Assembly: GCA_025201845.1 (NCBI GenBank)
Contig: MU603965.1
Location: 84,862-148,861, forward strand
Source: Martensiomyces pterosporus
Taxonomy: Eukaryota; Kickxellomycota; Kickxellomycetes; Kickxellales; Kickxellaceae
Direction: 5' to 3'
DNA length: 64,000 nucleotides
How positions within the stretch are numbered: the first letter of the stretch is position 1; every line of letters starts with the position of its first letter. A program made the position numbers and the translations under genes. Positions 1 to 64,000 of this stretch are shown here, one piece after another. The notes under the pieces are model-generated. The model made no database searches, was not told where the DNA came from, and saw nothing but the letters and a program-made list of their open reading frames with translations.

Positions 1-2842
1 ACAACAACAGGACACGCTGTGCGCATCCCTTCTGTACCGCTGACAACCTTTTTTGCTTCACCAGCTTCAGCTGTTGTTTTCTTTCTCGCTCTCATGCGCC
101 CAGCACAGCCCATTCTTGCTCTGACTTGAGTTTGCATGTGCGTGTGCGTGGATGGCTTCTCACACAGCTCTACACAAGCGAGCCCTGCTTCTATTTTTCG
201 GCTAGGTCACCCGCGTACAATTGTCCGTAACTACAAGGCGAGAAAAACACACTAGCACACATTCACTCGGTAGCAGAAGGAGCATGCAGCTGATTCTGAG
301 CCTTTGTACGGCGGATAGCATATTCACAGGATGGGCACCGCACTGGTCGCTTTCCCTACAAGCCAGCGCTCTTGCAGAGAAAAATGTGCGTGGGTGTGTA
401 GACAAGCACTGGGTGCCAGGTGATTTCTCAATTTCCCAAGCTGCTTCCTTTCCCACTTTGAACAACGGCTCAGCAATGACAGCTGCCAAGCAGTTGCCCT
501 GGCCGAGTACAGACAATGCAGCGCTTCCATCCATTGTTCTGACCGACGAATGCCCAGGACAATGCCCATGTGCTGTCTCGAATCAGCCTTCCTTTTCTGG
601 CTTAGGTAACCCCTACTCTCTTTTCTACCCTGCAAGTGCTGCCTCCAGGCTGTCAAAGGCGGATGCCATGGCTCCCCCAATCCTACAAGCCTGTATTGCA
701 TTGTCCAGCCATGTAGTAGAAACCGAGCAGATTAGCACGCTGATGCCATGGATGCGATGCCAGACATACATCACCCACCGCAGCAAAACAAGGGAAACGG
801 ACATTGCATTCAGCATGAGCAGGCACTCGCAGTACGTGAGCCGCAAGCTATTTTTAACACACATGATGGCCATCATTATCGCGCCAAATAGACGCTAGAA
901 AAACTCTGGATGCTTCGGCTGATTTCTTGCTACGAGAAGTGTGGATTCGCCATGAATAATAGACACAGGTATTCCCTCGAGCGAAAAAGGAAACAAGCCA
1001 TATTCCAATAGTCATAATCTCATAAGAGAGCGCGCAGAGAACAAAACAGGATATATGAGCGCTTGGTACAGCGCTGTGACGAATAGCTTTCGGATACTGC
1101 GATAAGCCGTTTGTCTATTCGTTTTTGAATGCTCGATATTGCAGAACAATTCGATTTTCAGCATCAAAGAATGAGCATAGGGCCAGTTTCAGTGCACAAA
1201 GATAAGCCATCTCGCATTGGTTGCTCCTATTCCAGAAGCGCCGCTGTTGCCACTGTTCGAGGTGCTTTCCTCTGCTAGCCACCGATAGATCCAGCTGCTG
1301 GCTAAAGGAAAACAAAAGCTCACCAGTCGCTAGACTCAGCATGCCAGCGTTTTCATGGGCAGTGGATCGCCGTTAATGTATATGCTGTTACGAGCAACGT
1401 GCAGGCAGCTTGGATATTAACACACCAAGATTCCCTGTTGCTTGCAAATCACAGGCTGCTACTGCTCTGCTGCTTTTCTTTCTGCCAGACACACATGCAA
1501 GCAAGTAACGACAATGCTGCCTTTTGCGTTTCGCTCTACTAGCAATGGCAGCTGTAGCGACAAACAAACAGGTGCGCTGCCTACTTGCTTCTCTCGCATT
1601 AGTTGCAGGCATATATCCACGCAATAAATAATCTTGATCAGGTTGATTCTGCCACATGTCCAAACAGGTCGCTTGATTCTCTTGAATCGCCGCCGGCATG
1701 GTTTTTTCTTGGGCACAATGTACGCAGACCACCCGTCCACAAACGCAGCCCCGTGGCGGGAGCAATTGGTTTGTTTTAATGGACCGGCAGCGAGCAGGCC
1801 GGGCCGGGCCATTGTGAATTGTGAAAGTGCCTCAGCGCGGTCGCTTTCTTTTGAAGGAGGCGTCTGCGTGTCGACATAGCGCGCAAGCGGTTCGGCATGT
1901 TTTCACAGTCCATTTTTAAAATGCGATCTGCTAATTTCTGAAACGAACGGGCAGACGCTGCGTTTTGGCTGTAGGTAGAAGCGGCCCACTTCATGCATCC
2001 TCGCAGACGCAGACGCAGATGGGGAGGGGGCAAGAGACGTAGCTGCCGGCGCGCAGTCGATACAGCCGTGCAGGCAATACGGGGGCTGGGGTGGCCCAAA
2101 AGGAAATGCTTGCTGTGCACATGGAGCAAAGGACAATGTGCAGCGATCGGCAGGCATCACACGGGTCATTGGCATATGAGGTCCTGACGTGGCCACCTAC
2201 ATGTCTATTTTTGACATTCCTAAGCAAGCCTTTCCCAGTGCATCATGGTGGCCCGCCAAACACGCGCAATTCCTCCGCCTTTCCTGCTATTGAGGAATCG
2301 TCGACAATGGCACGGTCAAGCGAGAGAATGAAAGCTGTTTACAATGGGGCCTGCCGACCAACGAACAAACACGAGCTCTGCGTTTACTGCACAAACAGCG
2401 TCGGTTTCCACTCCCTTGTTTGCTGTCTCCCTCTTTACAGGCGGGCAAGCGGTCATAATGAGTTTGTTGTTCTTGCCGCCACTGTGAGCTGTATTCACTG
2501 CTGTGCTGGATTTCCGGTATAAAGACCTCCTGTGACTTGGCCATCCCTCCCCAGTTTTGTCCCGTCACATCGTGTGCTCCGCACTCAGCATATTCCGCGC
2601 ATTTCACCCATCCAACGCAACCTCTCCTAACGGCCGCTATAAATACTGGCAAACGCCTTGCTGTACCGACTCTTGCTTCTGTGTCCAACTGCCAGCCCCC
2701 TTCTTTTCTGTCATCCGCTCCACTCCATTCCCTCGTGTCCCTCCTACGCTCTACAGTCTGTTGATCAGATTAGTGCTGCTCCCAATAATCGAACCCCTTC
2801 CATTTTACGTTGCATTTTAAAGCCACGACCACTGAAGAAATC
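1..2842. other. Intergenic region, no convincing gene
   Basis: About 2.8 kb upstream of the first CAP gene. Several open frames exist (for example 221-898 plus and 1388-1765 minus), but they lack a plausible start context, known domains or coding-like composition, and they overlap each other on both strands. The last 250 bases become pyrimidine-rich and contain a TATA box, as expected for the promoter and leader of the gene at 2843. Nothing else is supported. Confidence 0.6.
2638..2645 (+). promoter_or_regulatory. TATA box of CAP gene 1
   Basis: A perfect TATAAATA lies about 200 bases before the ATG at 2843 and is followed by a pyrimidine-rich leader. A second TATA-like string (GGTATAAAG) is near 2518. 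The assignment is by motif and position only. Confidence 0.45.
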
Positions 2843-3517
2843 ATGGTGAAGTTTGCCTCCGTCCTTCTGCTCACTGCCACAGCCCTTCTTGGCTCGCTCG
2901 TTGGTGCTGCCCCTGTTCAAGTCGACATGCTGGCTCGTCGCGACTTGCACGAGGTCAACCCCAACTACAGCACCTACTCGACCAACGGCGGCAGCGAGAA
3001 GACTGTCACGGTCACTGTCACCAAGTACGTCACCCAGAACAGCCACAACGGCCACAACGGAGGATACAAGACGACGTCGCAACAGGCCCCCGCATACTCC
3101 ACCCAGCCCATGCCCAGCAGCTACGTCGCCCAGCCATCGCCCTCGCCCTCATACTCCGACTGGCAGCAGCAGATGCTGCAGCAGGTCAATGACGTGCGTG
3201 CCAAGGCCGGCAAGCAGCCATTGAAGCTGGACTCGAGGCTGAATAAGATGGCTCAGGACCACTCAGACTACCAGAACTCGATCAAGACCATGACCCACGA
3301 CGACTCTGCGGGCTCCCTGGGCCAGCGTTGCTCGAATGTCGATGTCCAGTGGCATGGAGTTGCCGAGAACGTTGCATGGAACTACCCGGATGTCACAGCT
3401 GTTGTCCAAGGATGGGTTGAGAGCCCTGGCCACTACGCCAACATGATCGGTGACTACACCATCTGCGGCTTTGGTGTCAACAACCTGTACTGGACCCAGG
3501 ACTTTGCCAGTGATTAG
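2843..3517 (+). CDS. Secreted CAP-domain (SCP/PR-1-like) protein 1
   Basis: A 224-residue secreted protein. The chosen ATG gives a classic signal peptide (residues 1-22, rich in Leu/Ala, ending GAA). An in-frame non-ATG start exists upstream but would bury the signal peptide. A dibasic RR at residues 32-33 is a likely kexin site. Residues 50-105 are a Thr/Ser/Pro/His-rich linker, and a CAP domain follows from about residue 110 to the end. The domain signatures are visible: MTHDD with the first metal-ligand His, GVAENVAW, SPGHYANM with the second His, and YWTQDF at the C-terminus. In fungi, CAP (Pry/SCP) proteins bind sterols and fatty acids outside the cell, and several act in host interaction; which applies here is not shown. 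It is a single exon in a gene-poor stretch and is paralogous to the gene at 16476. Confidence 0.9.
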   Translation: MVKFASVLLLTATALLGSLVGAAPVQVDMLARRDLHEVNPNYSTYSTNGGSEKTVTVTVTKYVTQNSHNGHNGGYKTTSQQAPAYSTQPMPSSYVAQPSPSPSYSDWQQQMLQQVNDVRAKAGKQPLKLDSRLNKMAQDHSDYQNSIKTMTHDDSAGSLGQRCSNVDVQWHGVAENVAWNYPDVTAVVQGWVESPGHYANMIGDYTICGFGVNNLYWTQDFASD

Positions 3518-5227
3518 GGGTGCTCCAACCCTGCCTGTGCCTTGCTTCTTTTTTTTTTTTTGGACCCACCTGAACTTGTTTTTCTCTGGTACAAATGAAT
3601 TCAGGTTGACTCGTATGTCTCGCCACACATCCCTACTTTCCAGAGATGGCTTTCTGTGGTTGCTTGTCTGCAACTGGATTGCAGCAACTACACATCGTCG
3701 ATAGGGGCCACATTGCCACTCATGCGTTGCGCAACATACCCGCGCACACGGCGTCGTTACTCTCTACAGCAGCACTTTATTTAGCAGCAGCGAGGAGGCA
3801 GTGCAGACACTAGCGCATGCACACGCAGGCCTGGCTGACACTGCCCTGCAAGCCTGAAATTCGCGGTAGAGAATACCGGATGGGCGGAGGTAGAATAGCC
3901 GGCCTCGCTTCTTTCGCACACCCGGCCTAGAGCCCTATTGTGCCGCCTCGTCCACTCGCTTTTTGCGAACTCCTTGCAAATCCCTATGATTTGCGCCCAG
4001 CTTTGCTTTGTCTGATTGCTGCTCCTTTGCAGCTGGGTCTTTGCAGCCGCGCACATTGTGCTCTGTTGAGGCGATCGCCACGCCCGCTCCTATGTATTTT
4101 TAACTGTGCTTTCCTGCTCGTCCACTGCCGCTCAGGCTCACACCCAGCATGCGCGAGGTGGCATCAGCGCGATGCTACTGCTCCTAGGAGACAGGCTGGG
4201 GCATGCTCAGTCTATTTTGATCGCTGCGAGTCAGCCTGCAGTCCTGCCCACTTGGCAAAGTGCAAAAGGGGCTCGATGCGAGCGCAGAGACCCACACCAA
4301 GCAACAAATTCTCAAGAGCACGAACCGAGGCAGCTGGATTTGGAAGGCTGCGCTGGAGCTCGCGCCATGAAAACGCCAGACAACCCCTCGCACGGAGCGA
4401 GGCCCATGCTTGGCGACTAGGGACGCGTCCTGATGCTGCTGTTTTTAGGCACATCGGCCCTGTGGTCGCAGAGGAAGCATCGCGCTGTCTATTCCTTTCA
4501 TATCACATGCGAATGGATTTGGCGCACAAGGCAGCCGCATAAATGCACATCCACAGTGGATGCACAGAATGCACCCGAAATCGCCTTTTCACACACACGC
4601 ACAGCACCCACTGGCCCATGCCAGCTGCCTGTGGTGCCTGGTTGATAGCGGCTGTGCTAGTAAATACAGTCACTACATCTCGATGCAGTGGCAGAAGCGA
4701 CAGCTCGGACTTCACCCACAAACCCTGATAGCTTGGGGGATTCGCTCACCACATGTAGACGCTCCGATTTGCCACTGAGAGCGAGGGAAAGGGTGTCGCT
4801 CAAAAACGGAAATTCATTATTATCCTCATGTACTTTAAATTGGGTCCTGCTTATTCCAGGCATTGATACACAGGAGAGAGAAACTAGCATCTATGCACTA
4901 GGGCCAAGGCGAATTTTAAAAATAGCTGGCTGCCTAGCAGGTATTTTTCCAAGGCAGGCTGGAAGAAATAAAATGGTAACGGCCCTCCCCTCCAGCTGCT
5001 CCTGGGTTTGCTTATTATCCTGTAGTGCTGGCTCCTCTTTCCGTTGTCTTCCCGCCTCGCCTCAATAGCTCCTCCTATCTCCACTGATCTTATTTCTCTT
5101 CATTGCTCTATATTTACACACTCCATTCATCCATCCATCCATTCATCCACCCATCTATTCATTCGGCAGGCTCCCACGCCACTTGTTTATTTCTGCATTT
5201 CTTTGTTAGCCACTTGTTTCTGCGGAG
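3518..5227. other. Intergenic region with promoter of the MFS gene
   Basis: A stretch of 1.7 kb with no supported gene. A long T run near 3547-3561 lies in the 3' flank of the CAP gene. The last 200 bases are pyrimidine-rich and contain a CATC/CATT short tandem repeat, probably the 5' leader or promoter of the transporter. Open frames such as 3940-4542 have no recognisable domain. Confidence 0.5.
5123..5164. repeat. Imperfect CATC/CATT tetranucleotide repeat
   Basis: About ten tetranucleotide units, alternating CATC and CATT with small slips, lie 60-105 bases upstream of the MFS transporter ATG. It is probably a microsatellite inside the pyrimidine-rich promoter or leader. Confidence 0.7.
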
Positions 5228-6943
5228 ATGTCACCCGGTTCATCTTCTAACGAAAAGCCTGCCGCTGAAGCATACTTCAGCCAGAAGAGGGACTCGTTGA
5301 CTGAGAGCATGCCAACTACGCCTATCTCGCTCACAGAGTCCAGGCAGCCATCAGCAGCCATGCCAAGTGCCACCGAGGGCGAGGAGTTTGTCGAAAACGC
5401 CGGGCCCAAGCAGCTTCTCACAGGCAGCAAGTTTGCCATGGCCATCATCAGCCTCGACCTACTTGTGTTCCTCTCTGCGTTGGACACCACCATCGTCGCC
5501 ACTGTGTATGTTCCTATCGGCAACAAGTTCAACGCGCTGGACAAGGCCGAGTGGATTATCACCAGCTACCTGATTACCATGGCTGCATTCCAGCCCATCT
5601 ACGGCAAGGCCAGCGACGTGCTGGGCCGCATCGAGGTCATTGTATTTGCCATTATCATATTCTTCATCGGCTCCATTCTCTGCGCGGTCTCCAACTCCAT
5701 GAACATGCTTATTGCCAGCCGTGCCATCCAGGGCATCGGCGGCGCCGGTTTGATGAGCATGGCCCTTGTGATTGTTGCCGACATTATGAACGAGCGCGAC
5801 AGAGGCAAGTACTTTGGCCTGTTCAGCGGCACCTTTGGCATCGCCTCCTCGGTGGCTCCAGTCATTGGCGGCGCCATAGTGCGCAACACCAAGTGGGAGA
5901 TTGTCTTCTGGATCAACATCCCCCTGTGCGTGGTGGCAGCCGTTCTCATCGTGATGCTCCTGCGTATCCCCAGGCCCCGTGGCTCGTTCCTGGACAAGGT
6001 CAAGCGCATCGACTTTATTGGCTCGCTCCTGGCACTCACAGGCATTGTCCTTATCCTCATGGCGCTGTCGTGGGGCGGTCGCGAGTACAGCTGGTCGTCG
6101 AGCCAGGTCGTCTGCTGCCTTGTATTTGGCGCTGTCGCCGTGGCCATCTTTGCGGTCTACGAATGGAAGGTTCCCAGCATGCCCATCATCCCCATGCACC
6201 TGTTCCGCACGCGCAACGTGGTGCTGGCAGCCCTGGGCAACATGTTCTTCGGCTTTGCCATCAACGGCCCGGCCATGTTCATCCCCCAGTGGGCACTGGT
6301 TGTCAAGCAGGCCAACGAGGTCACAGCAGGCGCCTACCTGGTGCCATTTATGCTGGGCATGGTCATTGCCTCGATTGTTGGTGGCGGTCTGATGTCCAAG
6401 ACCGGCAAGGTGCGTGGAGTCATCTGGGTGGGCTCGGCTCTCCTCACATTGGGCAACGGTCTGCTGATCATGCTTGGAACTGATGGCGGCCTGGGCAAGA
6501 TCATTGGCTTCCTGCTTATCGGCGGGCTGGGCTTCGGCTCCTGTGTCCAGGCAATGACCCTCATCGCACAGTCTGCCGTCTCGGGCCGCGACGTGGCAGC
6601 CACCACCACCTTGGTGTTCTTCTTCCGCTCTCTGGGCATGATCCTGGCCGTGTCGGTGCTGAGCAACGTGGTTCAAAACGTCCTTATTACGCAGATAGCC
6701 AAGGTTGTTGCAACCTTCCCCGACTCGGCTGTCATCATCCTCAAGTCGCTGAAGGACCAGGCTCTGCTCAACACCGACCTGGTGTCGTCGCAAGTCAGGA
6801 GCGCTGTTATTGATGCCTACTGGAAGGCCATGCATGACGCCTTCATCGCTCTCACCGGGTTCACTGCTGCCCTCTTTGTTCTCTCGCTTGGGTTCCAGCA
6901 CAAGGAGCTCCAGACGACGCTCAAGAAGACCATCGACGAGTAA
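5228..6943 (+). CDS. DHA2-type (14-TM) MFS drug/H+ antiporter
   Basis: A 571-residue intronless membrane transporter, probably a proton-coupled exporter at the plasma membrane or vacuole. About 65 polar residues precede the membrane domain. The first helix carries LDTTIVATVYVPIG (residues 85-98), typical of DHA2 exporters. Motif A follows helix 2 (GKASDVLGRIE, about 126-136), then RAIQGIGGAGL (165-175) and an antiporter motif C-like GTFGIASSVAPVIGG near residue 200. FWINIPL near residue 225 is also typical. The length and hydrophobic pattern fit 14 helices. The substrate cannot be read from sequence; family members export toxins, basic amino acids or siderophores. The ATG at 5228 is the first in frame and follows the pyrimidine-rich leader. 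It converges with RHO1. Confidence 0.92.
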   Translation: MSPGSSSNEKPAAEAYFSQKRDSLTESMPTTPISLTESRQPSAAMPSATEGEEFVENAGPKQLLTGSKFAMAIISLDLLVFLSALDTTIVATVYVPIGNKFNALDKAEWIITSYLITMAAFQPIYGKASDVLGRIEVIVFAIIIFFIGSILCAVSNSMNMLIASRAIQGIGGAGLMSMALVIVADIMNERDRGKYFGLFSGTFGIASSVAPVIGGAIVRNTKWEIVFWINIPLCVVAAVLIVMLLRIPRPRGSFLDKVKRIDFIGSLLALTGIVLILMALSWGGREYSWSSSQVVCCLVFGAVAVAIFAVYEWKVPSMPIIPMHLFRTRNVVLAALGNMFFGFAINGPAMFIPQWALVVKQANEVTAGAYLVPFMLGMVIASIVGGGLMSKTGKVRGVIWVGSALLTLGNGLLIMLGTDGGLGKIIGFLLIGGLGFGSCVQAMTLIAQSAVSGRDVAATTTLVFFFRSLGMILAVSVLSNVVQNVLITQIAKVVATFPDSAVIILKSLKDQALLNTDLVSSQVRSAVIDAYWKAMHDAFIALTGFTAALFVLSLGFQHKELQTTLKKTIDE

Positions 6944-7433
6944 GCGCTGCCCCCGCCTGCTGCTGCTGCACTTGATTTCCCCATCTTCTTTTTCTCAGTT
7001 TACCTCAAACTCGTCATTGCTGACGAAAAAAAAATGTATTCCTTTCCTCCAAGCCAACAACTGCTGGCGCCGATGCTGGTGGCGGCGTGCATACACCAAA
7101 ACAACGCCGCAGCGCTGGACAGCAGCCCAAGGAGCGCTGATTTGCACTTTGGGGCGGCTGGTGTGTGCCTGACGTCACCCGCCAGCCAAGCGCACTTGCA
7201 ATAGTGCTGATATCATGCCGAGGCCTTGTTCGCCCGGAGCCTAGTTGCTTGTGTTGTTTAGCTAGTAATTTGCCACATAAGAGGGGAACAAACAGACAAA
7301 GGAGAGAGCAAGGCGAAGAAAGGTGGGATAGGTAGCTAAGAGGAAGGAGAAAGAGAAATGCCTAAGTGGTAGAGAGAAGGTGGAGGGGGAGCTAAGGGGG
7401 AGATAGTGGTTAGTGCTGATGTTGTTGTTTGGT
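6944..7433. other. Convergent 3' intergenic region between MFS gene and RHO1
   Basis: A stretch of 490 bases between two converging stop codons. It is A/T-rich near 7025 and purine-rich on the plus strand near 7280-7410 (pyrimidine-rich 3' flank of RHO1). No gene is supported. Confidence 0.6.
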
Positions 7434-9173
7434 TTACAGAACGAGGCATCCGCCCTTCTTCTTCTTCTTGGTCTTGGCAAGGAGCGCGGCACGAGTCGCC
7501 GTCTCAAACACCTCGCGGACACCGTCGTTGTGCTTGGCAGAGCACTCGAGGTACTTTGTAGCTCCAATCTTCTGCGCAACAAGCGAGGCCTACAACAGAC
7601 AGACAAAGCAAAAAGGAAAGGGGAGGGGTTAGAAACCTTGAAGCGCGCCAGGCCGTTGCCAGCCGGTGGCTGTGTGCAAAGGCAGGTGGGGTGGAGGTGC
7701 GGGGGGGGGGGCGAAGTTTTAATAAAGCGGCGGCCTCCGAGCTTGATTAATCACAACGCGAGTGCTCGATGCGCAGAAGGCAGTTTCCACTTCCTTTTGC
7801 TCCCTCATGCAGAGATTGACTCTGTTGTGGGCAAACAACAAAAGGCCCGCTGAAAGGCGAGGGGGGGAGCACCGAGTGCAAAGAGGATAGAAGCAGCAGG
7901 CGGCAGCGGTGCACATTCATGTCGCTGAGGCAAGAGTGGCAGCACGCATGCATGCTGTAACCAAGTGAAGGGAAACTGGCAGCAGCCAGAGGAGAGGGGA
8001 GGGGAAGCGCAAGACTTTCACAGGCAGTCATCAAAAAGAGCGGCAATCCGTACATGTGCACAAGCATCGACACGGGGATATGACAGCCAACAACAACAAT
8101 AGCCACAACAATAGCCACAGCAGCAACCTGGGCAAAAGGCACCGACTTACCTCCTCAGGGGTTACGGGGTGAAGGTTGTTCCTGCTGAGCTCCTCGATGG
8201 TGCGAGGGTCGTTACGCAGGTCCTTCTTGCACCCAACAAGGATGATGGGCAGGCCGGCGCAGAAGTGGAGAACCTCGGATATCCACTTCTCCTGGACGTT
8301 GTCCAGGGAATCAGGCGAGTCGATGGAGAAGCAGATGAGAATCACATGCGAGTCGGGGTACGACAGAGGGCGCAGACGGTCATAGTCTTCCTGACCAGCA
8401 GTATCCCAAAGCGCCAGCTCGACATGCCGGCCGTCAACCTCGACGTCTGCAACGTAGTTCTCGAAAACAGTCGGAACGTATACCTATCGATGGCAACAGC
8501 GAGGAGACAGGGTGGTTGGTTAGAAAACAGGCGCGCAGGAGAGGGGTGGGAGTGGCGGCGGCATGGCCATGCCCGTACCAAAGGAAGCAAGGCAAGGAAA
8601 AATCAATGCAAACCATGGCTATTCTAGGCAACAAGCAATAGGGCAAGTGCAGGGAGAGTAGTGGAGCTAGCAAGCAATAGAGCATGGCTACGCGCTCGCC
8701 CCTGCCATCTACACGAAATTCTCTCTTTGAATTTGGGCAGCAAGGCAGCAAGCGACAGACTCCTGCGGAGAAGCCTCTGCCTCGAGACGCTGCCATGTGC
8801 GGTTACTCTGGAGAGCGAAGCAAGCACAGCAGCCCGCCTCTGAGTGCATATGCCAGCGTCACTCTGCCAAAGGCTGTCGCACAGCTATTTGCTACTCAAT
8901 CTGAGGGAATTGAGGTCCTCAGATGAGGCAGGAGTTGCGGGCACTGACAGAGGCGAAAGCAAGGCAAGGCAGACCACAGCTAGCAGAGCAGGCCCAGACA
9001 AGCAGGCGCGCAGGTGCTGCTTCTGCAGAATCGAGCACACGCCAGCAGATTAGACAAATAGAAAATATACGTACCTCAGGGAAAGTGCCATTGGAGAAGA
9101 CAATCAGCAGGCATGTCTTTCCACAGGCACCGTCACCGACGATGACCAATTTGCGGCGAAGCTCAGAGGACAT
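7434..9173 (-). CDS. RHO1: Rho1-type small GTPase, three exons
   Basis: Exons are 9173-9075, 8483-8151 and 7589-7434, joined in phase with GTACGT and GTAAGT donors and TAG acceptors, giving 195 residues. Exon 1 holds the P-loop GDGACGKT. Exon 2 begins [14 protein letters not shown], the canonical Rho effector loop, then [18 protein letters not shown] (switch II) and GCKKDL (base recognition). Exon 3 ends in a lysine run and the CaaX box CLVL, which predicts geranylgeranylation. Fungal Rho1 activates beta-1,3-glucan synthase and the Pkc1 cell-wall integrity pathway at the plasma membrane. The two introns (591 and 561 nt) are the longest in the window. This is the canonical copy; three diverged, intronless Rho genes lie at 57-60 kb. 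It is divergent from UFD2. Confidence 0.93.
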
Positions 9174-9780
9174 TAGCACAAATACTACTTTTAAAATAAA
9201 ATATTATAAAAGGAAAATATTTGCAATTGAAAAAAGAAGAGCAGAGATGAGGTTGTGTTTCGTGCCTAGTGCGTGTGCGTTGTGTGCTTGTGTGCTTGTG
9301 TGTTGCGGGTTGCGGGTGGGGAGGTGTATGTGAAAGGGTGCTCGCTGGTTGGCTGGCTGCGAAGAAAAAAAAGCCTGATAAGTGTTGCGAAAGCGGTATT
9401 GCAAGTATAGTGCGCGCCTTTATTTTTGTTTTTCGCCCTCCTCTGTGTGCGTGCTTGTGCTGCTTGTTTGTGCCCTTGTTTGGGCCGATGAGCACAGCGG
9501 CAGCTCGGCTCTGGCGGGCGCAGTGCTGGGCAGCCCTTTTTCGCCGGCTCTGCACGAGCGAGCCGTGACTTGGCCCTCAGGCCTGCAGGCATTTCGGCGC
9601 AGCAATGGAGCAAGCGGAGGGCGCTGCATATCGCCTGTGCTGTGCAGAGTGACGCTTTGCTTTTCTCAGCAGCCTGCCTGTAGTATCTGCTTCCAGGACA
9701 CTTGCTTTCCATTTGCCCCTTCATTTTCAGCCAGTGCATTAGTAGCGACAGAAGCAACACGGTGCTAACCCCTCATTCAA
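9174..9780. other. Divergent promoter region RHO1 / UFD2
   Basis: A stretch of 607 bases between two start codons. The RHO1-proximal part is A/T-rich (9180-9240) and the rest is G/T-rich on the plus strand. No gene is supported; it presumably holds both promoters. Confidence 0.6.
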
Positions 9781-12700
9781 ATGACGACCCCAAAGGTACG
9801 CAAAATGCAAGGCGCCTCACGAAGCCCTGTACAAGAAGCGCGCACATTCAATACCGCTCTGCCTGTGTGTGCTGACTCTTATCTGCTTGTATCCACCGCC
9901 ATTTCTGTCCGTTGACCAGTAGCCAGAAAAGACGTTCGAGCAGTGGCAAGACGATGCGTTTTCAAACGTTCTCTCGCTCACACTTGATGTAAGTATTCAG
10001 GCGCAAAGACAGCAGCGCTCGCTTTCGCCCAGCTGGCCCAAGGCACACGTAATCGCATGCGTGTTTATTGGTAGACAAGCTCGCCACTAACAGCGCCTCG
10101 CATGTGCCTTTTCCGCCGTAGAATACACACCCTAACCGCAGCAACAGGCTTTACCTGAAGAGCGTCGCTGACGAGCTCAAGGAAGAGGCCATTCCGCTAC
10201 TAGTTACGCGTGAAACGTTCGACAGGGTTCTGGTGGCACGCCTAGAGGAGGGCCAGGTGGTTGCCAGTGGAATTGGCGTCTTTGACTACTTGCTCAGCAG
10301 CTGGCGGATGGCCAACACTGTGGTTACCAATCTGACCGGGGCCAAGGGCAAGCTGCTCGACCCAGCCGTGCGCGACGCCCGCGTGCACGTCCTCAAGGAG
10401 GCACAGGCACTTATTGTTTCCTACATGGGCATATCACTGCAGTATCCCGACATGTTCCCGCAGTTCGGCCGTCCTGGCCAAAGAGTCGTCGTCGATGCGC
10501 TTTTATGCGACCCAAACACGGCGCCGCACAACGCAATGCCACCAGAGCTGCTGAGGCAGATAATCAGCAGGTTCGCCTCGGACGGCCTGCCTGAAGTAGT
10601 CGCCCCAATAATCACCGAACTGGGACTGCGCTCCATTGTGCGTGCCAACCACAGCCTACTGCAGCCTGGATTCCGCAGTCTCCTCGAGGCCCTCGACACC
10701 CTGGTTTCCTACCCGGAGATTGCGCAGGCTGTGCCGCAAATGCCCACGTTTGACCCCGAGGAGTGCCATGGCCGTAGAATGCAGACGGGCACAGCACTGG
10801 GCCCGTTCCTGGCATTCAGTGCATTCCCCTCGGGCGACCCAGCCATCACCAGCGAATACTATTTGGATGCTCCAGACCGCAGCCAACCCGACCGCGAGGC
10901 GCTGCATTCGAGTCTGCGCACCACCGTGCAGTTCCTACAGTCGGCATTGTTCCAGATCATGGATAAACTGATTCGAGCTGGCGCTCCTGCGAGAACAGCC
11001 ACACTGCAGTACACGTTGCGCGCGCTGGCCACCAATGCTCTGAGGTCCGCCATGCAAGTGGATGTGGAGAAAGTGGTGGACGATGGGTTTGCTGACAACC
11101 TGGCCTCCGCTTGGCTCAGGCTCTCGGAGCCCTTCACTCGCGACGCCACACTCAAGCGCATTGACCGCGTGGACCCTGACTGGGTGTGTCTGCGTGCGCT
11201 GCGCGATGCAGAGTCACAGGGACTTGACGACCCGCAAAACCACATCGGCACATATTGGCGTGAGCTGACCAGGGTCAACGCCGACAAGGAATCCATCGAC
11301 AAGTACCTTGAACGCCGTCTTGCTGAGGCTGGCAGCGCAGAGGGCGCCAGCAGCACACCAGGGTTTATTGCGGACTGCTTCTTCACCACCGCCAGCTCCC
11401 TGCACCTGGGGCCCATCGCGACCATCAGCCAGTACAAGGAGATGCTGAAGCGCATTGGGAGATACAAAAGCGAGCTGCAACGCATTCAGCACACACCGGA
11501 GATGCTTGCGCCAGCCCAGCGAGCCAGCCTGCCGATGCTGATGCAAAGGTGGGAGGAAGAGCTGAAGCGGATGAAGCGCGAGAAGATTGCGATGGATGCG
11601 CAGGTGCTCGACCCACGCCGCCTGGCCAACATGATGGTGTTCTACCGCTTCGTCATGTGCTTCTTCCTGCGCCAAGTAGATGCCAACAAGGCGTTCCCTC
11701 AGCAGCACTTCACCATGCCAGAGGAGACCAGCGACAAGCTCCCCGAAAACTGGTGCATGCTCCCGGAGTTTCTGGTCGAGGACCCCATCGAGTTCATTGT
11801 CTTTGCAACCACCTACTTCCCAGACACCCTTACGGACAGCACGTCGCAGGTGGGAATGGGCGATCTGCGCACATTCGACGACGTCCTGCCCCTGTTCCTC
11901 GTCACCTTCCTGGCACGCCCAGCCTATATCCGCAACCCTTATCTGAAGGCCAAGCTGGTTGATGTTTTGCATATGCTTACGTACCGCGACCCGCGCGAGG
12001 ATGACGACTACGTGGATACGCTGGGTGGCAATTTGCCAGGAAACCTGCGCCTCCACCCGGCGATTTACCAGTTCCAAAATGTGCTGGACCACAGCGAGGT
12101 TGCCAAGACATACCTGGTCCCCGCCCTGCTGCGCTTCTATGTGGACATTGAGCAGACTGGAGCTAGCTCGCAGTTCTATGACAAGCTCAATATCCGCTAC
12201 TATATTGCGCGCACCCTGCGGTCGCTCTGGGCCCGCGGGCCTGTTCATGTGCAGGCTACCAAGAGGTTCTTCTCGCAGCAGTATGTAGACAGCCAGTCGT
12301 CGTCAGCGACCACTACGGGCAGCCAGCGGAAGGACCAGCAGGTGATTGAGGAGTTTGTTGCACGCCTGATGACGGACACGACCTATCTGCTGGATGAGTC
12401 GCTGGGCAAGCTGGCTGAAATCCACGAGATCGAGAAGAAGCAGAGCGAACGGGCAGCAGAGGAGGAGACAGGAGGTGAGGCAGATGAGGCTGTGAGGGAC
12501 CAGGCCAGTCGCTTGCAGGAAGCTGAGCGGATGGCTAGCTCCTATGTGTCTTTGGCCCACGAGACGGTGCATATTCTGGCGTTCCTATCGCGGCTGGTGC
12601 CCCGGCCATTCCAGGCTGGCGAGGTTGTGGATCGCCTGGCGGCCATGCTGAATTACAACCTGCAGCTGTTGACGGGACCCAAATGCTCGAACCTGCGTGT

Positions 12701-13343
12701 ACGTGACATGCAAGCGCGGTTCTCGTTCAACCCCCGCGTGCTCTTGTCGGAGCTCACCAGCGTGTACACCCACTTGGGGCTGCCTGCCGAACACACTCGT
12801 CGCGATGGAGATGTGGTGGCGGCAGGTAACGGCAACTCTGCCTCTATGTCAGGCTCCTCGTCCCCGTTGCTTTCGTCCGAAGAGGAGAGCACGCGAGCCA
12901 TCGAAAGGTTTGTTGCGGCAGTGGTGGAGGACGGCCGGTCGTACTCGCCTGCACTGTTCCAAAAGACGTACGAGATCCTCGAGCGCCGCTCGCTCAAAAA
13001 CGCAGAGTCGCTCCAGAAGCTCCAGCTGTTTGCGCAAAAGTGCCAGGCGGCAAAGGTCGACTCGAGTGTCAATGAGTATTTGGAAGGCGAGGCACCCGAG
13101 AAGTACTTGGACCCCATCATGGCGACGCTTATCTTGGATCCGGTCAGGCTGCCCACGTCGGGCGAGGTGATGGACTTGGCGGTCATCAAGGGCCAGCTGC
13201 TGAACGATCCTAGGGATCCGTTCAACCGCGCGCAGCTGACAGTGGACATGCTGGTGCCGCTGCCGGAGCTGAAGGAGGAGATAAGGGCGTGGAGAGAGGC
13301 GAGGCTGAGGGAGTACTACGCGACCAAGCAATCGGAGCAGTAG
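9781..13343 (+). CDS. UFD2: Ubiquitin conjugation factor E4 (Ufd2), U-box
   Basis: Proposed exons are 9781-9795, 9923-9988 and 10122-13343 (donors GTACGC and GTAAGT, acceptors TAG), giving about 1,100 residues. The join supplies the conserved N-terminal segment (WQDDAFSNVLSLTLD, then SNRLYLKSVADELKEE) that the long last exon lacks. The bulk is the all-helical Ufd2 core. The last 90 residues are the U-box (EKYLDPIMATLILDPVRLP ... DPFNRAQL). Ufd2 extends short ubiquitin chains on substrates bound by Cdc48, feeding them to the proteasome. The tiny first exon (five codons) is the least certain part. It is somewhat longer than the yeast protein (961 residues). Confidence 0.92.
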
Positions 13344-13760
13344 GGCGATTCCGATCCGCTTCTCCTGTAAACAGCCCCATTTGGCGCTGGTCAATGTTGG
13401 GAGAGATTGGCGCTGATAGATTTTTTGGCTCTTGCGGATAAACAACCGAATATATCCATTCCAAGCTCTGCAAGGCGCGGGTTCTTTGGTGTGGCTGTGG
13501 CGGTGGTTGGTGGTTGGTGGATGGAAGCAGTCTCTTATCAATCTGGAGTGCGCGTGCTGGCTGATAAGGCATCCGAGAGGCAGCTGCACTCGCAGCACGC
13601 ATACGCACAAGGAGGTGTTCAGCGAGTATTGTGTTTATTAGAGGAGCTATGATACAGAGGGGATAAAATGGATATCATTATAGTACAAACGAAATGAGAC
13701 GGGCATACGCGCTGCGCTTGTTTCTGGAGTGGGGGCGCTCTTCTTGGGAGCCAGCCGCCG
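13344..13760. other. Convergent 3' region after UFD2
   Basis: A stretch of 417 bases between the UFD2 stop and the stop of the mini zinc-finger gene A. No gene or structure stands out. Confidence 0.55.
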
Positions 13761-13988
13761 TCAGTAGGCAGACGCGCCGAGACCGTACGCCTGCTTTGAG
13801 CTGCTGAGCTGAGAGGTCGACGACTTGATGGTAAGCGAGTTTCTGCCGCGGTACGAGTATCTTCTGGTCTTCTTTGGGGCAGAGAGCTCGCGCTGGGCCA
13901 TTTCGTGGTGTCTGTTGTCAAACATGATGTGGTCGTAGTAGAGGTCCATGCAGTCGCACTCGAATCCACAGCAAGAGCACTTGATCAT
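13761..13988 (-). CDS. Mini zinc-finger-like protein A
   Basis: A 75-residue protein from ATG 13988. The N-terminus reads IKCSCCGFECDCMDLYYDHI, then MFDNRHHEM. C4 and C7 are followed 12 residues later by the His of YYDH and six residues further by another His, so C-x2-C-x12-H-x6-H. The C-terminal half is basic and Ser-rich (KKTRRYSYRGR) without a recognised domain. It shares the module and the pattern D-x-Y-(F/Y)-D-H-(L/I)-x-F with the genes at 17512 and 62325. It converges on UFD2, 417 nt from its stop. The function is unknown; a single degenerate C2H2-like finger could bind nucleic acid or protein. Family resemblance is seen; zinc binding is inferred. Confidence 0.72.
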   Translation of the reverse strand: MIKCSCCGFECDCMDLYYDHIMFDNRHHEMAQRELSAPKKTRRYSYRGRNSLTIKSSTSQLSSSKQAYGLGASAY

Positions 13989-16475
13989 CTTCAAACGGGT
14001 GTCAGAAATAGGTGTGGGATAGCTGAGAAAGCCTGCGCTGTTGCCAGAGCACGAGAAAAAGCGTATTATGCGTGTGGAGATGGAGATGGAGGAGCCACGA
14101 CTGGGGAAGCAGAGGGAACAATCGGCTTGCAGCTGCAGGCAAAGGGGGCCATTTAAGTACTTCAGCGGAGGACGCCTGAGAAAAAGCTGGGTGTGGAGAA
14201 ATTACCGCCGGTAGCGCAAAACCAAACACCCGAGGGAACCCGACAGGGAAGGCAGCACAAGCAGGAGCAGCATCTTGCTGATAAGGAAGCGCAGGCGGAA
14301 ATCGCATCTGGCACCTGCCTCCCGCCTTTCGCCAGCTGCGCGCCCATGCAAACGCAAATGCACGCCGTGACCGCTTTTTTTCGCTGTAAATTTTCACAAG
14401 CCCGCAGACCGCGCAAGTCAATTGGCCCGCAAATGCGCCGCCATGCTTCGTCTGCGCAAATACCCACTGCAAGCTTGTGTTGGGGGGAGCGTAGCAAGAA
14501 AAAAAGCTTTTCTGTCAATCGCCCGCTTTCGGTGGGCGCCTTCCTATTTCGTGAAAGCAGCACTGCGAACAGCAGGCGTGGGTTGGCAGCAGCTGGCGGG
14601 GGCGGCGGGGCTGCGCCTTGACAGGCTCTGTGCAACCACCAGCAGGCCTCGAGTGCACAAAAAGGTACACGGTGCCAAGTGATGCCTGTGCTATCTCGCC
14701 TCAAGCCCAGCAGCGGGCGTGCTCCTTTATCGAGCCTGGAGGGGCACTGACGAAAGCACATGCCCCTCGGTTTTTCGGTGCGGGGCGCCAGCGCTGTTTG
14801 GCTGGTACGCGCCAAGTTACACCTGCCCCCTACTCCCCCTCGCACACGATTCCTTTGCTGCTGCTTTTCATGTGTGCGTCGGATAGCTTTCAGATGGCGG
14901 TGCTTCTAGCGCTGACGGCTAGCGCCCGTGCTTGACCCTGTCCGCGGGACGAAGGCGCATATGGAAAATGTCTGAACAACGTGCATCTTGCGCCTTGGCT
15001 CTGCCTGGCAGGCTACCCGAGGCCGCATTCAGCAGCAGTAGCAGTGTCTGCCATCCGCCTGCTCATTCGCCTGCTCATTTGCTGACAGCGCAGTGCCGGC
15101 GCACTCAAGCCACACGAGCTTCTCTGCTGAAGCACAGTAAATCCATTTAATCAGAAAATGTGCTGGCAGGGCCAACTATGCTGTCCGTCCCTCCCACCCC
15201 CATTTTCAAAACCCGCCGCCAGCACAAGGCGCTGCTGCCAAGCGATATTGCTGAATGCAAATGGGTCAAGGATGCGCGCCAGCCCGCCTTAGCGTGAAGC
15301 AAGCAAGAAACGTTTCCTTTCTGCCCGGAAGCGCAATAAATACATGTCCAGAGGCAGTAGCAGTGGATAGTACGGACTATTTCGAATTCGGTGTTTCAAC
15401 GGTGAACACTTTGCTGCGCCAGAGGCAGATGTGCTGTTTGGCTCTGCGCACACCCTACCTCGATCGAATGCCGCTTAGTATTTAGCGTTTCCACGAGGAC
15501 ATGGCCGACTTGGCCCGAGCCTGTGACACCTCCTGCTTCCTCTGCTGCTCCTACTCGTCGCGCATTGCTCCATTCCATTATTTTGTGCATTGACTGCCTT
15601 GTTTCCTCTCTACCGCGCATCGGCTCAAGACCTCTTCGCCTGCCTGCCTTGACATTGAAGACACGCGCTACTCTCTTTCCTTGCTGTGCAACGAAAAGCG
15701 AGTGGTCGAATCAGCAGCACATATACGACTCGTGTGTGCAGAGAGCCCCTCATCTGGCCCTTGCATTTCGCATCCAGCACAACTGCCTCCCGTCCCTTTC
15801 GGATCCACACACAAAAGGTGCGCCGCCTCGTCATTTTTGTCTTTGCCAGTGCGCTGTCCAAATAATTCGCTGTGTATCCTCTCCGAATTCGATTATGTCC
15901 GTCGATTATTCATATCTTCCGCCATTGTCTGTTCTGCCATATTGTCCACTGCATGCTTCCCTTGTGCAAAGAATATGGCGAGTTCTGCATATGGGCTGCT
16001 AACACAATCTATGCTGCTTTTGCGTTCACTGTTGTTGTTGCTGGCTCAGCACATTAGGCAGACAGCAGCCCAGGTAAACAGCAGCAGCTTGCACGCTGCT
16101 ACAGCCGCGCCACGCCTCCCTGTCTCGCTGCGCTAGAAATAGGATCTCGGTCGCCTCTCTCTCCTTATATAGTCACTCTGCTATTTTTTTCGTCTTTCAA
16201 GTTCCTTTCCTCTCTCGCTCTTTTCCCTCGTTACGCACACTCCACCTCCTTCCTTTCGCATCTCCCTTGCAACGCCGCCTCGGACCTATCCTTCTACGAC
16301 ATCTTGCGTGGGCCAAGCGCTTTATATTCTCCTATTCACGCACACTCCCGATCCTGCTCCCTTGTCCCCTCCCCCTTATTCCTCCCCTCACTTCACTACT
16401 CCCATCTCTTCTCGTTTCTGAAGTTTGACACTCCTGTTTTCTGGCTCCTTTGCACACTTGAGAAAGAACGAAAAC
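13989..16475. other. Large intergenic region upstream of CAP gene 2
   Basis: About 2.5 kb. The left end holds the probable promoter of mini gene A (minus strand TACTTAAAT at 14160-14152). The right 350 bases are strongly pyrimidine-rich with TATA-like elements and form the leader of the CAP gene. The middle (14,200-15,900) has overlapping open frames on both strands but no domain, start context or splice model I can support. Confidence 0.5.
16166..16172 (+). promoter_or_regulatory. TATA-like element of CAP gene 2
   Basis: TATATAG in a CT-rich context about 310 bases before the ATG at 16476. A second candidate (TTTATATT) is near 16320, about 150 bases upstream. It is not possible to say which is used. 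Confidence 0.35.
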
Positions 16476-17126
16476 ATGAAGCTTTTCTCCGCTCTGAGCA
16501 TTGCCACCCTTGCTCTCATCGCCTTGGTTGACTTTGGCACCGCCTATCCCGTGCGGCTGGACCGCCGGGATCCCGTCACCAAGGTAGTGGAATACGTCCA
16601 CTATGGCGACCACCAGCCCAGCCCCTCCAAGCCGGAGCCAGCCAACTACCGCCCTGCTCCTCCCCCTCCCCAATACGAGCACGAGAGGCCCACGTACCAA
16701 GGTCTGGGACCCAATGACGAGCGCGAGGTCCTCTGCCTCGTCAACAAGGAGCGACGCCGCGTCGGCCTCCGCCCACTCGCCCTGCATCCAGCTGTGACTC
16801 GTGCAGCCTACGAGCACTCAGCGTACCAGTCGCGCATCCAGTCGATGACCCACAGCGACCCGCAGAACGGCCAGGTGGGAAGCAGACTGCAGCGCAACGG
16901 GTTCAACTTTGCCTCGGCAGCAGAGAACATTGCTGAGGCGCCGCATGCCTCAGCAAAGGAGGTCTTTGACATGTGGATTAGCGACCCGCCGCATTACGAA
17001 AATATCGTTGACCCGAATGCCACCTACATGGGCTTGGCCTGCATCAACGGGTTCTGGACTCAGGATTTCGGATCGTCGACAGACACCCGCGATGCTCCAG
17101 AGCACTCGGCGCAGGACTACTGCTGA
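16476..17126 (+). CDS. Secreted CAP-domain (SCP/PR-1-like) protein 2
   Basis: A 216-residue secreted protein, single exon. The ATG at 16476 opens a signal peptide (residues 1-23), followed by a dibasic RR at 30-31 as a likely kexin site and a Pro-rich linker (residues 45-70). The CAP domain starts near residue 78 (EREVLCLVNKERRRVGLRPL). It shows MTHSDPQNG with the first His, SAAENIAEAP, DPPHYENIV with the second His, and GFWTQDFG. A short acidic tail ends in Cys. It is paralogous to the gene at 2843 with a different linker. The role is probably extracellular lipid or sterol binding, by family; nothing in the context narrows it. Confidence 0.9.
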   Translation: MKLFSALSIATLALIALVDFGTAYPVRLDRRDPVTKVVEYVHYGDHQPSPSKPEPANYRPAPPPPQYEHERPTYQGLGPNDEREVLCLVNKERRRVGLRPLALHPAVTRAAYEHSAYQSRIQSMTHSDPQNGQVGSRLQRNGFNFASAAENIAEAPHASAKEVFDMWISDPPHYENIVDPNATYMGLACINGFWTQDFGSSTDTRDAPEHSAQDYC

Positions 17127-17511
17127 AGTCCATTCAGCATCGATGCCCCCCCTTCTTCTAAGCGTCCTTACAATGCGCGAGATTTTCTCTTTTGTTGTAC
17201 TGCTCCTTCAGGAAGGGGGCTTAGCAATGGCAAGCACATGTAGGATTGACACCATGCCACATATTCAGACGTGCTTTCTTTGCGCAAGGGCCTCTTGGGT
17301 GCACTTGTTGCAGCATGTATTTAGAGTGATCGAAATGAAAGAAAACTCGTTGGAGGGATGTGTAGGAGAAGAGGGCTATGTCGAGCGGGTGTGGCGAAGG
17401 TGTGTATTTTGCCATGCAGCATGGCATCTTTTAGGGCGGATGGAGCCAGAATAGTACATGTGTATGGAGTATCAAATGCTCGGTGCTAGTGAAAATGGGG
17501 GTGGGGCGTGG
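17127..17511. other. Convergent 3' region after CAP gene 2
   Basis: A stretch of 385 bases between the stops of CAP gene 2 and mini zinc-finger gene B. No gene is seen. Confidence 0.55.
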
Positions 17512-17688
17512 TTAGCACGCCAAAAGGCTTTGCCGCTTGGTGGACCGTGTTCTCCGCTGCTGCTGCCTGAGCTCGTCTTGCTCCTTCAGGCGCTTCTGCT
17601 CCATCTCGAAGTGCCGGCTGTCGAAGAGGAGGTGGTCAAAGTAGAGGTCGGCTGAGCTGCACTCAAACTCGCAGGTTCTGCACTTCAT
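17512..17688 (-). CDS. Mini zinc-finger-like protein B
   Basis: A 58-residue protein from the ATG at 17688. It starts MKCRTCEFECSSADLYFDHL and continues LFDSRHFEM. C3 and C6 are followed by H19 and H26, so C-x2-C-x12-H-x6-H, the same spacing as mini gene A and almost the same residues (ADLYFDHLLF). The tail is charged (EQKRLKEQDELRQQQRR). A Cys near the end (LLAC) closes the protein. An upstream in-frame extension without ATG was not used. It converges on CAP gene 2. Function unknown. Confidence 0.72.
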   Translation of the reverse strand: MKCRTCEFECSSADLYFDHLLFDSRHFEMEQKRLKEQDELRQQQRRTRSTKRQSLLAC

Positions 17689-19251
17689 GGCTTGAAGGCG
17701 TGTGGGTAATGTGTGTAATGTGTGTGCAAGGGGAGAACAATTGGGTTTAAATAACAAGTACCAGACCAGTTATCAGAGCAAAATATAGCAGGGTATAAGC
17801 CACTAGTCAGACAGCGTGTACATGGAAGGTGGGTAGAAAGAGATGGGTGGGGAGGAACATGGGGGCTCGGTTAGAATATGCCCGAGGGGAAGGGAAAGTC
17901 CCATTGTTTATATACATGTCTTGCCACACAAAGCACGGCTGCTGCTCCCGGTAGCTCCCTATACGCATGCAAAACGTTTTCCTTCTTTGTGGGCGACAAG
18001 GTTTTTGCTAGCAGCGATCATTTCCCCGGCCATTTTGGCCATATAGACCCAGGGGCGGAGGCACGTAAATACCACTCTTCCCTCCGCGGCCGGGACGTGG
18101 CACTGCCCACGGCTGCTCGCGATTTGCGCTGCTGGCACATATTTGCTTTGCCTGGGCTGGCTGTCTGAGCGGCACTCTCGCCACAACGTGCAACTCCAAA
18201 TGGCCGCCGTGCTATTACCGAGCCCAATGGCACAACAACAACAAACGCTTCGCAGGGGAACATGCAATGGCAATCCCGTCACGGGGCTCTGGCGAAGTTC
18301 CTCGCAACAGTCCCAAGGTCGGTGGGAGCCTGTTGGCACACACACACAGGCGCCATTATTAATAGAACACCACCTGCATCCCAGCACCGCCGCCTAAGCA
18401 CACACAGCAGCGAGGGCGGCGGAGCACATCTCTCTCCGGTCTGCTTCCTTGTTGCCCCGACACATGTTTTGAAATGGCACCGCACTGATCACCCGTTTGA
18501 ACATATGTGCAACATCCGCCTACATGACACACCGCCCGCCAGCCTTCATTTCCGCTACCACCGAGATATGCCGGTGCATCTTCTGATGACTTTCCTGATT
18601 TCCTTTCACCTTTCACACACGCATGTCCATGACACATACCATGAAATGAAAAATCACACTTGCTCCTTATCGTTGCATTTGCCCTGATGTGTGTACATGT
18701 ATTGGATGATAACAAGTGCTCGATAATGCAGCGTGCAATTCATATGACACCCAGCTGGCTTCCTTTTTCACACGTGGGAAAATTTTTGTCTTGCCCGAGC
18801 AACAGCACAAACAGTGCTGTGTTTCTTTTTTTTTTTTGGAGAGGGCCACCGATGTTCGGGCAATGCCGCTACATGTGCAAATACAAGCGATAAGATGAGC
18901 ACCGAGCACACACCATGCGCTTGCTGGGCGTAAATGTATCTGTGTGCATGTATTTTTTTTGTTTACCTAAAACAAGGCAAATTCTAGGCGCCGCTCGGCA
19001 TATGAAAACAGGCGCAGCGCGTGCAGACTGCCTATTTATAAGTGTGGCGAAGGAGACCGATTGGGGAAAGGGGGATGGAGCAAGCATCATTGAGAACGAA
19101 ACGAGAAGTCGACATCTATTAAAAGACGGCCAGGAGCAAGTTTGCAAGCTCGTGGGCTTGATGTCGCGCCAGCAGTCCACCAAGTGTGCATGTGCCTACT
19201 GCCAAGAGCGGAAAAGGAAAATACACATCCTGTGCGAAGCGCTGCCAAGTG
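17689..19251. other. Intergenic region between mini gene B and ATG22-like gene
   Basis: About 1.6 kb. The left end holds TATTTAAA on the minus strand (17753-17746), the likely TATA element of mini gene B. A T run is at about 18825-18838. An open frame entering from 18915 contains a Cys-rich patch (near 19185-19230) but overlaps the ATG22-like 3' end and is not supported. Confidence 0.5.
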
Positions 19252-21078
19252 CTACAGAAACGCCTTTGTCCGCGCATCAACCTCGTCCTCCGTCAGCTCC
19301 GTCAGCGTGCTCATGGCCTGCGCCTGGTCCCTGCCCTTCTTTGGGTCGCACCAGTAAAAGAAGACAGTGGCAGCAATGAACAGCGCAAAGCACCACACAT
19401 ACGCAAACCGCAAGTTGTGTGTTGCGCTGTTGATGCCAGCAGCCACAAGCGGGCCGATAAAGGCAGAGCCCTTGTCGGTGACGCGGAACAGGGAGAACAT
19501 CTCGGCCTCCATCCCAGGCGGACACAGCTCAACGAACTGGGCCCTAGTCAGAGCAATTGTGGCACCATTGACAATCCCAAAGTACGCCACCAGGGGGAAC
19601 AGCTCTGCCGAATGGCGCAGGCCCCAGGCCGTAGTGCCAAAGCCCACCATCACATAAACGCCCATCAGGATGCACAAAACACAAACAACAAGGATCAGCG
19701 TGCGCGTCCGCAGGTTAAACCTCTCCTGCACCAAGCAGAACCCAAAGGCGCCCATCATCGACGTGATCGGCGCAATCAAAATAGCCACAGCCAGCAGGCT
19801 CTCGTCCATGTTGAGCACTGTTTGGGCAAACAGACTGGTGACGGTGTTTACTGTGTTCATCGAATCGGCCAGAAGGAACCACCCAACCAGGAACTTGAGT
19901 GTCTCGGGCAGATGCCACACATCCATGCACGTCTGCTTGAACGATTTAATGGGGAGCACGAGTTTGTTGGTTCCCTCGGGCAGCGGCGGCCCTGGGCGGT
20001 CCCTCAGGTGGAAATAGGGGTAGACCGAGAACACCAGCCACCAGACGCCAACTATGGCGCTGCCGACCATCATTGCGTACAGCTGGTCGTTGCTCATGGC
20101 TGATAGGACGCCGACGCCAATGCCCAGTACTACGACGGCTGCAAGGTTCATCCACAGGTTGCCCAGCGCCGACATCTTGTTTGTCACAAACTCCTCGACC
20201 ACATGCGGCGCAAACTTTGCGTCCCAGTGCGCCTTCTTCGTCTTCAGCAGCTTCGTTCGTTTCAGTACGCTGGGAATATCGTCCGTCTCGCCTCGCAGGT
20301 TCGCCAGCCTCCTAAACACTGTCCGTGGGTGCGCGCGAGAAAGCAGCGGGATATACGCGTAGTAAAACACCAGCGAGCACCCGTACCCGATGCTCCCCAG
20401 CGTATATAGGGCAGCAGCCGTGTTTATTAGGGAGGACCGGCGAACACCCAGGAGGCAGATGCAAGAGGCACCGCCAAATATCGCGAACAGAAACATCATG
20501 CGCTTGCGGTTCTTCGAGTGGTCGGCCAGCGTGCCCATGCTGATGTACATGATGGCCTGGATCAGACTGGCAATGGTGGTTATGTACAATGGAAAGCTTG
20601 CCGTATCGATCCAGTGCCCAGCCCACCGGTAATCGCACTTGTAGTTTGTTGCGTTGTAGTCGCATGGCGTCTCGTGATCCAACTCGTATCCCTCCATGGC
20701 TGCCATGAGACTCAGTGCCGTCGACATGTAAAGCCCAATGATGCTTGTGTTGAATGGCTCTGTCTACACAGACGTAGTAATTGGACATCAGGGAGGCAAT
20801 GTTGGTAGGGTGCATGTCAGGGGTTGCGCACTTTTGCTTATGCTTTTCTCGCTAATTTGTGTGGTGGTGGTGGTGCATACAGCAATACCGTAGAGATACC
20901 ATGCCCACAGCTCCTTGCGGGTGACTGGCGTGTCGCCAGACAGCTTTACTATGTCCTGTGAGAGCGATCCTGGGCTGGGTGAGGCGACGTCGCTTATATT
21001 GCCTTCCACGCTCTGGCCATCCTCGCTGGCCTTTTGGCGCAGGTTCTCTGCAACGCACTGCTCTTCTGTCTCGTACAT
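19252..21078 (-). CDS. ATG22: Atg22-like vacuolar amino-acid exporter (MFS), two exons
   Basis: Exon 1 is 21078-20881 and exon 2 is 20763-19252 (donor GTATGC, acceptor TAG, phase 0), giving 569 residues. The junction restores the Atg22 first-helix signature: exon 1 ends LWAWYLYGIA and exon 2 begins TEPFNTSIIGLY, matching the family's WYxYxFAxEPF. WIDTASFPLYITTIASLIQA and GTLADHSKNRKRMMF are also typical. About 55 acidic and polar residues precede the membrane domain, and a large cytosolic loop splits the two halves. Atg22 proteins export amino acids from the vacuole after autophagic breakdown. Without the splice, exon 2 lacks helix 1. The start at 21078 is the first ATG in the exon. Confidence 0.85.
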
Positions 21079-22819
21079 GAGCGCTGCTGTATAAAGGTAC
21101 TGGGTGGTGTCTGCAGTACAAAAGGGAGGATGTATTAGCGTGTTTCTAGATATGGCGTGGCAATGGGACAAAGGTAGAAAAAAAATAGCGCCAAAGAGAA
21201 AAACGAAGCCGCTCTGTAGAGAAACCTGCAGTATGACCAAACCCACGCCTCGTCGTCATCGTTTTCTCATGGCTTGCCTGTGGAGACAGGAGGAAATAAA
21301 CGCCATGTTAGAGATGAGCGCTCTTTTCTACGCTGCCATTTGTCTTCTAATACAACCTGTTCCATGTGGAATATTCCCTACCATCCAATTGGGCTTGCCG
21401 GTGTGCCGTTGGGATGAGGGAGCAGGAAAAGCGGCACACTCTTCAAGAAGCTCCCTTCCCCGCACTCGACGCCCTCCCTGAGCACGGCAATGAACAGCCT
21501 GAACAGAGTTGGGTTTCTTTGTTGCGCCGTTTACCGATCGGCACGCACGGCTGCCGTCCACCTGACCCAGCCAGTGCAGGTGCCATTGATGTGAAAAAAA
21601 ATCAAAAGCAGAGGTGCAGCCTCTCTGCAAGTTCTCTTTCAGCTGCACCTGGTGCTTTTGGTGATCGCCCCCTCCGTCCACACACATCCCAATGGTAAAC
21701 AACAGATACATGCTGGAAAGGTGGGAGCGAGCACATAGAGGCGCAAACCGTCGTCTGACCCGACACGTATTAGCTACTGCTTTGGAGGGCACTCGGAAAG
21801 AAACGAGGATTCGGGTGTGGCATGATGGGCCCTCTCTTTTTTTTTTTTTTGGAGTGTACTCTGTGATCTGTGGAACCACACTTGGGCCGAATCAAATGGC
21901 ACCGATGAGGCGCATCTGTCGCCAGGGTGGTGACGAGAGCTTGGCATGCAGTGAGTGCCAGCCATGCTGAGCACAGAATTAACTATGCAGAACAGCCTCG
22001 TGGCAGGATTCTAGCTGATGGATGCCCATCGGCAAGTGAAGGCACAGCTGAACTCGAAAGTACGGGCATTTTACATGACATTGCATCTCCACACAGCACC
22101 CTGCTTTGGGCAGATTCTGGGGGGTACATGCAGTTCTAAATGCCCTGATGCCTGTGCAAAAACGCACAGGATTGCAGGCAGCTTTGTTTACAGGTAAATC
22201 CTTACAGGACTGCGAGCATTTGAGATGTATTCAGGACCTAGACAGGTTGCTTTTTCCCTCCTGCAGTCCAGCCCTGGTGGTTGAGCACGCCTTGTTGATT
22301 CCTTCGGTTTCCTCAACTGCAATACAGACATGTACTGCTGGAGCCATGACTCGGCATGCTGCCCGGCTGGAGAGCCAATGTCAAGCACCAGAGTGGGCAG
22401 AAGCTGCTATGTTGATGGGCCTGCTGTTCGGCTGAGGTGCACTGAAGGGAATGTCTCGCAGCCCTAACGACTGGCAGCTGCTGGGGGGACTATATATGGC
22501 ACAGGTATGGATTGGAGGCCATAGCGCACAAAAACACAGCAGCTGAGGATGTGCATCGGGAGATCTACGAGCAAAAACAAGCACAAGGGTTGAGGTAAAG
22601 GCAAGGACTGGTTGCAATAGCAAATGGGATACAAAAACCACTGCTTCTTTTTAAAGCGGCAGGGAGGAGCAGGCTCCCTTTGGTCCCTACACTTTGCATA
22701 TCCATTTACTACCATTTTTCAGTTTCATCCAGTCTCTATCCCTATTCATTTTTGTCTGTTCGGCCATTTTCATCTTTGAGAAGCAGCCCGGATAACATTA
22801 TACGCATCTAGCCGACAAT
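21079..22819. other. Intergenic divergent region ATG22-like / dead-protease gene 1
   Basis: About 1.7 kb between divergent starts. It contains a 15-base T run near 21838-21852 and no supported gene. A TATA-like TATATATGG lies near 22491, and the last 150 bases are pyrimidine-rich. Confidence 0.5.
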
Positions 22820-24172
22820 ATGAGGCAGCCAGCGCTACTTGCGATTCTCACACTCATCCTGGGGATGGTGTTTCCATCTAGTGGGAGTTCATCTAGTCTC
22901 AGCAAGCGGCTGATGGACACCTCGGCAGTTGCTGGGTTCAGAGGCGCTCTGCTGGTTGTTAACGGCAAGCAGACGACATGTGAAATCGCGCTAATGGACA
23001 ATCGCTCCGGGTATGTCGCTGCCAGCTGCTTGGAGTTCAATGGCGACCGAGTGAGCTACAAGGCGACCTACGAAGTATACATAGACAACGGGCCCAAGGT
23101 TTCACCCTCGAAGTTCAAAGTGGATGAGCTCGATGTCCATCCCTCATTCAACCAGACAACATATGCCAACAACATCGCCGTTGTCCAGTTCAACATGGCC
23201 GAGCAGCAGCTGTGGAAAAACTACATTGCCGCAGTGCGTGTCGAGTGGGACGACCTGTACTATACGCGCAGGACATTGTCCAACGTGGATAAAGTTATGT
23301 GGAATACGCCTACTGTCGAGGCGCAATTTAATGACAGCGCCGATTGTGCCAGTGCTAACGACCTCTACAAGCAGAACACAAATGGATTCTTCTGCACGAA
23401 CACGAGCACGGTCTCCATCTACAACAGCACCTGCCATATTCCCTATGGAAGTGTATATGCCGTCGTTCAGCCCAAGGATATGGCCATTGCCGCTGTCTAT
23501 AGCCACTCTTCGGTATATGGCCCGAGTATGTGTGCAGATGACCGCCAGCTCCACTACTATACCATCCTGGCAAACTACGTTGCCTGGACCGCTGGCGTCA
23601 TCAAGCGTCCTGTCAACACATTTAGGCACACCTCAAATAACTGGGGTTCGACCAGCACATTTACGATGAACGCGACATCAATGCCAAGCACCTCGGGCGT
23701 TAGCCTCTTTTCAGGCGACATATACTCACGGGAGGCTGTGGTAGTGTCGCCTTCCAGCTCTGCGGCAAGCTCCACACCAAGCACCGCCGTATCGGCATCG
23801 CCAAGCTTGTTGGCGGCTTCTTCTGTGGACACAACCTCCGCTGCAAAATCTACATCCGCTGTGGAAAGCTCGTCTGGCCACTCGGCATCTGCGAGTAGCA
23901 GCAACGGGATATCCAAAAATGCCATCATCGCTATTGCGGTTACAGTGCCCATTGCAACGATTCTGATCATCATAGGGCTGTTCTTCCTGTACAAACGGTG
24001 GTATAGGCAGCGCAACGAGCAGATGTGGGATCCCAACAGCGAGCGTAGAAACATCAACGCAATGCATATTATGAACGAGCTTGGTGGTGCTTCAGGGGAC
24101 AGCGACTTGCCTGCATATGAAGACCAGCTGTCCAGAAATGGCTCCAAGCACACTGCTGACAACAAGACCTGA
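22820..24172 (+). CDS. Membrane-anchored trypsin-fold pseudoprotease 1
   Basis: A 450-residue single-pass membrane protein. A signal peptide (1-22) is followed by KR at 29-30 (kexin or activation site) and VAGF where trypsins have IVGG. The chymotrypsin-like order is kept, but the catalytic residues are not. The TAAHC box reads VAASC (66-70), so His is Ser. The DNDIAL box reads YANNIAV (115-121), so Asp is Asn. No GDSGGP is seen; the matching place reads CHIPYGSVYA. Many N-x-S/T sites are present. A Ser/Thr-rich stalk (about 300-365) leads to one transmembrane helix (about 370-395) and an acidic cytosolic tail ending in a DLPAYEDQL motif. It is probably a cell-surface binding or sensing protein; the ligand is unknown. 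Its paralog is at 25336, transcribed towards it. Confidence 0.85.
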   Translation: MRQPALLAILTLILGMVFPSSGSSSSLSKRLMDTSAVAGFRGALLVVNGKQTTCEIALMDNRSGYVAASCLEFNGDRVSYKATYEVYIDNGPKVSPSKFKVDELDVHPSFNQTTYANNIAVVQFNMAEQQLWKNYIAAVRVEWDDLYYTRRTLSNVDKVMWNTPTVEAQFNDSADCASANDLYKQNTNGFFCTNTSTVSIYNSTCHIPYGSVYAVVQPKDMAIAAVYSHSSVYGPSMCADDRQLHYYTILANYVAWTAGVIKRPVNTFRHTSNNWGSTSTFTMNATSMPSTSGVSLFSGDIYSREAVVVSPSSSAASSTPSTAVSASPSLLAASSVDTTSAAKSTSAVESSSGHSASASSSNGISKNAIIAIAVTVPIATILIIIGLFFLYKRWYRQRNEQMWDPNSERRNINAMHIMNELGGASGDSDLPAYEDQLSRNGSKHTADNKT

Positions 24173-24289
24173 TAGCATTGATATCCTTTCCATTCCCCTG
24201 GTTTATTTCAGCTGGGTTTTCATAGAGGCCACATGTATAACCACCGAAATACACGCTTTATGTGGAGCTGCAGTACTTTGGTGCCTGGA

Positions 24290-24500
24290 AGAAGTAGAAT
24301 ACACGCTTGCGCACGACGAGAGCGAAAACAATGGCGACACGATTGAGGCAAACAGTGACGAAAGCTATGCCATGAGTAAGATGTCGCCAGTGGATACCCA
24401 AAGCATCAAGTTATTTGCTGGAGGCAGCGACCTGCCTGCCTATGACAACCAGCTGTTTGGAGATGCTGCCATGCCAAGGCACGACAACAAGGCTTTATAA
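24290..24500 (+). pseudogene. Duplicated tail of the pseudoprotease gene (remnant or alternative last exon)
   Basis: About 120-330 bases beyond the stop at 24172, a plus-strand frame ends GGSDLPAYDNQLFGD ... HDNKAL, clearly resembling the tail of the preceding gene (GDSDLPAYEDQLSRN ... ADNKT). The nucleotide match is strongest at 24422-24457. No signal, protease-like domain or good ATG belongs to it. It could be the 3' remnant of a third tandem copy, or a second terminal exon giving the receptor a different cytoplasmic tail (potential acceptors TTTCAG near 24211 and TTCATAG near 24226). Transcript data would be needed to choose. Confidence 0.55.
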
Positions 24501-24644
24501 ATCGACAGTACATTGTTCACGCTTCACATGATCCCTTTTTTATTTTATTTTTACAATGCAGCATACTTCCATACCTGCATCATGTATATGATTGCGAGGG
24601 AGACATGTGCTATAGAAACAGCGGTACTATCAAAATGGGAGGGT

Positions 24645-24902
24645 TCAGTGAAGCAGAGCAGGGCGGTTCGTGGAGCAGCGGCTAGTGTGGAACAAGAAGC
24701 CTGCTTCGCCCTCGATGACCGTGCTGCAAGTAGGGCACAAGTGAGCGCTGATCTTGTTTTGCCTGAGTGTGCGCTTGGGTCCAGTACCAGGCTGCGGGGC
24801 GAGTGCTTCTGCTACAGCAGCCCTTAGAGCATCGTCGCTGGCATATTTTTCGTTCTTCTGCTGAAGCTGCTGTTGGCTGATCTTGGCTGTGTCCATGTCC
24901 AT
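24645..24902 (-). CDS. Mini zinc-finger-like protein C (C2HC)
   Basis: An 85-residue protein. The N-terminus is polar with a Gln-rich helix (QQQLQQKNEKY), then an Ala-rich segment. The module is near the C-terminus: CPTCSTVIEGEAGFLFHTSRC, that is C-x2-C-x12-H-x3-C. This spacing equals that of mini gene D and differs from the H-x6-H of A and B. A second in-frame ATG two codons later is possible. The gene sits between the two pseudoprotease genes, tail-to-tail with the first. Function unknown. Confidence 0.65.
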   Translation of the reverse strand: MDMDTAKISQQQLQQKNEKYASDDALRAAVAEALAPQPGTGPKRTLRQNKISAHLCPTCSTVIEGEAGFLFHTSRCSTNRPALLH

Positions 24903-25335
24903 TTTTTTTTAGTGCAAGTGTTTTGCAGGAATAGGTGGTGCGAAATGGAGACTGTGTGTGCGCGTGTGTATGTGTGTGGAAGAAGGCAGTGAGAGAAGGG
25001 AGGCAAAAGCTGTGTCGCGCGTACACCGAGTACACTGGCTGCTTTTTTATATCGCCCGTGGCTTGGGTAGCGGTGAAGAAAAATATATCCACGCTCTGCA
25101 GCTGCTGTCGGCATTTTTTTTTATGTTAGCAGCTACAGCATTGGCTTTCCAGTACTCTCGATTCCACGTGAGCAGGCTCAGTGAGCAGAATAGGCACAGA
25201 CAGCTGGTGCTGTTCTTGTCAAGTGTTTGGTACATCAGTCATCCAGTCAGGTGACCGGCATCTCTGCCCATCTGCCAAAAAAAATAAAAACGCGCGCTCG
25301 TAACTGCTAAAAACGTAAACCACGTGGGCATGTCA
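24903..25335. other. Intergenic region between mini gene C and pseudoprotease 2
   Basis: A stretch of 433 bases, the promoter side of mini gene C and the 3' flank of the gene at 25336. It includes A/T-rich runs near 24903-24910 and 25277-25290. No gene is seen. Confidence 0.55.
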
Positions 25336-26718
25336 TTAAATAAGAACCTTTGAGGAGGCGTCGCTTGGTTCCAGCCGAATAGTACGCCGTGAATAGTATT
25401 TGCGGAATATCAGGGGCAAGCTCTGTCTGGCAGTCTTGCGGTTTCTGGTTTCGGTGGTGCTGTGTGTACCAAGGCTTTTCTCTTCAGAGGACGGCCCGGG
25501 TGTCTTGGATAGCAGGGCGGCTCTCTTCGTCTTTTGCCACTTAAGCAAGTAGAACAAGCCAGCGCCGACAATGGCTACTGCCACTGGAATGCCCACAGCA
25601 AACCCAATTGTCTGGCCCTTTGTTAGGCCAGAGGTGTTGTCCTGAGATGCAGAAGCAGTGGGCGAAGGGCTTTGTGCAGAGTCATCCGAAGAGGCACTTG
25701 AGGTGATTGCAGACGTGTCAGAAGAAGAGCTTGCTGTCGTCGGACTTGAGGAGGAAGGATCAGTGGTTGCCAGCAACCTACTGATTGCATTTTGTGACCA
25801 ATCCCCGCCATACACAGTCACGCCGTCGATGGACATGGCCTGCGGCAATGCCATCTTGTACCCAGGGTCGTTGTTAGGCTTGAACCTGTCGTCGGCGATA
25901 GACTTGTTCACCGCCCGGCGCAGGACGCTTTCGGCGAAACTGACGTAGTTCGTAAGTATCGTGTAGTAGCTCAGCTGGTTTTCGCCATTTACGTCACATG
26001 GGCTATTCCCTGAAGACGCGGTATGGCTGTAGATGGCAGCCGCTGAAACGTACTTGCTGGATTTTGCATAGGCGATGCCAAATGGAATCCCACAAGTGTG
26101 GGTGTCATAGGTCGTGTTCTGGGCCCACCCGCCGCACAGGAGGTCGTTGGAGTTTGCAAAGTAAAGGTTGGACATTGCAGCGCAGTGGTCGTCAGACTGG
26201 AAATGCGACTCGATGGACAGCTGGCCCCACTGCAAGCTTTCGACGTCAAGCAGCAGCTTTCTGGTATATGCGATGCTGGTCCACGATGAGCGGTCCATGG
26301 CGATGGGTGTGCCGATTTCATCGCTGGTGTTGGTGCCGCTAAGCTCGATTACAGCAATGTTGTTGGCAAGAGTGTCTGGGCTGTATGACGGGTGCAGGTG
26401 GATTTTTATGACTGCTGCCTGCTTTTGCTGGCCCTGGCTGTTGCTCAGGAACACTTTGTAGGTTGTTCCGGTGTTCTGCTGAGCTCCTATGTAATCCAGG
26501 CAGCTGGCGGCCACGAAGCCTGAGCTGCCATCAATGGGCACTACGGAGCACGTTGTTTGGGTCCCGTTCTTAGTCAGAATGCCAGTGTAAAAGCCTGCAA
26601 CATCAGAGTCTGACAGGGAGTCACTTTGCCTCTTTCCATGCTGGCTCGGATAGCCGTGGACTGTCTGGAGGGCGGAGTATGCAGTTAGGAGGTATGCAAA
26701 GATGGTCGTGTAGTTCAT
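25336..26718 (-). CDS. Membrane-anchored trypsin-fold pseudoprotease 2
   Basis: A 460-residue paralog of the protein at 22820 with the same architecture. It has a signal peptide (1-22), KR at 29-30, then DVAGF in place of IVGG. VAASC (69-73) replaces TAAHC and LANNIAV (117-123) replaces DNDIAL, so catalytic His and Asp are lost as Ser and Asn in both paralogs. CGIPFGIAYA stands where the Ser box would be. A Ser/Thr stalk (about 310-365), one transmembrane helix (about 372-395) and a basic cytosolic tail of about 65 residues follow. The tail differs completely from paralog 1, suggesting different intracellular partners. The shared loss pattern implies a common dead ancestor and therefore a selected non-enzymatic role (inference). 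Confidence 0.85.
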   Translation of the reverse strand: MNYTTIFAYLLTAYSALQTVHGYPSQHGKRQSDSLSDSDVAGFYTGILTKNGTQTTCSVVPIDGSSGFVAASCLDYIGAQQNTGTTYKVFLSNSQGQQKQAAVIKIHLHPSYSPDTLANNIAVIELSGTNTSDEIGTPIAMDRSSWTSIAYTRKLLLDVESLQWGQLSIESHFQSDDHCAAMSNLYFANSNDLLCGGWAQNTTYDTHTCGIPFGIAYAKSSKYVSAAAIYSHTASSGNSPCDVNGENQLSYYTILTNYVSFAESVLRRAVNKSIADDRFKPNNDPGYKMALPQAMSIDGVTVYGGDWSQNAISRLLATTDPSSSSPTTASSSSDTSAITSSASSDDSAQSPSPTASASQDNTSGLTKGQTIGFAVGIPVAVAIVGAGLFYLLKWQKTKRAALLSKTPGPSSEEKSLGTHSTTETRNRKTARQSLPLIFRKYYSRRTIRLEPSDASSKVLI

Positions 26719-27962
26719 GTTCGTGAAAAATCAAGGGTCGTGGGTGGTAACAATGCAGTGCAGATGAAATGGAATGAAAGGGGCGAAGAATGCAGTGATA
26801 GGTGATGCGGAATGAAGAAGAGTGAGGGTTAAGGGTGTTGAAAAATGAGTGAGATGACGATGAGATGAGGAAAGGCGGAAGAGAGAAGAGAAAACAGCGG
26901 AGAACAGCCCAAATCAGCTGAGTCCTTCTATACTCGTTTGCCCACGAGTGTTTACCACGTCTATATTATTAGAACTCCATAAAAAGAACGATCGGCGCTT
27001 TTTGAAAATACAAGTTTTCCCGCTTGCTTATTTAAAATACAAGGTGTTCGTGAATCGGATGCACTCGGGGCATTAGCCCGCATTAACACGCATGAAAAAC
27101 AGAATTGACAGTGCGCTGGGACCTCGCTGGCCAAGATGTGCGGGCATACAGAAGGTGTCCTGGTATCCTTGCCCACTTGTTGGCCACCTTGGGCTTCTGC
27201 AAGTTTCATTCCTGTGCCAAGAAAGCTCAATGCACCCAAAAACTGATTTCCCCACACGCCCAGCAGTGCTAAGGAAAGCGGTCTGTGGATCTTCCTTTCC
27301 GATTACCCTTTATTCCACTCTGTCACTCACAGCAGCACCAAGCGGAGCTTTAGCGCGGCCCCGCCATTGCTCCCTTCCTACGGAGGCCGATTCCTCCGCT
27401 CCTTGGTGTCTTGATCAGCTGGATTTGGCCGCAACAGGTCTGGATCCTTGCCAATACTAGAAATAGTACGGCCTAGATTGAAAGACCATCCGCCCCTTTT
27501 GCTTCAGCGAAGTATTGAAGCACCGGAGCAAAGCCGTGGCCCCCTTTGGCTAGGCCGTTGGATGCAATTAAGCGAGCATGTATATATCCAGGCCGAGCGC
27601 GGCGTCGTTGGGATATTTGAACAGCGAAGCCTTAGGCTCGAGCTGCGCAAGAATGGGCTTGGAAGACAGGCAAAGAACATTAATGAGGAGGGCTCGTTCC
27701 ATACATACACAGCTAAATAGCAGCATATTCATTCACAGCCATGGCATATAAAAGGGCATGGCATGTCGTGCCAAAAGCTGGCGTGTCAATCGTATTTACT
27801 CTTTTTGGTACCGATACTATTGTCCAGCCACACGGGGTAGTGAACTCGCATTGATTGGTGTCTGCACCCTACAAGAGAGCTTTTAACTTCTCTCCATCTT
27901 GTCCATATCTCTCTTCATCCTAACTATATAACTGCCCTCCATTGCTGCGCATTTTCTCAATC
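26719..27962. other. Divergent intergenic region pseudoprotease 2 / hexokinase-like 1
   Basis: About 1.2 kb between divergent starts. The middle (27,090-27,720) has overlapping open frames without domains. Two TATA boxes precede the hexokinase-like gene. No gene is supported. Confidence 0.5.
27747..27753 (+). promoter_or_regulatory. Distal TATA box of hexokinase-like gene 1
   Basis: TATAAAA followed by GGG, 210 bases before the ATG at 27963. This is the stronger of two TATA candidates; the other, TATATAA at 27925-27931, is only 32 bases before the ATG and may lie in the leader. Confidence 0.45.
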
Positions 27963-29485
27963 ATGGCACCCGCTGCCAAGCCGACTTCCTTGCCTTTCGC
28001 TGTCTCTGCGCTGTCTAGCAGGCAGCTCGAGTTCCTGGCTCAGATCTCTGCCGCCTTTGCAGTCTCTGATGAGCAGCTGAGCGCNNNNNNNNNNNNNNNN
28101 NNNNNNNNNNNNNNNNNNNNNNNNNNNNNNNNNNNNNNNNNNNNNNNNNNNNNNNNNNNNNNNNNNNNNNNNNNNNNNNNNNNNNNNNNNNNNNNNNNNN
28201 NNNNNNNNNNNNNNNNNNNNNNNNNNNNNNNNNNNNNNNNNNNNNNNNNNNNNNNNNNNNNNNNNNNNNNNNNNNNNNNNNNNNNNNNNNNNNNNNNNNN
28301 NNNNNNNNNNNNNNNNNNNNNNNNNNNNNNNNNNNNNNNNNNNNNNNNNNNNNNNNNNNNNNNNNNNNNNNNNNNNNNNCCACAACCTCCACCACCCAGG
28401 TCTTTATCGCCTCGCCTGCCAGCACCCAGTGTGTGTCCAGCTTCTTTGAGTTCGTTGCCTACTGCATCCGCGACTATCTACAGACCCACGACCTGGAGAA
28501 TGCTGCTGCCAGCAAGCCCCTGCCCTTGGGTGTCACCATCGCGCTCCCAGTTGCCGAGTGCGGCTCTGCCGAGTGCATCAAGTGCCAGGTGTCTGAGGTG
28601 ACCAAGGAGGACTCGCTCGATCTGACTGGCGGCGACATTGCGCGCAGGCTCTGCGACACGATCCTGCGCAACCACCTCCCCGTGCACATCACCTCGGTCA
28701 CCAACAACGTCGTCAGCGCACTGGTCGCCGCACAGCACACCGACAAGACCACCCGCGTTGCTGCCTCGTTCAACCACGGCGTCAATGCCGCGTACTACGA
28801 GAAGCTCCACAACGTCGAGAAGATCAACCCCGCCGGAAGTGCTCACGACACCGACGAGGTGGCCATCAACACCGAGCTCGGCCGCTTTGGCTCGTCCACC
28901 GAGTCGCTGCCGCTCACCATGTGGGACCACCGCATCGACCGCGAGTCGCGCAACCCTGGCCACCAGGCATTCGAGAAGATGGTTGCCGACCAGTACCTCG
29001 GCGAGATCGTGCGCAACCTGATCACCGACTTCATGGACAGCCATCTCCTGTTCACAGTCAGGTGCCCAGTCGAGAAAATCAGCAACAACTACTCGTTCCA
29101 CACGGCATACATGGGATCCATCATGGAGGACGAGTCCGAGGAGCTCAGCACTGTTGACGGAATCTTCGCTGCGGAGTACGGCATTGCCACCTCGCTTGGC
29201 GACCGCCAGATCATCCGTGCGCTGTGCGAGACCGTTGCCACCCGTGCATCACGCCTCTCTGGCGCAGCGCTTGCAGCCCTTGTTCTGAAGAGCAACGCCA
29301 ATCCCAGCTCTGCGTCGGTTGCTCTCAGCGGCGCTCTGTTCGACATGAACCGCAAGATGTACGAGAACACGATTGCTACGCTGCAGGAGCAGCTGATCAA
29401 GGCGTCTGCCGCTCAGGCAAACATCCACTTCCAGCGCCGCAATTCGGACCTTATTGGCGCTGCGGTCAATGCTGTCTGCGTCTAG
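27963..29485 (+). CDS. Hexokinase-family pseudoenzyme 1, interrupted by assembly gap
   Basis: It starts at the ATG at 27963 and ends at the TAG at 29483-29485, with 295 undetermined bases (28085-28379) inside. Before the gap, the N-terminal helix resembles hexokinases (FAVSDEQL). After it comes the fold: PLGVTIALPV, VTNNVVSALVAA, FNHGVNAAYYE, INTELGRFG, then NPGHQAFEKMVADQYLGEIV. Catalytic motifs are altered: the NDT of the active-site loop is NNV, so the base Asp is lost; GTGxNAxYxE is NHGVNAAYYE; NxEWGxF is NTELGRF. The N-terminal phosphate loop is in the gap. It probably does not phosphorylate glucose; a regulatory or sensing role is inferred. The frame shifts by one across the nominal gap, so the gap length is only an estimate. 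It is nearly identical to the copy at 63345. Confidence 0.82.
28085..28379. other. Assembly gap of 295 N inside hexokinase-like gene 1
   Basis: By comparison with the tandem paralog at 29947, the missing piece should hold roughly 80-95 codons including the phosphate-1 region, so the gap size is about right. The gap falls in a gene that has a near-identical copy elsewhere, which is a common cause of assembly breaks. Confidence 0.98.
28830..29485 (+). repeat. Long inverted duplicate, left copy
   Basis: These 656 bases match 64000-63345 on the opposite strand without any gap. By eye there are about 19 mismatches, of which about 15 fall in the last 100 bases. The match may extend further, since the right copy runs off the window. 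The flanks after the stop codons are unrelated. Confidence 0.9.
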
Positions 29486-29946
29486 CTCCAGTGTGATCCA
29501 CGTTTCGTCTTTCCGCTCTGTGTAAATACCGTTTTCAAATGCCGGGCCGTGAGGGCCCATGTCTATTTTCAACCACCACAACCTAAAAATAAAGCCTCAG
29601 CATTCCTTTCTCACGTTGGTGCGTGGCGTCACGCCCATTGAACTAAGGAGCCAGCAGCGAGACTCGGGTATGCCGTGGGCCACATGGGCTGCGCAACAGA
29701 ATTCTTTTCTGGCCGACACTTGTTTCTTCCGCGCCGTGCGACGGCTGCCCGCTCACTAGCCCTCATCCTAGCGGGACACGCTCTGGCAATATAAAACAGC
29801 ACGCGTGGAGGAAAGGGCGAGGGCGTGCAGCGAGTCTGGACAAACAAACGCAGCACCCTTTATTCACACGCCTCCGCCTATTCTTTGCTCTCTATTCTAC
29901 TCCTCGCTCTTCAAGACACTTGCAAGCAACAGACACAACGCACTCA
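29486..29946. other. Intergenic region between tandem hexokinase-like genes
   Basis: A stretch of 461 bases, including the 3' end of copy 1 and the promoter of copy 2 (TATAAAA at 29790-29796). No gene is seen. Confidence 0.6.
29790..29796 (+). promoter_or_regulatory. TATA box of hexokinase-like gene 2
   Basis: TATAAAA, 150 bases before the ATG at 29947, in a spacing similar to the distal TATA box of copy 1. Confidence 0.45.
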
Positions 29947-31362
29947 ATGTCGTCGAGCAACTACGATATCCCTGATGCGTCTGACGCCCAGAACAAAATG
30001 CTGGCCAGCATTGCGCAGGACTTCCAGACCAGCGATGAGCACCTCGAGGCCGTCGCAAACGAGGTCTACGGCTACCTGAGCGCCGGACTGCAGAACGACG
30101 GCGCACCTAGAAGTCTCCCGAGCCACATCTCCTACATCAGGCCCGAGATCATCCGGGACATCAAGCAAGCATCCAGAGATGGGTGCGTCGCCCTCGGTCT
30201 TACCATCAATACCACTGCCCAGCGTATCAAGATCGCCAGCATCACGTTCGACAGGACCGGCGGCGACGCCATCAACAAACAGATATTCCTCCCGCAGGCA
30301 CCAATCAACACTGCCAGCGACTTCTTCGAAGCAGCCGCCACCGACGTCGCAGTCTTTATCAACTCGCACAACCTGGCCCCTGACCACGGCCAGCCGCCGC
30401 TCTTGATGGGAGTCACAATCGACTTGCCCCTGGAGGAGACTGGAAAGAACAACGGCAGGGTGGTGGGAAGCGGCAGGAAGTGCCCAAGCATCTTTGAGAA
30501 CGTCGATATTGCCCAGGGCCTGAACGCTGTCCTGATCAAGAAGCACCTGCCTGTGCGTGTCACCTCCACCACAAACTGCGTTATCAGCACCCTGGTTGTC
30601 TCGCAAAATCGGTTCCACAACACAAGCGTTGCCCTGATCCTCAACCACGGCGTCAACGCAGCCTACTACGAGGCCACGTCGAAGATTGCTAAAATCAGCG
30701 ACACGGAGCTGGGCAGCAGCAACTCCCGCATCGCCATCAACACTGAGCTTGCGCACTACGGCAAGGGCTCCCAGGTGCTCAAGCGCACGCAGTGGGATAA
30801 CCGCATCGACCGCGAGTCCGAAAACACGGGCGACCATATCTTTGAGAAGCTGGTGGCGGACAAGTATCTGGGCGAAATCGTGCGCAACCTAATCACCGAC
30901 TTCATGGACGCCCAGCTGCTGTTCCCCAGGAATGCCGATGCGACTACATTCAGCCAGGGATACTCGTTCTACACCTCGTACATGATCATCATGGAGGACT
31001 GCTCGCCCGATCTCTGCGAGGTTGGCAATCTGCTGGCTGCTGGATTCAACATCCAGTCGTCGGTCGTCGATCGCCGTATCGTCCGCGCGTTGTGCAAAAT
31101 CGTTGCTATGCGGGCTGCGCGCCTTGTTGGTGCTGCCTGTGCTGCAATCGTCAAAAAGAGCTCGGAGGCTCTGCCGAACCCCGAGCCTGTCGTTGCTTCG
31201 ATCAGCGGCCAGCTCACGGATATGAACCAGCCGTATGTCCAGTGCGCTATCAGCACAGCAGAGTCGCTGATTGCCGGATACGGGCTCGAAAAGGCAACAT
31301 TCTACATCCTCGGCGAGGACGGGTATACTGTTGGCGCAGCACTGACATCGCTGAGCAGATAG
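29947..31362 (+). CDS. Hexokinase-family pseudoenzyme 2
   Basis: 471 residues, about the normal hexokinase length (480-500), single exon. The whole fold can be traced. The phosphate-1 loop, normally LDLGGTNFR, reads VALGLTINTT (81-90). MGVTIDLP (154-161) matches the GFTFSFP strand. The active-site loop, normally NDTVxT, reads TTNCVIST (208-215), losing the catalytic Asp. NHGVNAAYYE (233-242) replaces GTGxNAxYxE, INTELAHYG (264-272) replaces NxEWGxFG, while FEKLVADKYLGEIVR (299-313) is well kept. All three catalytic elements are broken while scaffold motifs are conserved, which argues for a non-catalytic hexokinase-like protein. Fungal precedents with regulatory roles in carbon or protease control exist (for example Aspergillus XprF/HxkC). 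Tandem to copy 1 but clearly diverged from it. Confidence 0.87.
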   Translation: MSSSNYDIPDASDAQNKMLASIAQDFQTSDEHLEAVANEVYGYLSAGLQNDGAPRSLPSHISYIRPEIIRDIKQASRDGCVALGLTINTTAQRIKIASITFDRTGGDAINKQIFLPQAPINTASDFFEAAATDVAVFINSHNLAPDHGQPPLLMGVTIDLPLEETGKNNGRVVGSGRKCPSIFENVDIAQGLNAVLIKKHLPVRVTSTTNCVISTLVVSQNRFHNTSVALILNHGVNAAYYEATSKIAKISDTELGSSNSRIAINTELAHYGKGSQVLKRTQWDNRIDRESENTGDHIFEKLVADKYLGEIVRNLITDFMDAQLLFPRNADATTFSQGYSFYTSYMIIMEDCSPDLCEVGNLLAAGFNIQSSVVDRRIVRALCKIVAMRAARLVGAACAAIVKKSSEALPNPEPVVASISGQLTDMNQPYVQCAISTAESLIAGYGLEKATFYILGEDGYTVGAALTSLSR

Positions 31363-31459
31363 CTAACTGTCTCTGCGCGTTTTCAGATATTCTAGGTGCT
31401 GTTCCTTAATTATTTGTTTTCACTTTTGTCGAATGCCGACTCTAGCTTGAAGCCCGCCT

Positions 31460-33790
31460 TCAAATGCCCCAGATCTTGATAATGCCATCTGCATCGCCGC
31501 TTAGCAGCGAGTTTGCGCCCTGTCGCCGCACCCTTGTGACCGCCGCATTTCCAGAGCTAATGGCCCTAGTCTGCGATCTGCTGTGGTGCGTGTCCATCAG
31601 GCCAAAGTCCGATGCAAAGCCATCATGCTGCATTGAGTTGCTCTGGTAATGGTGCAGCTTGCTATCTCTCGCAGCGATCCAGCACTCGGCAGAATACGAC
31701 CCATGCGAGCTATTGCCCAGCACAAGCTGGACATCCGTCACGGGGCTGCCGAACGTCAGCGTCTGCAGGACGCGTCCCGAGCGAAGGTCCCAGAGGAGTG
31801 ACGTGCCATCGAGTGACCCCGTGAGGACGGACTGGTCATCGAACTGCAATGACGTGATGGGCTGCGTGTGGCCAAAAAACTGGCGATGCGCCTGCGCAGT
31901 GCGCAAGTCCCACAGCCGAAGGGCTCCATCCGCCGTCCCTGTGGCCAGCGCAAACTCATAAAACTGCAGGGCGCCGATAAAGCCTGCGTCGCCGTCATCC
32001 GTGCCACGCTTTGATCCGCCAGCAGCCATAGGCGCAAATGGCACAGGCTGTCTGGGCGTCATTGTCGACCGACCCAGCGTTCGAGGCGACGCCCATGGCA
32101 GCAAAGCAGGCGAACCAGCGCCGCGGTTTGCTAGCCGCACTGACTGCGACTCCTTTGCGGCCCAAGTGACGTTGATCGCTTGCCGCAGCGACCCGGTAGA
32201 CAGGTCCCACTCCCTTACGGTCTTGTCCGCACTGCCCGAAATTAGCGTACCCTCGGATGCCTGGAAGCAAGTGACGGCATCAGTGTGCCCGATAAACGTG
32301 TTCTCGCAGCACAGCTCCAACGGGGGAACGTGTCTGCATATCGTAGGCGAAACGAGAGGCGTGGTCGACTGCAAGGTCATAATGGTCCGTGGCTGCCTCG
32401 GGTGGGGATGTGCTCCACCGGCACCAGGCTTTACAAGATCGCCTGAGGACCCAGCGGAACGTCTAGGGAACATCATGTTGTCTTCGTCATCGTTGCTGGC
32501 GGCAGCAGCAGCATCTGCGTCGAGATCCAGGTCGCCATCACTGTTCAGCATGCCGTGCTCCTGCGAGAGCGCTACATACTCTTCACGCAGAATCCTTGTC
32601 GATGGCTGGGGCTGCACGGAGTCGAACATGGACAGATCCCACATGCGAATGCGGCTGTCGTTCGAAGCAGATATCAAGAACCGGTCGTAGAACTGCACGC
32701 CGCGGATAACGTCGCCATGCCCGCTTATCGTGTATTTGCACTCGCCTGTGTCGCTGTCCCAAACGCGCACTTGCGTGTCTAGCGACCCTGATGCAACAAG
32801 ACCCTGGATCGGGTCATAGTCGATAGAGGTGATCGCAGCGTAGTGGCCCTTAAACAGCTGCCTAAGTCTCCTTAAGCGGGGCACGTCATCCTGTTCATAC
32901 ACAGCCCCGTCGCCTCCCTGGTCTACATCACTGCCATCGTCGCTGACATCCTCGACAGTGGTTTTTGCGCGCTGTTTAGAGTCGCTAGGAGATAAGAGCC
33001 CATCGCTGCTTTTGCGAGCCAAACAGCCACGACCCTCGACTTCGTCAACAGCCACATCGCTTTCCTCTATCTCACGCTGCTTGCGCTCCTGATCGACTGC
33101 GGCAATCCGCCCATCGATTTCTTTGCGATCCGAGATAGCCTCCATGATCCTGTCATCTATTTCACGCAGCCTTTGCACAAGCTGCTTTCTCGCTTTCTCC
33201 AGCCGCCTGAGATAGTCGCTGTACTCGCCACGGCGCTCCACCAGAACCTCATGCACCATATCGTCGGGCGTGCTCTCCAGCATTGCGTAAAAGTCGTCGG
33301 CTGCCAGCTCCAGCGGTGCAGTCCCTTCGTCCACGTACGACACAATCGATGACCTGCGGTCATCGCCGTCTTGCCTCAAGTGTGTGTGAAGAGACCTACG
33401 CTGCCGCTGGCCAGTGCCTCCAGTCTGCGAGTCAGTGCTGTCTCTCCTGCTCTCCTTCCTGTGCTCGCCCTCCAAGAACGCATTAAACCCGGAGAGGAGC
33501 GATGGCGTGGCAGAATCCAAAGGCGGTGCTTCTGCCAGCATGGCTTCAGGCGATATAATTTGCGGCCGGCGGCTACTGCCAGCCCTGTGGTTGCTAGAGC
33601 TGTGCTCTATGCGCCTGGTTTTGCTGTCACGGCCTTCTAGCTGCCCGCGAAGGAGGCGGTTTATCAGTGACTGCGACCCATTCCGGAACAGTAGCTTGTT
33701 AATAAGGCGTGCTAGTAATCCCTGCGAGCTGTGGTTGCCATAGTACGCCGGGTCGAGGTCGCCCTCTGTTTCCATGCGTCGTAGGCTCAT
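31460..33790 (-). CDS. MDV1: Mitochondrial fission adaptor Mdv1/Caf4-like WD40 protein
   Basis: 776 residues, single exon. The N-terminal 185 residues are mostly disordered, with a short hydrophobic/basic stretch (LLARLINKLLF, 25-35). A strong coiled coil spans about 188-242 (YSDYLRRLEKARKQLVQRLRE). Acidic linkers lead into a C-terminal WD40 propeller from about residue 310 (LFKGHYAAITSIDYD; SGSLDTQVRVWDSDTGECK) to the end (GDADGIIKIWGI), with insertions between blades. This order is that of Mdv1/Caf4, which dimerise by the coiled coil and bridge Fis1 to the dynamin Dnm1 on the mitochondrial outer membrane. It converges with the hexokinase-like gene only 97 bases away and is divergent from DPH6. 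Confidence 0.85.
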   Translation of the reverse strand: MSLRRMETEGDLDPAYYGNHSSQGLLARLINKLLFRNGSQSLINRLLRGQLEGRDSKTRRIEHSSSNHRAGSSRRPQIISPEAMLAEAPPLDSATPSLLSGFNAFLEGEHRKESRRDSTDSQTGGTGQRQRRSLHTHLRQDGDDRRSSIVSYVDEGTAPLELAADDFYAMLESTPDDMVHEVLVERRGEYSDYLRRLEKARKQLVQRLREIDDRIMEAISDRKEIDGRIAAVDQERKQREIEESDVAVDEVEGRGCLARKSSDGLLSPSDSKQRAKTTVEDVSDDGSDVDQGGDGAVYEQDDVPRLRRLRQLFKGHYAAITSIDYDPIQGLVASGSLDTQVRVWDSDTGECKYTISGHGDVIRGVQFYDRFLISASNDSRIRMWDLSMFDSVQPQPSTRILREEYVALSQEHGMLNSDGDLDLDADAAAAASNDDEDNMMFPRRSAGSSGDLVKPGAGGAHPHPRQPRTIMTLQSTTPLVSPTICRHVPPLELCCENTFIGHTDAVTCFQASEGTLISGSADKTVREWDLSTGSLRQAINVTWAAKESQSVRLANRGAGSPALLPWASPRTLGRSTMTPRQPVPFAPMAAGGSKRGTDDGDAGFIGALQFYEFALATGTADGALRLWDLRTAQAHRQFFGHTQPITSLQFDDQSVLTGSLDGTSLLWDLRSGRVLQTLTFGSPVTDVQLVLGNSSHGSYSAECWIAARDSKLHHYQSNSMQHDGFASDFGLMDTHHSRSQTRAISSGNAAVTRVRRQGANSLLSGDADGIIKIWGI

Positions 33791-34109
33791 GCTTCCACCC
33801 CTTGGCTATTCGTTTTTTTGTTGTGAATCAAGAATCAGCGGCAGGAAAATGCGGTAATTCTATTTGAGCATAAAGACGGCGGATTCCATTCTAGGAGAGA
33901 AAGCAGAGATAGCAGGAAGGAGGGGGTGAGCAGCCTGGCGATTTTATTCACCGCCCCTTGCGCGACCCGTGAACGCCGACTGACCCATACGGCTCCTGGC
34001 TGGGGAATCTTCGCTCGGTGCTGTCTGTGGAGCTAGCTTTCGGGTTGTTAACCGCACAATAGCCGCATCGCTTGTGCTCATACCCACATTGTTATCAAGA
34101 TCTCTCCAG
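33791..34109. other. Divergent promoter region MDV1 / DPH6
   Basis: A stretch of 319 bases between two start codons. No further element was recognised. In-frame non-ATG codons upstream of 34110 were not used. Confidence 0.6.
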
Positions 34110-34913
34110 ATGGCATCAGCAAGCAGCGCACCTTCGATCCAAAAAGCTGCCGTAGCGTTCACAGGCGGCAAGGACTCGGTGCTTTCGCTGCACATGGTAT
34201 CGGACAAGTTCCGCCGCATGCTTTCACAGACAAGCGCTGCGAGCAGTCTCTTGGACAGCGACCCTCTTGACCCAGTGGTTCTCGTTTCGTTCCGCCCGCG
34301 CAGCGAAGACGGATTCAAGGCGCACAAGTTTGAGTGGATGCAAATGCAAGCAGAGTCCCTAGGCCTACCGCTCGTTGTGAAGTACATTGGCGCTGAGCCC
34401 ACGTTCGAGGACAGCTACCGGCGAGGAATCCGCGAGCTAAGAGAAGAATACGGCGTGGCCAAGCTAGTGTCTGGAGACATTGAGGATATCGGCGAAGGGT
34501 TTATGGACCGAGCAGCGACCAACACGGGTGTCGACCTGGTGCGTCCGCTGTGGAAGCGGCCCAGACTCGAGATCCTAGACTTGCTCGCGCGTATCGGCAT
34601 CACTTATACCATCACTCTGACTAGGCTTGAGAAGCTGCCTGCGCCAGTCTCAAAGCGTCTTTTGGGGCATGTCATCACCACAGCGTACCTGCTGGAGCAG
34701 TTTGCTTGGTACGACGAGAACCACGAGCCGCTTGACCTGGGAAACAGCGTGGATTTGGCTGGGGAGTATGGCGAAATGCACTCGATGGTCCTGGACTGTC
34801 CCTTGTTCAAGTGCAGGATCGAGCATGTTGGAGGGAAGTGTGCTGTGCATGAGACCAAATACGGGTCGTATATGTACCTCGAGCCCAGTGAGATTGCTAG
34901 AGTGCAGAAATAA
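34110..34913 (+). CDS. DPH6: Diphthine-ammonia ligase Dph6 (ATP-PPase)
   Basis: 267 residues, the length of the single-domain animal enzyme rather than the long yeast form. The PP-loop FTGGKDS is at residues 17-23 and activates diphthine with ATP. VLVSFRP, KAHKFEWMQMQAESLGLP and LVSGDIEDIGEGFMDRA are typical of the family. EHVGGKCAVHETKYGSY near the C-terminus closes the alpha-hydrolase/DUF71 fold. Dph6 performs the last amidation step of diphthamide synthesis on elongation factor 2 in the cytosol. The ATG at 34110 places the PP-loop where expected; no intron is needed. The C-terminal ligand-binding (RidA-like) domains of yeast Dph6 are absent. Confidence 0.92.
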   Translation: MASASSAPSIQKAAVAFTGGKDSVLSLHMVSDKFRRMLSQTSAASSLLDSDPLDPVVLVSFRPRSEDGFKAHKFEWMQMQAESLGLPLVVKYIGAEPTFEDSYRRGIRELREEYGVAKLVSGDIEDIGEGFMDRAATNTGVDLVRPLWKRPRLEILDLLARIGITYTITLTRLEKLPAPVSKRLLGHVITTAYLLEQFAWYDENHEPLDLGNSVDLAGEYGEMHSMVLDCPLFKCRIEHVGGKCAVHETKYGSYMYLEPSEIARVQK

Positions 34914-35790
34914 AAGCAAAAGCTAGTACCAGGCAGCTCGGTAGCTAGCATCTGCTGATTGCTATTCTAATTCCAGCGTAGCTGCACCGGCATGTCGCAA
35001 TCCGCCTTCCTCGTTCTCATATCCTGCGAACCACATGTATACATGCTCCTTTATATACATGGGCATTCGGAACCATTCTCGGAGGATAGTGGGTGGGCAA
35101 AAGCGGGGCGACGAGTAGGAGCGCTGGGTGATATGCGTTCTCATTAAATAGTGGTGACGCCACGTTTAGCCTTCAACTGTAGTTCAATGCATGGGTGTCA
35201 GAGGGGATATGTGTAGTGTATAGCCATTTTATTAGTATTGCCAAGTTGCTCGTATAAATGCGTGTTGTAAATGCAGTAGAAATGGGAAAAAGGACACATA
35301 AAAGTGGAATTATACGCCTTTACATGTCCCCCGTATCCACAACACTATTTGCACATTCAGCAGAGAAAAGAGGCCTTGCCTTGTTGCCCGTATCCCCTGT
35401 AGAGAGGCCGCCGACGTGACTTTCTTGAATATTGCCATGCCGTGTCGAGCACACGCTCTCATCTCTTGGCTTCTTTTCGTACTGCTATCGCTTTGCTAAT
35501 ATTCCCTCCTATCCATTCATATACTATTCGCATTCAACAGCGGAATGCCCTGTAGATGAGAAATACTGCAGCTACCAAGTGTCTCTACAGTATCCCCGAA
35601 ACGCTACAAAACACGCACCTCTCACTACATAGCGCGCGCGTGTAATATACTGCCTGTCGTCATTGCAGTCGCGCTCAAATAGCAATATAACAACAGGGCA
35701 CGCATATTACGACGCTGCAACATTGAAACGGGCGCTCCCAGTAGCAGCTAATCCACAGCACTTGAACAGAGCAAGGCACAAGCAAGAGAT
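34914..35790. other. Intergenic region between DPH6 and the Git3-like receptor
   Basis: A stretch of 877 bases. A 60-codon minus-strand frame with an ATG (35144-34962) is open but has no recognisable domain, so it is not called. A/T-rich, TATA-like strings occur near 35050, 35220 and 35250. No other feature is seen. Confidence 0.5.
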
Positions 35791-37623
35791 ATGGTGGACG
35801 CTTCAAGCAACAGCATAACCAACATCTCTCTGTTCATAATCCAGATAGTCTCTGCGGTGTCCGGTTTCATCATCGCCGCCAGCGTGACCTTTCTGCGCAA
35901 ATGGCACCCACCCATGGCCTACACAACGGCGTTCCACATAAGCTTCTGGATAGGCGTGCAGGCGATAATAACACACTCCGGCTCTGCGATCTCTGTTCGG
36001 CTACCGGACTCCAGCATTGACATGCAAAGAAACGAGCCTCTTGTCAGGTTCCTCGTATGGACGCAATTTGCAATGCCCCTGTGGTTCGTCTTTCTCAATG
36101 CAACAATCGCCACCGACCTGATGCTCTCGCAGCTGTTCCGGCTGAGTGTGGCGAAGCTGCAGGTCATACACAAGTGGTATGTCCCGCTGGCCACGTCAAT
36201 GGCCTTTACACTCGCGTTCCCGTTGCTGATATACCACTCGGAGTACCGGCCTAAGGCAAACGTGTTTTCGGTCCAGTTCCCTAGCGCGCTCTCGGTGACA
36301 CTATATTATATCCTGGCGTTTGACCTTTGGATCGCCACGGGCATTGTGTATTGCTTTGTCGTTGTCAGCCTGGTTGTCTGTGTCATCGTCATCAAGCTGC
36401 GAAAGAAGCGTGCTGCATGGTCGCAGCAGCAGCAGCAGACCCAGACGCAGATGGAGAGCGGGTGGGTGTCTCCATTGCCAGTAGACAGCAGTGGGGGCGA
36501 GCAACGACAGCAGTATGCTGCCTCTGAGCCTGATGGCCAACAAAGAGAGCCAGGGTCGAATAGCGCTATCCAGAGTGCAGGCGGACAGGAGGCGAGCGGT
36601 ACCACCAAAAATGTGCAAATTGACCCGAGGCATGTCTGCACCTTTTCAAACTACCACTCGCCTGAACAGCAGCCGCTGCAGCCGGCATACCTCAAAAAAG
36701 ATGACCAGGAGGCAGTAAACAACTCGGTGTTGCGGGGCGACACGCTGATATCAGATGGTCTACACCCAGGAGAGGGCTGCACTCTGGGCACTTCGGACAA
36801 CGCTTTGCCGTGCACACCGGCTACTGCTGTAGTGGCTATTCGAAGAAACAGCATATCGTTTGCGGTTGAGGAAAGGGACATGGAACCTGCTTTCCTATAT
36901 GGGCGGCCGGCTGTGCGCAACACGCTGCAGCTGCCACTCACAGCTGATAAGCCCGTGTCGTCTCAGCGGATTTCACTGCGCCTACGAACAGCACAGACAG
37001 CACCAGGTTCGGCAGTGCACTTGGCGATACCAGTGACCAGCCACTGCCAGGGCCAGCAAAGACAAGGAGAGTATGCCAGCGGAGCGACCATCATCGGTGG
37101 CAACGGCGCCATACCGGTGATACAAGTCCAAGGTGCCACCTCACCATGCGAAAGTCAGTCAAGCGACCTAGTGGTCATTCCAGTATCTGCTAACAATAAT
37201 GGCAGCGGCGCCAGCAACGTCCAGGCTGTAGACGAGGGCAGCAGCAGGGGCAGCGGCAGAAACAGGCGGCCAGTGCTCACGCTGGAAAACATACCCACCC
37301 CAGCGACGCTGCAGAACCACCGCTCCACATACTCAGGGCACTCTTCAGGAAGCAGCAGCCCATTCCGAATTCCAACACTGGCGCTTGTTCGGCTGCTGCT
37401 CTATCCGCTTATTCCGATCCTCTCGTTCACGCTGATGTGCGTTGTTCGGTGGGTATGGTTCAGGTCCACGATGCCGTCCAGGTGGGAGGTCCTCAGCGTA
37501 GCCTCAGGGATGCTGAGAGCGATGGAGGGGTTCCTGTGCCTGATTGTGTTTCTTCTCAACCCGGCACTCAATCGCTCTTTCCGCGAGATACGCAAGCGAA
37601 GCACTCCAGTCTTCAGTCAGTAG
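35791..37623 (+). CDS. 7TM G-protein-coupled receptor, Git3/cAMP-receptor-like
   Basis: 610 residues, single exon. Five hydrophobic helices lie in the first 210 residues (for example LFIIQIVSAVSGFIIAASV and WIATGIVYCFVVVSLVVCV). A polar loop of more than 300 residues with poly-Gln, Ser and Gly stretches follows, and the last two helices are near the C-terminus (LLLYPLIPILSFTLMCVVRW and MEGFLCLIVFLLNPALNR). The NPALN sequence closing the last helix and the very long third cytoplasmic loop are the pattern of fungal Git3/Gpr1-type nutrient receptors, which signal through G-alpha to adenylate cyclase. The ligand cannot be inferred. It is convergent with APC4, whose stop is only 186 bases away. 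Confidence 0.78.
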   Translation: MVDASSNSITNISLFIIQIVSAVSGFIIAASVTFLRKWHPPMAYTTAFHISFWIGVQAIITHSGSAISVRLPDSSIDMQRNEPLVRFLVWTQFAMPLWFVFLNATIATDLMLSQLFRLSVAKLQVIHKWYVPLATSMAFTLAFPLLIYHSEYRPKANVFSVQFPSALSVTLYYILAFDLWIATGIVYCFVVVSLVVCVIVIKLRKKRAAWSQQQQQTQTQMESGWVSPLPVDSSGGEQRQQYAASEPDGQQREPGSNSAIQSAGGQEASGTTKNVQIDPRHVCTFSNYHSPEQQPLQPAYLKKDDQEAVNNSVLRGDTLISDGLHPGEGCTLGTSDNALPCTPATAVVAIRRNSISFAVEERDMEPAFLYGRPAVRNTLQLPLTADKPVSSQRISLRLRTAQTAPGSAVHLAIPVTSHCQGQQRQGEYASGATIIGGNGAIPVIQVQGATSPCESQSSDLVVIPVSANNNGSGASNVQAVDEGSSRGSGRNRRPVLTLENIPTPATLQNHRSTYSGHSSGSSSPFRIPTLALVRLLLYPLIPILSFTLMCVVRWVWFRSTMPSRWEVLSVASGMLRAMEGFLCLIVFLLNPALNRSFREIRKRSTPVFSQ

Positions 37624-37809
37624 GCAGGGCTCCAAAGCACCGCAGCTTGTCTGCTGGCCACTGGCGCTTGATGCTTTACTCGATTCACTCGCATATAAAT
37701 ATCTAGACATACTTTTGTATATTCCGACATGCTCGCCCACTCAGTATAAAGCCTCCACAAAGAAATGTGCACGTGGTTCTTGTTGGACCCTACTTAAATG
37801 TGCTCCACG

Positions 37810-40622
37810 CTACAACTCGTCTTCATCCTCGTCTTCATCGCTCTCTTCCTCCTCGTTATCCATATCGTATGGCCACCAGTACCTCCCGCGTCTCTCAACA
37901 ACAGCAGCGCATCTTCTGCCCTTGTTCCCATTGCTTGTCAGCACAGTAGGGAATTTAGATGAGGCTTCATTGAGAATCAGCAGCTTTGAAAGTGCCAATG
38001 GCCTCCTCCGCTCAGCCTACATAGGACACTTGAAGTGAGCAAAAAGCGGCATCCATGCACGTTAATGCCAGCTTTGAATACGCCCGGCACGTGTGTCACA
38101 AGACCTGCATTAGCACATCGTCCCTTTTGCCGCCTGACACCAGGTGCCGCATCAAAACGGCAACAATGCAGCGGCGTATACGTTACCTGTGTAGCCTGCC
38201 CGTTGCCAGCTGCAGGGAAGTAGTGAACCACTGTTTCGTCGCGATACTCCAATGCCCCCAGATATGGCGAGTCACAGCCATCTATCGTGAACACGATCCC
38301 CAAGACATCGTCGTCAAAGAACGAAATATCAGTGAGGTGAATAGGCACCGTTGTCGGGCTTGGCGTGGCTTCGTCTCTTATTTCCACTACCAGTGCTATT
38401 GACGCAATTGTCGGATTAACAGCGGCATCTTGAGGTATCGATATTATCTCCAGCACATCGCTGCTGTCCGAGCTCGCTGCGATGTACATGCTTGCTGCGC
38501 TATTGCTCGATCCAACCTGGCGCATGTCTGATAGGTGGCCGATGGGATCGTTTGCCTTCATGCTGATCTGAGCACGTGTGCCACCGTGACTGAGATCCCA
38601 CTGAAGGCTGCTCCCCAAGACGCTGGATGGCCACTTTAACGAGCTAGCAACGAGTGACTTGATCACTGCCAGGGCTTCTTGACATGTCGGTGGCACCAGT
38701 GCACCGCTCTCGTCTGCAAGACCCGCTTTGGCTACCGCAGCATCCATTATCTCTTTGGAATGGAACACAAACCCAAACGGCGCACTTGGCTCCTGTGAGC
38801 TATGTGTTTGGCGTCCTGAGCTGCCAACCCATTTTGGTCCAGCAGTTGTTGGTGAGGCTAGCCGCGAGTAGTCCAGAGAGTCCAAGTGCGCCTCGTGCAC
38901 GAGGACATCGAAATATGCGTCTGTCAGAGATGCGAAATGCGTCTCAGAGTCCTCGGCAGTGTATACAATGTCGGATATTCTCGGCTGCTGTGCCTGCTCG
39001 CTGGTTTGCCGGTGGAATGCCTTGCGGATGAACCTGAGCAGCAGTTTATAGTCGGTGTGTGGCCGCACGGGGCGCGATCCATCGTCTGCCTCGTCGTTGT
39101 GATCGTCATTTCCAATTCTGCGCGATCCTTCGTTCTGCCAATTGAGGTCCTGGATGGCAAAGAGAGCCCAATCGACAAACTCCTGGTTCTCCCTCTGTTC
39201 CTCGCGGACACAGACCATGTACTCCTCCAAACGCGCATAAAGCCAGCCCAATATCACGACTGCTTTGAGCAGCTGGCTCTTGGAGTCTTCCTCTGTACTA
39301 TCTGTCTGCTCCTTGCTGCCAAGGTGGCTGGCCTCAGCCAATACGACCTGAAGCAGCTTGGTGATGGCAAGAATAGCCCTTTCGATTGCAGGGAGCGCGT
39401 GCTGGTACACCAGCCTATTGATGACAACGGCACCCAGTCGGCCGGCACTTTCCCAGTTACTCAGCTTGCTTGCCTTGAGTTTCGCCAGAAGGAACTGAGA
39501 TGTCGGCTCGCTGGCACGGCCAGTGACTGCTAGCCTAGTCATTTCTGCCTCGGGGCTGGTTACTTCATCTACGCCGTGGTCCTGAAGAACGCGCTCAAGC
39601 GTGTGCATCAGCAAGGATCGTGAGGCGCCCCCGCTTCTAGCCTCGCTTTCCTTAATCAGACAGTCAATGGTGTTCTCCAGGTACAGACAAAGCCCCGATA
39701 TATGTGCCGATGACGACGCCAGAGAATGTAGAAGCGGCGAGGGCGATGCGAGGATGGGTGTGTTTAGTGTAGCAGTTAGCAGGTGAGAGACATGGCTGGC
39801 ACTTGAAGGCACACTCGATAGCAGCACATGGAGCTTTGAGGAATCGCTGTTTATGCGCGCGTCGATGGCCATATAGTTGGTGGGGTCTGCTGTGGGTGGC
39901 TGCCAGTTCCGAGGCGGACGCACAACTGGTAGCGCAAATATCCCATTGACACACACCCAGACAGCACCTGCTGATGTGACTGCGACCATTGAGGTCGGCG
40001 TTTCCACGGAAGAGTTGACATAGCTCGGCACCGATTTGCCTTTGTCTAAGGGGCTCAGCATGGGAAGACTGAACTCGAATGGCAGCGATTCAGGGGCACT
40101 AATGTTGCTCTCACCGTGCGCACTGCCGCTGGATTCATCGTTGCTGCTCTTGCACCAAATCCACTCCAGAGCCGCAACACGCTCACCCTCACTGAGTTCG
40201 ATTTTAGACTCATGGACGATATCGCCATGAGTTGGCTCGCGCTGCACAATGCTTCCATCAGCGTGGAGAGCCGCGATGTATGCACCCAGGGGATGCCATG
40301 CAATCGCGCGAATGGCCTGCGAATCACCGCTTGCCTTTTCAGCGTCATGGGCCGCGCCAGACCGTGGCAGGTGGTCGCTAGGTGTGCGCCTCCAGATAGT
40401 CTGGCCACCGCTTAGTCTCACGAGCCGCAGAGCACGTCCCTCTGGGACTGCTAGTACGTCGATTGCTGGGCACCAGCGCGGAGCGACAAATTCATTTGTG
40501 CCTTGCTTCTGCTGCCTGGACGCTGCGCCAGGCCGTAGCTGCAGCGTCTTTTTTCCCGAAAGTGACTGGAACCCATTGACTCTGTATGCATCGCCTGACG
40601 GCGACATGATTTCTACTGGCAT
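37810..40622 (-). CDS. APC4: Anaphase-promoting complex subunit 4, two exons
   Basis: Exon 1 is 40622-38187 and exon 2 is 38016-37810, joined in phase 0 with donor GTAACG and acceptor TAG, about 880 residues. The N-terminal half is the WD40-like Apc4 domain (PRWCPAIDVLAVPEGRALR, then IAWHPLGAYIAALHADGSI). The central helical Apc4 long domain contains LAKLKASKLSNWESAGRLGA and VYQHALPAIERAILAITKLL. The spliced last exon supplies the conserved end of Apc4 (FPTVLTSNGNKGRRCAAVV, then YDMDNEEEE) and a run of Asp/Glu; reading through the intron would replace it with an unrelated Cys-rich tail. Apc4 is a scaffold of the nuclear APC/C ubiquitin ligase that drives mitotic exit. Confidence 0.87.
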
Positions 40623-40788
40623 CTTCTCTCTGCTTTAGGCGGATAATAAAGCCGAATATGGAAGAGTGGTAGCAGGGAGGCGTGTATAAGTTCTGTGTGT
40701 GTGTATTGATCTTATTAAGTGAAGCGCGGCTGCAGACAAGCAGCGATTTCTGATAAAGCCTGTGCGCGCTGCTGAGCATGTATTATGG

Positions 40789-41480
40789 CTAGACAGCTGG
40801 CGGCTCGAAACCTTGGCTGATCTTGTAGTACACCAACGTGGAGTCGGTGTCGACGATGCAAAGATGGACACTACAAGCATTGGCAAATCTCACTGAGTCG
40901 TGTTAGTAAATGGGGTTACATCTCCTGGAGACCACAGTGCCGCATCATCGCCATCACCTGCTTACGCCTCTAAGTGTTTGTCGCCAGTCTGTGTGCTCGC
41001 TACAAGCTTTTGCGATTCCTTGAGTGCACTGGAAATCCAGGACATCGAAATATCCTCAGCTGCCATCACAGGAATGAACAGCTGATGGCTTGAGCCTGCC
41101 GTTGCAGCAATAACAACAGGCACATCTGCTTGCTCTAATACGCCTGTGTGCACATTCGGCAGCCGCTGCTCTATACAATAAAACATAAATAGGTGCGGTG
41201 TTAGTGATGCCTTGTAGCATGGCATCCGAGTATGGCTTGCGCTACTGACTTGTTGGATGTACTCACCGTATTTAAGATCCAGATAAGCTTGGAAAAGCGC
41301 ACGAGCGCGCAGCGGGTACCGCTCACAGATGTCAGCCACCTCTTGATACTACCACCTTAGTTACAGCAGAATGCGGAAGAAGAGATCTTAGAGGCATGCG
41401 ATCTACGCAGCAGCTGGAAGCCCCTTGAATGGCCTCAGCATGCACTGGTGCTTGCTACTTACCTTTGGATGAGAGTTCAT
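40789..41480 (-). CDS. SEN15: tRNA-splicing endonuclease subunit Sen15, four exons
   Basis: Exons are 41480-41463, 41348-41267, 41170-40966 and 40870-40789, all with GT donors and TAG acceptors and consistent phases, giving 128 residues. The joined protein starts MNSHPKYQEVADICERYPLR, then ALFQAYLDLKY, EQRLPNVHTGV, FIPVMAAEDISMSWISSALK and ends VHLCIVDTDSTLVYYKISQG plus eight residues. This matches the TSEN15 fold, including the SDSTxVYYK beta strand near the C-terminus. Sen15 is a structural subunit of the heterotetrameric endonuclease that cuts introns from pre-tRNAs. No single open frame covers more than half of the gene, so it is easily missed. It is divergent from ENP2, with 277 bases between starts. 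Confidence 0.85.
40902..40908 (-). other. Branch-point sequence TACTAAC in SEN15 intron 3
   Basis: A perfect TACTAAC on the minus strand lies about 30 bases before the acceptor at 40871. It supports the proposed last intron (40965-40871). Confidence 0.7.
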
Positions 41481-41757
41481 GCTTGCCACTATGTGGCCAC
41501 CTGCCTTTTCATGAACACCCACAGAGATCTCTCAAAAGGCGCCAATCGGAGTGATTAAGGGGCACGCCACATATCGATGCACTGATCTGATCAGTGGATC
41601 GGCATTTTTCTCTTCCTTTTTGCACCGCATCAAACTTTGTTTCTCCCAGCTCGCCGACGACACGCCTTTTCGCTCTCCACCCACGCTTTACTATTCTAAA
41701 TTTCCACTATAACCCCAATTTCCGCTTAGAAGCGCGCTTTTGTAGGAAATCTTGGCC

Positions 41758-43614
41758 ATGGTTCTTCCAGCTACAAGCACCAACAATGTCAAGGTGTACA
41801 CAGTGTCGGGGAGCAACCTCTCTCGCAAAATCCCCGACTGGCTGGCACGACGTAAGCGCCGCGAGCTCCAGAAGGATATCGAGTGGACGACGCGCATCGA
41901 GCTGATCCAGGACTTTGGGTTCCCCGAGGCCTCGCTGCGGATAAAGGCGACACCGGACGGCGAGTTCTGCATGGCCACTGGAGTGTACAAGCCTCAGATC
42001 CGCGTTTACGACTTTGCGCACATGTCGATGAAGTTCGATCGGCACACAGACACGGAGAACGTCAACTTTCTGATCCTCTCGGACGACTGGACAAAGACTG
42101 TGCACTTGCAGAGCGACCGCACCCTGGAGTTCCACAACGAGGGGCAGATGCACTTTAGAGCGAGGATCCCGAAGTTTGGCCGCGACTTGGCATACCATAG
42201 TCCATCATGCGATGTCCTTGTTGGCGGTGCATCTTCAGAGGTGTACAGGCTGAATGTCGAGCAGGGGAGGTTCCTTAGCCCGTTCCAGACCCAAACTTCG
42301 TCAGGCATCAATGCAGTGCGCGTTAACCCGGCTCATCAGCTGTTTGGATTCGGCACTGAGGACGGGACTGTCGAGTTCTGGGACCCCAGAGCGAGAAACA
42401 GGATTGGAGTCATTGAGCCCACGCTTCCGAACATCTTGCAGCCAGTCAGTGGCACGCGCGGGGGGTTCGAGATTTCGGCCTTGGATTTCCGTGGCGATGG
42501 ACTGGGCACCGCTGTTGGCACGTCGTCGGGCCATGTGCTTTTGTACGACTTGCGTCAGGCGCGGCCGTGGCAAATCAAGGACCAGCAGTACGGGCTCCCC
42601 ATTAAGACGCTCAAGTGGATTGAGCCAACAAAGAACACGTATAGCGGCGATTCGGCCGACACTGAGGGGGCAAAGATCCTTAGTGCGGACTCGAAAATCA
42701 TCAAGCTCTGGGCTGTCGAGTCTGGCCGGCCATTCACGTCGATTGAGCCGCCGAATGACATCAACGATGTCTGCGTGGTATCCAACAGCGGGCTGATGTT
42801 TGTTGCCAACGAGGGCATGGAGATCCAGAGCTACTATGTCCCGCAGCTCGGCCCTGCGCCTCGCTGGGCACACTTCCTCGAGAACCTCACGGAGGAGATG
42901 GAGGAGAGTCCCACCCAGACCATCTACGACGACTACAAGTTTGTTGTGCGCCGCGAGCTCGAATCCCTGGGTCTTGCTCATCTCATTGGATCGCCTGTGC
43001 TCAAGCCATACATGCACGGGTTCTTCGTCGACCTGCGCCTGTACGAGCGTGCCAAGGCAATTGCTAATCCCTTCGCTTACGAGGAGTACCGGCTGCGGCG
43101 TGTCCAGGAGAAGCTTGCCGAGGCACGCGAGAGCCGCATCCGCGCCACCACCAAGCTGCCCAAGGTCAATCGCGCGCTTGCGCAGAGGCTGCTGCAGCTG
43201 CAGAAGGCCGAGAAGGCAAAGAGGCTGAGCGAAGATGCAGACGAGCAGGCAATGGGCGACAGCAGCGCCGAGGAGGACGGTGTCGAGCGCAAGCGTGCTG
43301 GCGGAAGACAGCGCAAGAAGGCAAAGGCCGCTGCCGCCACTGCCACCGCTGTGCTCAAGGACAACCGCTTCCAGGATATGTTTGCCAACCCCGAGTTCGA
43401 GGTTGATGAGGAAGACGATGAGTTCAAGCAGCTGCACCCGACGATGTCTAAGAGGGAGAAGGCGCGCAGCCAGATGGCCGCCAGAGACGACGATGACTCC
43501 AGCGATGACGATGAGGGCGTTGACATTCGCCGCGGAGCCCTGCCTGAAGTCGATTCTGACGACGATGCGGGCGATGGCGAGGAGTACAACTCTGACGACG
43601 AGTACTACCAGTGA
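41758..43614 (+). CDS. ENP2: Nucleolar protein Enp2/NOL10
   Basis: 618 residues, single exon. The N-terminus (NNVKVYTVSGSNLSRKIPDW, then LARRKRRELQKD) and QDFGFPEASLRIKATPDGEF are signatures of Enp2/NOL10. Seven-bladed WD40-type repeats fill the first 360 residues (GFGTEDGTVEFWDPRARNR; GTSSGHVLLYDLRQARPW). The NUC153 segment follows (NPEFEVDEEDDEFKQLHPT near residue 545), and the tail is very acidic. Enp2 is a component of the 90S pre-ribosome needed for 18S rRNA processing. The ATG at 41758 is preferred over an upstream non-ATG codon. The lysine-rich region near 500-540 probably holds nucleolar targeting. Confidence 0.93.
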   Translation: MVLPATSTNNVKVYTVSGSNLSRKIPDWLARRKRRELQKDIEWTTRIELIQDFGFPEASLRIKATPDGEFCMATGVYKPQIRVYDFAHMSMKFDRHTDTENVNFLILSDDWTKTVHLQSDRTLEFHNEGQMHFRARIPKFGRDLAYHSPSCDVLVGGASSEVYRLNVEQGRFLSPFQTQTSSGINAVRVNPAHQLFGFGTEDGTVEFWDPRARNRIGVIEPTLPNILQPVSGTRGGFEISALDFRGDGLGTAVGTSSGHVLLYDLRQARPWQIKDQQYGLPIKTLKWIEPTKNTYSGDSADTEGAKILSADSKIIKLWAVESGRPFTSIEPPNDINDVCVVSNSGLMFVANEGMEIQSYYVPQLGPAPRWAHFLENLTEEMEESPTQTIYDDYKFVVRRELESLGLAHLIGSPVLKPYMHGFFVDLRLYERAKAIANPFAYEEYRLRRVQEKLAEARESRIRATTKLPKVNRALAQRLLQLQKAEKAKRLSEDADEQAMGDSSAEEDGVERKRAGGRQRKKAKAAAATATAVLKDNRFQDMFANPEFEVDEEDDEFKQLHPTMSKREKARSQMAARDDDDSSDDDEGVDIRRGALPEVDSDDDAGDGEEYNSDDEYYQ

Positions 43615-44353
43615 AAATGAAGGGCTAGGATGTAGGGTTTGCCATTTCACTCCACCCATTTATACATTAGACACCTGTTCGCGCTCTTTCCTTTGCTGGC
43701 GCGGTGCTCAGAGGCACCTACTGAATCGCCGCTCCCTGGGTGCTGCTGCTGGCGGGATTTCTCGTCGCAGCCTGTTTTTCTTTTGGCAGTGCGTGATCGC
43801 CTAATCCAAATCTGCGGATCTGGCCCCTTCCCGTGACGGCAACAGCGGGGATGAGATCCACACAGGAGCCGCCCTTCCCTCAAAGGCGCTTTGGAGGTGG
43901 ACGGAGCTATAAGAACCAGCAACGGACTGAGCGCAGGCGATGATGCGTACCTTCTTTTCCTTCTATTTAGCCTGGCTGCATATTTTTGTTTTCTACTCTA
44001 GGGAATCCACGCTTGCTTTCTTCAAGACCCCCACATACGCCTGTAGTTTGGCTGTCGCACAGCAGCAGCGCTCCCTTCATTTAGAACGAACAGAACAGCC
44101 AAAGCGGCCGCTTGCTCCCTTCTGTACATTACGTTTTTATTTGCGACCTGCAGCAGCAGCTACCTAGCCTTTCTCCCTGTTGTTTCATTTGTCAGCCGGT
44201 CAGCGCCCGCATACAACAGAGAAAGCGCAGGGCTATATAATCAAGCTGGGAACAGCTCTTCCCTACACACACTCTTCGTAGCCCTGGGCGCTCACCAGCT
44301 TTGAGCAGCAGCACACGCGCGCGCACACACGTGTAGGAGGGAAGAGAGAGCCC
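43615..44353. other. Intergenic region between ENP2 and HUL4
   Basis: A stretch of 739 bases without a supported gene. A TATA box (TATATAA, 44234-44240) lies 114 bases before the HUL4 ATG. Confidence 0.6.
44234..44240 (+). promoter_or_regulatory. TATA box of HUL4
   Basis: TATATAA, 114 bases before the ATG at 44354, in the expected orientation. Confidence 0.45.
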
Positions 44354-47300
44354 ATGGTGTCGCACTTCTTTTCGCCTTTGCGGACGCTGAAGAAGAAGGC
44401 ACGCGGCCGATTGAACAGCAGCGCCAACAATAGCTGGAGCGACGACTTTGACGATGACGACTCGATTGTTGACGTTTCCACAACGGCAAAGCCAAAGTCG
44501 AATATGGTAGGTCCTCACACTCGATATATCCCGATTCTTCCTTGCTGCCGCTGTTCAATTATCCTGAACGGCCTGGCGAGGTGCTTGCTTGTTGCTCGCA
44601 AAACCTGTGACGCTATTTACAAGCCAGTGCGTGCTGCTTTGGTGTTTGCATCCTCATGTGTAGATGACTGGCGTGTGCTTCTGCTGTGGAAGGTAAGCTA
44701 CCGCAATCCAATTGTCTGCCGATGTTTGTGCACGGCAAACCACCCAGGCCTCTGAGGAACTCTCTGGTTGACCACTGAGCTGAGATGCCTTTTGTCTTTC
44801 GGATCCGCTTGCCAAGTGTAGCAAGGTTTCGTTCCCGCAGTCAGTTTCGTGCTTCAAGTGCACGGTATGCGACACAATAAACGATCTGAATCCGCTTGTG
44901 CGCACAGAGAAGATCGTTGAGGACGGCCAGGTCAAGTCCAAGCGTAAGTTGAATGAACAGGCGAATGAATCAGCGAATTAATGTGCGCATCTGCATCATC
45001 CAGTATGCATTACGACAGCATGTTCAGCGGCACACTAATCAAAGCTGCTTCATTTCTGCATGTAGCGCGAGTGCCACCGCCACCGCTGACGTTGGACCGA
45101 CTGAAGGCTGGTGTGTATGCTTTCAAAAAGCACCCGGAGAAGCAGAGCCTGCTGGAGGCAATGATCAGAGAGTCGTTTGGAAACTGGGACGTGCTAAACT
45201 TCTCCTTTCCCAACGGCAAAGATGTGTCTAGCGACGACCCTGGCGTTTCGCTCAGCGAAGTCCACGCAGCATACAAAATCATACTCGCGCTGGTAAGCAT
45301 CTCCAGCAGCCATCCACCACCCACCATTGCGCTGTCTCTTGCAGCAGGCCAGACCCAGCGGCTAATGCACCTCCGAGATCGCCGCACTATACCATGCTGA
45401 ATTACCGACCTTTTCCTTTGTGTAGCCATCTCCGTTTATTCGCGCCATGATGAATGGCGTCGAGCAGATACTGCGGCGGCCTGGAAGGTAGGCGTTCGTG
45501 CACTTGCTTATTTATTCTGGAAAGGCGGCAATCCGGACGGACTTGGCGCAAAAATAGCGCCCGCGATGCTCTATTTTTACTATCTACTCAGAGAAGCCGA
45601 TCTCTTTCTACATGCACTCTGTTGGTGCTACCCTTGTAGGCCATTGAAGCAGCGAGGAGATATTCGCTTTCTGCTCATCATCATGGAGGTAAGTGTTGGC
45701 GTGTGCAAAGCATGCCTTCTCTTTTTGCTGCCCCCTTGGCGTCGGCTTTGCTTTTAGCATCAAACGAGCGGAAAAGATGAATGGCGCACGCTTTGAGTTG
45801 GCTGCTTGGCTGTGGCCCCGCTGTGTGCGAATTGTCGGTGGGATCTAAATATACCAACCACATGCTCATTTTGTCTGTCTGTAGAACCCGCTTCTCCTGC
45901 AGCAAAGCTTTCCGCAAGAGTCATCCTATCACCACCACATAGTCAAAAGCATCGTCGGCAGCATTGCCAATCTCCCCAACCGCGTGCACTACACCCTCGT
46001 CCTGTGGCTCTCTCAGCACAGCCAGTCGTCGCTCAAGCGCAAAGTGACCTTGGTCAGCCAGTTTGTCTCGTACAGATTGGAGAAATACGACAGAGCGCGG
46101 CGGCGCAATCAGACCCAGCGCATGACCCCGCTGACGTCATACTCGTCGCAGTCGAACCAGACCGAGCTGCCTGCGTTCCAGAGGACAAGGAGCATCACGC
46201 ATGCTCCGCCCATGTCCACAAGGCGTCGGCCGTATGCCGAGAGGATCGGGAGGCACAACAGGATGAGATCGAATACGGATTCGCGTATTTCGCTGAGCTC
46301 GCATGAGAAGACGGCGCTGGCAGAGAGTAGGGATGCGTCGTCGTCGGCTGAGGGGAACAGTGGACCAGGCACGCCGGAAATAGCTGCGAATCATGCCGAA
46401 GGTGGCCATGCGGGCAATAGCCCGTTTGCTTCCGGTGCCAGTGCTGCACAGGGCACAAACCATGCGCTGCCTGGATCTCGCACTAGGCCTGCTGCAAGTA
46501 GCAGGCCAGGCAACCGCGCATCGCCACTAGCGACGTCTGTCCCAATCCCGCCCAGGATGAGCGGCTATATGAATGGCCGAAGTGGCAGCGCAGACACTGC
46601 GCACCAGGGATTCCAATCAGACGCCGAGACGGCTGATGCTGCAAACAACATATCGACGTTTGCAGGGGCAGCTATGGAGGGCGGCGCCAGCGACCACAGC
46701 AAGCCCCTGTCACCGACTGGGCTCGGCATCGAAAACCTGGTCATAGGCGAGGCTAACCCGGCATTTCCCTCGTTGGGCTCGACTCCGCCAAGTGCACTGC
46801 CGAGGCGCATGGTTGACAATGGAAACCAGCTGCAGCAGGCACCGCCACGGATACCAGCCGCTCCTAGCCCGATGTATATACGTGTCCCAGAGCTAGCACG
46901 CGTTGAGGATGACTGGGCCGACAAAGCGACTCGCAAGCGGCGTAGCAAAACAGTGGGAGGATGGGCCAACGAGGGCGGCAGATCGATGCCTGGGTCGCTC
47001 ACAAGCGGCTCAAGCAACGTTCTACCTGAGCCTTGGCGCACCAATGACACGGACTCGCCATCTGCTAGCGACCTCACTCCGCCGCCACAGGCGCATGCGC
47101 GCGAAAACTCTAGCGGCATTGCCGAGATGACAACCCCCGATCCAGTGCTAAGGCAGAGCCAGTTTGTCCCGCTTCGCTCGCACAAGAACGGGTCCCCTGC
47201 CAAGCCTGAATCGCCGGTCACAGCATCGGCAAACACACTGCCAAGGCGGAGCGATGCCGCTGGGAAGGATGCCAGCCTGACGTCGTTTATCCCCATCCGC

Positions 47301-49637
47301 AGCACGCCAGAGATCCCCCAGGGGCAGGCTCTGGCTAGCCATGCTGCGCCAGCTGTAGAGTCTCTGCGGGGCTCCAGTCGCCCTGCCGCCGATTTGGGTG
47401 TGCTGCCAGTCAACCCATTCCGCTCCCTCCGTGGCCCACCCAGACCGCGTGCATCGAGCATGACGCTCAGCGACTTTGCGGCTGAAGCGAGCCAGGAATC
47501 AAACAGCGTGCCACCGCCTGCACGCAAGGACGCTCAGCTGGTGGATCAAGAGCTCGCCGTTCGGCCGGCTAGGGACTCTGTGCTTGGCGTTTTGGATGGC
47601 ACGGCAGAGCCCAGTAATCCGGCCACTAACTTGGGTCCGCGCTCTTCGCTGACGCGCACACGGTCCAGCTCTGAAGCACCCATTAGACGCCGCGCAGACC
47701 ACGAGATACTGACAGCAAACGAGCCGCCGTCGTCCAACCTTGTCGGCGACTGGGGGAGCGGCGTCGACTTGGACGACTACTATGTGGGTGCCGACGGCGT
47801 GTTCTACCCAAAGTCAAGCAGCCTGGTTATGTACCAGCACGACTGGCGGCTTGTTACGGCGGCCAAGGTGATGGCGCTTTTGCATGCGGCCAACCTCCTG
47901 CTCCCGACTCGCTCGCGGCTGCCTATAGAGGCATTTTACAATGAGGCGATCGACAACATGGATCTCATCTCCGACTATGATGCATGGCAGGCACGCGTGC
48001 CGGGTGCGTTCTCGTTCTGCCAGTACCCCTTCCTGCTTAGCCTTAAGGCCAAGGTGCAGATCATGCAAGTGGATGCGGCACGCCAGATGGACTCGAAGCT
48101 GAAGGAGGCTGTTATTTCGGCGCTGTTCCAGAACTACCACTCGAGGGTAAGCAACCCGTCGCACCAGCCGCATCTGAAGCTCCTTATCCGCCGCCGCTGT
48201 CTTGTTGAGGACTCGCTGCACCAGCTGGCGACGCGTGAGCAGGACTTGAAGAAGAGGCTGAAGATTGAGTTTGTAGGGGAGGAGGGAGTCGATGCAGGCG
48301 GGCTGGCTAAGGAGTGGTTCATGCTGCTGGTGCGCGAGCTGATGAACCCCATGTACGGCATGTTCCGCAGAGAGAGCGACGATTCGGCTGGGTCGGCGCC
48401 AAACGCGAATGGCGAGTCGGGAGATGGCGCCTGGGGCGGCGCGTACTGGTTCAACCCGGCGTCGCTCGAGACATCGAACCAGTACTTTTTGGTCGGAGTT
48501 GTGGCTGGGCTTGCGCTGTACAACTCGACGATTCTTGACTTGCACCTGCCCTTGGCAGTGTTTAAGAAGCTCCTGCGCACAAACTTCTACCCCACTCCCT
48601 CGGGCTCCTCTGTGTCTCCGTCGTTTGGCTCGCAGGCTACCGACAATCCGCCGCCGTCAATCGTGTCAGGAAACCACAGCTTGCAGCACCCCAGCGCTAC
48701 TGGTGGATCCGGCGGCAATGCGGGGAAGGGCAAGGGCGGTAACGGCGGCGGGGTGAATGGGCAGAAGGGCGCGGCGTATGCCCCGCGGTATGGCCCAGCT
48801 GCAGCAGCGAGCGGCAAGCTGGGCGGTGGTAGTGGTGGCGGCGGCGGCGGCGCCAGCGGCGCTGCTGCCGAAGGCAGGTCACCCATTTACGGCCTGCTCT
48901 CGCCGTCGGCGCAGATTCGCTATCAGATAAACGAGATGATGTCGGATGTGTCGGAGTTCAGGCCACAGCTTGCTCGCGGGCTGCGCCAGCTTCTGCAGTA
49001 CCGCGGAGACGACGTCGAGGACGTGTTTTGTCTGTCGTTTGAGGCCTCGTATGACGCATACGGCGAGGTTGTTACGGTTCCCCTGGTGTCGAATGGCGCT
49101 AACATCCCTGTGACCAGCAGCAATCGCGTGGAGTACGTGACCAGGTACTTGCAGTGGATCCTCAACGACTCGATTGCCAAGCAGTTTGAGCCATTCAGGC
49201 GTGGGTTTTATTACGTGTGCGGAGGCAACGCCCTGTCGCTGTTTAAGCCGGAGGAGATTGAGCTGATGGTTCATGGGTCGGACGCCGACTGGGATCCCAA
49301 TCAGCTGGAAGCCATCACGGAGTACGTGAACTTTGGCGGCGAGGAGGAGCAGCACAACAAGATGCTGATTGCGTGGTTCTGGGAGATCCTGCATGGCATG
49401 ACGCCGGTCGACAGGCGTGCATTTTTGGCATTCGTGACGGGGACGGATCGCATGCCGACGGTGGCGAATACGCAGCTGAAGCTGAAGCTGGTTCTGCTGG
49501 GCGACGATTACCGGAGACTGCCGATTGCCCACACGTGCTTTAACCAGCTGGGAATTTGGCGCTATAGGAGCAAGCTCGAGCTGCACCGCAAGCTCAGCAT
49601 GGCGCTTAAGGAGAGCGAGGGATTTGGTCTTCGGTAG
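44354..49637 (+). CDS. HUL4: HECT-type E3 ubiquitin ligase, Hul4-like, seven exons
   Basis: Exons: 44354-44506, 44664-44692, 44822-44943, 45066-45292, 45426-45487, 45640-45688 and 45885-49637. All have GT donors and TAG acceptors with consistent phase, giving about 1,464 residues. Exons 2-3 build a Cys-rich segment (GVCFCCGSKVSFPQSVSCFK, then CTVCDTINDL) typical of Hul4 relatives. Residues 250-840 are Ser/Pro-rich and disordered. The HECT domain begins near 1006 (IEFVGEEGVDAGGLAKEWF) and ends with the catalytic Cys near 1432 in AHTCFNQL. A Gly/Ala-rich insertion (about 1150-1215) interrupts the N-lobe. HECT ligases accept ubiquitin on this Cys before transfer to substrate; in yeast Hul4 acts with Tom1 and the TRAMP-related nuclear quality control. 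The five small internal exons are the least certain borders. Confidence 0.85.
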
Positions 49638-49791
49638 ATACATGAAATGCACACTTTCTGGGCCTCGATTTCATGTGTGCACCATATCTATCTACGGGCA
49701 TGCTGGGCGTTTGTATGTCGTTACAAGAATGCGTCTAGAGCGAACACCAGATTAGCGTAGCGTCTTTTATTTTTGCTCCATTATTGACAGC

Positions 49792-50595
49792 ATGTCTGAA
49801 ACCTACGAACATGCGGGCCACGAGGGCGACAGCGACAGAGAGTCGATGTCCTCGGGAGGCAGCTCCAGCGGCGATGAGTATCTATGTCCCATTTGCCTCC
49901 AAAAAGTAGCTGATGCAGGCTACGTTGATCCATGCTACCACCAATTCTGCTTTGCGTGCATTTGCCAGTGGATTGAGTTCCGCCCGCAGTGTCCACTATG
50001 CAACGGCAAAGTTGATACAATCGTCAAGCAGACATCATCTGGTGGAGTAGCGAAGCTAGTTGTTGTTTCGGGTGCTGCCAGGGAGCCACACAGAGCGCAG
50101 AATGCCAGCAGCTCGCGTAATAGTCGCCGGCGGTGCAATGCCTCCTACGGGAGGAGCCAGGCCATCACGCAGGCAGACGAGGAGCTGGGGATGCGAAAGC
50201 GCACAGCCGTGTATGCGCACAGCCTGCATCGCGTAGACACGCCCCCGCTGGCGGAGAGTAGCCGTAGGACGCGGATATCGCAGACGCCCAATGCGCTCAA
50301 AAGGGAGATTGGCTCTGAGCGGTGCCGAGAGTGGATCCGCCGAGACCTTCGGGTGGTTCTCGGTGTTGGCGATGTCGAGTTTTTTGTATCGGTCGTGGTA
50401 TCGGCTGTACGGGATCTGGGGTCGCTGGAGATGAGCGATGTTGGAGAAATGGTTGGCAGTGTCTTGGAAGACAAAGCGGGAGTGTTTTTGCGCGAGCTGG
50501 CGGCGTTTGTGGACTCGCCGCTGAGCATGGCCATGTATGATCGCTACGTTGCTTACAGCACAACCCAACCCACTTCAGCTGCCGATGACCTGTAG
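49792..50595 (+). CDS. RING-finger E3 ligase, TOPORS-like
   Basis: 267 residues, single exon. A C3HC4 RING lies at residues 32-74: CPICLQKVADAGYVDPCYHQ, then FCFACICQWIEFRPQCPLC. Its pattern (hydrophobic residue, D, x-Cys, x-His, Q/K, FCF) is that of TOPORS and viral ICP0-like RINGs. It probably promotes ubiquitin or SUMO transfer in the nucleus, by family. The rest has a Ser/Arg-rich linker and a helical C-terminal region (about 165-250) similar in position to the conserved region following the RING in TOPORS relatives, but I cannot name a domain. It starts 154 bases after HUL4, in the same direction, so two ubiquitin ligases are adjacent. Confidence 0.82.
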   Translation: MSETYEHAGHEGDSDRESMSSGGSSSGDEYLCPICLQKVADAGYVDPCYHQFCFACICQWIEFRPQCPLCNGKVDTIVKQTSSGGVAKLVVVSGAAREPHRAQNASSSRNSRRRCNASYGRSQAITQADEELGMRKRTAVYAHSLHRVDTPPLAESSRRTRISQTPNALKREIGSERCREWIRRDLRVVLGVGDVEFFVSVVVSAVRDLGSLEMSDVGEMVGSVLEDKAGVFLRELAAFVDSPLSMAMYDRYVAYSTTQPTSAADDL

Positions 50596-50664
50596 ATTTT
50601 TATACATTAATTCGTACACATAGAAAGGCGTTACAAGGTGGCTATTGAGACGTGGGCGCAAGCA

Positions 50665-50820
50665 CTAGCTGAAGAAGCAGTGTGCTTTGTGCGACAGATA
50701 GGAGGAGAAGGTGCTGAGCCCCATGCCACAGCGCTCGCAGGTAAAGTTGTTCTGGCTGCCATCTCGGTCGGGTCTTGACTCTACAGCTAGGCGCGTCCTG
50801 ATGGCCTTTACAAGCTCCAT
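50665..50820 (-). CDS. Mini zinc-finger-like protein D (C2HC)
   Basis: A 51-residue protein from ATG 50820 to TAG 50665. It reads MELVKAIRTRLAVESRP, then a short polar linker, then CERCGMGLSTFSSYLSHKAH followed by CFFS and the stop. The module is C-x2-C-x12-H-x2-H-C, readable as C2H2 or as C-x2-C-x12-H-x3-C; the latter equals mini gene C. The stop lies 69 bases from the stop of the RING gene, so the two transcripts almost certainly overlap at their 3' ends. It is too short for most gene finders. Function unknown. Confidence 0.65.
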   Translation of the reverse strand: MELVKAIRTRLAVESRPDRDGSQNNFTCERCGMGLSTFSSYLSHKAHCFFS

Positions 50821-52177
50821 GGCTCACCGATGCTATATGCGCAGAAGTTAGCTGGCTTGGTATACTCTTTGAAAGCACAAGGTAGGTGAGGAGGATTATC
50901 AGGTGTGCGCTCGCTGAGGAATGGAGTGCTTTGCATCGCCTGCCTGGTGCCTCTCCAATATATGCCTAAAGCATGTGGAGTGCGACGCCCTTTCAGCATC
51001 ATTTCTTGCGTAGACATGCATCGCGAAATATACTGAAATAGCAGGGATGTTTATTTTTTCGCATTTCTTGGGTCTGCGAATACGTGGAGGTGTCCACCGT
51101 TTCGCTCTTGAATGGGATCATTTGGCATATATTGATTGTACACATAGCATTTGCCACGCATATTCCCTTGCCCCCTTGCATTCAAAGGCGCTTGTGCTGC
51201 CAAAGCACTATTTTTCTTTTTGCGGAGCAATGAAGGATGATGGAACGACATTGAGTGGAAAACGCCCTTTTGCGCCCTGTTGCCAAAACATGTGTTCAGA
51301 CTGAGGATACTCCTGGCAATAAATAGCAAGCGTTCACACACAGCATGGTTGGCGGTTTTATTGCTTCGAGGCGCAGAGGCGCCCACTGCTTCATTTCCTT
51401 TGCTAGAGGCAGCTACCACTTCGATATTCAGCTACAGCTGGTGTTACGAGTGCATGGCAGCATCAGATGGATTGCGCCCACGCGTCAGCAGGAAAGCACC
51501 CCATTTATCGCTCCACCGAGTGGCGTAGCAACTGGCGAGGGCTCAGCCAAGCCCCGAATGCAGCTGAGCTTGCTGCGCCCGCGATTCCTGTGCAAGTCCT
51601 CTGCCCTTTCGAATCTACGACGCGGAGCCCAAGAAAAAGAAATGCCTTCATGCAGATCCGGAGGCTTAGCAGCACAAAGCGATTGTTTTCTATTAATTAC
51701 GTGTATCCACACAGGCAGCCAACGCAATGCTAATTAAACACAACAAGGCGCAGGCGCTGGAGGTCTGACTTGGGGTGTTGCTCAAGACGACGCATGGCGT
51801 TTCATCGCCTGCTTTTGTTGTCCTCAATTGGCAGCCCATTTCTTGATAATGAGCTCAAGAGAGGGTGTGAGAAAAATAGAGTAGGTGCGGGCTCTCCTCC
51901 GCCACCCTCTCGTGTCTGCTGCTTCTACTTCTGTGTGCGCTGGCTTGCTCTCTTTTTTTGTTACTCTGTAGTTACTCACCCGTTCCATCTCTCTCGCCTA
52001 ATCCATTTATTCCTTGCTTGCCTCGTGGATGCCGGTGTCGGCAATCCTTGATATGCTCCATCATACACAGCGCTTACACTGACCTGTACATACAAGCTAG
52101 CATTTTTGTCACTCTACAACACCTTCACGTATTGTCCGTAGATGCCTGTCAGATACCGACCAAGCAGCAGTTGTCGG
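50821..52177. other. Intergenic divergent region mini gene D / 7TM gene
   Basis: About 1.36 kb between divergent starts. No supported gene. The last 250 bases are pyrimidine-rich (51,890-52,040), as in other leaders here. Frames such as 51345-51737 have no domain. Confidence 0.5.
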
Positions 52178-54010
52178 ATGGGGAGAGAGCATCACTGTGC
52201 TCTATATAGACTAGCATCAATTTTAGCAATGCTGGCATTTGGCACACGCTCAGCGCGTGCGGAGATAATAATAGCAGGCGGGCAGCACAGGTTCAAGAGC
52301 TACATGCTACTCCAGCAAGGCGGTTCCGCACAGCCAGGCAACGTGCAAGCCGAGTACATGGCGGTGCGGCTAGAATTCCAGCAGAACTGTCAGCCTGACA
52401 TGAATGCGCTCTCCAGAAATGTAACACATGCAGACCTCAGTGGCGCTGCACCCTTAGTGGCGCTAGTGGTCCCCTGGAACGACGCTGCGTCGGCCGGCTG
52501 CTTCACATACGCACAGATAGCGCAAAGTCTAGTAGGCTCGCAGGCAGCCAAGGAGCTGCGTGTCCGCGGGGTGATCTTTGGCAGCTCCATAGATGGCGAC
52601 CAAAACGAGATAGGCAGCCCGTTGGCGGAGCCCTACGGCGACTTCAAATCTGTGGATGCCGATGAGCTGGACCACTTCTTACTAGTCCAAAAGTCAACAG
52701 CCCACCTGCTATGTTCAGCACCAACAGCCAACATGACGGTGCAGATAGTGGACGACCCCGGGCCGTGGAACCGGCTGCTGGATACGGCGGGATTCAAGGC
52801 ACAGAAGTACTCGTTCATGGCCATTTCCATTGGCTTCATCTTGTACACGTTCTGGGAGATCGGCCTGATGCTGTGCACGCAGACCGTGTGGAACAAGCGC
52901 ATGCTCATGTACGTCTCTGCAATCGGCTATCTCATCGTCTTCACCCTCCTGCAGCCGTACAGCGTGAACAACCGGGCCTCGCAGATAGTCATCTACGTGT
53001 CGTGGATCCTGGGCTACATCAGCTTCACCCTGTTCATCGTCGCATGGGGCACGATGGTGGAGAAGATCCACCACCAGATGAGGTCGCTAAGGCTGCATCG
53101 CTTTGTGCACTACGGCTCAGCCGGCCTCGTCTCTCTCACGATGCTGCTGCAGGTCTGGGGCTTTGCAGCCGAATCGCACCCACTTGCCACTACTGCCGGC
53201 ATGGTGGTGCTGTACGAGATGCCTGTGGTGTTTGGCGTGCAGACGGCGCTTCTGGGGTTCCTCGTGTGGGCGTTTCTCAGGCGCACGTTTGAGATCGCCA
53301 TATCGCTCTACACCAAAAGCGTCCTTCGCAACGTCTCGATTCTCTGCGTGGTGGCCCTTGTCGGGTGCCTGTGCATCGTGGCGTTCAGCATCACCCTGAC
53401 CACCCCCGCAAGATGCTCCACGCAGGGATACATGGCGGTTGTGGTTCTGTACCAGCTGGGCCAGTGCCTGCTGTTCTTTGCCATATTCGCCGCCTTCTGG
53501 GTCAGAGACCACGCCAAGAGAACAAGACCCCTGTTCCACCAGCACGAGTTCTATGCCGAAGTCGAGCGCCGCTCCGCACTTCAACCTGCTGTACCGGGCA
53601 GTCCAGATATGGTGCTCGGCCGCAGCAGGGTAGAGGACGGCCATGGAATGCTGGTGTCGTTTGAGATGCTCGAGAGAGTAAGACAGCGCAGAGATTATGA
53701 CTCGTCGGCCGTCGTGCCTGTGTTTGACGCAGATGCCAGGAGCAGCCGGAGAAGCAGTCTGGGTGAGTCGTCGGTGGTCTCGGTGGTTTCCCTGCGACCC
53801 GTATCCCCGATTGCAACTGCCACGCCATCTCCTCCTGCTCCACCTTTGCCATCTATGGCCTCGCGTGAGCCGTCGCCGCCGCCGCCGCTACCGCCGCATC
53901 ACCTATCGTGGACGGTAGCGCGGAAGCCAGGCCAGCGACGCGTATACGTGTCGCTGGAGCCGGCTACCGTGCGCCAAATGCGCAACAACAGTAACAGCAG
54001 CAGCAGCTAG
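52178..54010 (+). CDS. 7TM protein with large extracellular N-terminal domain
   Basis: About 610 residues. From the ATG at 52178 there is a good signal peptide (hydrophobic LASILAMLAFG, cleavage after SARA); an ATG at 52142 in the same frame would add 12 residues. A lumenal or extracellular region of about 190 residues follows, with paired Cys. Its middle (LVALVVPWNDAASAGCFTYA, then a Val-rich strand RVRGVIFGS) resembles a protease-associated domain, tentatively. Seven hydrophobic helices follow between about 218 and 450 (first: YSFMAISIGFILYTFWEIGL; third: VIYVSWILGYISFTLFIVAW). The cytosolic tail of about 150 residues is Ser/Pro-rich. The layout is that of a GPCR-like receptor, but I do not recognise the family. 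It converges with the VAP gene. Confidence 0.75.
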   Translation: MGREHHCALYRLASILAMLAFGTRSARAEIIIAGGQHRFKSYMLLQQGGSAQPGNVQAEYMAVRLEFQQNCQPDMNALSRNVTHADLSGAAPLVALVVPWNDAASAGCFTYAQIAQSLVGSQAAKELRVRGVIFGSSIDGDQNEIGSPLAEPYGDFKSVDADELDHFLLVQKSTAHLLCSAPTANMTVQIVDDPGPWNRLLDTAGFKAQKYSFMAISIGFILYTFWEIGLMLCTQTVWNKRMLMYVSAIGYLIVFTLLQPYSVNNRASQIVIYVSWILGYISFTLFIVAWGTMVEKIHHQMRSLRLHRFVHYGSAGLVSLTMLLQVWGFAAESHPLATTAGMVVLYEMPVVFGVQTALLGFLVWAFLRRTFEIAISLYTKSVLRNVSILCVVALVGCLCIVAFSITLTTPARCSTQGYMAVVVLYQLGQCLLFFAIFAAFWVRDHAKRTRPLFHQHEFYAEVERRSALQPAVPGSPDMVLGRSRVEDGHGMLVSFEMLERVRQRRDYDSSAVVPVFDADARSSRRSSLGESSVVSVVSLRPVSPIATATPSPPAPPLPSMASREPSPPPPLPPHHLSWTVARKPGQRRVYVSLEPATVRQMRNNSNSSSS

Positions 54011-54412
54011 ATGCATCAAGAAAAGCAGTAAACCCTGTTTGAAAAGCCGTGCTGAGCTACTAGCCGTGGATGAAGACTATTGAAGCACGAAATGGCGGCA
54101 CTGCCAAGAGCGTGGATGGCTTTCTTGTCTCGTAAGATGTGGATAAATTGAATGTACCAGTACTTAGAAAGAATGAGGAGAGACTAGAAATGAAAGCAGG
54201 GATTGGAATTGAACTAGGAAAGACATGAAGTATAAAAAAATAAAAGGTGGTGCTTGAAACAGATAAAGGCATGTCTGCTAATACCAAAGGGATGATCACA
54301 CTGGGATAGAGGAAGGTATTAAAGGTGCTTCGTTTTTAGGTGTGGTGGCGGCAGTGTGCGCTTGTCTGCAGTAGCGACAAGGAAGAGCAAACAAGCCACA
54401 TCACCTTTGTGC
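54011..54412. other. Convergent 3' region 7TM gene / VAP gene
   Basis: A stretch of 402 bases between two stop codons, A-rich near 54230-54245. No gene is seen. Confidence 0.6.
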
Positions 54413-55955
54413 TTAGAAGAAGAAGTAGCCGAACAGGAACGCGACCAGGGCAACCACCATTACAGATTGCAGCGAGAACCCATCAACGGTCTTTTGCGCA
54501 GTCTGTGCATTGGCCACCCGCGGAGTAGCGCCAAGGGAGCGCTGCTGCTTCTCGTTGACCGCCACTGCGCTCTCCAGCTTGCTCTTATACTCGCTGATCT
54601 GCCTTTGCAAGTTGGCAATCGTGGAGTTTGCCTTCTCCAGCTCGGCCTTGGATGCGCCGTTGGCCTGAATAGTCGAGCTGGGCGCATCGGCATACGACGT
54701 GGTGTCTGCAGGCGAAGGGGCATTCGATTCAGGGAACAGACGCCGCGCAGCAACTGATGTCCTCTGCTCCTCTGCTGTCTCACCAACAGTAGCGGCGGCA
54801 GCGACAGCAGATGATGGCGATTCAGCGTTAGGAACCTCGCTGACAGGCGATGCGGGCTCATTCGACTCCTCGCCGGCAGAATCCAGGTGATCATCAATGG
54901 CCTTTGCAAGTGGCGACGGCCCAGGCAGCGGGCGGCTGGGCGGAGAGACACGCTGGGCCGATGGCTGTGTCTTTTGGGGCACCTGAGCAGCAGCAGGTGG
55001 CGATGCACTTGATTCCTGCTTAGCACCAGCGGCAGGCTCCTCTGCACCAGCCTCCTCCTGCTTGGGCGATGGAGCAGGCAAGTAGCGCACGCGCAGCTTC
55101 TTTTCGTTGATGGAGTCCTTTGCCAGCTTCTCGGCCATAGACCACAGCTCGCTCATGGGCAGGGACTCAATCTCGGGGGAGATCTGGATGCTCTGGATCA
55201 AAAACTTGTCGCGGCATTTGAAATCGGCGGGTACCTCCTCCTTCATCGGCTGCAGAACAACTATGTGGACATTGAAGACGCACATGCAAGGGGAACGAGC
55301 AGGGCATCAATAACAGTGGCGATAGCAACAACAATAATAGCAATAATCAGCGAATAGCGCCTCCCTCTCCAGCTGGGGAAAAAAACCACGGATTGGTGTT
55401 TGCTACGGGAGCTCTTTTCCAAGGAGAAGGCATGTTAAATATGCGCCATGGGTATTCGATAGCGCACTTGGTGTTGGGGCACAGGCATATTCTGTGCTGG
55501 GTCATATGAGATAGTACGTATACACGCATGTGGTCCTCGCTCCCGGCACGCCTGTGATGTTGCACATTGGTAGTCCGCTCCTCGGCGGCTGTGTGTGGCG
55601 GCCTCTTACCTTGAACCTCTATGCAGTCGCCAGGCTCTATGCGACCGGCATTAGGGCGCACGCAGTACTGCTTGGGGGCGGTGGTTTTGACCTTGAAGGC
55701 CACAGGCGAGTTGTTTTTGTTCGTCAATCGGAGGACGTCGTGAGTCAGTCCCTTGAACGGCTCTACAATGGCGCAGACACAAGCAACAGAGCTGTTAGAG
55801 ACAAGGCCCTCCTAGCACGCTTTGATGTGGCATGGCATTCGCTCAATTATGCTCATTCGATTGTCGGAGATGGAGGCGGCAAATGCGCAAACAAATCCAG
55901 TGCGATGCTTACGACGAAAGCAAAGAGCGTCTCCAGGTTCGTACACAAGAGCCAT
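54413..55955 (-). CDS. SCS2: VAP-family ER membrane protein (Scs2-like), three exons
   Basis: Exons are 55955-55913, 55762-55610 and 55260-54413, with GTAAGC and GTAAGA donors, TAG acceptors and consistent phases, giving 347 residues. The joined N-terminus is a full MSP domain: ALVYEPGDALCFRQPFKG, then LRLTNKNNSPVAFKVKTTAP and KQYCVRPNAGRIEPGDCIEV, then VVLQPMKEEVPADFKCRDKF. The KVKTTAP/RPN surface binds FFAT motifs. A Pro/Ala/Ser-rich linker, a short coiled coil (about 275-320) and a C-terminal transmembrane anchor (VMVVALVAFLFGYFFF) follow. VAP proteins tether the endoplasmic reticulum to other membranes and recruit lipid-transfer proteins. The linker is long compared with yeast Scs2. Intron 2 (349 nt) is unusually long for this window. 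Confidence 0.9.
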
Positions 55956-57012
55956 CGGTTGCAAATTGTATCCTTCAGTCTGCTGGCAGAAATTGGCGAG
56001 CGAAAGCGACCAAAACAGAGCAAATGCGTTTTGAAGAGGGAAAAAAAAGCCAAAAGAGAAGCAAGAAACAGGCACAAGGTCCCTCTGTACGGGTGACGTT
56101 TAAACGGCCAAGATGAGCCAGACGCGCTCGCGCTTGATTGGCCCAGCCGAGAACCCAGCAAAGCCCAACACATCAAACGAGCCAAGGCAGGCATGCAGCT
56201 TTGGACTTTTCTGTGGCCAGGGATGGGCGCATCTCTCGCACTCTTTCGCTCCTGGGTGCGGAACTGGCGGGGCGTGGTTTTTCGCTTGAGCAAGAAACAA
56301 TCAGAAAGCAGCCTCTGGGCCTTCTCTGCCCTTCTTTTCCTACTCTCTCCTCTGGCGCCTCCCGGCTAGCTCGTAGCATTATTTCTCTTTCGTGTGTCCC
56401 AATTCACATTGCAGTGCTCTCCTGCCTTCCCTTTCCTCTGCGCGCTTATTTCGCTGTTGGGTCGCCCTTACGTCTAAGACAGGTATGCTTCTTCTTACGA
56501 GGCGTCGCTTAGGTCACTGGCTGTATCAGCTGCTGCCGCGCTATTCACGCTAATCTGACGTTTGAATTGTGCGCCGCGTGTACGCCTCTTGTTTTCTTGG
56601 CGGGCGCAGACAGCGGAGTAGGGTGGTTGCAGGAACCAGGCGGCCTTTTGGCTATCTCCCTCTCGTGGGCCGCGATGTGCAGAGAGAAAGGAGAAAAGTA
56701 GCATCGGCGCTACGCTAGCCTCCTCCCCGCCCTCTCCTGCCTGCTTGCGAGCCTAGACACCCGCTCAACAGAGCCTGCAATAGCAGCAAACAAATGTACA
56801 CAGCCTGCTGTTCTAATCCTGATGCTTGCCCTGCCCCCCTTTCTCCTTCTAATGGCTTCCTTCTATTAATAGCTCAACCACTCAAACAAGGCCAGGCAGA
56901 AAAGCTCGAGACGTCTGAAGTGTGGGCCTATTTATATTCAAACAGCACATCCCTTCCGCCCGGCTCCATTTGCTACACAACAAAAAGGAAAATACGCACC
57001 GTATATTAACAA
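55956..57012. other. Divergent intergenic region VAP gene / Rho-like gene 1
   Basis: About 1.06 kb. A TATA-like TATTTATA is near 56929, about 80 bases before the Rho-like ATG. Frames such as 56138-56512 have no domain. No gene is supported. Confidence 0.55.
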
Positions 57013-57621
57013 ATGTCGGCGCACCCGATCAAGCGCAAGCTGGTGATTATTGGCGACGGAGGCTGCGGCAAGACCTGCCTCCTCCATGTGTACCGCGAGG
57101 GAGAGTTCCCGCCGGACGACCAGTACATCCCGACGATCTTCGAGGAGTGGGTAGCCGAGCTGAAGATCGACGGGCGGCCCGTCGAGCTAGCCCTGTGGGA
57201 TACAGCAGGCCAGGAAGACTACGACAACGTGCGGTACCCATGCTACAACTCGGCCAACGTGGTGGTGATCTGCTTCTCGGTGGATTCGCCTGATTCGCTG
57301 GAGAACGTGCAGGAGAAGTGGATTGGAGAGGTGCTGGAGTATGCGCCCGGAGTGCCTGTTTTGCTGGTGGGGCTGAAGGAGGATCTGAGACACGATGACC
57401 AGATCATCCGCCAGCTCATGAAGGACGGGCAGATGCCTACGACCAGGGAGCAGGCTCTCTCGGTGGCCAAGGCCATTGGTGCGCAGCTCTATCTGGAGTG
57501 CTCGGCGAAGGAAAATAGAGGTGTCAGGGAGATCTTTGATGCTGCTGTACGCTACACGATCAAGTCACCGAGAAGCCGTCAAGGTGCGTCCGATGACTCG
57601 GGCTGTTGCGTCATTTTGTGA
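57013..57621 (+). CDS. Divergent Rho-family GTPase, tandem member 1
   Basis: 202 residues, intronless. The P-loop GDGGCGKT (14-21), DTAGQE with the catalytic Gln, and the base-recognition LKED in place of TKxD are present, so GTP binding and hydrolysis look intact. The effector loop reads YIPTIFEEWVAEL where canonical Rho has [13 protein letters not shown]: the invariant Tyr is replaced by Trp. Switch II continues DYDNVRYPCY. The C-terminus lacks a strong poly-basic patch and ends CVIL after a Cys, predicting geranylgeranylation with a possible palmitoylated neighbour Cys. It is the closest of the three to Rho1. The altered effector loop suggests different targets (inference). Confidence 0.9.
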   Translation: MSAHPIKRKLVIIGDGGCGKTCLLHVYREGEFPPDDQYIPTIFEEWVAELKIDGRPVELALWDTAGQEDYDNVRYPCYNSANVVVICFSVDSPDSLENVQEKWIGEVLEYAPGVPVLLVGLKEDLRHDDQIIRQLMKDGQMPTTREQALSVAKAIGAQLYLECSAKENRGVREIFDAAVRYTIKSPRSRQGASDDSGCCVIL

Positions 57622-58247
57622 TCCTTCTCTCGATTTTCTATAAATCTCCTTTTCTCCTCTCCTTCTTCCTCTCCTTTCTACATTATCTTAACTTACAGCA
57701 CTCTTCTTATCCTCTGATATGCATGTGCTTGCTTCGCCTTGGCAGTGATTTCCCGGGTCTTGGTGTGCGTCTTGCGCGGCCATTGTTGCCGCTCCTGTTC
57801 ATATTAGGCGCCAAGCGCACCTCTCGCATTTAGCCAGCGCAGATGACGGATGGCGAATGGCATAATGGCCTTCAGTGCGGCCCAAAAACACAGGAGCCGC
57901 TGCTGCTGCTTGTTGCGTGTTGTCCCTGACTGGCAGGGGAGGATTAACGCCTTTTCCTGATTTATGGCGGCCATACCACAAGACACACCCTGAGCGCGCA
58001 TATGCCAGCTCTCCAGGACAGCGGCTGGGAGGAGCACCCGGCATTGGACAACTGACCTCATCGCCTCCCCTCCTCCAACGTCGGGTGGAATAAAAGGAGC
58101 AAGGGCGGCCTTTCCCATCCCGGCGTGCATGTCTCTTCCCCATCCGTGCAGCTCTCTCTCCTTCCAGCTACTTTATTATTGCTCTATTAATCTCCATAAA
58201 GCAGGCGACGCCTACTGTACATTTTGCCTTCCAGAGACACACACAGC
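57622..58247. other. Intergenic region between Rho-like genes 1 and 2
   Basis: A stretch of 626 bases; pyrimidine-rich 3' flank (57625-57710), then a promoter part with TAAAAGG near 58091. No gene is seen. Confidence 0.6.
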
Positions 58248-58883
58248 ATGTACGACAAGCACGACTATACCAACTACGTGGCCCGGCGCAAGGCCATAGT
58301 GATAGGCGACGGTGCGTGCGGCAAGACCTGCCTCCTGCATGTGTTCCGCGAGGGCCAGTTCCCCATTGACGACCGCTACATCCCCACAGTGTTCGAGACC
58401 TGGGTTGCCGAGATGGAGGTGAACAACTCGCCTGTGGAATTGTCGCTGTGGGATACGGCGGGGCAGGAGGAATTCGACCGCCTGCGGTTCCTCTGCTACC
58501 CGGACGTCAACGTCGTCATCATATGCTTTGCCGTGGATTCTCCCGACTCGCTCGAGAACGTCGAGGACAAATGGTATGCCGAGGCAGCGCAGCAGGCTGC
58601 TGGCGCACCGGTGGTTCTGGTGGCTCTGAAGCTGGATTTGAGAAACGACCAGAGAGCGATTGACGAGCTCGCTAGATATGGCCAGGCCCCTGTGTCGATG
58701 GCGCAGGGGCAGAGGATGGCCAAGAAGATTGGCGCCGTGTCGTATGTCGAGTGTTCAGCCATCAAGAACCTGAATGTCAGGCAGGTCTTTGAGATTGCGG
58801 CCAGAGTGTCGATGACACCCGCAGCACTTCCCAGGGGCAAGGTGCAGTCGTCGTCGTCGACAGGCTGCTGCGTCATTCTGTAA
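58248..58883 (+). CDS. Divergent Rho-family GTPase, tandem member 2
   Basis: 211 residues from the ATG at 58248 (MYDKHDYTNYVARRKAIVIG), intronless. The P-loop is GDGACGKT; the effector loop is YIPTVFETWVAEM, again with Trp instead of Tyr; switch II is WDTAGQEEFDRLRFLCYP; base recognition is LKLD. The tail is Ser-rich (VQSSSSTG) and ends CCVIL, so a CaaX prenylation box without lysines. It shares with member 3 the EEFDRLR switch and the QAPV insert region, so 2 and 3 are the closer pair. Possible membrane-associated signalling protein; effectors unknown. Confidence 0.9.
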   Translation: MYDKHDYTNYVARRKAIVIGDGACGKTCLLHVFREGQFPIDDRYIPTVFETWVAEMEVNNSPVELSLWDTAGQEEFDRLRFLCYPDVNVVIICFAVDSPDSLENVEDKWYAEAAQQAAGAPVVLVALKLDLRNDQRAIDELARYGQAPVSMAQGQRMAKKIGAVSYVECSAIKNLNVRQVFEIAARVSMTPAALPRGKVQSSSSTGCCVIL

Positions 58884-59498
58884 AGCGGCCTGTCTACATC
58901 GGAGCGCCTCTTATTTTATCATACCTGTCATACCTGGGCTTCCAGATGTTTTTGCTAATATACCTGTGCTGTAAAGAATGGCACTTGCTGAGCCGGCACA
59001 TGTGGACACGCCATGGCGATATTTGAAGTGCACTTTGATGCCCCTGACTTGGGCCAGGGGAGTGGCAGCCTGCTTTTGTTTGTTGCTGCCTTGCACCAGC
59101 ACCAGCACCAGCAGCGGCAGCAGCAACAGCAGCAGCAACAGGGATGATAGACAGGCTTTGGGGCGTCACAGGCTGCGCAGCGAGGGATTTGCGTCTGCCA
59201 AATGCCTGAGGCAGACATAGACCCATCCCCAGATTGCATAGCGCGAAGATTTGCAGCCATCTGTTGTTGTCTTCCTTTGCCTTGCATTCTGCTCACATAG
59301 CAAAGAACAAAAGCACATAAAGAAAGACCGGCAGAGGCTGCAGGCTCTTTTCTCCTCTCTTCCATTCAGCTTGCCTTCACTATTTGCACCTTTTTCAGCA
59401 CGCACTTTACCCAGCCACACCCCTCCCTCCACCACTTTGCTCTTCTTTTGGCACCTACCCCAATACCCCCCTAGCGCACCCATCTGCTCTTTTCAACC
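58884..59498. other. Intergenic region between Rho-like genes 2 and 3
   Basis: A stretch of 615 bases. It contains a CAG/CAA-type trinucleotide repeat and a pyrimidine-rich leader before the third Rho gene. No gene is supported; frames on the minus strand across the repeat are low-complexity Leu/Cys. Confidence 0.6.
59093..59142. repeat. Interrupted CAG/CAA/ACC trinucleotide repeat
   Basis: About 16 triplets, first CCAGCA-type, then CAGCAGCAA units, in the non-coding space between Rho-like genes 2 and 3. Confidence 0.75.
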
Positions 59499-60119
59499 AT
59501 GGCTGACAATGAGGCGTATCCAGTACAGATTCAGCGCAAGATGATCCTCATCGGCGACGGAGCCACCGGCAAGACCTGTCTCCTGTACACGTTCCGCGAG
59601 GGCCAGTTCCCGCCCGACAATCGATACATCCCGACAGTCTTTGATACCTGCATAGTGGACATGGAGGTGCGCGGCCACCCAGTAGAGCTCTCCCTATGGG
59701 ATACTGCTGGCCAGGAGGAGTTTGACCGTCTGCGCATGATGTGCTACCCAGGAGTCAACATAGTCCTACTTTGCTTCTCCGTAGACTCGCCGGACTCCCT
59801 CGAGAACGCCTACGAGAAGTGGTTCCGGGAAGCAACGAAACAGGCCAAGGGAGCGCCCATCATCCTCGTGGCCCTGAAGACAGACCTGCGTGCGGACCAG
59901 AGCACCATTGAGCACCTGGCCCGCTTCGGCCAGGCCCCCGTTACGTATGCACAGGGCCAGGCGGTCGCAAAGAGGATGAATGCAGCAAAGTACGTGGAGT
60001 GCTCGTCCATTAGGAACCTCAATATTAGACAGGTCTTTGAGACAGCTGCTAACCTGGCCGTGTCGCCGGAGGATCTCCCTAACGCAAAGCCTGAGAGCGG
60101 GTGCTGCGTCATCCTGTGA
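59499..60119 (+). CDS. Divergent Rho-family GTPase, tandem member 3
   Basis: 206 residues, intronless. The P-loop is GDGATGKT (20-27), with Thr in place of Cys; the effector loop is YIPTVFDTCIVDM, with Cys where Rho1 has Tyr; switch II is WDTAGQEEFDRLRMMCYP; base recognition is LKTD. The tail lacks a basic patch and ends CCVIL (geranylgeranylation predicted). The three genes point the same way, about 620 bases apart, which fits serial tandem duplication. Together with RHO1 the window carries four Rho-type genes. Confidence 0.9.
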   Translation: MADNEAYPVQIQRKMILIGDGATGKTCLLYTFREGQFPPDNRYIPTVFDTCIVDMEVRGHPVELSLWDTAGQEEFDRLRMMCYPGVNIVLLCFSVDSPDSLENAYEKWFREATKQAKGAPIILVALKTDLRADQSTIEHLARFGQAPVTYAQGQAVAKRMNAAKYVECSSIRNLNIRQVFETAANLAVSPEDLPNAKPESGCCVIL

Positions 60120-60898
60120 AGCTCTGCGAACTACGCCATTTTACTTTAAAAGCCTTTCCACGACCCTTGTTAGTCCCTGGACTCCTTTTCCCCATTCTTT
60201 GAGCTTTTCCTGTGCGTGCGTGGCTGGTACCCCCCCCTGCTAATTAATAACCATCTTTCCACCCAAACACAGCATGGATATGCTGCTCGTCTCCACATGT
60301 TTACACCTTCAGTGTTTCAGGATATCCGCCCCTCTGCGCCCCAGCGCCAATGACGTCGAGTGCACTGATTTTGTCTGCAATGGCTGGATCGACTCGCTCG
60401 CTTTTATCCGCTCAGCGTCTCCCACGCAGAGGCCAGCAGGCCCAGGGGCAGCTTGCGCCCCATGCACCGCTTCCGCCTCCTTTCTCCCGCTTGCTGCTGG
60501 CGTGTTGCTTACTTCTGCGTCGTTTTGTGTCAGTGAATTCGCAGACCCACCTGTTTCATAGTCAGTTCCTCCACCCTTGTTGGCACGCTACTGTCCCGCG
60601 CTGTTCTACGAGCTTCACAGAGCACCCAGAAACCCCTTCAGCTGTGGGTAAAAGGCGTGCTGGTTCTACTGTTCTATTTCTGCAGCTCTTCCTTGGCGCT
60701 CCGAGCTTTTATTTCCTCATATCCCATCTGGCCTTCCTCGCCAAAAAGGGTGCGCTCGGGCTCCTTGTCTCTCTCTCTTTCTTTCTTCTCATACCCACCG
60801 CTCCTTTATTTTGCTCCTCGCCACGCACCCTTTTCCCTTTTCTTTTCTTTCCTTTTCACCCACACCCACGCAAAACCACTCATATTAAAATCGGGGCC
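60120..60898. other. Intergenic region and pyrimidine-rich leader of the ZIP gene
   Basis: A stretch of 779 bases. The open frame of the ZIP gene runs through it from 60350, but the translation is low-complexity and the DNA at 60,690-60,870 is strongly CT-rich, as in the other leaders here, so it is not counted as coding. No other gene is seen. Confidence 0.55.
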
Positions 60899-62239
60899 AT
60901 GCAGGCAGTGTTTCGGCTAGTGCTCGAGGGCCTCGCCATGTTCGCAGGCTCCTGGGCAGCCGGTTGCGTTCCATTGTACGTGCGCATGGACAGCGCCCGC
61001 TTCAATCTCCTGGCTCTCTTCGGTGCTGGCCTCCTTATTGGCGCAGCCCTGGCTGTGATCCTGCCCGAGGGAGTAGAAACGCTGTCCAAGGCTTTGGAGA
61101 GTAGGAAGAGCAAGTCGGAGACCCAGAACAATCTCATCGAGTCCATGAACAACACCATCGGATGGGCCCTGGTAGCCGGCTTTTGCGTCATGTTCCTCAT
61201 AGACAATGCATTCCCCTCGCACAGCCACGACAGCGCTGCTGAGGGCGGCGAATGTCCCGCAGGGGGACAGACAGGCAACATGGCGAATGATAGCGCGGCG
61301 TGTCTGGAGGATATCGCTATGTCACCTAGAGGCAGAGACGCGCGCGGACGAATGGCAACGCCAGAGTTTGCGCTCAGTGAGCCGGCTAATCGCCACCACT
61401 TGCACCAGCAGCAAATGGCGAGTGACTCAATGTCGTCGTTTGCCATTGGAGTCGACGACGAGCGCAATAATGGCGATGCCAGGCCGCCACGCAACAACGC
61501 CGTCATGATGTCCGGCAACGGACTCGGACTATCCAGCCCTGCAGACAACGGGGCGGCGGAGTGGGACAGGCGGCCAGCAAAGCCTCAAAGTAAGTGGCTC
61601 AGGATCCTGAGCAAGGTCGGGATGGCGCTGTCGCCGCGCTTCCTCCCATCCACACTGATCGGCATCCTGGTCCACTCGTGCGCAGACGGTCTGGCTTTGG
61701 GTGCAGCGGTGGCTGCGTCGTCGGCAGCCGAGGCTGCTACTTCGCCGAAAAACGCAAAGGACGCGAGTGCCGGTGAGCATACGTCGTCGCTTGAGATCAT
61801 TGTGTTTTTGGCGCTTTTGCTGCACAAAGCCCCTGCTGCCCTGGGGCTTATTACCACGCTGAAGCAGCAGGGGTATGCCAGGTACAAGCTGAGTGTATGG
61901 CTCACCGTGTTTGCTGCCTCCGCACCGCTGGCTGCTCTGGTGACGTTTGCTGTGTTCTCGCTCATCAGCCCGTCGACTGCACAGGGTGCCTCGGCTGGTG
62001 GCGTGCAGCCATGGACTGGCACGATTATGCTGTTCTCAGCGGGCACGTTTATGTATGTGGCTATGGCACACACATTGACTGAGGCTGTGCAACAGGCAAA
62101 GGCTTTGAGAGCCCGTGGCAAATCGACAGCCAGCTCTGCGGGGCATCATGGTGGAGGGTCGCTGAGCCTGCTGGATGTTGTAGTGCTTCTGTTTGGCGTT
62201 GTATTGCCTCCGCTTGTTGCCAAGGACCACGACGGCTAA
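60899..62239 (+). CDS. ZIP-family zinc/manganese transporter (ZIP9/Atx2-like)
   Basis: 446 residues from the ATG at 60899. The first helix starts directly (VFRLVLEGLAMFAGSWAAG), then LLIGAALAVILPEGVETL, typical of ZIP9/Atx2. A His-rich loop with HSHDS and a long polar loop (about 120-240) follows. The metal-path helices carry HSCADGLALGAAV and LLLHKAPAALGL, with the conserved His and Asp. The C-terminal helices end LLFGVVLPPLVAK. The family moves zinc or manganese into the cytosol, often from the Golgi. In this window it is tail-to-tail with mini zinc-finger gene E at 85 bases. Confidence 0.9.
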   Translation: MQAVFRLVLEGLAMFAGSWAAGCVPLYVRMDSARFNLLALFGAGLLIGAALAVILPEGVETLSKALESRKSKSETQNNLIESMNNTIGWALVAGFCVMFLIDNAFPSHSHDSAAEGGECPAGGQTGNMANDSAACLEDIAMSPRGRDARGRMATPEFALSEPANRHHLHQQQMASDSMSSFAIGVDDERNNGDARPPRNNAVMMSGNGLGLSSPADNGAAEWDRRPAKPQSKWLRILSKVGMALSPRFLPSTLIGILVHSCADGLALGAAVAASSAAEAATSPKNAKDASAGEHTSSLEIIVFLALLLHKAPAALGLITTLKQQGYARYKLSVWLTVFAASAPLAALVTFAVFSLISPSTAQGASAGGVQPWTGTIMLFSAGTFMYVAMAHTLTEAVQQAKALRARGKSTASSAGHHGGGSLSLLDVVVLLFGVVLPPLVAKDHDG

Positions 62240-62324
62240 ACCACGTGTCTTTCTCTTTTGCCATGTTTCCATGTCTGCTTTGCACTTCCGAGATGTTTAT
62301 TACATTTACTGCAAGACTTGTTTA

Positions 62325-62630
62325 TTACTCTGTGCATGGGTGGCTGTGGTAGTGGAGGCGCTCATGTGCCGACAGACTTGCTCTTCGGCCGCCACTGCAG
62401 CAGCATTTTGGCGGCGGAGCACCGCATGTCCCCGATGCTTGTAGGAGATCTTGGCTACAGCAGGAGGCGCTGCGCCGCCTGTATATTGTGTGTTTGGCCG
62501 GTCGTGGCGGCAATTTGAAGCTCAGCGTGTACTCGTCGGAGGAGTCGCTGGGTTCATGGCAGGCAAAGAGCAGGTGATCAAAGTAGGCATCAGCCGAGGT
62601 AGCTACGAAACAGCATGATGTGCACTCCAT
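62325..62630 (-). CDS. Mini zinc-finger-like protein E
   Basis: 101 residues from the ATG at 62630. It begins MECTSCCFVATSADAYFDHL, then LFACHEP. C3 and C6 are followed by H19 (C-x2-C-x12-H) and by C24/H25. The string AD-x-YFDHLLF is nearly the same as in mini gene B. The long tail has extra Cys (SASCCSQ, PKCCCSGG) and a His-rich end. Directly upstream on its strand are a TATTTAA box and a 22-base palindrome. Function unknown; the neighbouring ZIP transporter may be coincidence. Confidence 0.7.
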   Translation of the reverse strand: MECTSCCFVATSADAYFDHLLFACHEPSDSSDEYTLSFKLPPRPAKHTIYRRRSASCCSQDLLQASGTCGAPPPKCCCSGGRRASLSAHERLHYHSHPCTE

Positions 62631-63344
62631 CCTTGAACACGCTGGTGGTGCGTCTATGGGTTAGCGTACTATGAATACGGAAACGAAAGAAAAGTCAACG
62701 TGTGGTCGTGTTGACGAGAGGCATGAAGCCCTCCCTTCGCCGTCGCTGCTGAGCCTAGCTGCTTAAATACAGGCAAAACGTTTTGCCTGTCTGCCATGCA
62801 CAAGCCCTCTCCCCCTTTTTCCTTCCTCAAAACACGGGAAGGGAATACGCCCTTTCGCTATTTCCAACACTTTGTCGCGTGTGTTTGGTTGTACCACGCA
62901 TCAGATCATCGATCTCGGTTACACGCCAGAGATCGATATCGGTCGCAAAGTAAACAAAATACTCCGCTATCATCGATAATGCGTTCGCAATCATGTGACT
63001 GGCCCGTTAGATGCCAGAGCAAAACGTCTTGCAAGCATCGGGATGTGTGTGCGTGTGTGCAAACCGTTTTTCTCCACTGCACATGTTGGCTAAGGACCAT
63101 GCGCATGCTGGTCTGATCAGTGACTGCACTGAGTACTTGGCTGATGTATATGTGGGAGGTTTATATCGCCTCTTTTGCCTGTCTCTGTTTCCTCTTCGTT
63201 TGGTAGCATGGCTGGGACCATGTCTGGACCCCCGGACAGGATAAGAAACACCAAGTGTTACATATCGGTTAAACCACAAGTCACAAAGACAGTCCCTCAA
63301 AATAACTGGCGCATTTCTGTTGTACTTGGCAATTTATTGAATGT
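62631..63344. other. Promoter region of mini gene E and 3' flank of hexokinase-like gene 3
   Basis: A stretch of 714 bases. It contains TATTTAA on the minus strand (62769-62763), the 22-base palindrome at 62769-62790, and four ATCGAT-type sites between 62905 and 62980, two of them in a 9-base inverted repeat (62908-62916 and 62929-62937). No gene is supported. Confidence 0.55.
62769..62790. promoter_or_regulatory. Perfect 22-base palindrome upstream of mini gene E
   Basis: The sequence ACAGGCAAAAC and its exact reverse complement are joined without spacer, centred on AACGTT. On the minus strand it directly abuts a TATTTAA box, about 140 bases before the ATG at 62630. It could be a binding site for a dimeric regulator; the factor is unknown. 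Confidence 0.6.
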
Positions 63345-64000
63345 TTATATGCTGATGGCAGTAACAGCAGAGCCAATAAGGTCCGAGTTGCGGCGCTGGA
63401 AGTGGATGTTTGCCCGGGCAGCAGACGCCTTGATCAACTGCTCCTGCAGCGTAGCAATCGTGTTCTCGTACATCTTGCGGTTCATGTCGAACAGAGCGCC
63501 GCTGAGAGCAACCGACGCAGAGCTGACATTGGCGTTGCTCTTCAGAACAAGGGCTGCAAGCGCTGCGCCAGAGAGGCGTGATGCACGGGTGGCAACGGTC
63601 TCGCACAGCGCACGGATGATCTGGCGGTCGCCAAGCGAGGTGGCAATGCCGTACTCCGCAGCGAAGATTCCGTCAACAGTGCTGAGCTCCTCAGACTCGT
63701 CCTCCATGATAGATCCCATGTATGCCGTGTGGAACGAGTAGTTGTTGCTGATTTTCTCGACTGGGCACCTGACTGTGAACAGGAGATGGCTGTCCATGAA
63801 GTCGGTGATCAGGTTGCGCACGATCTCGCCGAGGTACTGGTCGGCAACCATCTTCTCGAATGCCTGGTGGCCAGGGTTGCGCGACTCGCGGTCGATGCGG
63901 TGGTCCCACATGGTGAGCGGCAGCGACTCGGTGGACGAGCCAAAGCGGCCGAGCTCGGTGTTGATGGCCACCTCGTCGGTGTCGTGAGCACTTCCGGCGG
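63345..64000 (-). CDS. Hexokinase-family pseudoenzyme 3, 3' part only
   Basis: The C-terminal 217 codons of a third hexokinase-like gene; the 5' part lies beyond the window edge. It reads INTELGRFG, NPGHQAFEKMVADQYLGEIV and ends LIGSAVTAISI before TAA. It is collinear with codons 28830-29485 of copy 1 on the opposite strand, with no indel. Amino-acid differences are few: P to V (NANV), Q to R (SAAR) and a cluster in the last eight residues. Like copy 1 it has NTELGRF in place of NxEWGxF. Its sequence could serve to model the part of copy 1 hidden in the gap, once the neighbouring window is read. Confidence 0.9.
   Translation of the reverse strand, partial: AGSAHDTDEVAINTELGRFGSSTESLPLTMWDHRIDRESRNPGHQAFEKMVADQYLGEIVRNLITDFMDSHLLFTVRCPVEKISNNYSFHTAYMGSIMEDESEELSTVDGIFAAEYGIATSLGDRQIIRALCETVATRASRLSGAALAALVLKSNANVSSASVALSGALFDMNRKMYENTIATLQEQLIKASAARANIHFQRRNSDLIGSAVTAISI
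63345..64000 (-). repeat. Long inverted duplicate, right copy
   Basis: Partner of 28830-29485, in inverted orientation about 34 kb away, about 97 percent identical by eye. Identity is almost perfect up to about 63,440 and then drops towards the stop codon. Sequence beyond the stop is unrelated to the left copy. Confidence 0.9.

Follow-up and report, generated by a model that had tools for sequence, protein, structure and literature searches.

The 64,000-nucleotide stretch of Martensiomyces pterosporus DNA analysed here (the window) carries several short open reading frames with one Cys/His module each. This raises the questions of whether they are genes, whether they form one family and what a protein with a single small module might do. 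A preliminary description had proposed five such frames, A to E, and all five were recovered. Each runs from ATG to stop on the minus strand, and the C-x2-C-x12-H core is present in 5/5. The features are as follows.

13761..13988, minus strand: gene A, 75 aa, single-exon mini-gene, A-type, finger N-terminal; TTAAAT-type box at -168, AATAAA at +122
13908..13979, minus strand: A module, C4-x2-C7-x12-H20-x6-H27
17512..17688, minus strand: gene B, 58 aa, B-type, finger N-terminal
17611..17682, minus strand: B module, C3-x2-C6-x12-H19-x6-H26; C10 is also invariant
17527..17556, minus strand: basic tail motif of B, R45 ... R52-x-S54
24645..24902, minus strand: gene C, 85 aa, C2HC module near the C-terminus; TATAAAA at -149, AATAAA at +96 and +101
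24675..24737, minus strand: C module, C56-x2-C59-x12-H72-x3-C76
50665..50820, minus strand: gene D, 51 aa, C2HC module at the C-terminus; no TATA-like box or AATAAA found in the flank scan
50677..50739, minus strand: D module, C28-x2-C31-x12-H44-x3-C48
62325..62630, minus strand: gene E, 101 aa, diverged A/B-like copy with a Cys-rich tail; TATTTAA at -138, AATAAA at +24
62556..62624, minus strand: E module, C3-x2-C6-x12-H19, with the fourth ligand putatively moved to C24 or H25
60350-62239: ZIP zinc transporter gene, adjoining E

Gene-like features and chance level

The pattern D-x-Y-[FY]-D-H-[LI]-x-F is common to A, B and E, and C-x2-C-x12-H-x3-C is common to C and D, where it lies near the C-terminus; both had been read correctly. 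Two features had been overlooked, an aromatic residue three places N-terminal of the core His in all five proteins and an extra His in A and B that gives H-x6-H. Chance levels were taken from open reading frames of 40-120 aa in 60 order-2 Markov windows. The bare core occurs in 8 frames of the window (null mean 1.75, maximum 6) and is weak evidence when taken alone. The three extra core-bearing frames (1993-2187 and 4543-4728 on the plus strand, 41056-41220 on the minus strand) therefore look like chance. When a Cys or His 3-8 residues downstream was added to the core, 7 frames were found against a null mean of 0.70 and a maximum of 3. The pattern of A, B and E was found in 3 frames against 0.00, and its recurrence is not chance. 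The pattern of C and D was found in 2 frames against a null mean of 0.13; since the null maximum was also 2, these two genes are not beyond chance by that test alone.

No overlapping open reading frame longer than 136 aa was found at any of the five loci. Codon usage, ranked by percentile among mechanical open reading frames, supports A (98.7) and B (97.1) well, C (87.6) and D (82.2) moderately and E (67.6) poorly. A promoter-like box at -130 to -180, a range picked after the data had been seen, precedes 4/8 genes compared with 3% of 553 mechanical frames, and AATAAA follows within 400 bases in 4/8 genes compared with 13%. For A, the start given in the public gene model is probably incorrect.

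Relatives and local concentration

In a similarity search of the own genome, A matched B with 44% identity over 50 aa (E 8e-11), and by this measure the two are paralogues. A has 8 A-type relatives in other Kickxellales and B has 4 B-type relatives in Coemansia. The genera holding them are Coemansia, Linderina and Kickxella, and the name given to these relatives among the matches listed is 'hypothetical protein'. The search of the genome and its relatives thus yielded further copies, and the Cys/His positions are kept in 14 A/B-type proteins. Some of the one-finger genes are well conserved in related fungi, which marks them as real genes of a nameless family, as had been proposed. Among open-licence literature on Kickxellales, Coemansia and Martensiomyces pterosporus, no title was about these one-finger proteins.

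The proposal of a single family of five stood in part. E matches B over 24 residues of the N-terminus at 58% (E 0.02), and the whole genome has only 4 matches to DxY[FY]DH (reversed control 0), of which E is one. A, B and E form one group. D, however, goes by similarity with D2 (G000:C37:41467-41658, minus strand; 55% over 29 aa, E 8.8e-5) and with the G-type proteins, and C appears linked to the other genes by motif only. Membership of C by homology was rejected, with 0 matches in the protein search (6 candidates) and no second copy in the genome. Protein searches found no orthologues of C, E and F.

The contig that holds the window (C37, 149 kb) contains 8 copies of the sharper signature C-x2-C-x9-[YF]-[FYLM]-x-H, against a null mean of 0.08; a control of 135,749 bases on other contigs contains none. 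Three more members lie on this contig outside the window, one of them with Coemansia orthologues, and one more member lies elsewhere in the genome (the C18 gene). Similarity and pattern searches of 17.4 Mb, whose counts are lower bounds, add at least one A/B/E-like and at least one D-like gene. Because the signature is concentrated on C37 and few members were added, the one-finger set looks local, within this limited control. The very large number per genome that had been expected was not supported by these searches.

Several weak extra matches were rejected, each at a locus without the signature: on C59 (E 0.18), on C14, on C50 and C22 (E 0.0036 and 0.13, with a TGA inside each) and on C17 (E 0.0019), where the match falls within a 2192-aa open frame, in a stretch rich in Ser, Arg and His. 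This frame was matched by E through its tail and not its module. A variant with a looser gap matched 11 times in C37 and twice in a 120-kb control; its three extra matches in C37 lie in frames that have no preceding Met or are 30 aa long. The C-x4-C variant gave 0 in C37 and 1 in the control. A subtelomeric cause of the cluster was also rejected, as the doubled TTAGGG is absent throughout C37, a finding that covers that repeat only.

The module compared with known fingers

In place of dN/dS, module and tail were compared by protein identity. Mean identity is 0.89 in the module and 0.43 in the tail for the A-type, and 0.93 and 0.58 for the B-type, in agreement with the constrained core that had been described. 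That the proteins differ outside the module holds for overall tail identity but not for R45, R52 and S54 (R, R-x-S), which are fixed in 14/14 A/B-type sequences and had been overlooked. Also invariant in 14/14 are C6, E9, C10, D14, L15, Y16, D18, H19, F22, D23 and H26. C3 is invariant in all 12 A/B-type sequences that reach this position, and C12 in 9/9 A-type sequences.

The predicted structure of B (mean pLDDT 75.3) has a helix at 13-22, a long helix at 24-57 and, as strands, single bridge residues at 2 and 9 only. The D model has two 2-residue strands, a helix at 38-50 and a finger with a pLDDT of about 90. Among the matches listed, those of both models in the PDB were weak and mostly C2H2-type fingers; for B these made up 13 of the 19, judged by title or by what we take the protein to be. 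Weak matches of D also include single fingers of NEMO, MOZ and Rad18. The models weakly suggest a C2H2-like finger. With the D-group profile, 78 PDB sequences were matched, led by PRDM9 (E 4.5e-14), whose C2H2 fingers are repeated; single PRDM9 stretches score just 6-13 bits. No Pfam family was matched at the curated cut-off, and the few zinc-finger or ribbon matches reached 9.9-13.6 bits where 25.6-28.1 would have been required. A Pfam search with 15 members, up to an E of 10, listed six families, none of them a zinc finger.

Classical C2H2 fingers (beta-beta-alpha, zf-C2H2 clan) have the C-x2-C-x12-H frame in common with A to E. Their ligands are spaced C-x2-4-C-x12-H-x3-5-H, and a Leu stands three residues before the first His. 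A and B (H-x6-H), C and D (H-x3-C) and the C18 gene (H-x6-C) depart from this spacing, whereas E alone has H-x5-H, within a segment unlike A and B. Instead of the Leu, Tyr or Phe is found in all 9 genes of the genome, although the pattern that retrieved the C18 gene itself required Tyr at this position. The proteins here also differ in having a single finger only and, in A, B and E, an acidic helix face. Single fingers of the CCHC or ubiquitin-binding kind (NEMO, MOZ, Rad18 UBZ) were compared as well, and D has no zf_UBZ match at the cut-off (13.6 bits against 25.6).

MicroProteins have larger multi-domain proteins as relatives. Searches of the own genome with 9 queries, which reach only fairly close relatives, found no larger carrier of the module. 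The plant MINI ZINC FINGER microProteins are described as small, with one zinc-finger-like domain (PMC6003976), and to that extent the one-finger proteins resemble them.

Possible functions and alternatives

We give about an even chance to the reading that these are real single-exon genes, partly duplicated, for small intracellular docking proteins. Each protein would consist of a short arm and one zinc-finger-like module with a predicted C2H2-type fold. A single zinc would be held in A and B by the Cys and His pairs of C-x2-C-x12-H-x6-H; in C and D, the ligands would be those of C-x2-C-x12-H-x3-C. The helix face of A, B and E, with its fixed acidic and aromatic residues D-[LA]-Y-[FY]-D-H, may dock onto a partner protein, presumably inside the cell. 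The basic tail, with the R-x-S invariant in the A- and B-types, probably serves as a kinase site and/or localisation signal and could switch the interaction. The A/B/E group would have arisen by duplication, most members having stayed in one neighbourhood on C37, and its modules may share a common origin with those of C, D, F and G.

Instead, the proteins might bind RNA or DNA as U1-type-like fingers, for which H-x6-H with a long helix and a basic Arg/Ser tail could be suited. This is possible but doubtful, since in the 16 A/B/E/C18-type proteins the module carries a net charge of -3 to -5, compared with +4 to +8 for the C-terminal arm, and Asp occupies helix positions 2 and 6 in 16/16. These are the base-reading positions of DNA-binding fingers. 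Moreover, U1, matrin and DBF are not among the six Pfam families mentioned above. We prefer protein docking, with a tail under kinase control, to the nucleic-acid reading. That C, E and F are chance frames with a motif, leaving A, B, D/D2 and G as genes, is unlikely. Their missing orthologues, the unremarkable codon scores of E and F and the two C-x2-C-x12-H-x3-C frames reached by the null would fit it, but the N-terminal residues that E has in common with B, its place among the four DxY[FY]DH matches and the TATA-like boxes and AATAAA at C and E speak against it. It is less probable still that the extra Cys and His (C10, C12, the tails of E and of the C18 gene) bind or release metal in zinc or redox sensors or stores. 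The invariance of C10 and C12, the His-rich tail of the C18 gene and the ZIP gene next to E point that way; many invariant residues, however, are not of the metal-binding kind (D14, L15, Y16, D18, F22, D23), and the ZIP neighbour may be chance.

Highly improbable, finally, are secreted effector-like proteins akin to AVR-Pii, the ZiF effector of Magnaporthe oryzae, in which the ligand set is C-x2-C-x12-H-x-C and a pair of aromatic residues precedes the His (PMC9618136). AVR-Pii resembles the proteins here in small size, in its one C-x2-C-x12-H module and in the aromatic pair. Up to an E of 10, the A/B/E profile matched two PDB sequences, of which AVR-Pii is one (E 0.88); among the 78 matches of the D-group profile it ranks 27th (E 0.34). 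These scores are not significant; an unrelated helicase chain scores better with the former (E 0.52) and rubredoxins outrank it with the latter. None of the 9 genes (0/9) has a Cys two residues after the His, and A/B and C/D end in H-x6-H and H-x3-C instead. For ZiF effectors, one source discards proteins that lack a secretion signal peptide (PMC11213319). By inspection, the module of A and B starts at residue 3-4, which therefore leaves no room for a signal peptide in these two. AVR-Pii was absent among the structure matches listed for the B and D models, which excludes nothing.

In the blast fungus, AVR-Pii holds Exo70 by a Cys/His and aromatic surface. By analogy, it would be a long shot that the intracellular single-finger docking set is an old fungal toolkit of trafficking regulators, with the ZiF effectors as an offshoot or a convergence. 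If so, the same surface would be kept intracellular in an early-diverging fungus; the order of the source fungus is early-diverging and, to our knowledge, the fungus is not known as a plant pathogen.

Returning to the docking proteins, the A/B-type has relatives in several Kickxellales genera and yet falls into no Pfam family at the cut-off. A conserved acidic finger with a basic, possibly phosphorylated tail would be a compact design for a regulated adaptor, and one-finger genes that are locally concentrated and have diverged strongly would make a good case for studying how tiny proteins originate and diversify.

The five mini-genes and their chance expectation

The window, G000:C37:84862-148861, lies in a genome of 17,376,407 bases on 216 contigs, and the taxonomy record places its probable source, Martensiomyces pterosporus, in the Kickxellales, Kickxellaceae. 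Its long ORFs code for Ufd2 E4 ligase, Atg22, hexokinases, APC4, NOL10, a HECT ligase and a ZIP transporter, and therefore belong to a eukaryote with long uninterrupted frames. Translation returned the five small ORFs of the preliminary description at their places, and the C-x2-C-x12-H core of a zinc-finger-like module was present in all of them (5/5).

13761-13988, minus strand, gene A, 75 residues
17512-17688, minus strand, gene B, 58 residues
24645-24902, minus strand, gene C, 85 residues
50665-50820, minus strand, gene D, 51 residues
62325-62630, minus strand, gene E, 101 residues

A-E are free of overlap with ORFs longer than 136 aa. For the chance expectation, the window was simulated 60 times with an order-2 Markov model and ORFs of 40-120 aa were counted. 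Since the bare core occurred in 8 ORFs of the real window against a null mean of 1.75 (maximum 6), it is by itself only moderately enriched. The longer pattern D-x-Y-[FY]-D-H-[LI]-x-F was found three times, whereas none of the 60 null versions contained it. For C-x2-C-x12-H-x3-C, the count was 2 against a null mean of 0.13 and a null maximum of 2.

Four ubiquitin-ligase-type genes are located in the window (Ufd2 10233-13343, APC4 37977-40622, HECT 45984-49637 and RING 49792-50595). Gene A adjoins Ufd2 and gene D the RING gene, a neighbourhood that may be due to chance. Between A and B, an ORF at about 16477-17126 on the plus strand has a start that is hydrophobic by eye and perhaps encodes a small secreted protein.

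Further members and their concentration on contig C37

Searches of the own genome with B, A and E gave no relatives besides these three genes. A match on contig C17 to the E query was rejected, as it aligns to the tail of E and sits in a 2192-aa frame without the signature described below. A short DNA pattern for D-x-Y-[FY]-D-H had 4 sites in 17.4 Mb, in A, B, E and a fourth gene of this kind on contig C18; the reversed control had 0. D had one homologue, D2 (55% over 29 aa, E 8.8e-5), and scanning the whole contig C37 for mini-ORFs with the module yielded F and G.

G000:C18:161961-162260, minus strand, C18 gene (L007), 100 aa, H-x6-C in place of H-x6-H, His-rich C-terminal tail
C37:41467-41658, D2
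C37:46103-46333, plus strand, F, mini-ORF with the module
G000:C37:31680-31952, minus strand, G, mini-ORF with the module, outside the window

An aromatic residue three positions before the His was found in 9/9 genes. The very large copy number per genome that had been expected was not borne out: the whole-genome searches add few members, with counts that are lower bounds. C, D, F and G are too diverged for similarity searches to show absence elsewhere.

D, D2, F and G were combined into a profile, which matched three Coemansia proteins, P0019-P0021, from 3 candidates (E 7e-10 to 2e-9). These are orthologues in kind of G and share its finger, with an identity to G of 53-63% across 80-92 columns. 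D and D2 align with them across the finger at 32-47%, the E-values of both alignments applying to three sequences only.

Six-frame translation of C37 gave 27 matches of the bare core, of which 8 also fit the signature C-x2-C-x9-[YF]-[FYLM]-x-H, each of these in a mini-ORF that starts with Met. In 60 simulations the null mean was 0.08 (maximum 1), an optimistic figure because the signature was picked after seeing these sequences. Sounder is the comparison with 135,749 bases of other contigs (0 matches, binomial p 0.008), 15,749 of which came from search-picked loci. Shifting the aromatic pair to other positions left 0 or 1 matches. A looser pattern gave 12 short ORFs in C37 and none in two 50-kb control stretches; the 4 of the 12 lacking the signature are counted as chance.

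A model trained on ten long window ORFs served to rank codon usage against 556 mechanical ORFs with lengths of 45-105 aa. G had the best score of the set (percentile 100), followed by A (98.7), B (97.1), the C18 gene (89.2), C (87.6), D2 (82.6), D (82.2), F (72.3) and E (67.6). TATA-like boxes within 400 bases upstream were observed in 5/8 genes (A -168, B -226, C -149, E -138, G -146) against 23% of 553 mechanical ORFs; none was found in this interval for D, D2 and F. At -130 to -180, a range set after seeing the data, the figures were 4/8 and 3%. AATAAA followed within 400 bases downstream of A, C, E and D2 (4/8), against 13% of mechanical ORFs.

Conservation in the A/B group

Of 48 candidates, 15 matched the A+B+E profile with E-values up to 1. 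Three are own-genome members: P0006, which holds A, P0005 (E) and P0002 (B). Eight group with A (Linderina pennispora, Kickxella alabastrina and six Coemansia entries) and four, all Coemansia entries, with B. Pairwise protein comparison, with the module taken as C3-H26 of B, gave the following.

Mean pairwise identity of module and tail
A-type (36 pairs): module 0.89, tail 0.43
B-type (10 pairs): module 0.93, tail 0.58
A-type against B-type: module 0.56, tail 0.34

When 14 A/B-type proteins were compared, including the own A and B and excluding E and the duplicate P0006, C6, E9, C10, D14, L15, Y16, D18, H19, F22, D23 and H26 of the module were unvarying in 14/14, as were R45, R52 and S54 of the tail; C3 was unvarying in the 12/12 proteins reaching that position. 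The proposed core was thus kept but was incomplete: given the invariant H26 and tail residues, it extends to C-x2-C-x12-H-x6-H plus a second conserved element in the tail. With these relatives, A and B form a real group.

In the public annotation, gene A is modelled as P0006 (GQ54DRAFT_332893, Martensiomyces pterosporus, 115 aa), in which a 40-residue upstream exon is joined to all of A over a 1470-bp intron (region 13989-15578).

15578-15459 of the window, minus strand, upstream exon of P0006

Among the eight A-type relatives, five begin with a Met that immediately precedes the module (P0008, P0014, P0015, P0016, P0018) and three are partial. Because five relatives from other species begin in this way, the P0006 start is probably an annotation error.

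Likeness to known proteins and a proposed docking finger

Against PDB sequences, the A/B/E profile had two matches at E up to 10, a helicase chain (E 0.52) and AVR-Pii of Magnaporthe oryzae (E 0.88). AVR-Pii has C-x2-C-x12-H-x-C, and its described Exo70 contacts include Tyr64, Phe65 and Asn66 before His67 (PMC9618136, PMC11213319). We did not class the family with AVR-Pii, because its last ligand is a different one and there is no space for a signal peptide in A and B. The MINI ZINC FINGER microProteins, as far as described in PMC6003976, are alike in size and design, a likeness from which descent does not follow. The predicted model of D weakly resembles ubiquitin-binding single fingers, which may be chance as well.

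Charge was analysed in 16 A/B/E/C18-type proteins, with P0006 excluded as a second copy of A. Asp was found at helix positions 2 and 6 in 16/16; the net charge is -3 to -5 in the module and +4 to +8 in the C-terminal arm. The modules of C, D, D2, F and G have -1 to +1, which confines the charge argument to the A/B/E/C18 type. An acidic reading face would suit contact with DNA or RNA poorly and protein docking well, and we propose that the A/B/E/C18-type finger may dock with this face onto a protein, not onto nucleic acid. The invariant R-x-S of the basic tail resembles basophilic-kinase sites; 12/14 A/B-type proteins contain strict [RK][RK]-x-S, and G and its three Coemansia orthologues have an R-R-R-S-S arm.

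As genes, A, B and G are firm, D and D2 likely, and C, E and F plausible. Within these searches the family was found in the Kickxellales only. We conclude that the one-finger proteins are a real, small family, locally concentrated on a single contig.
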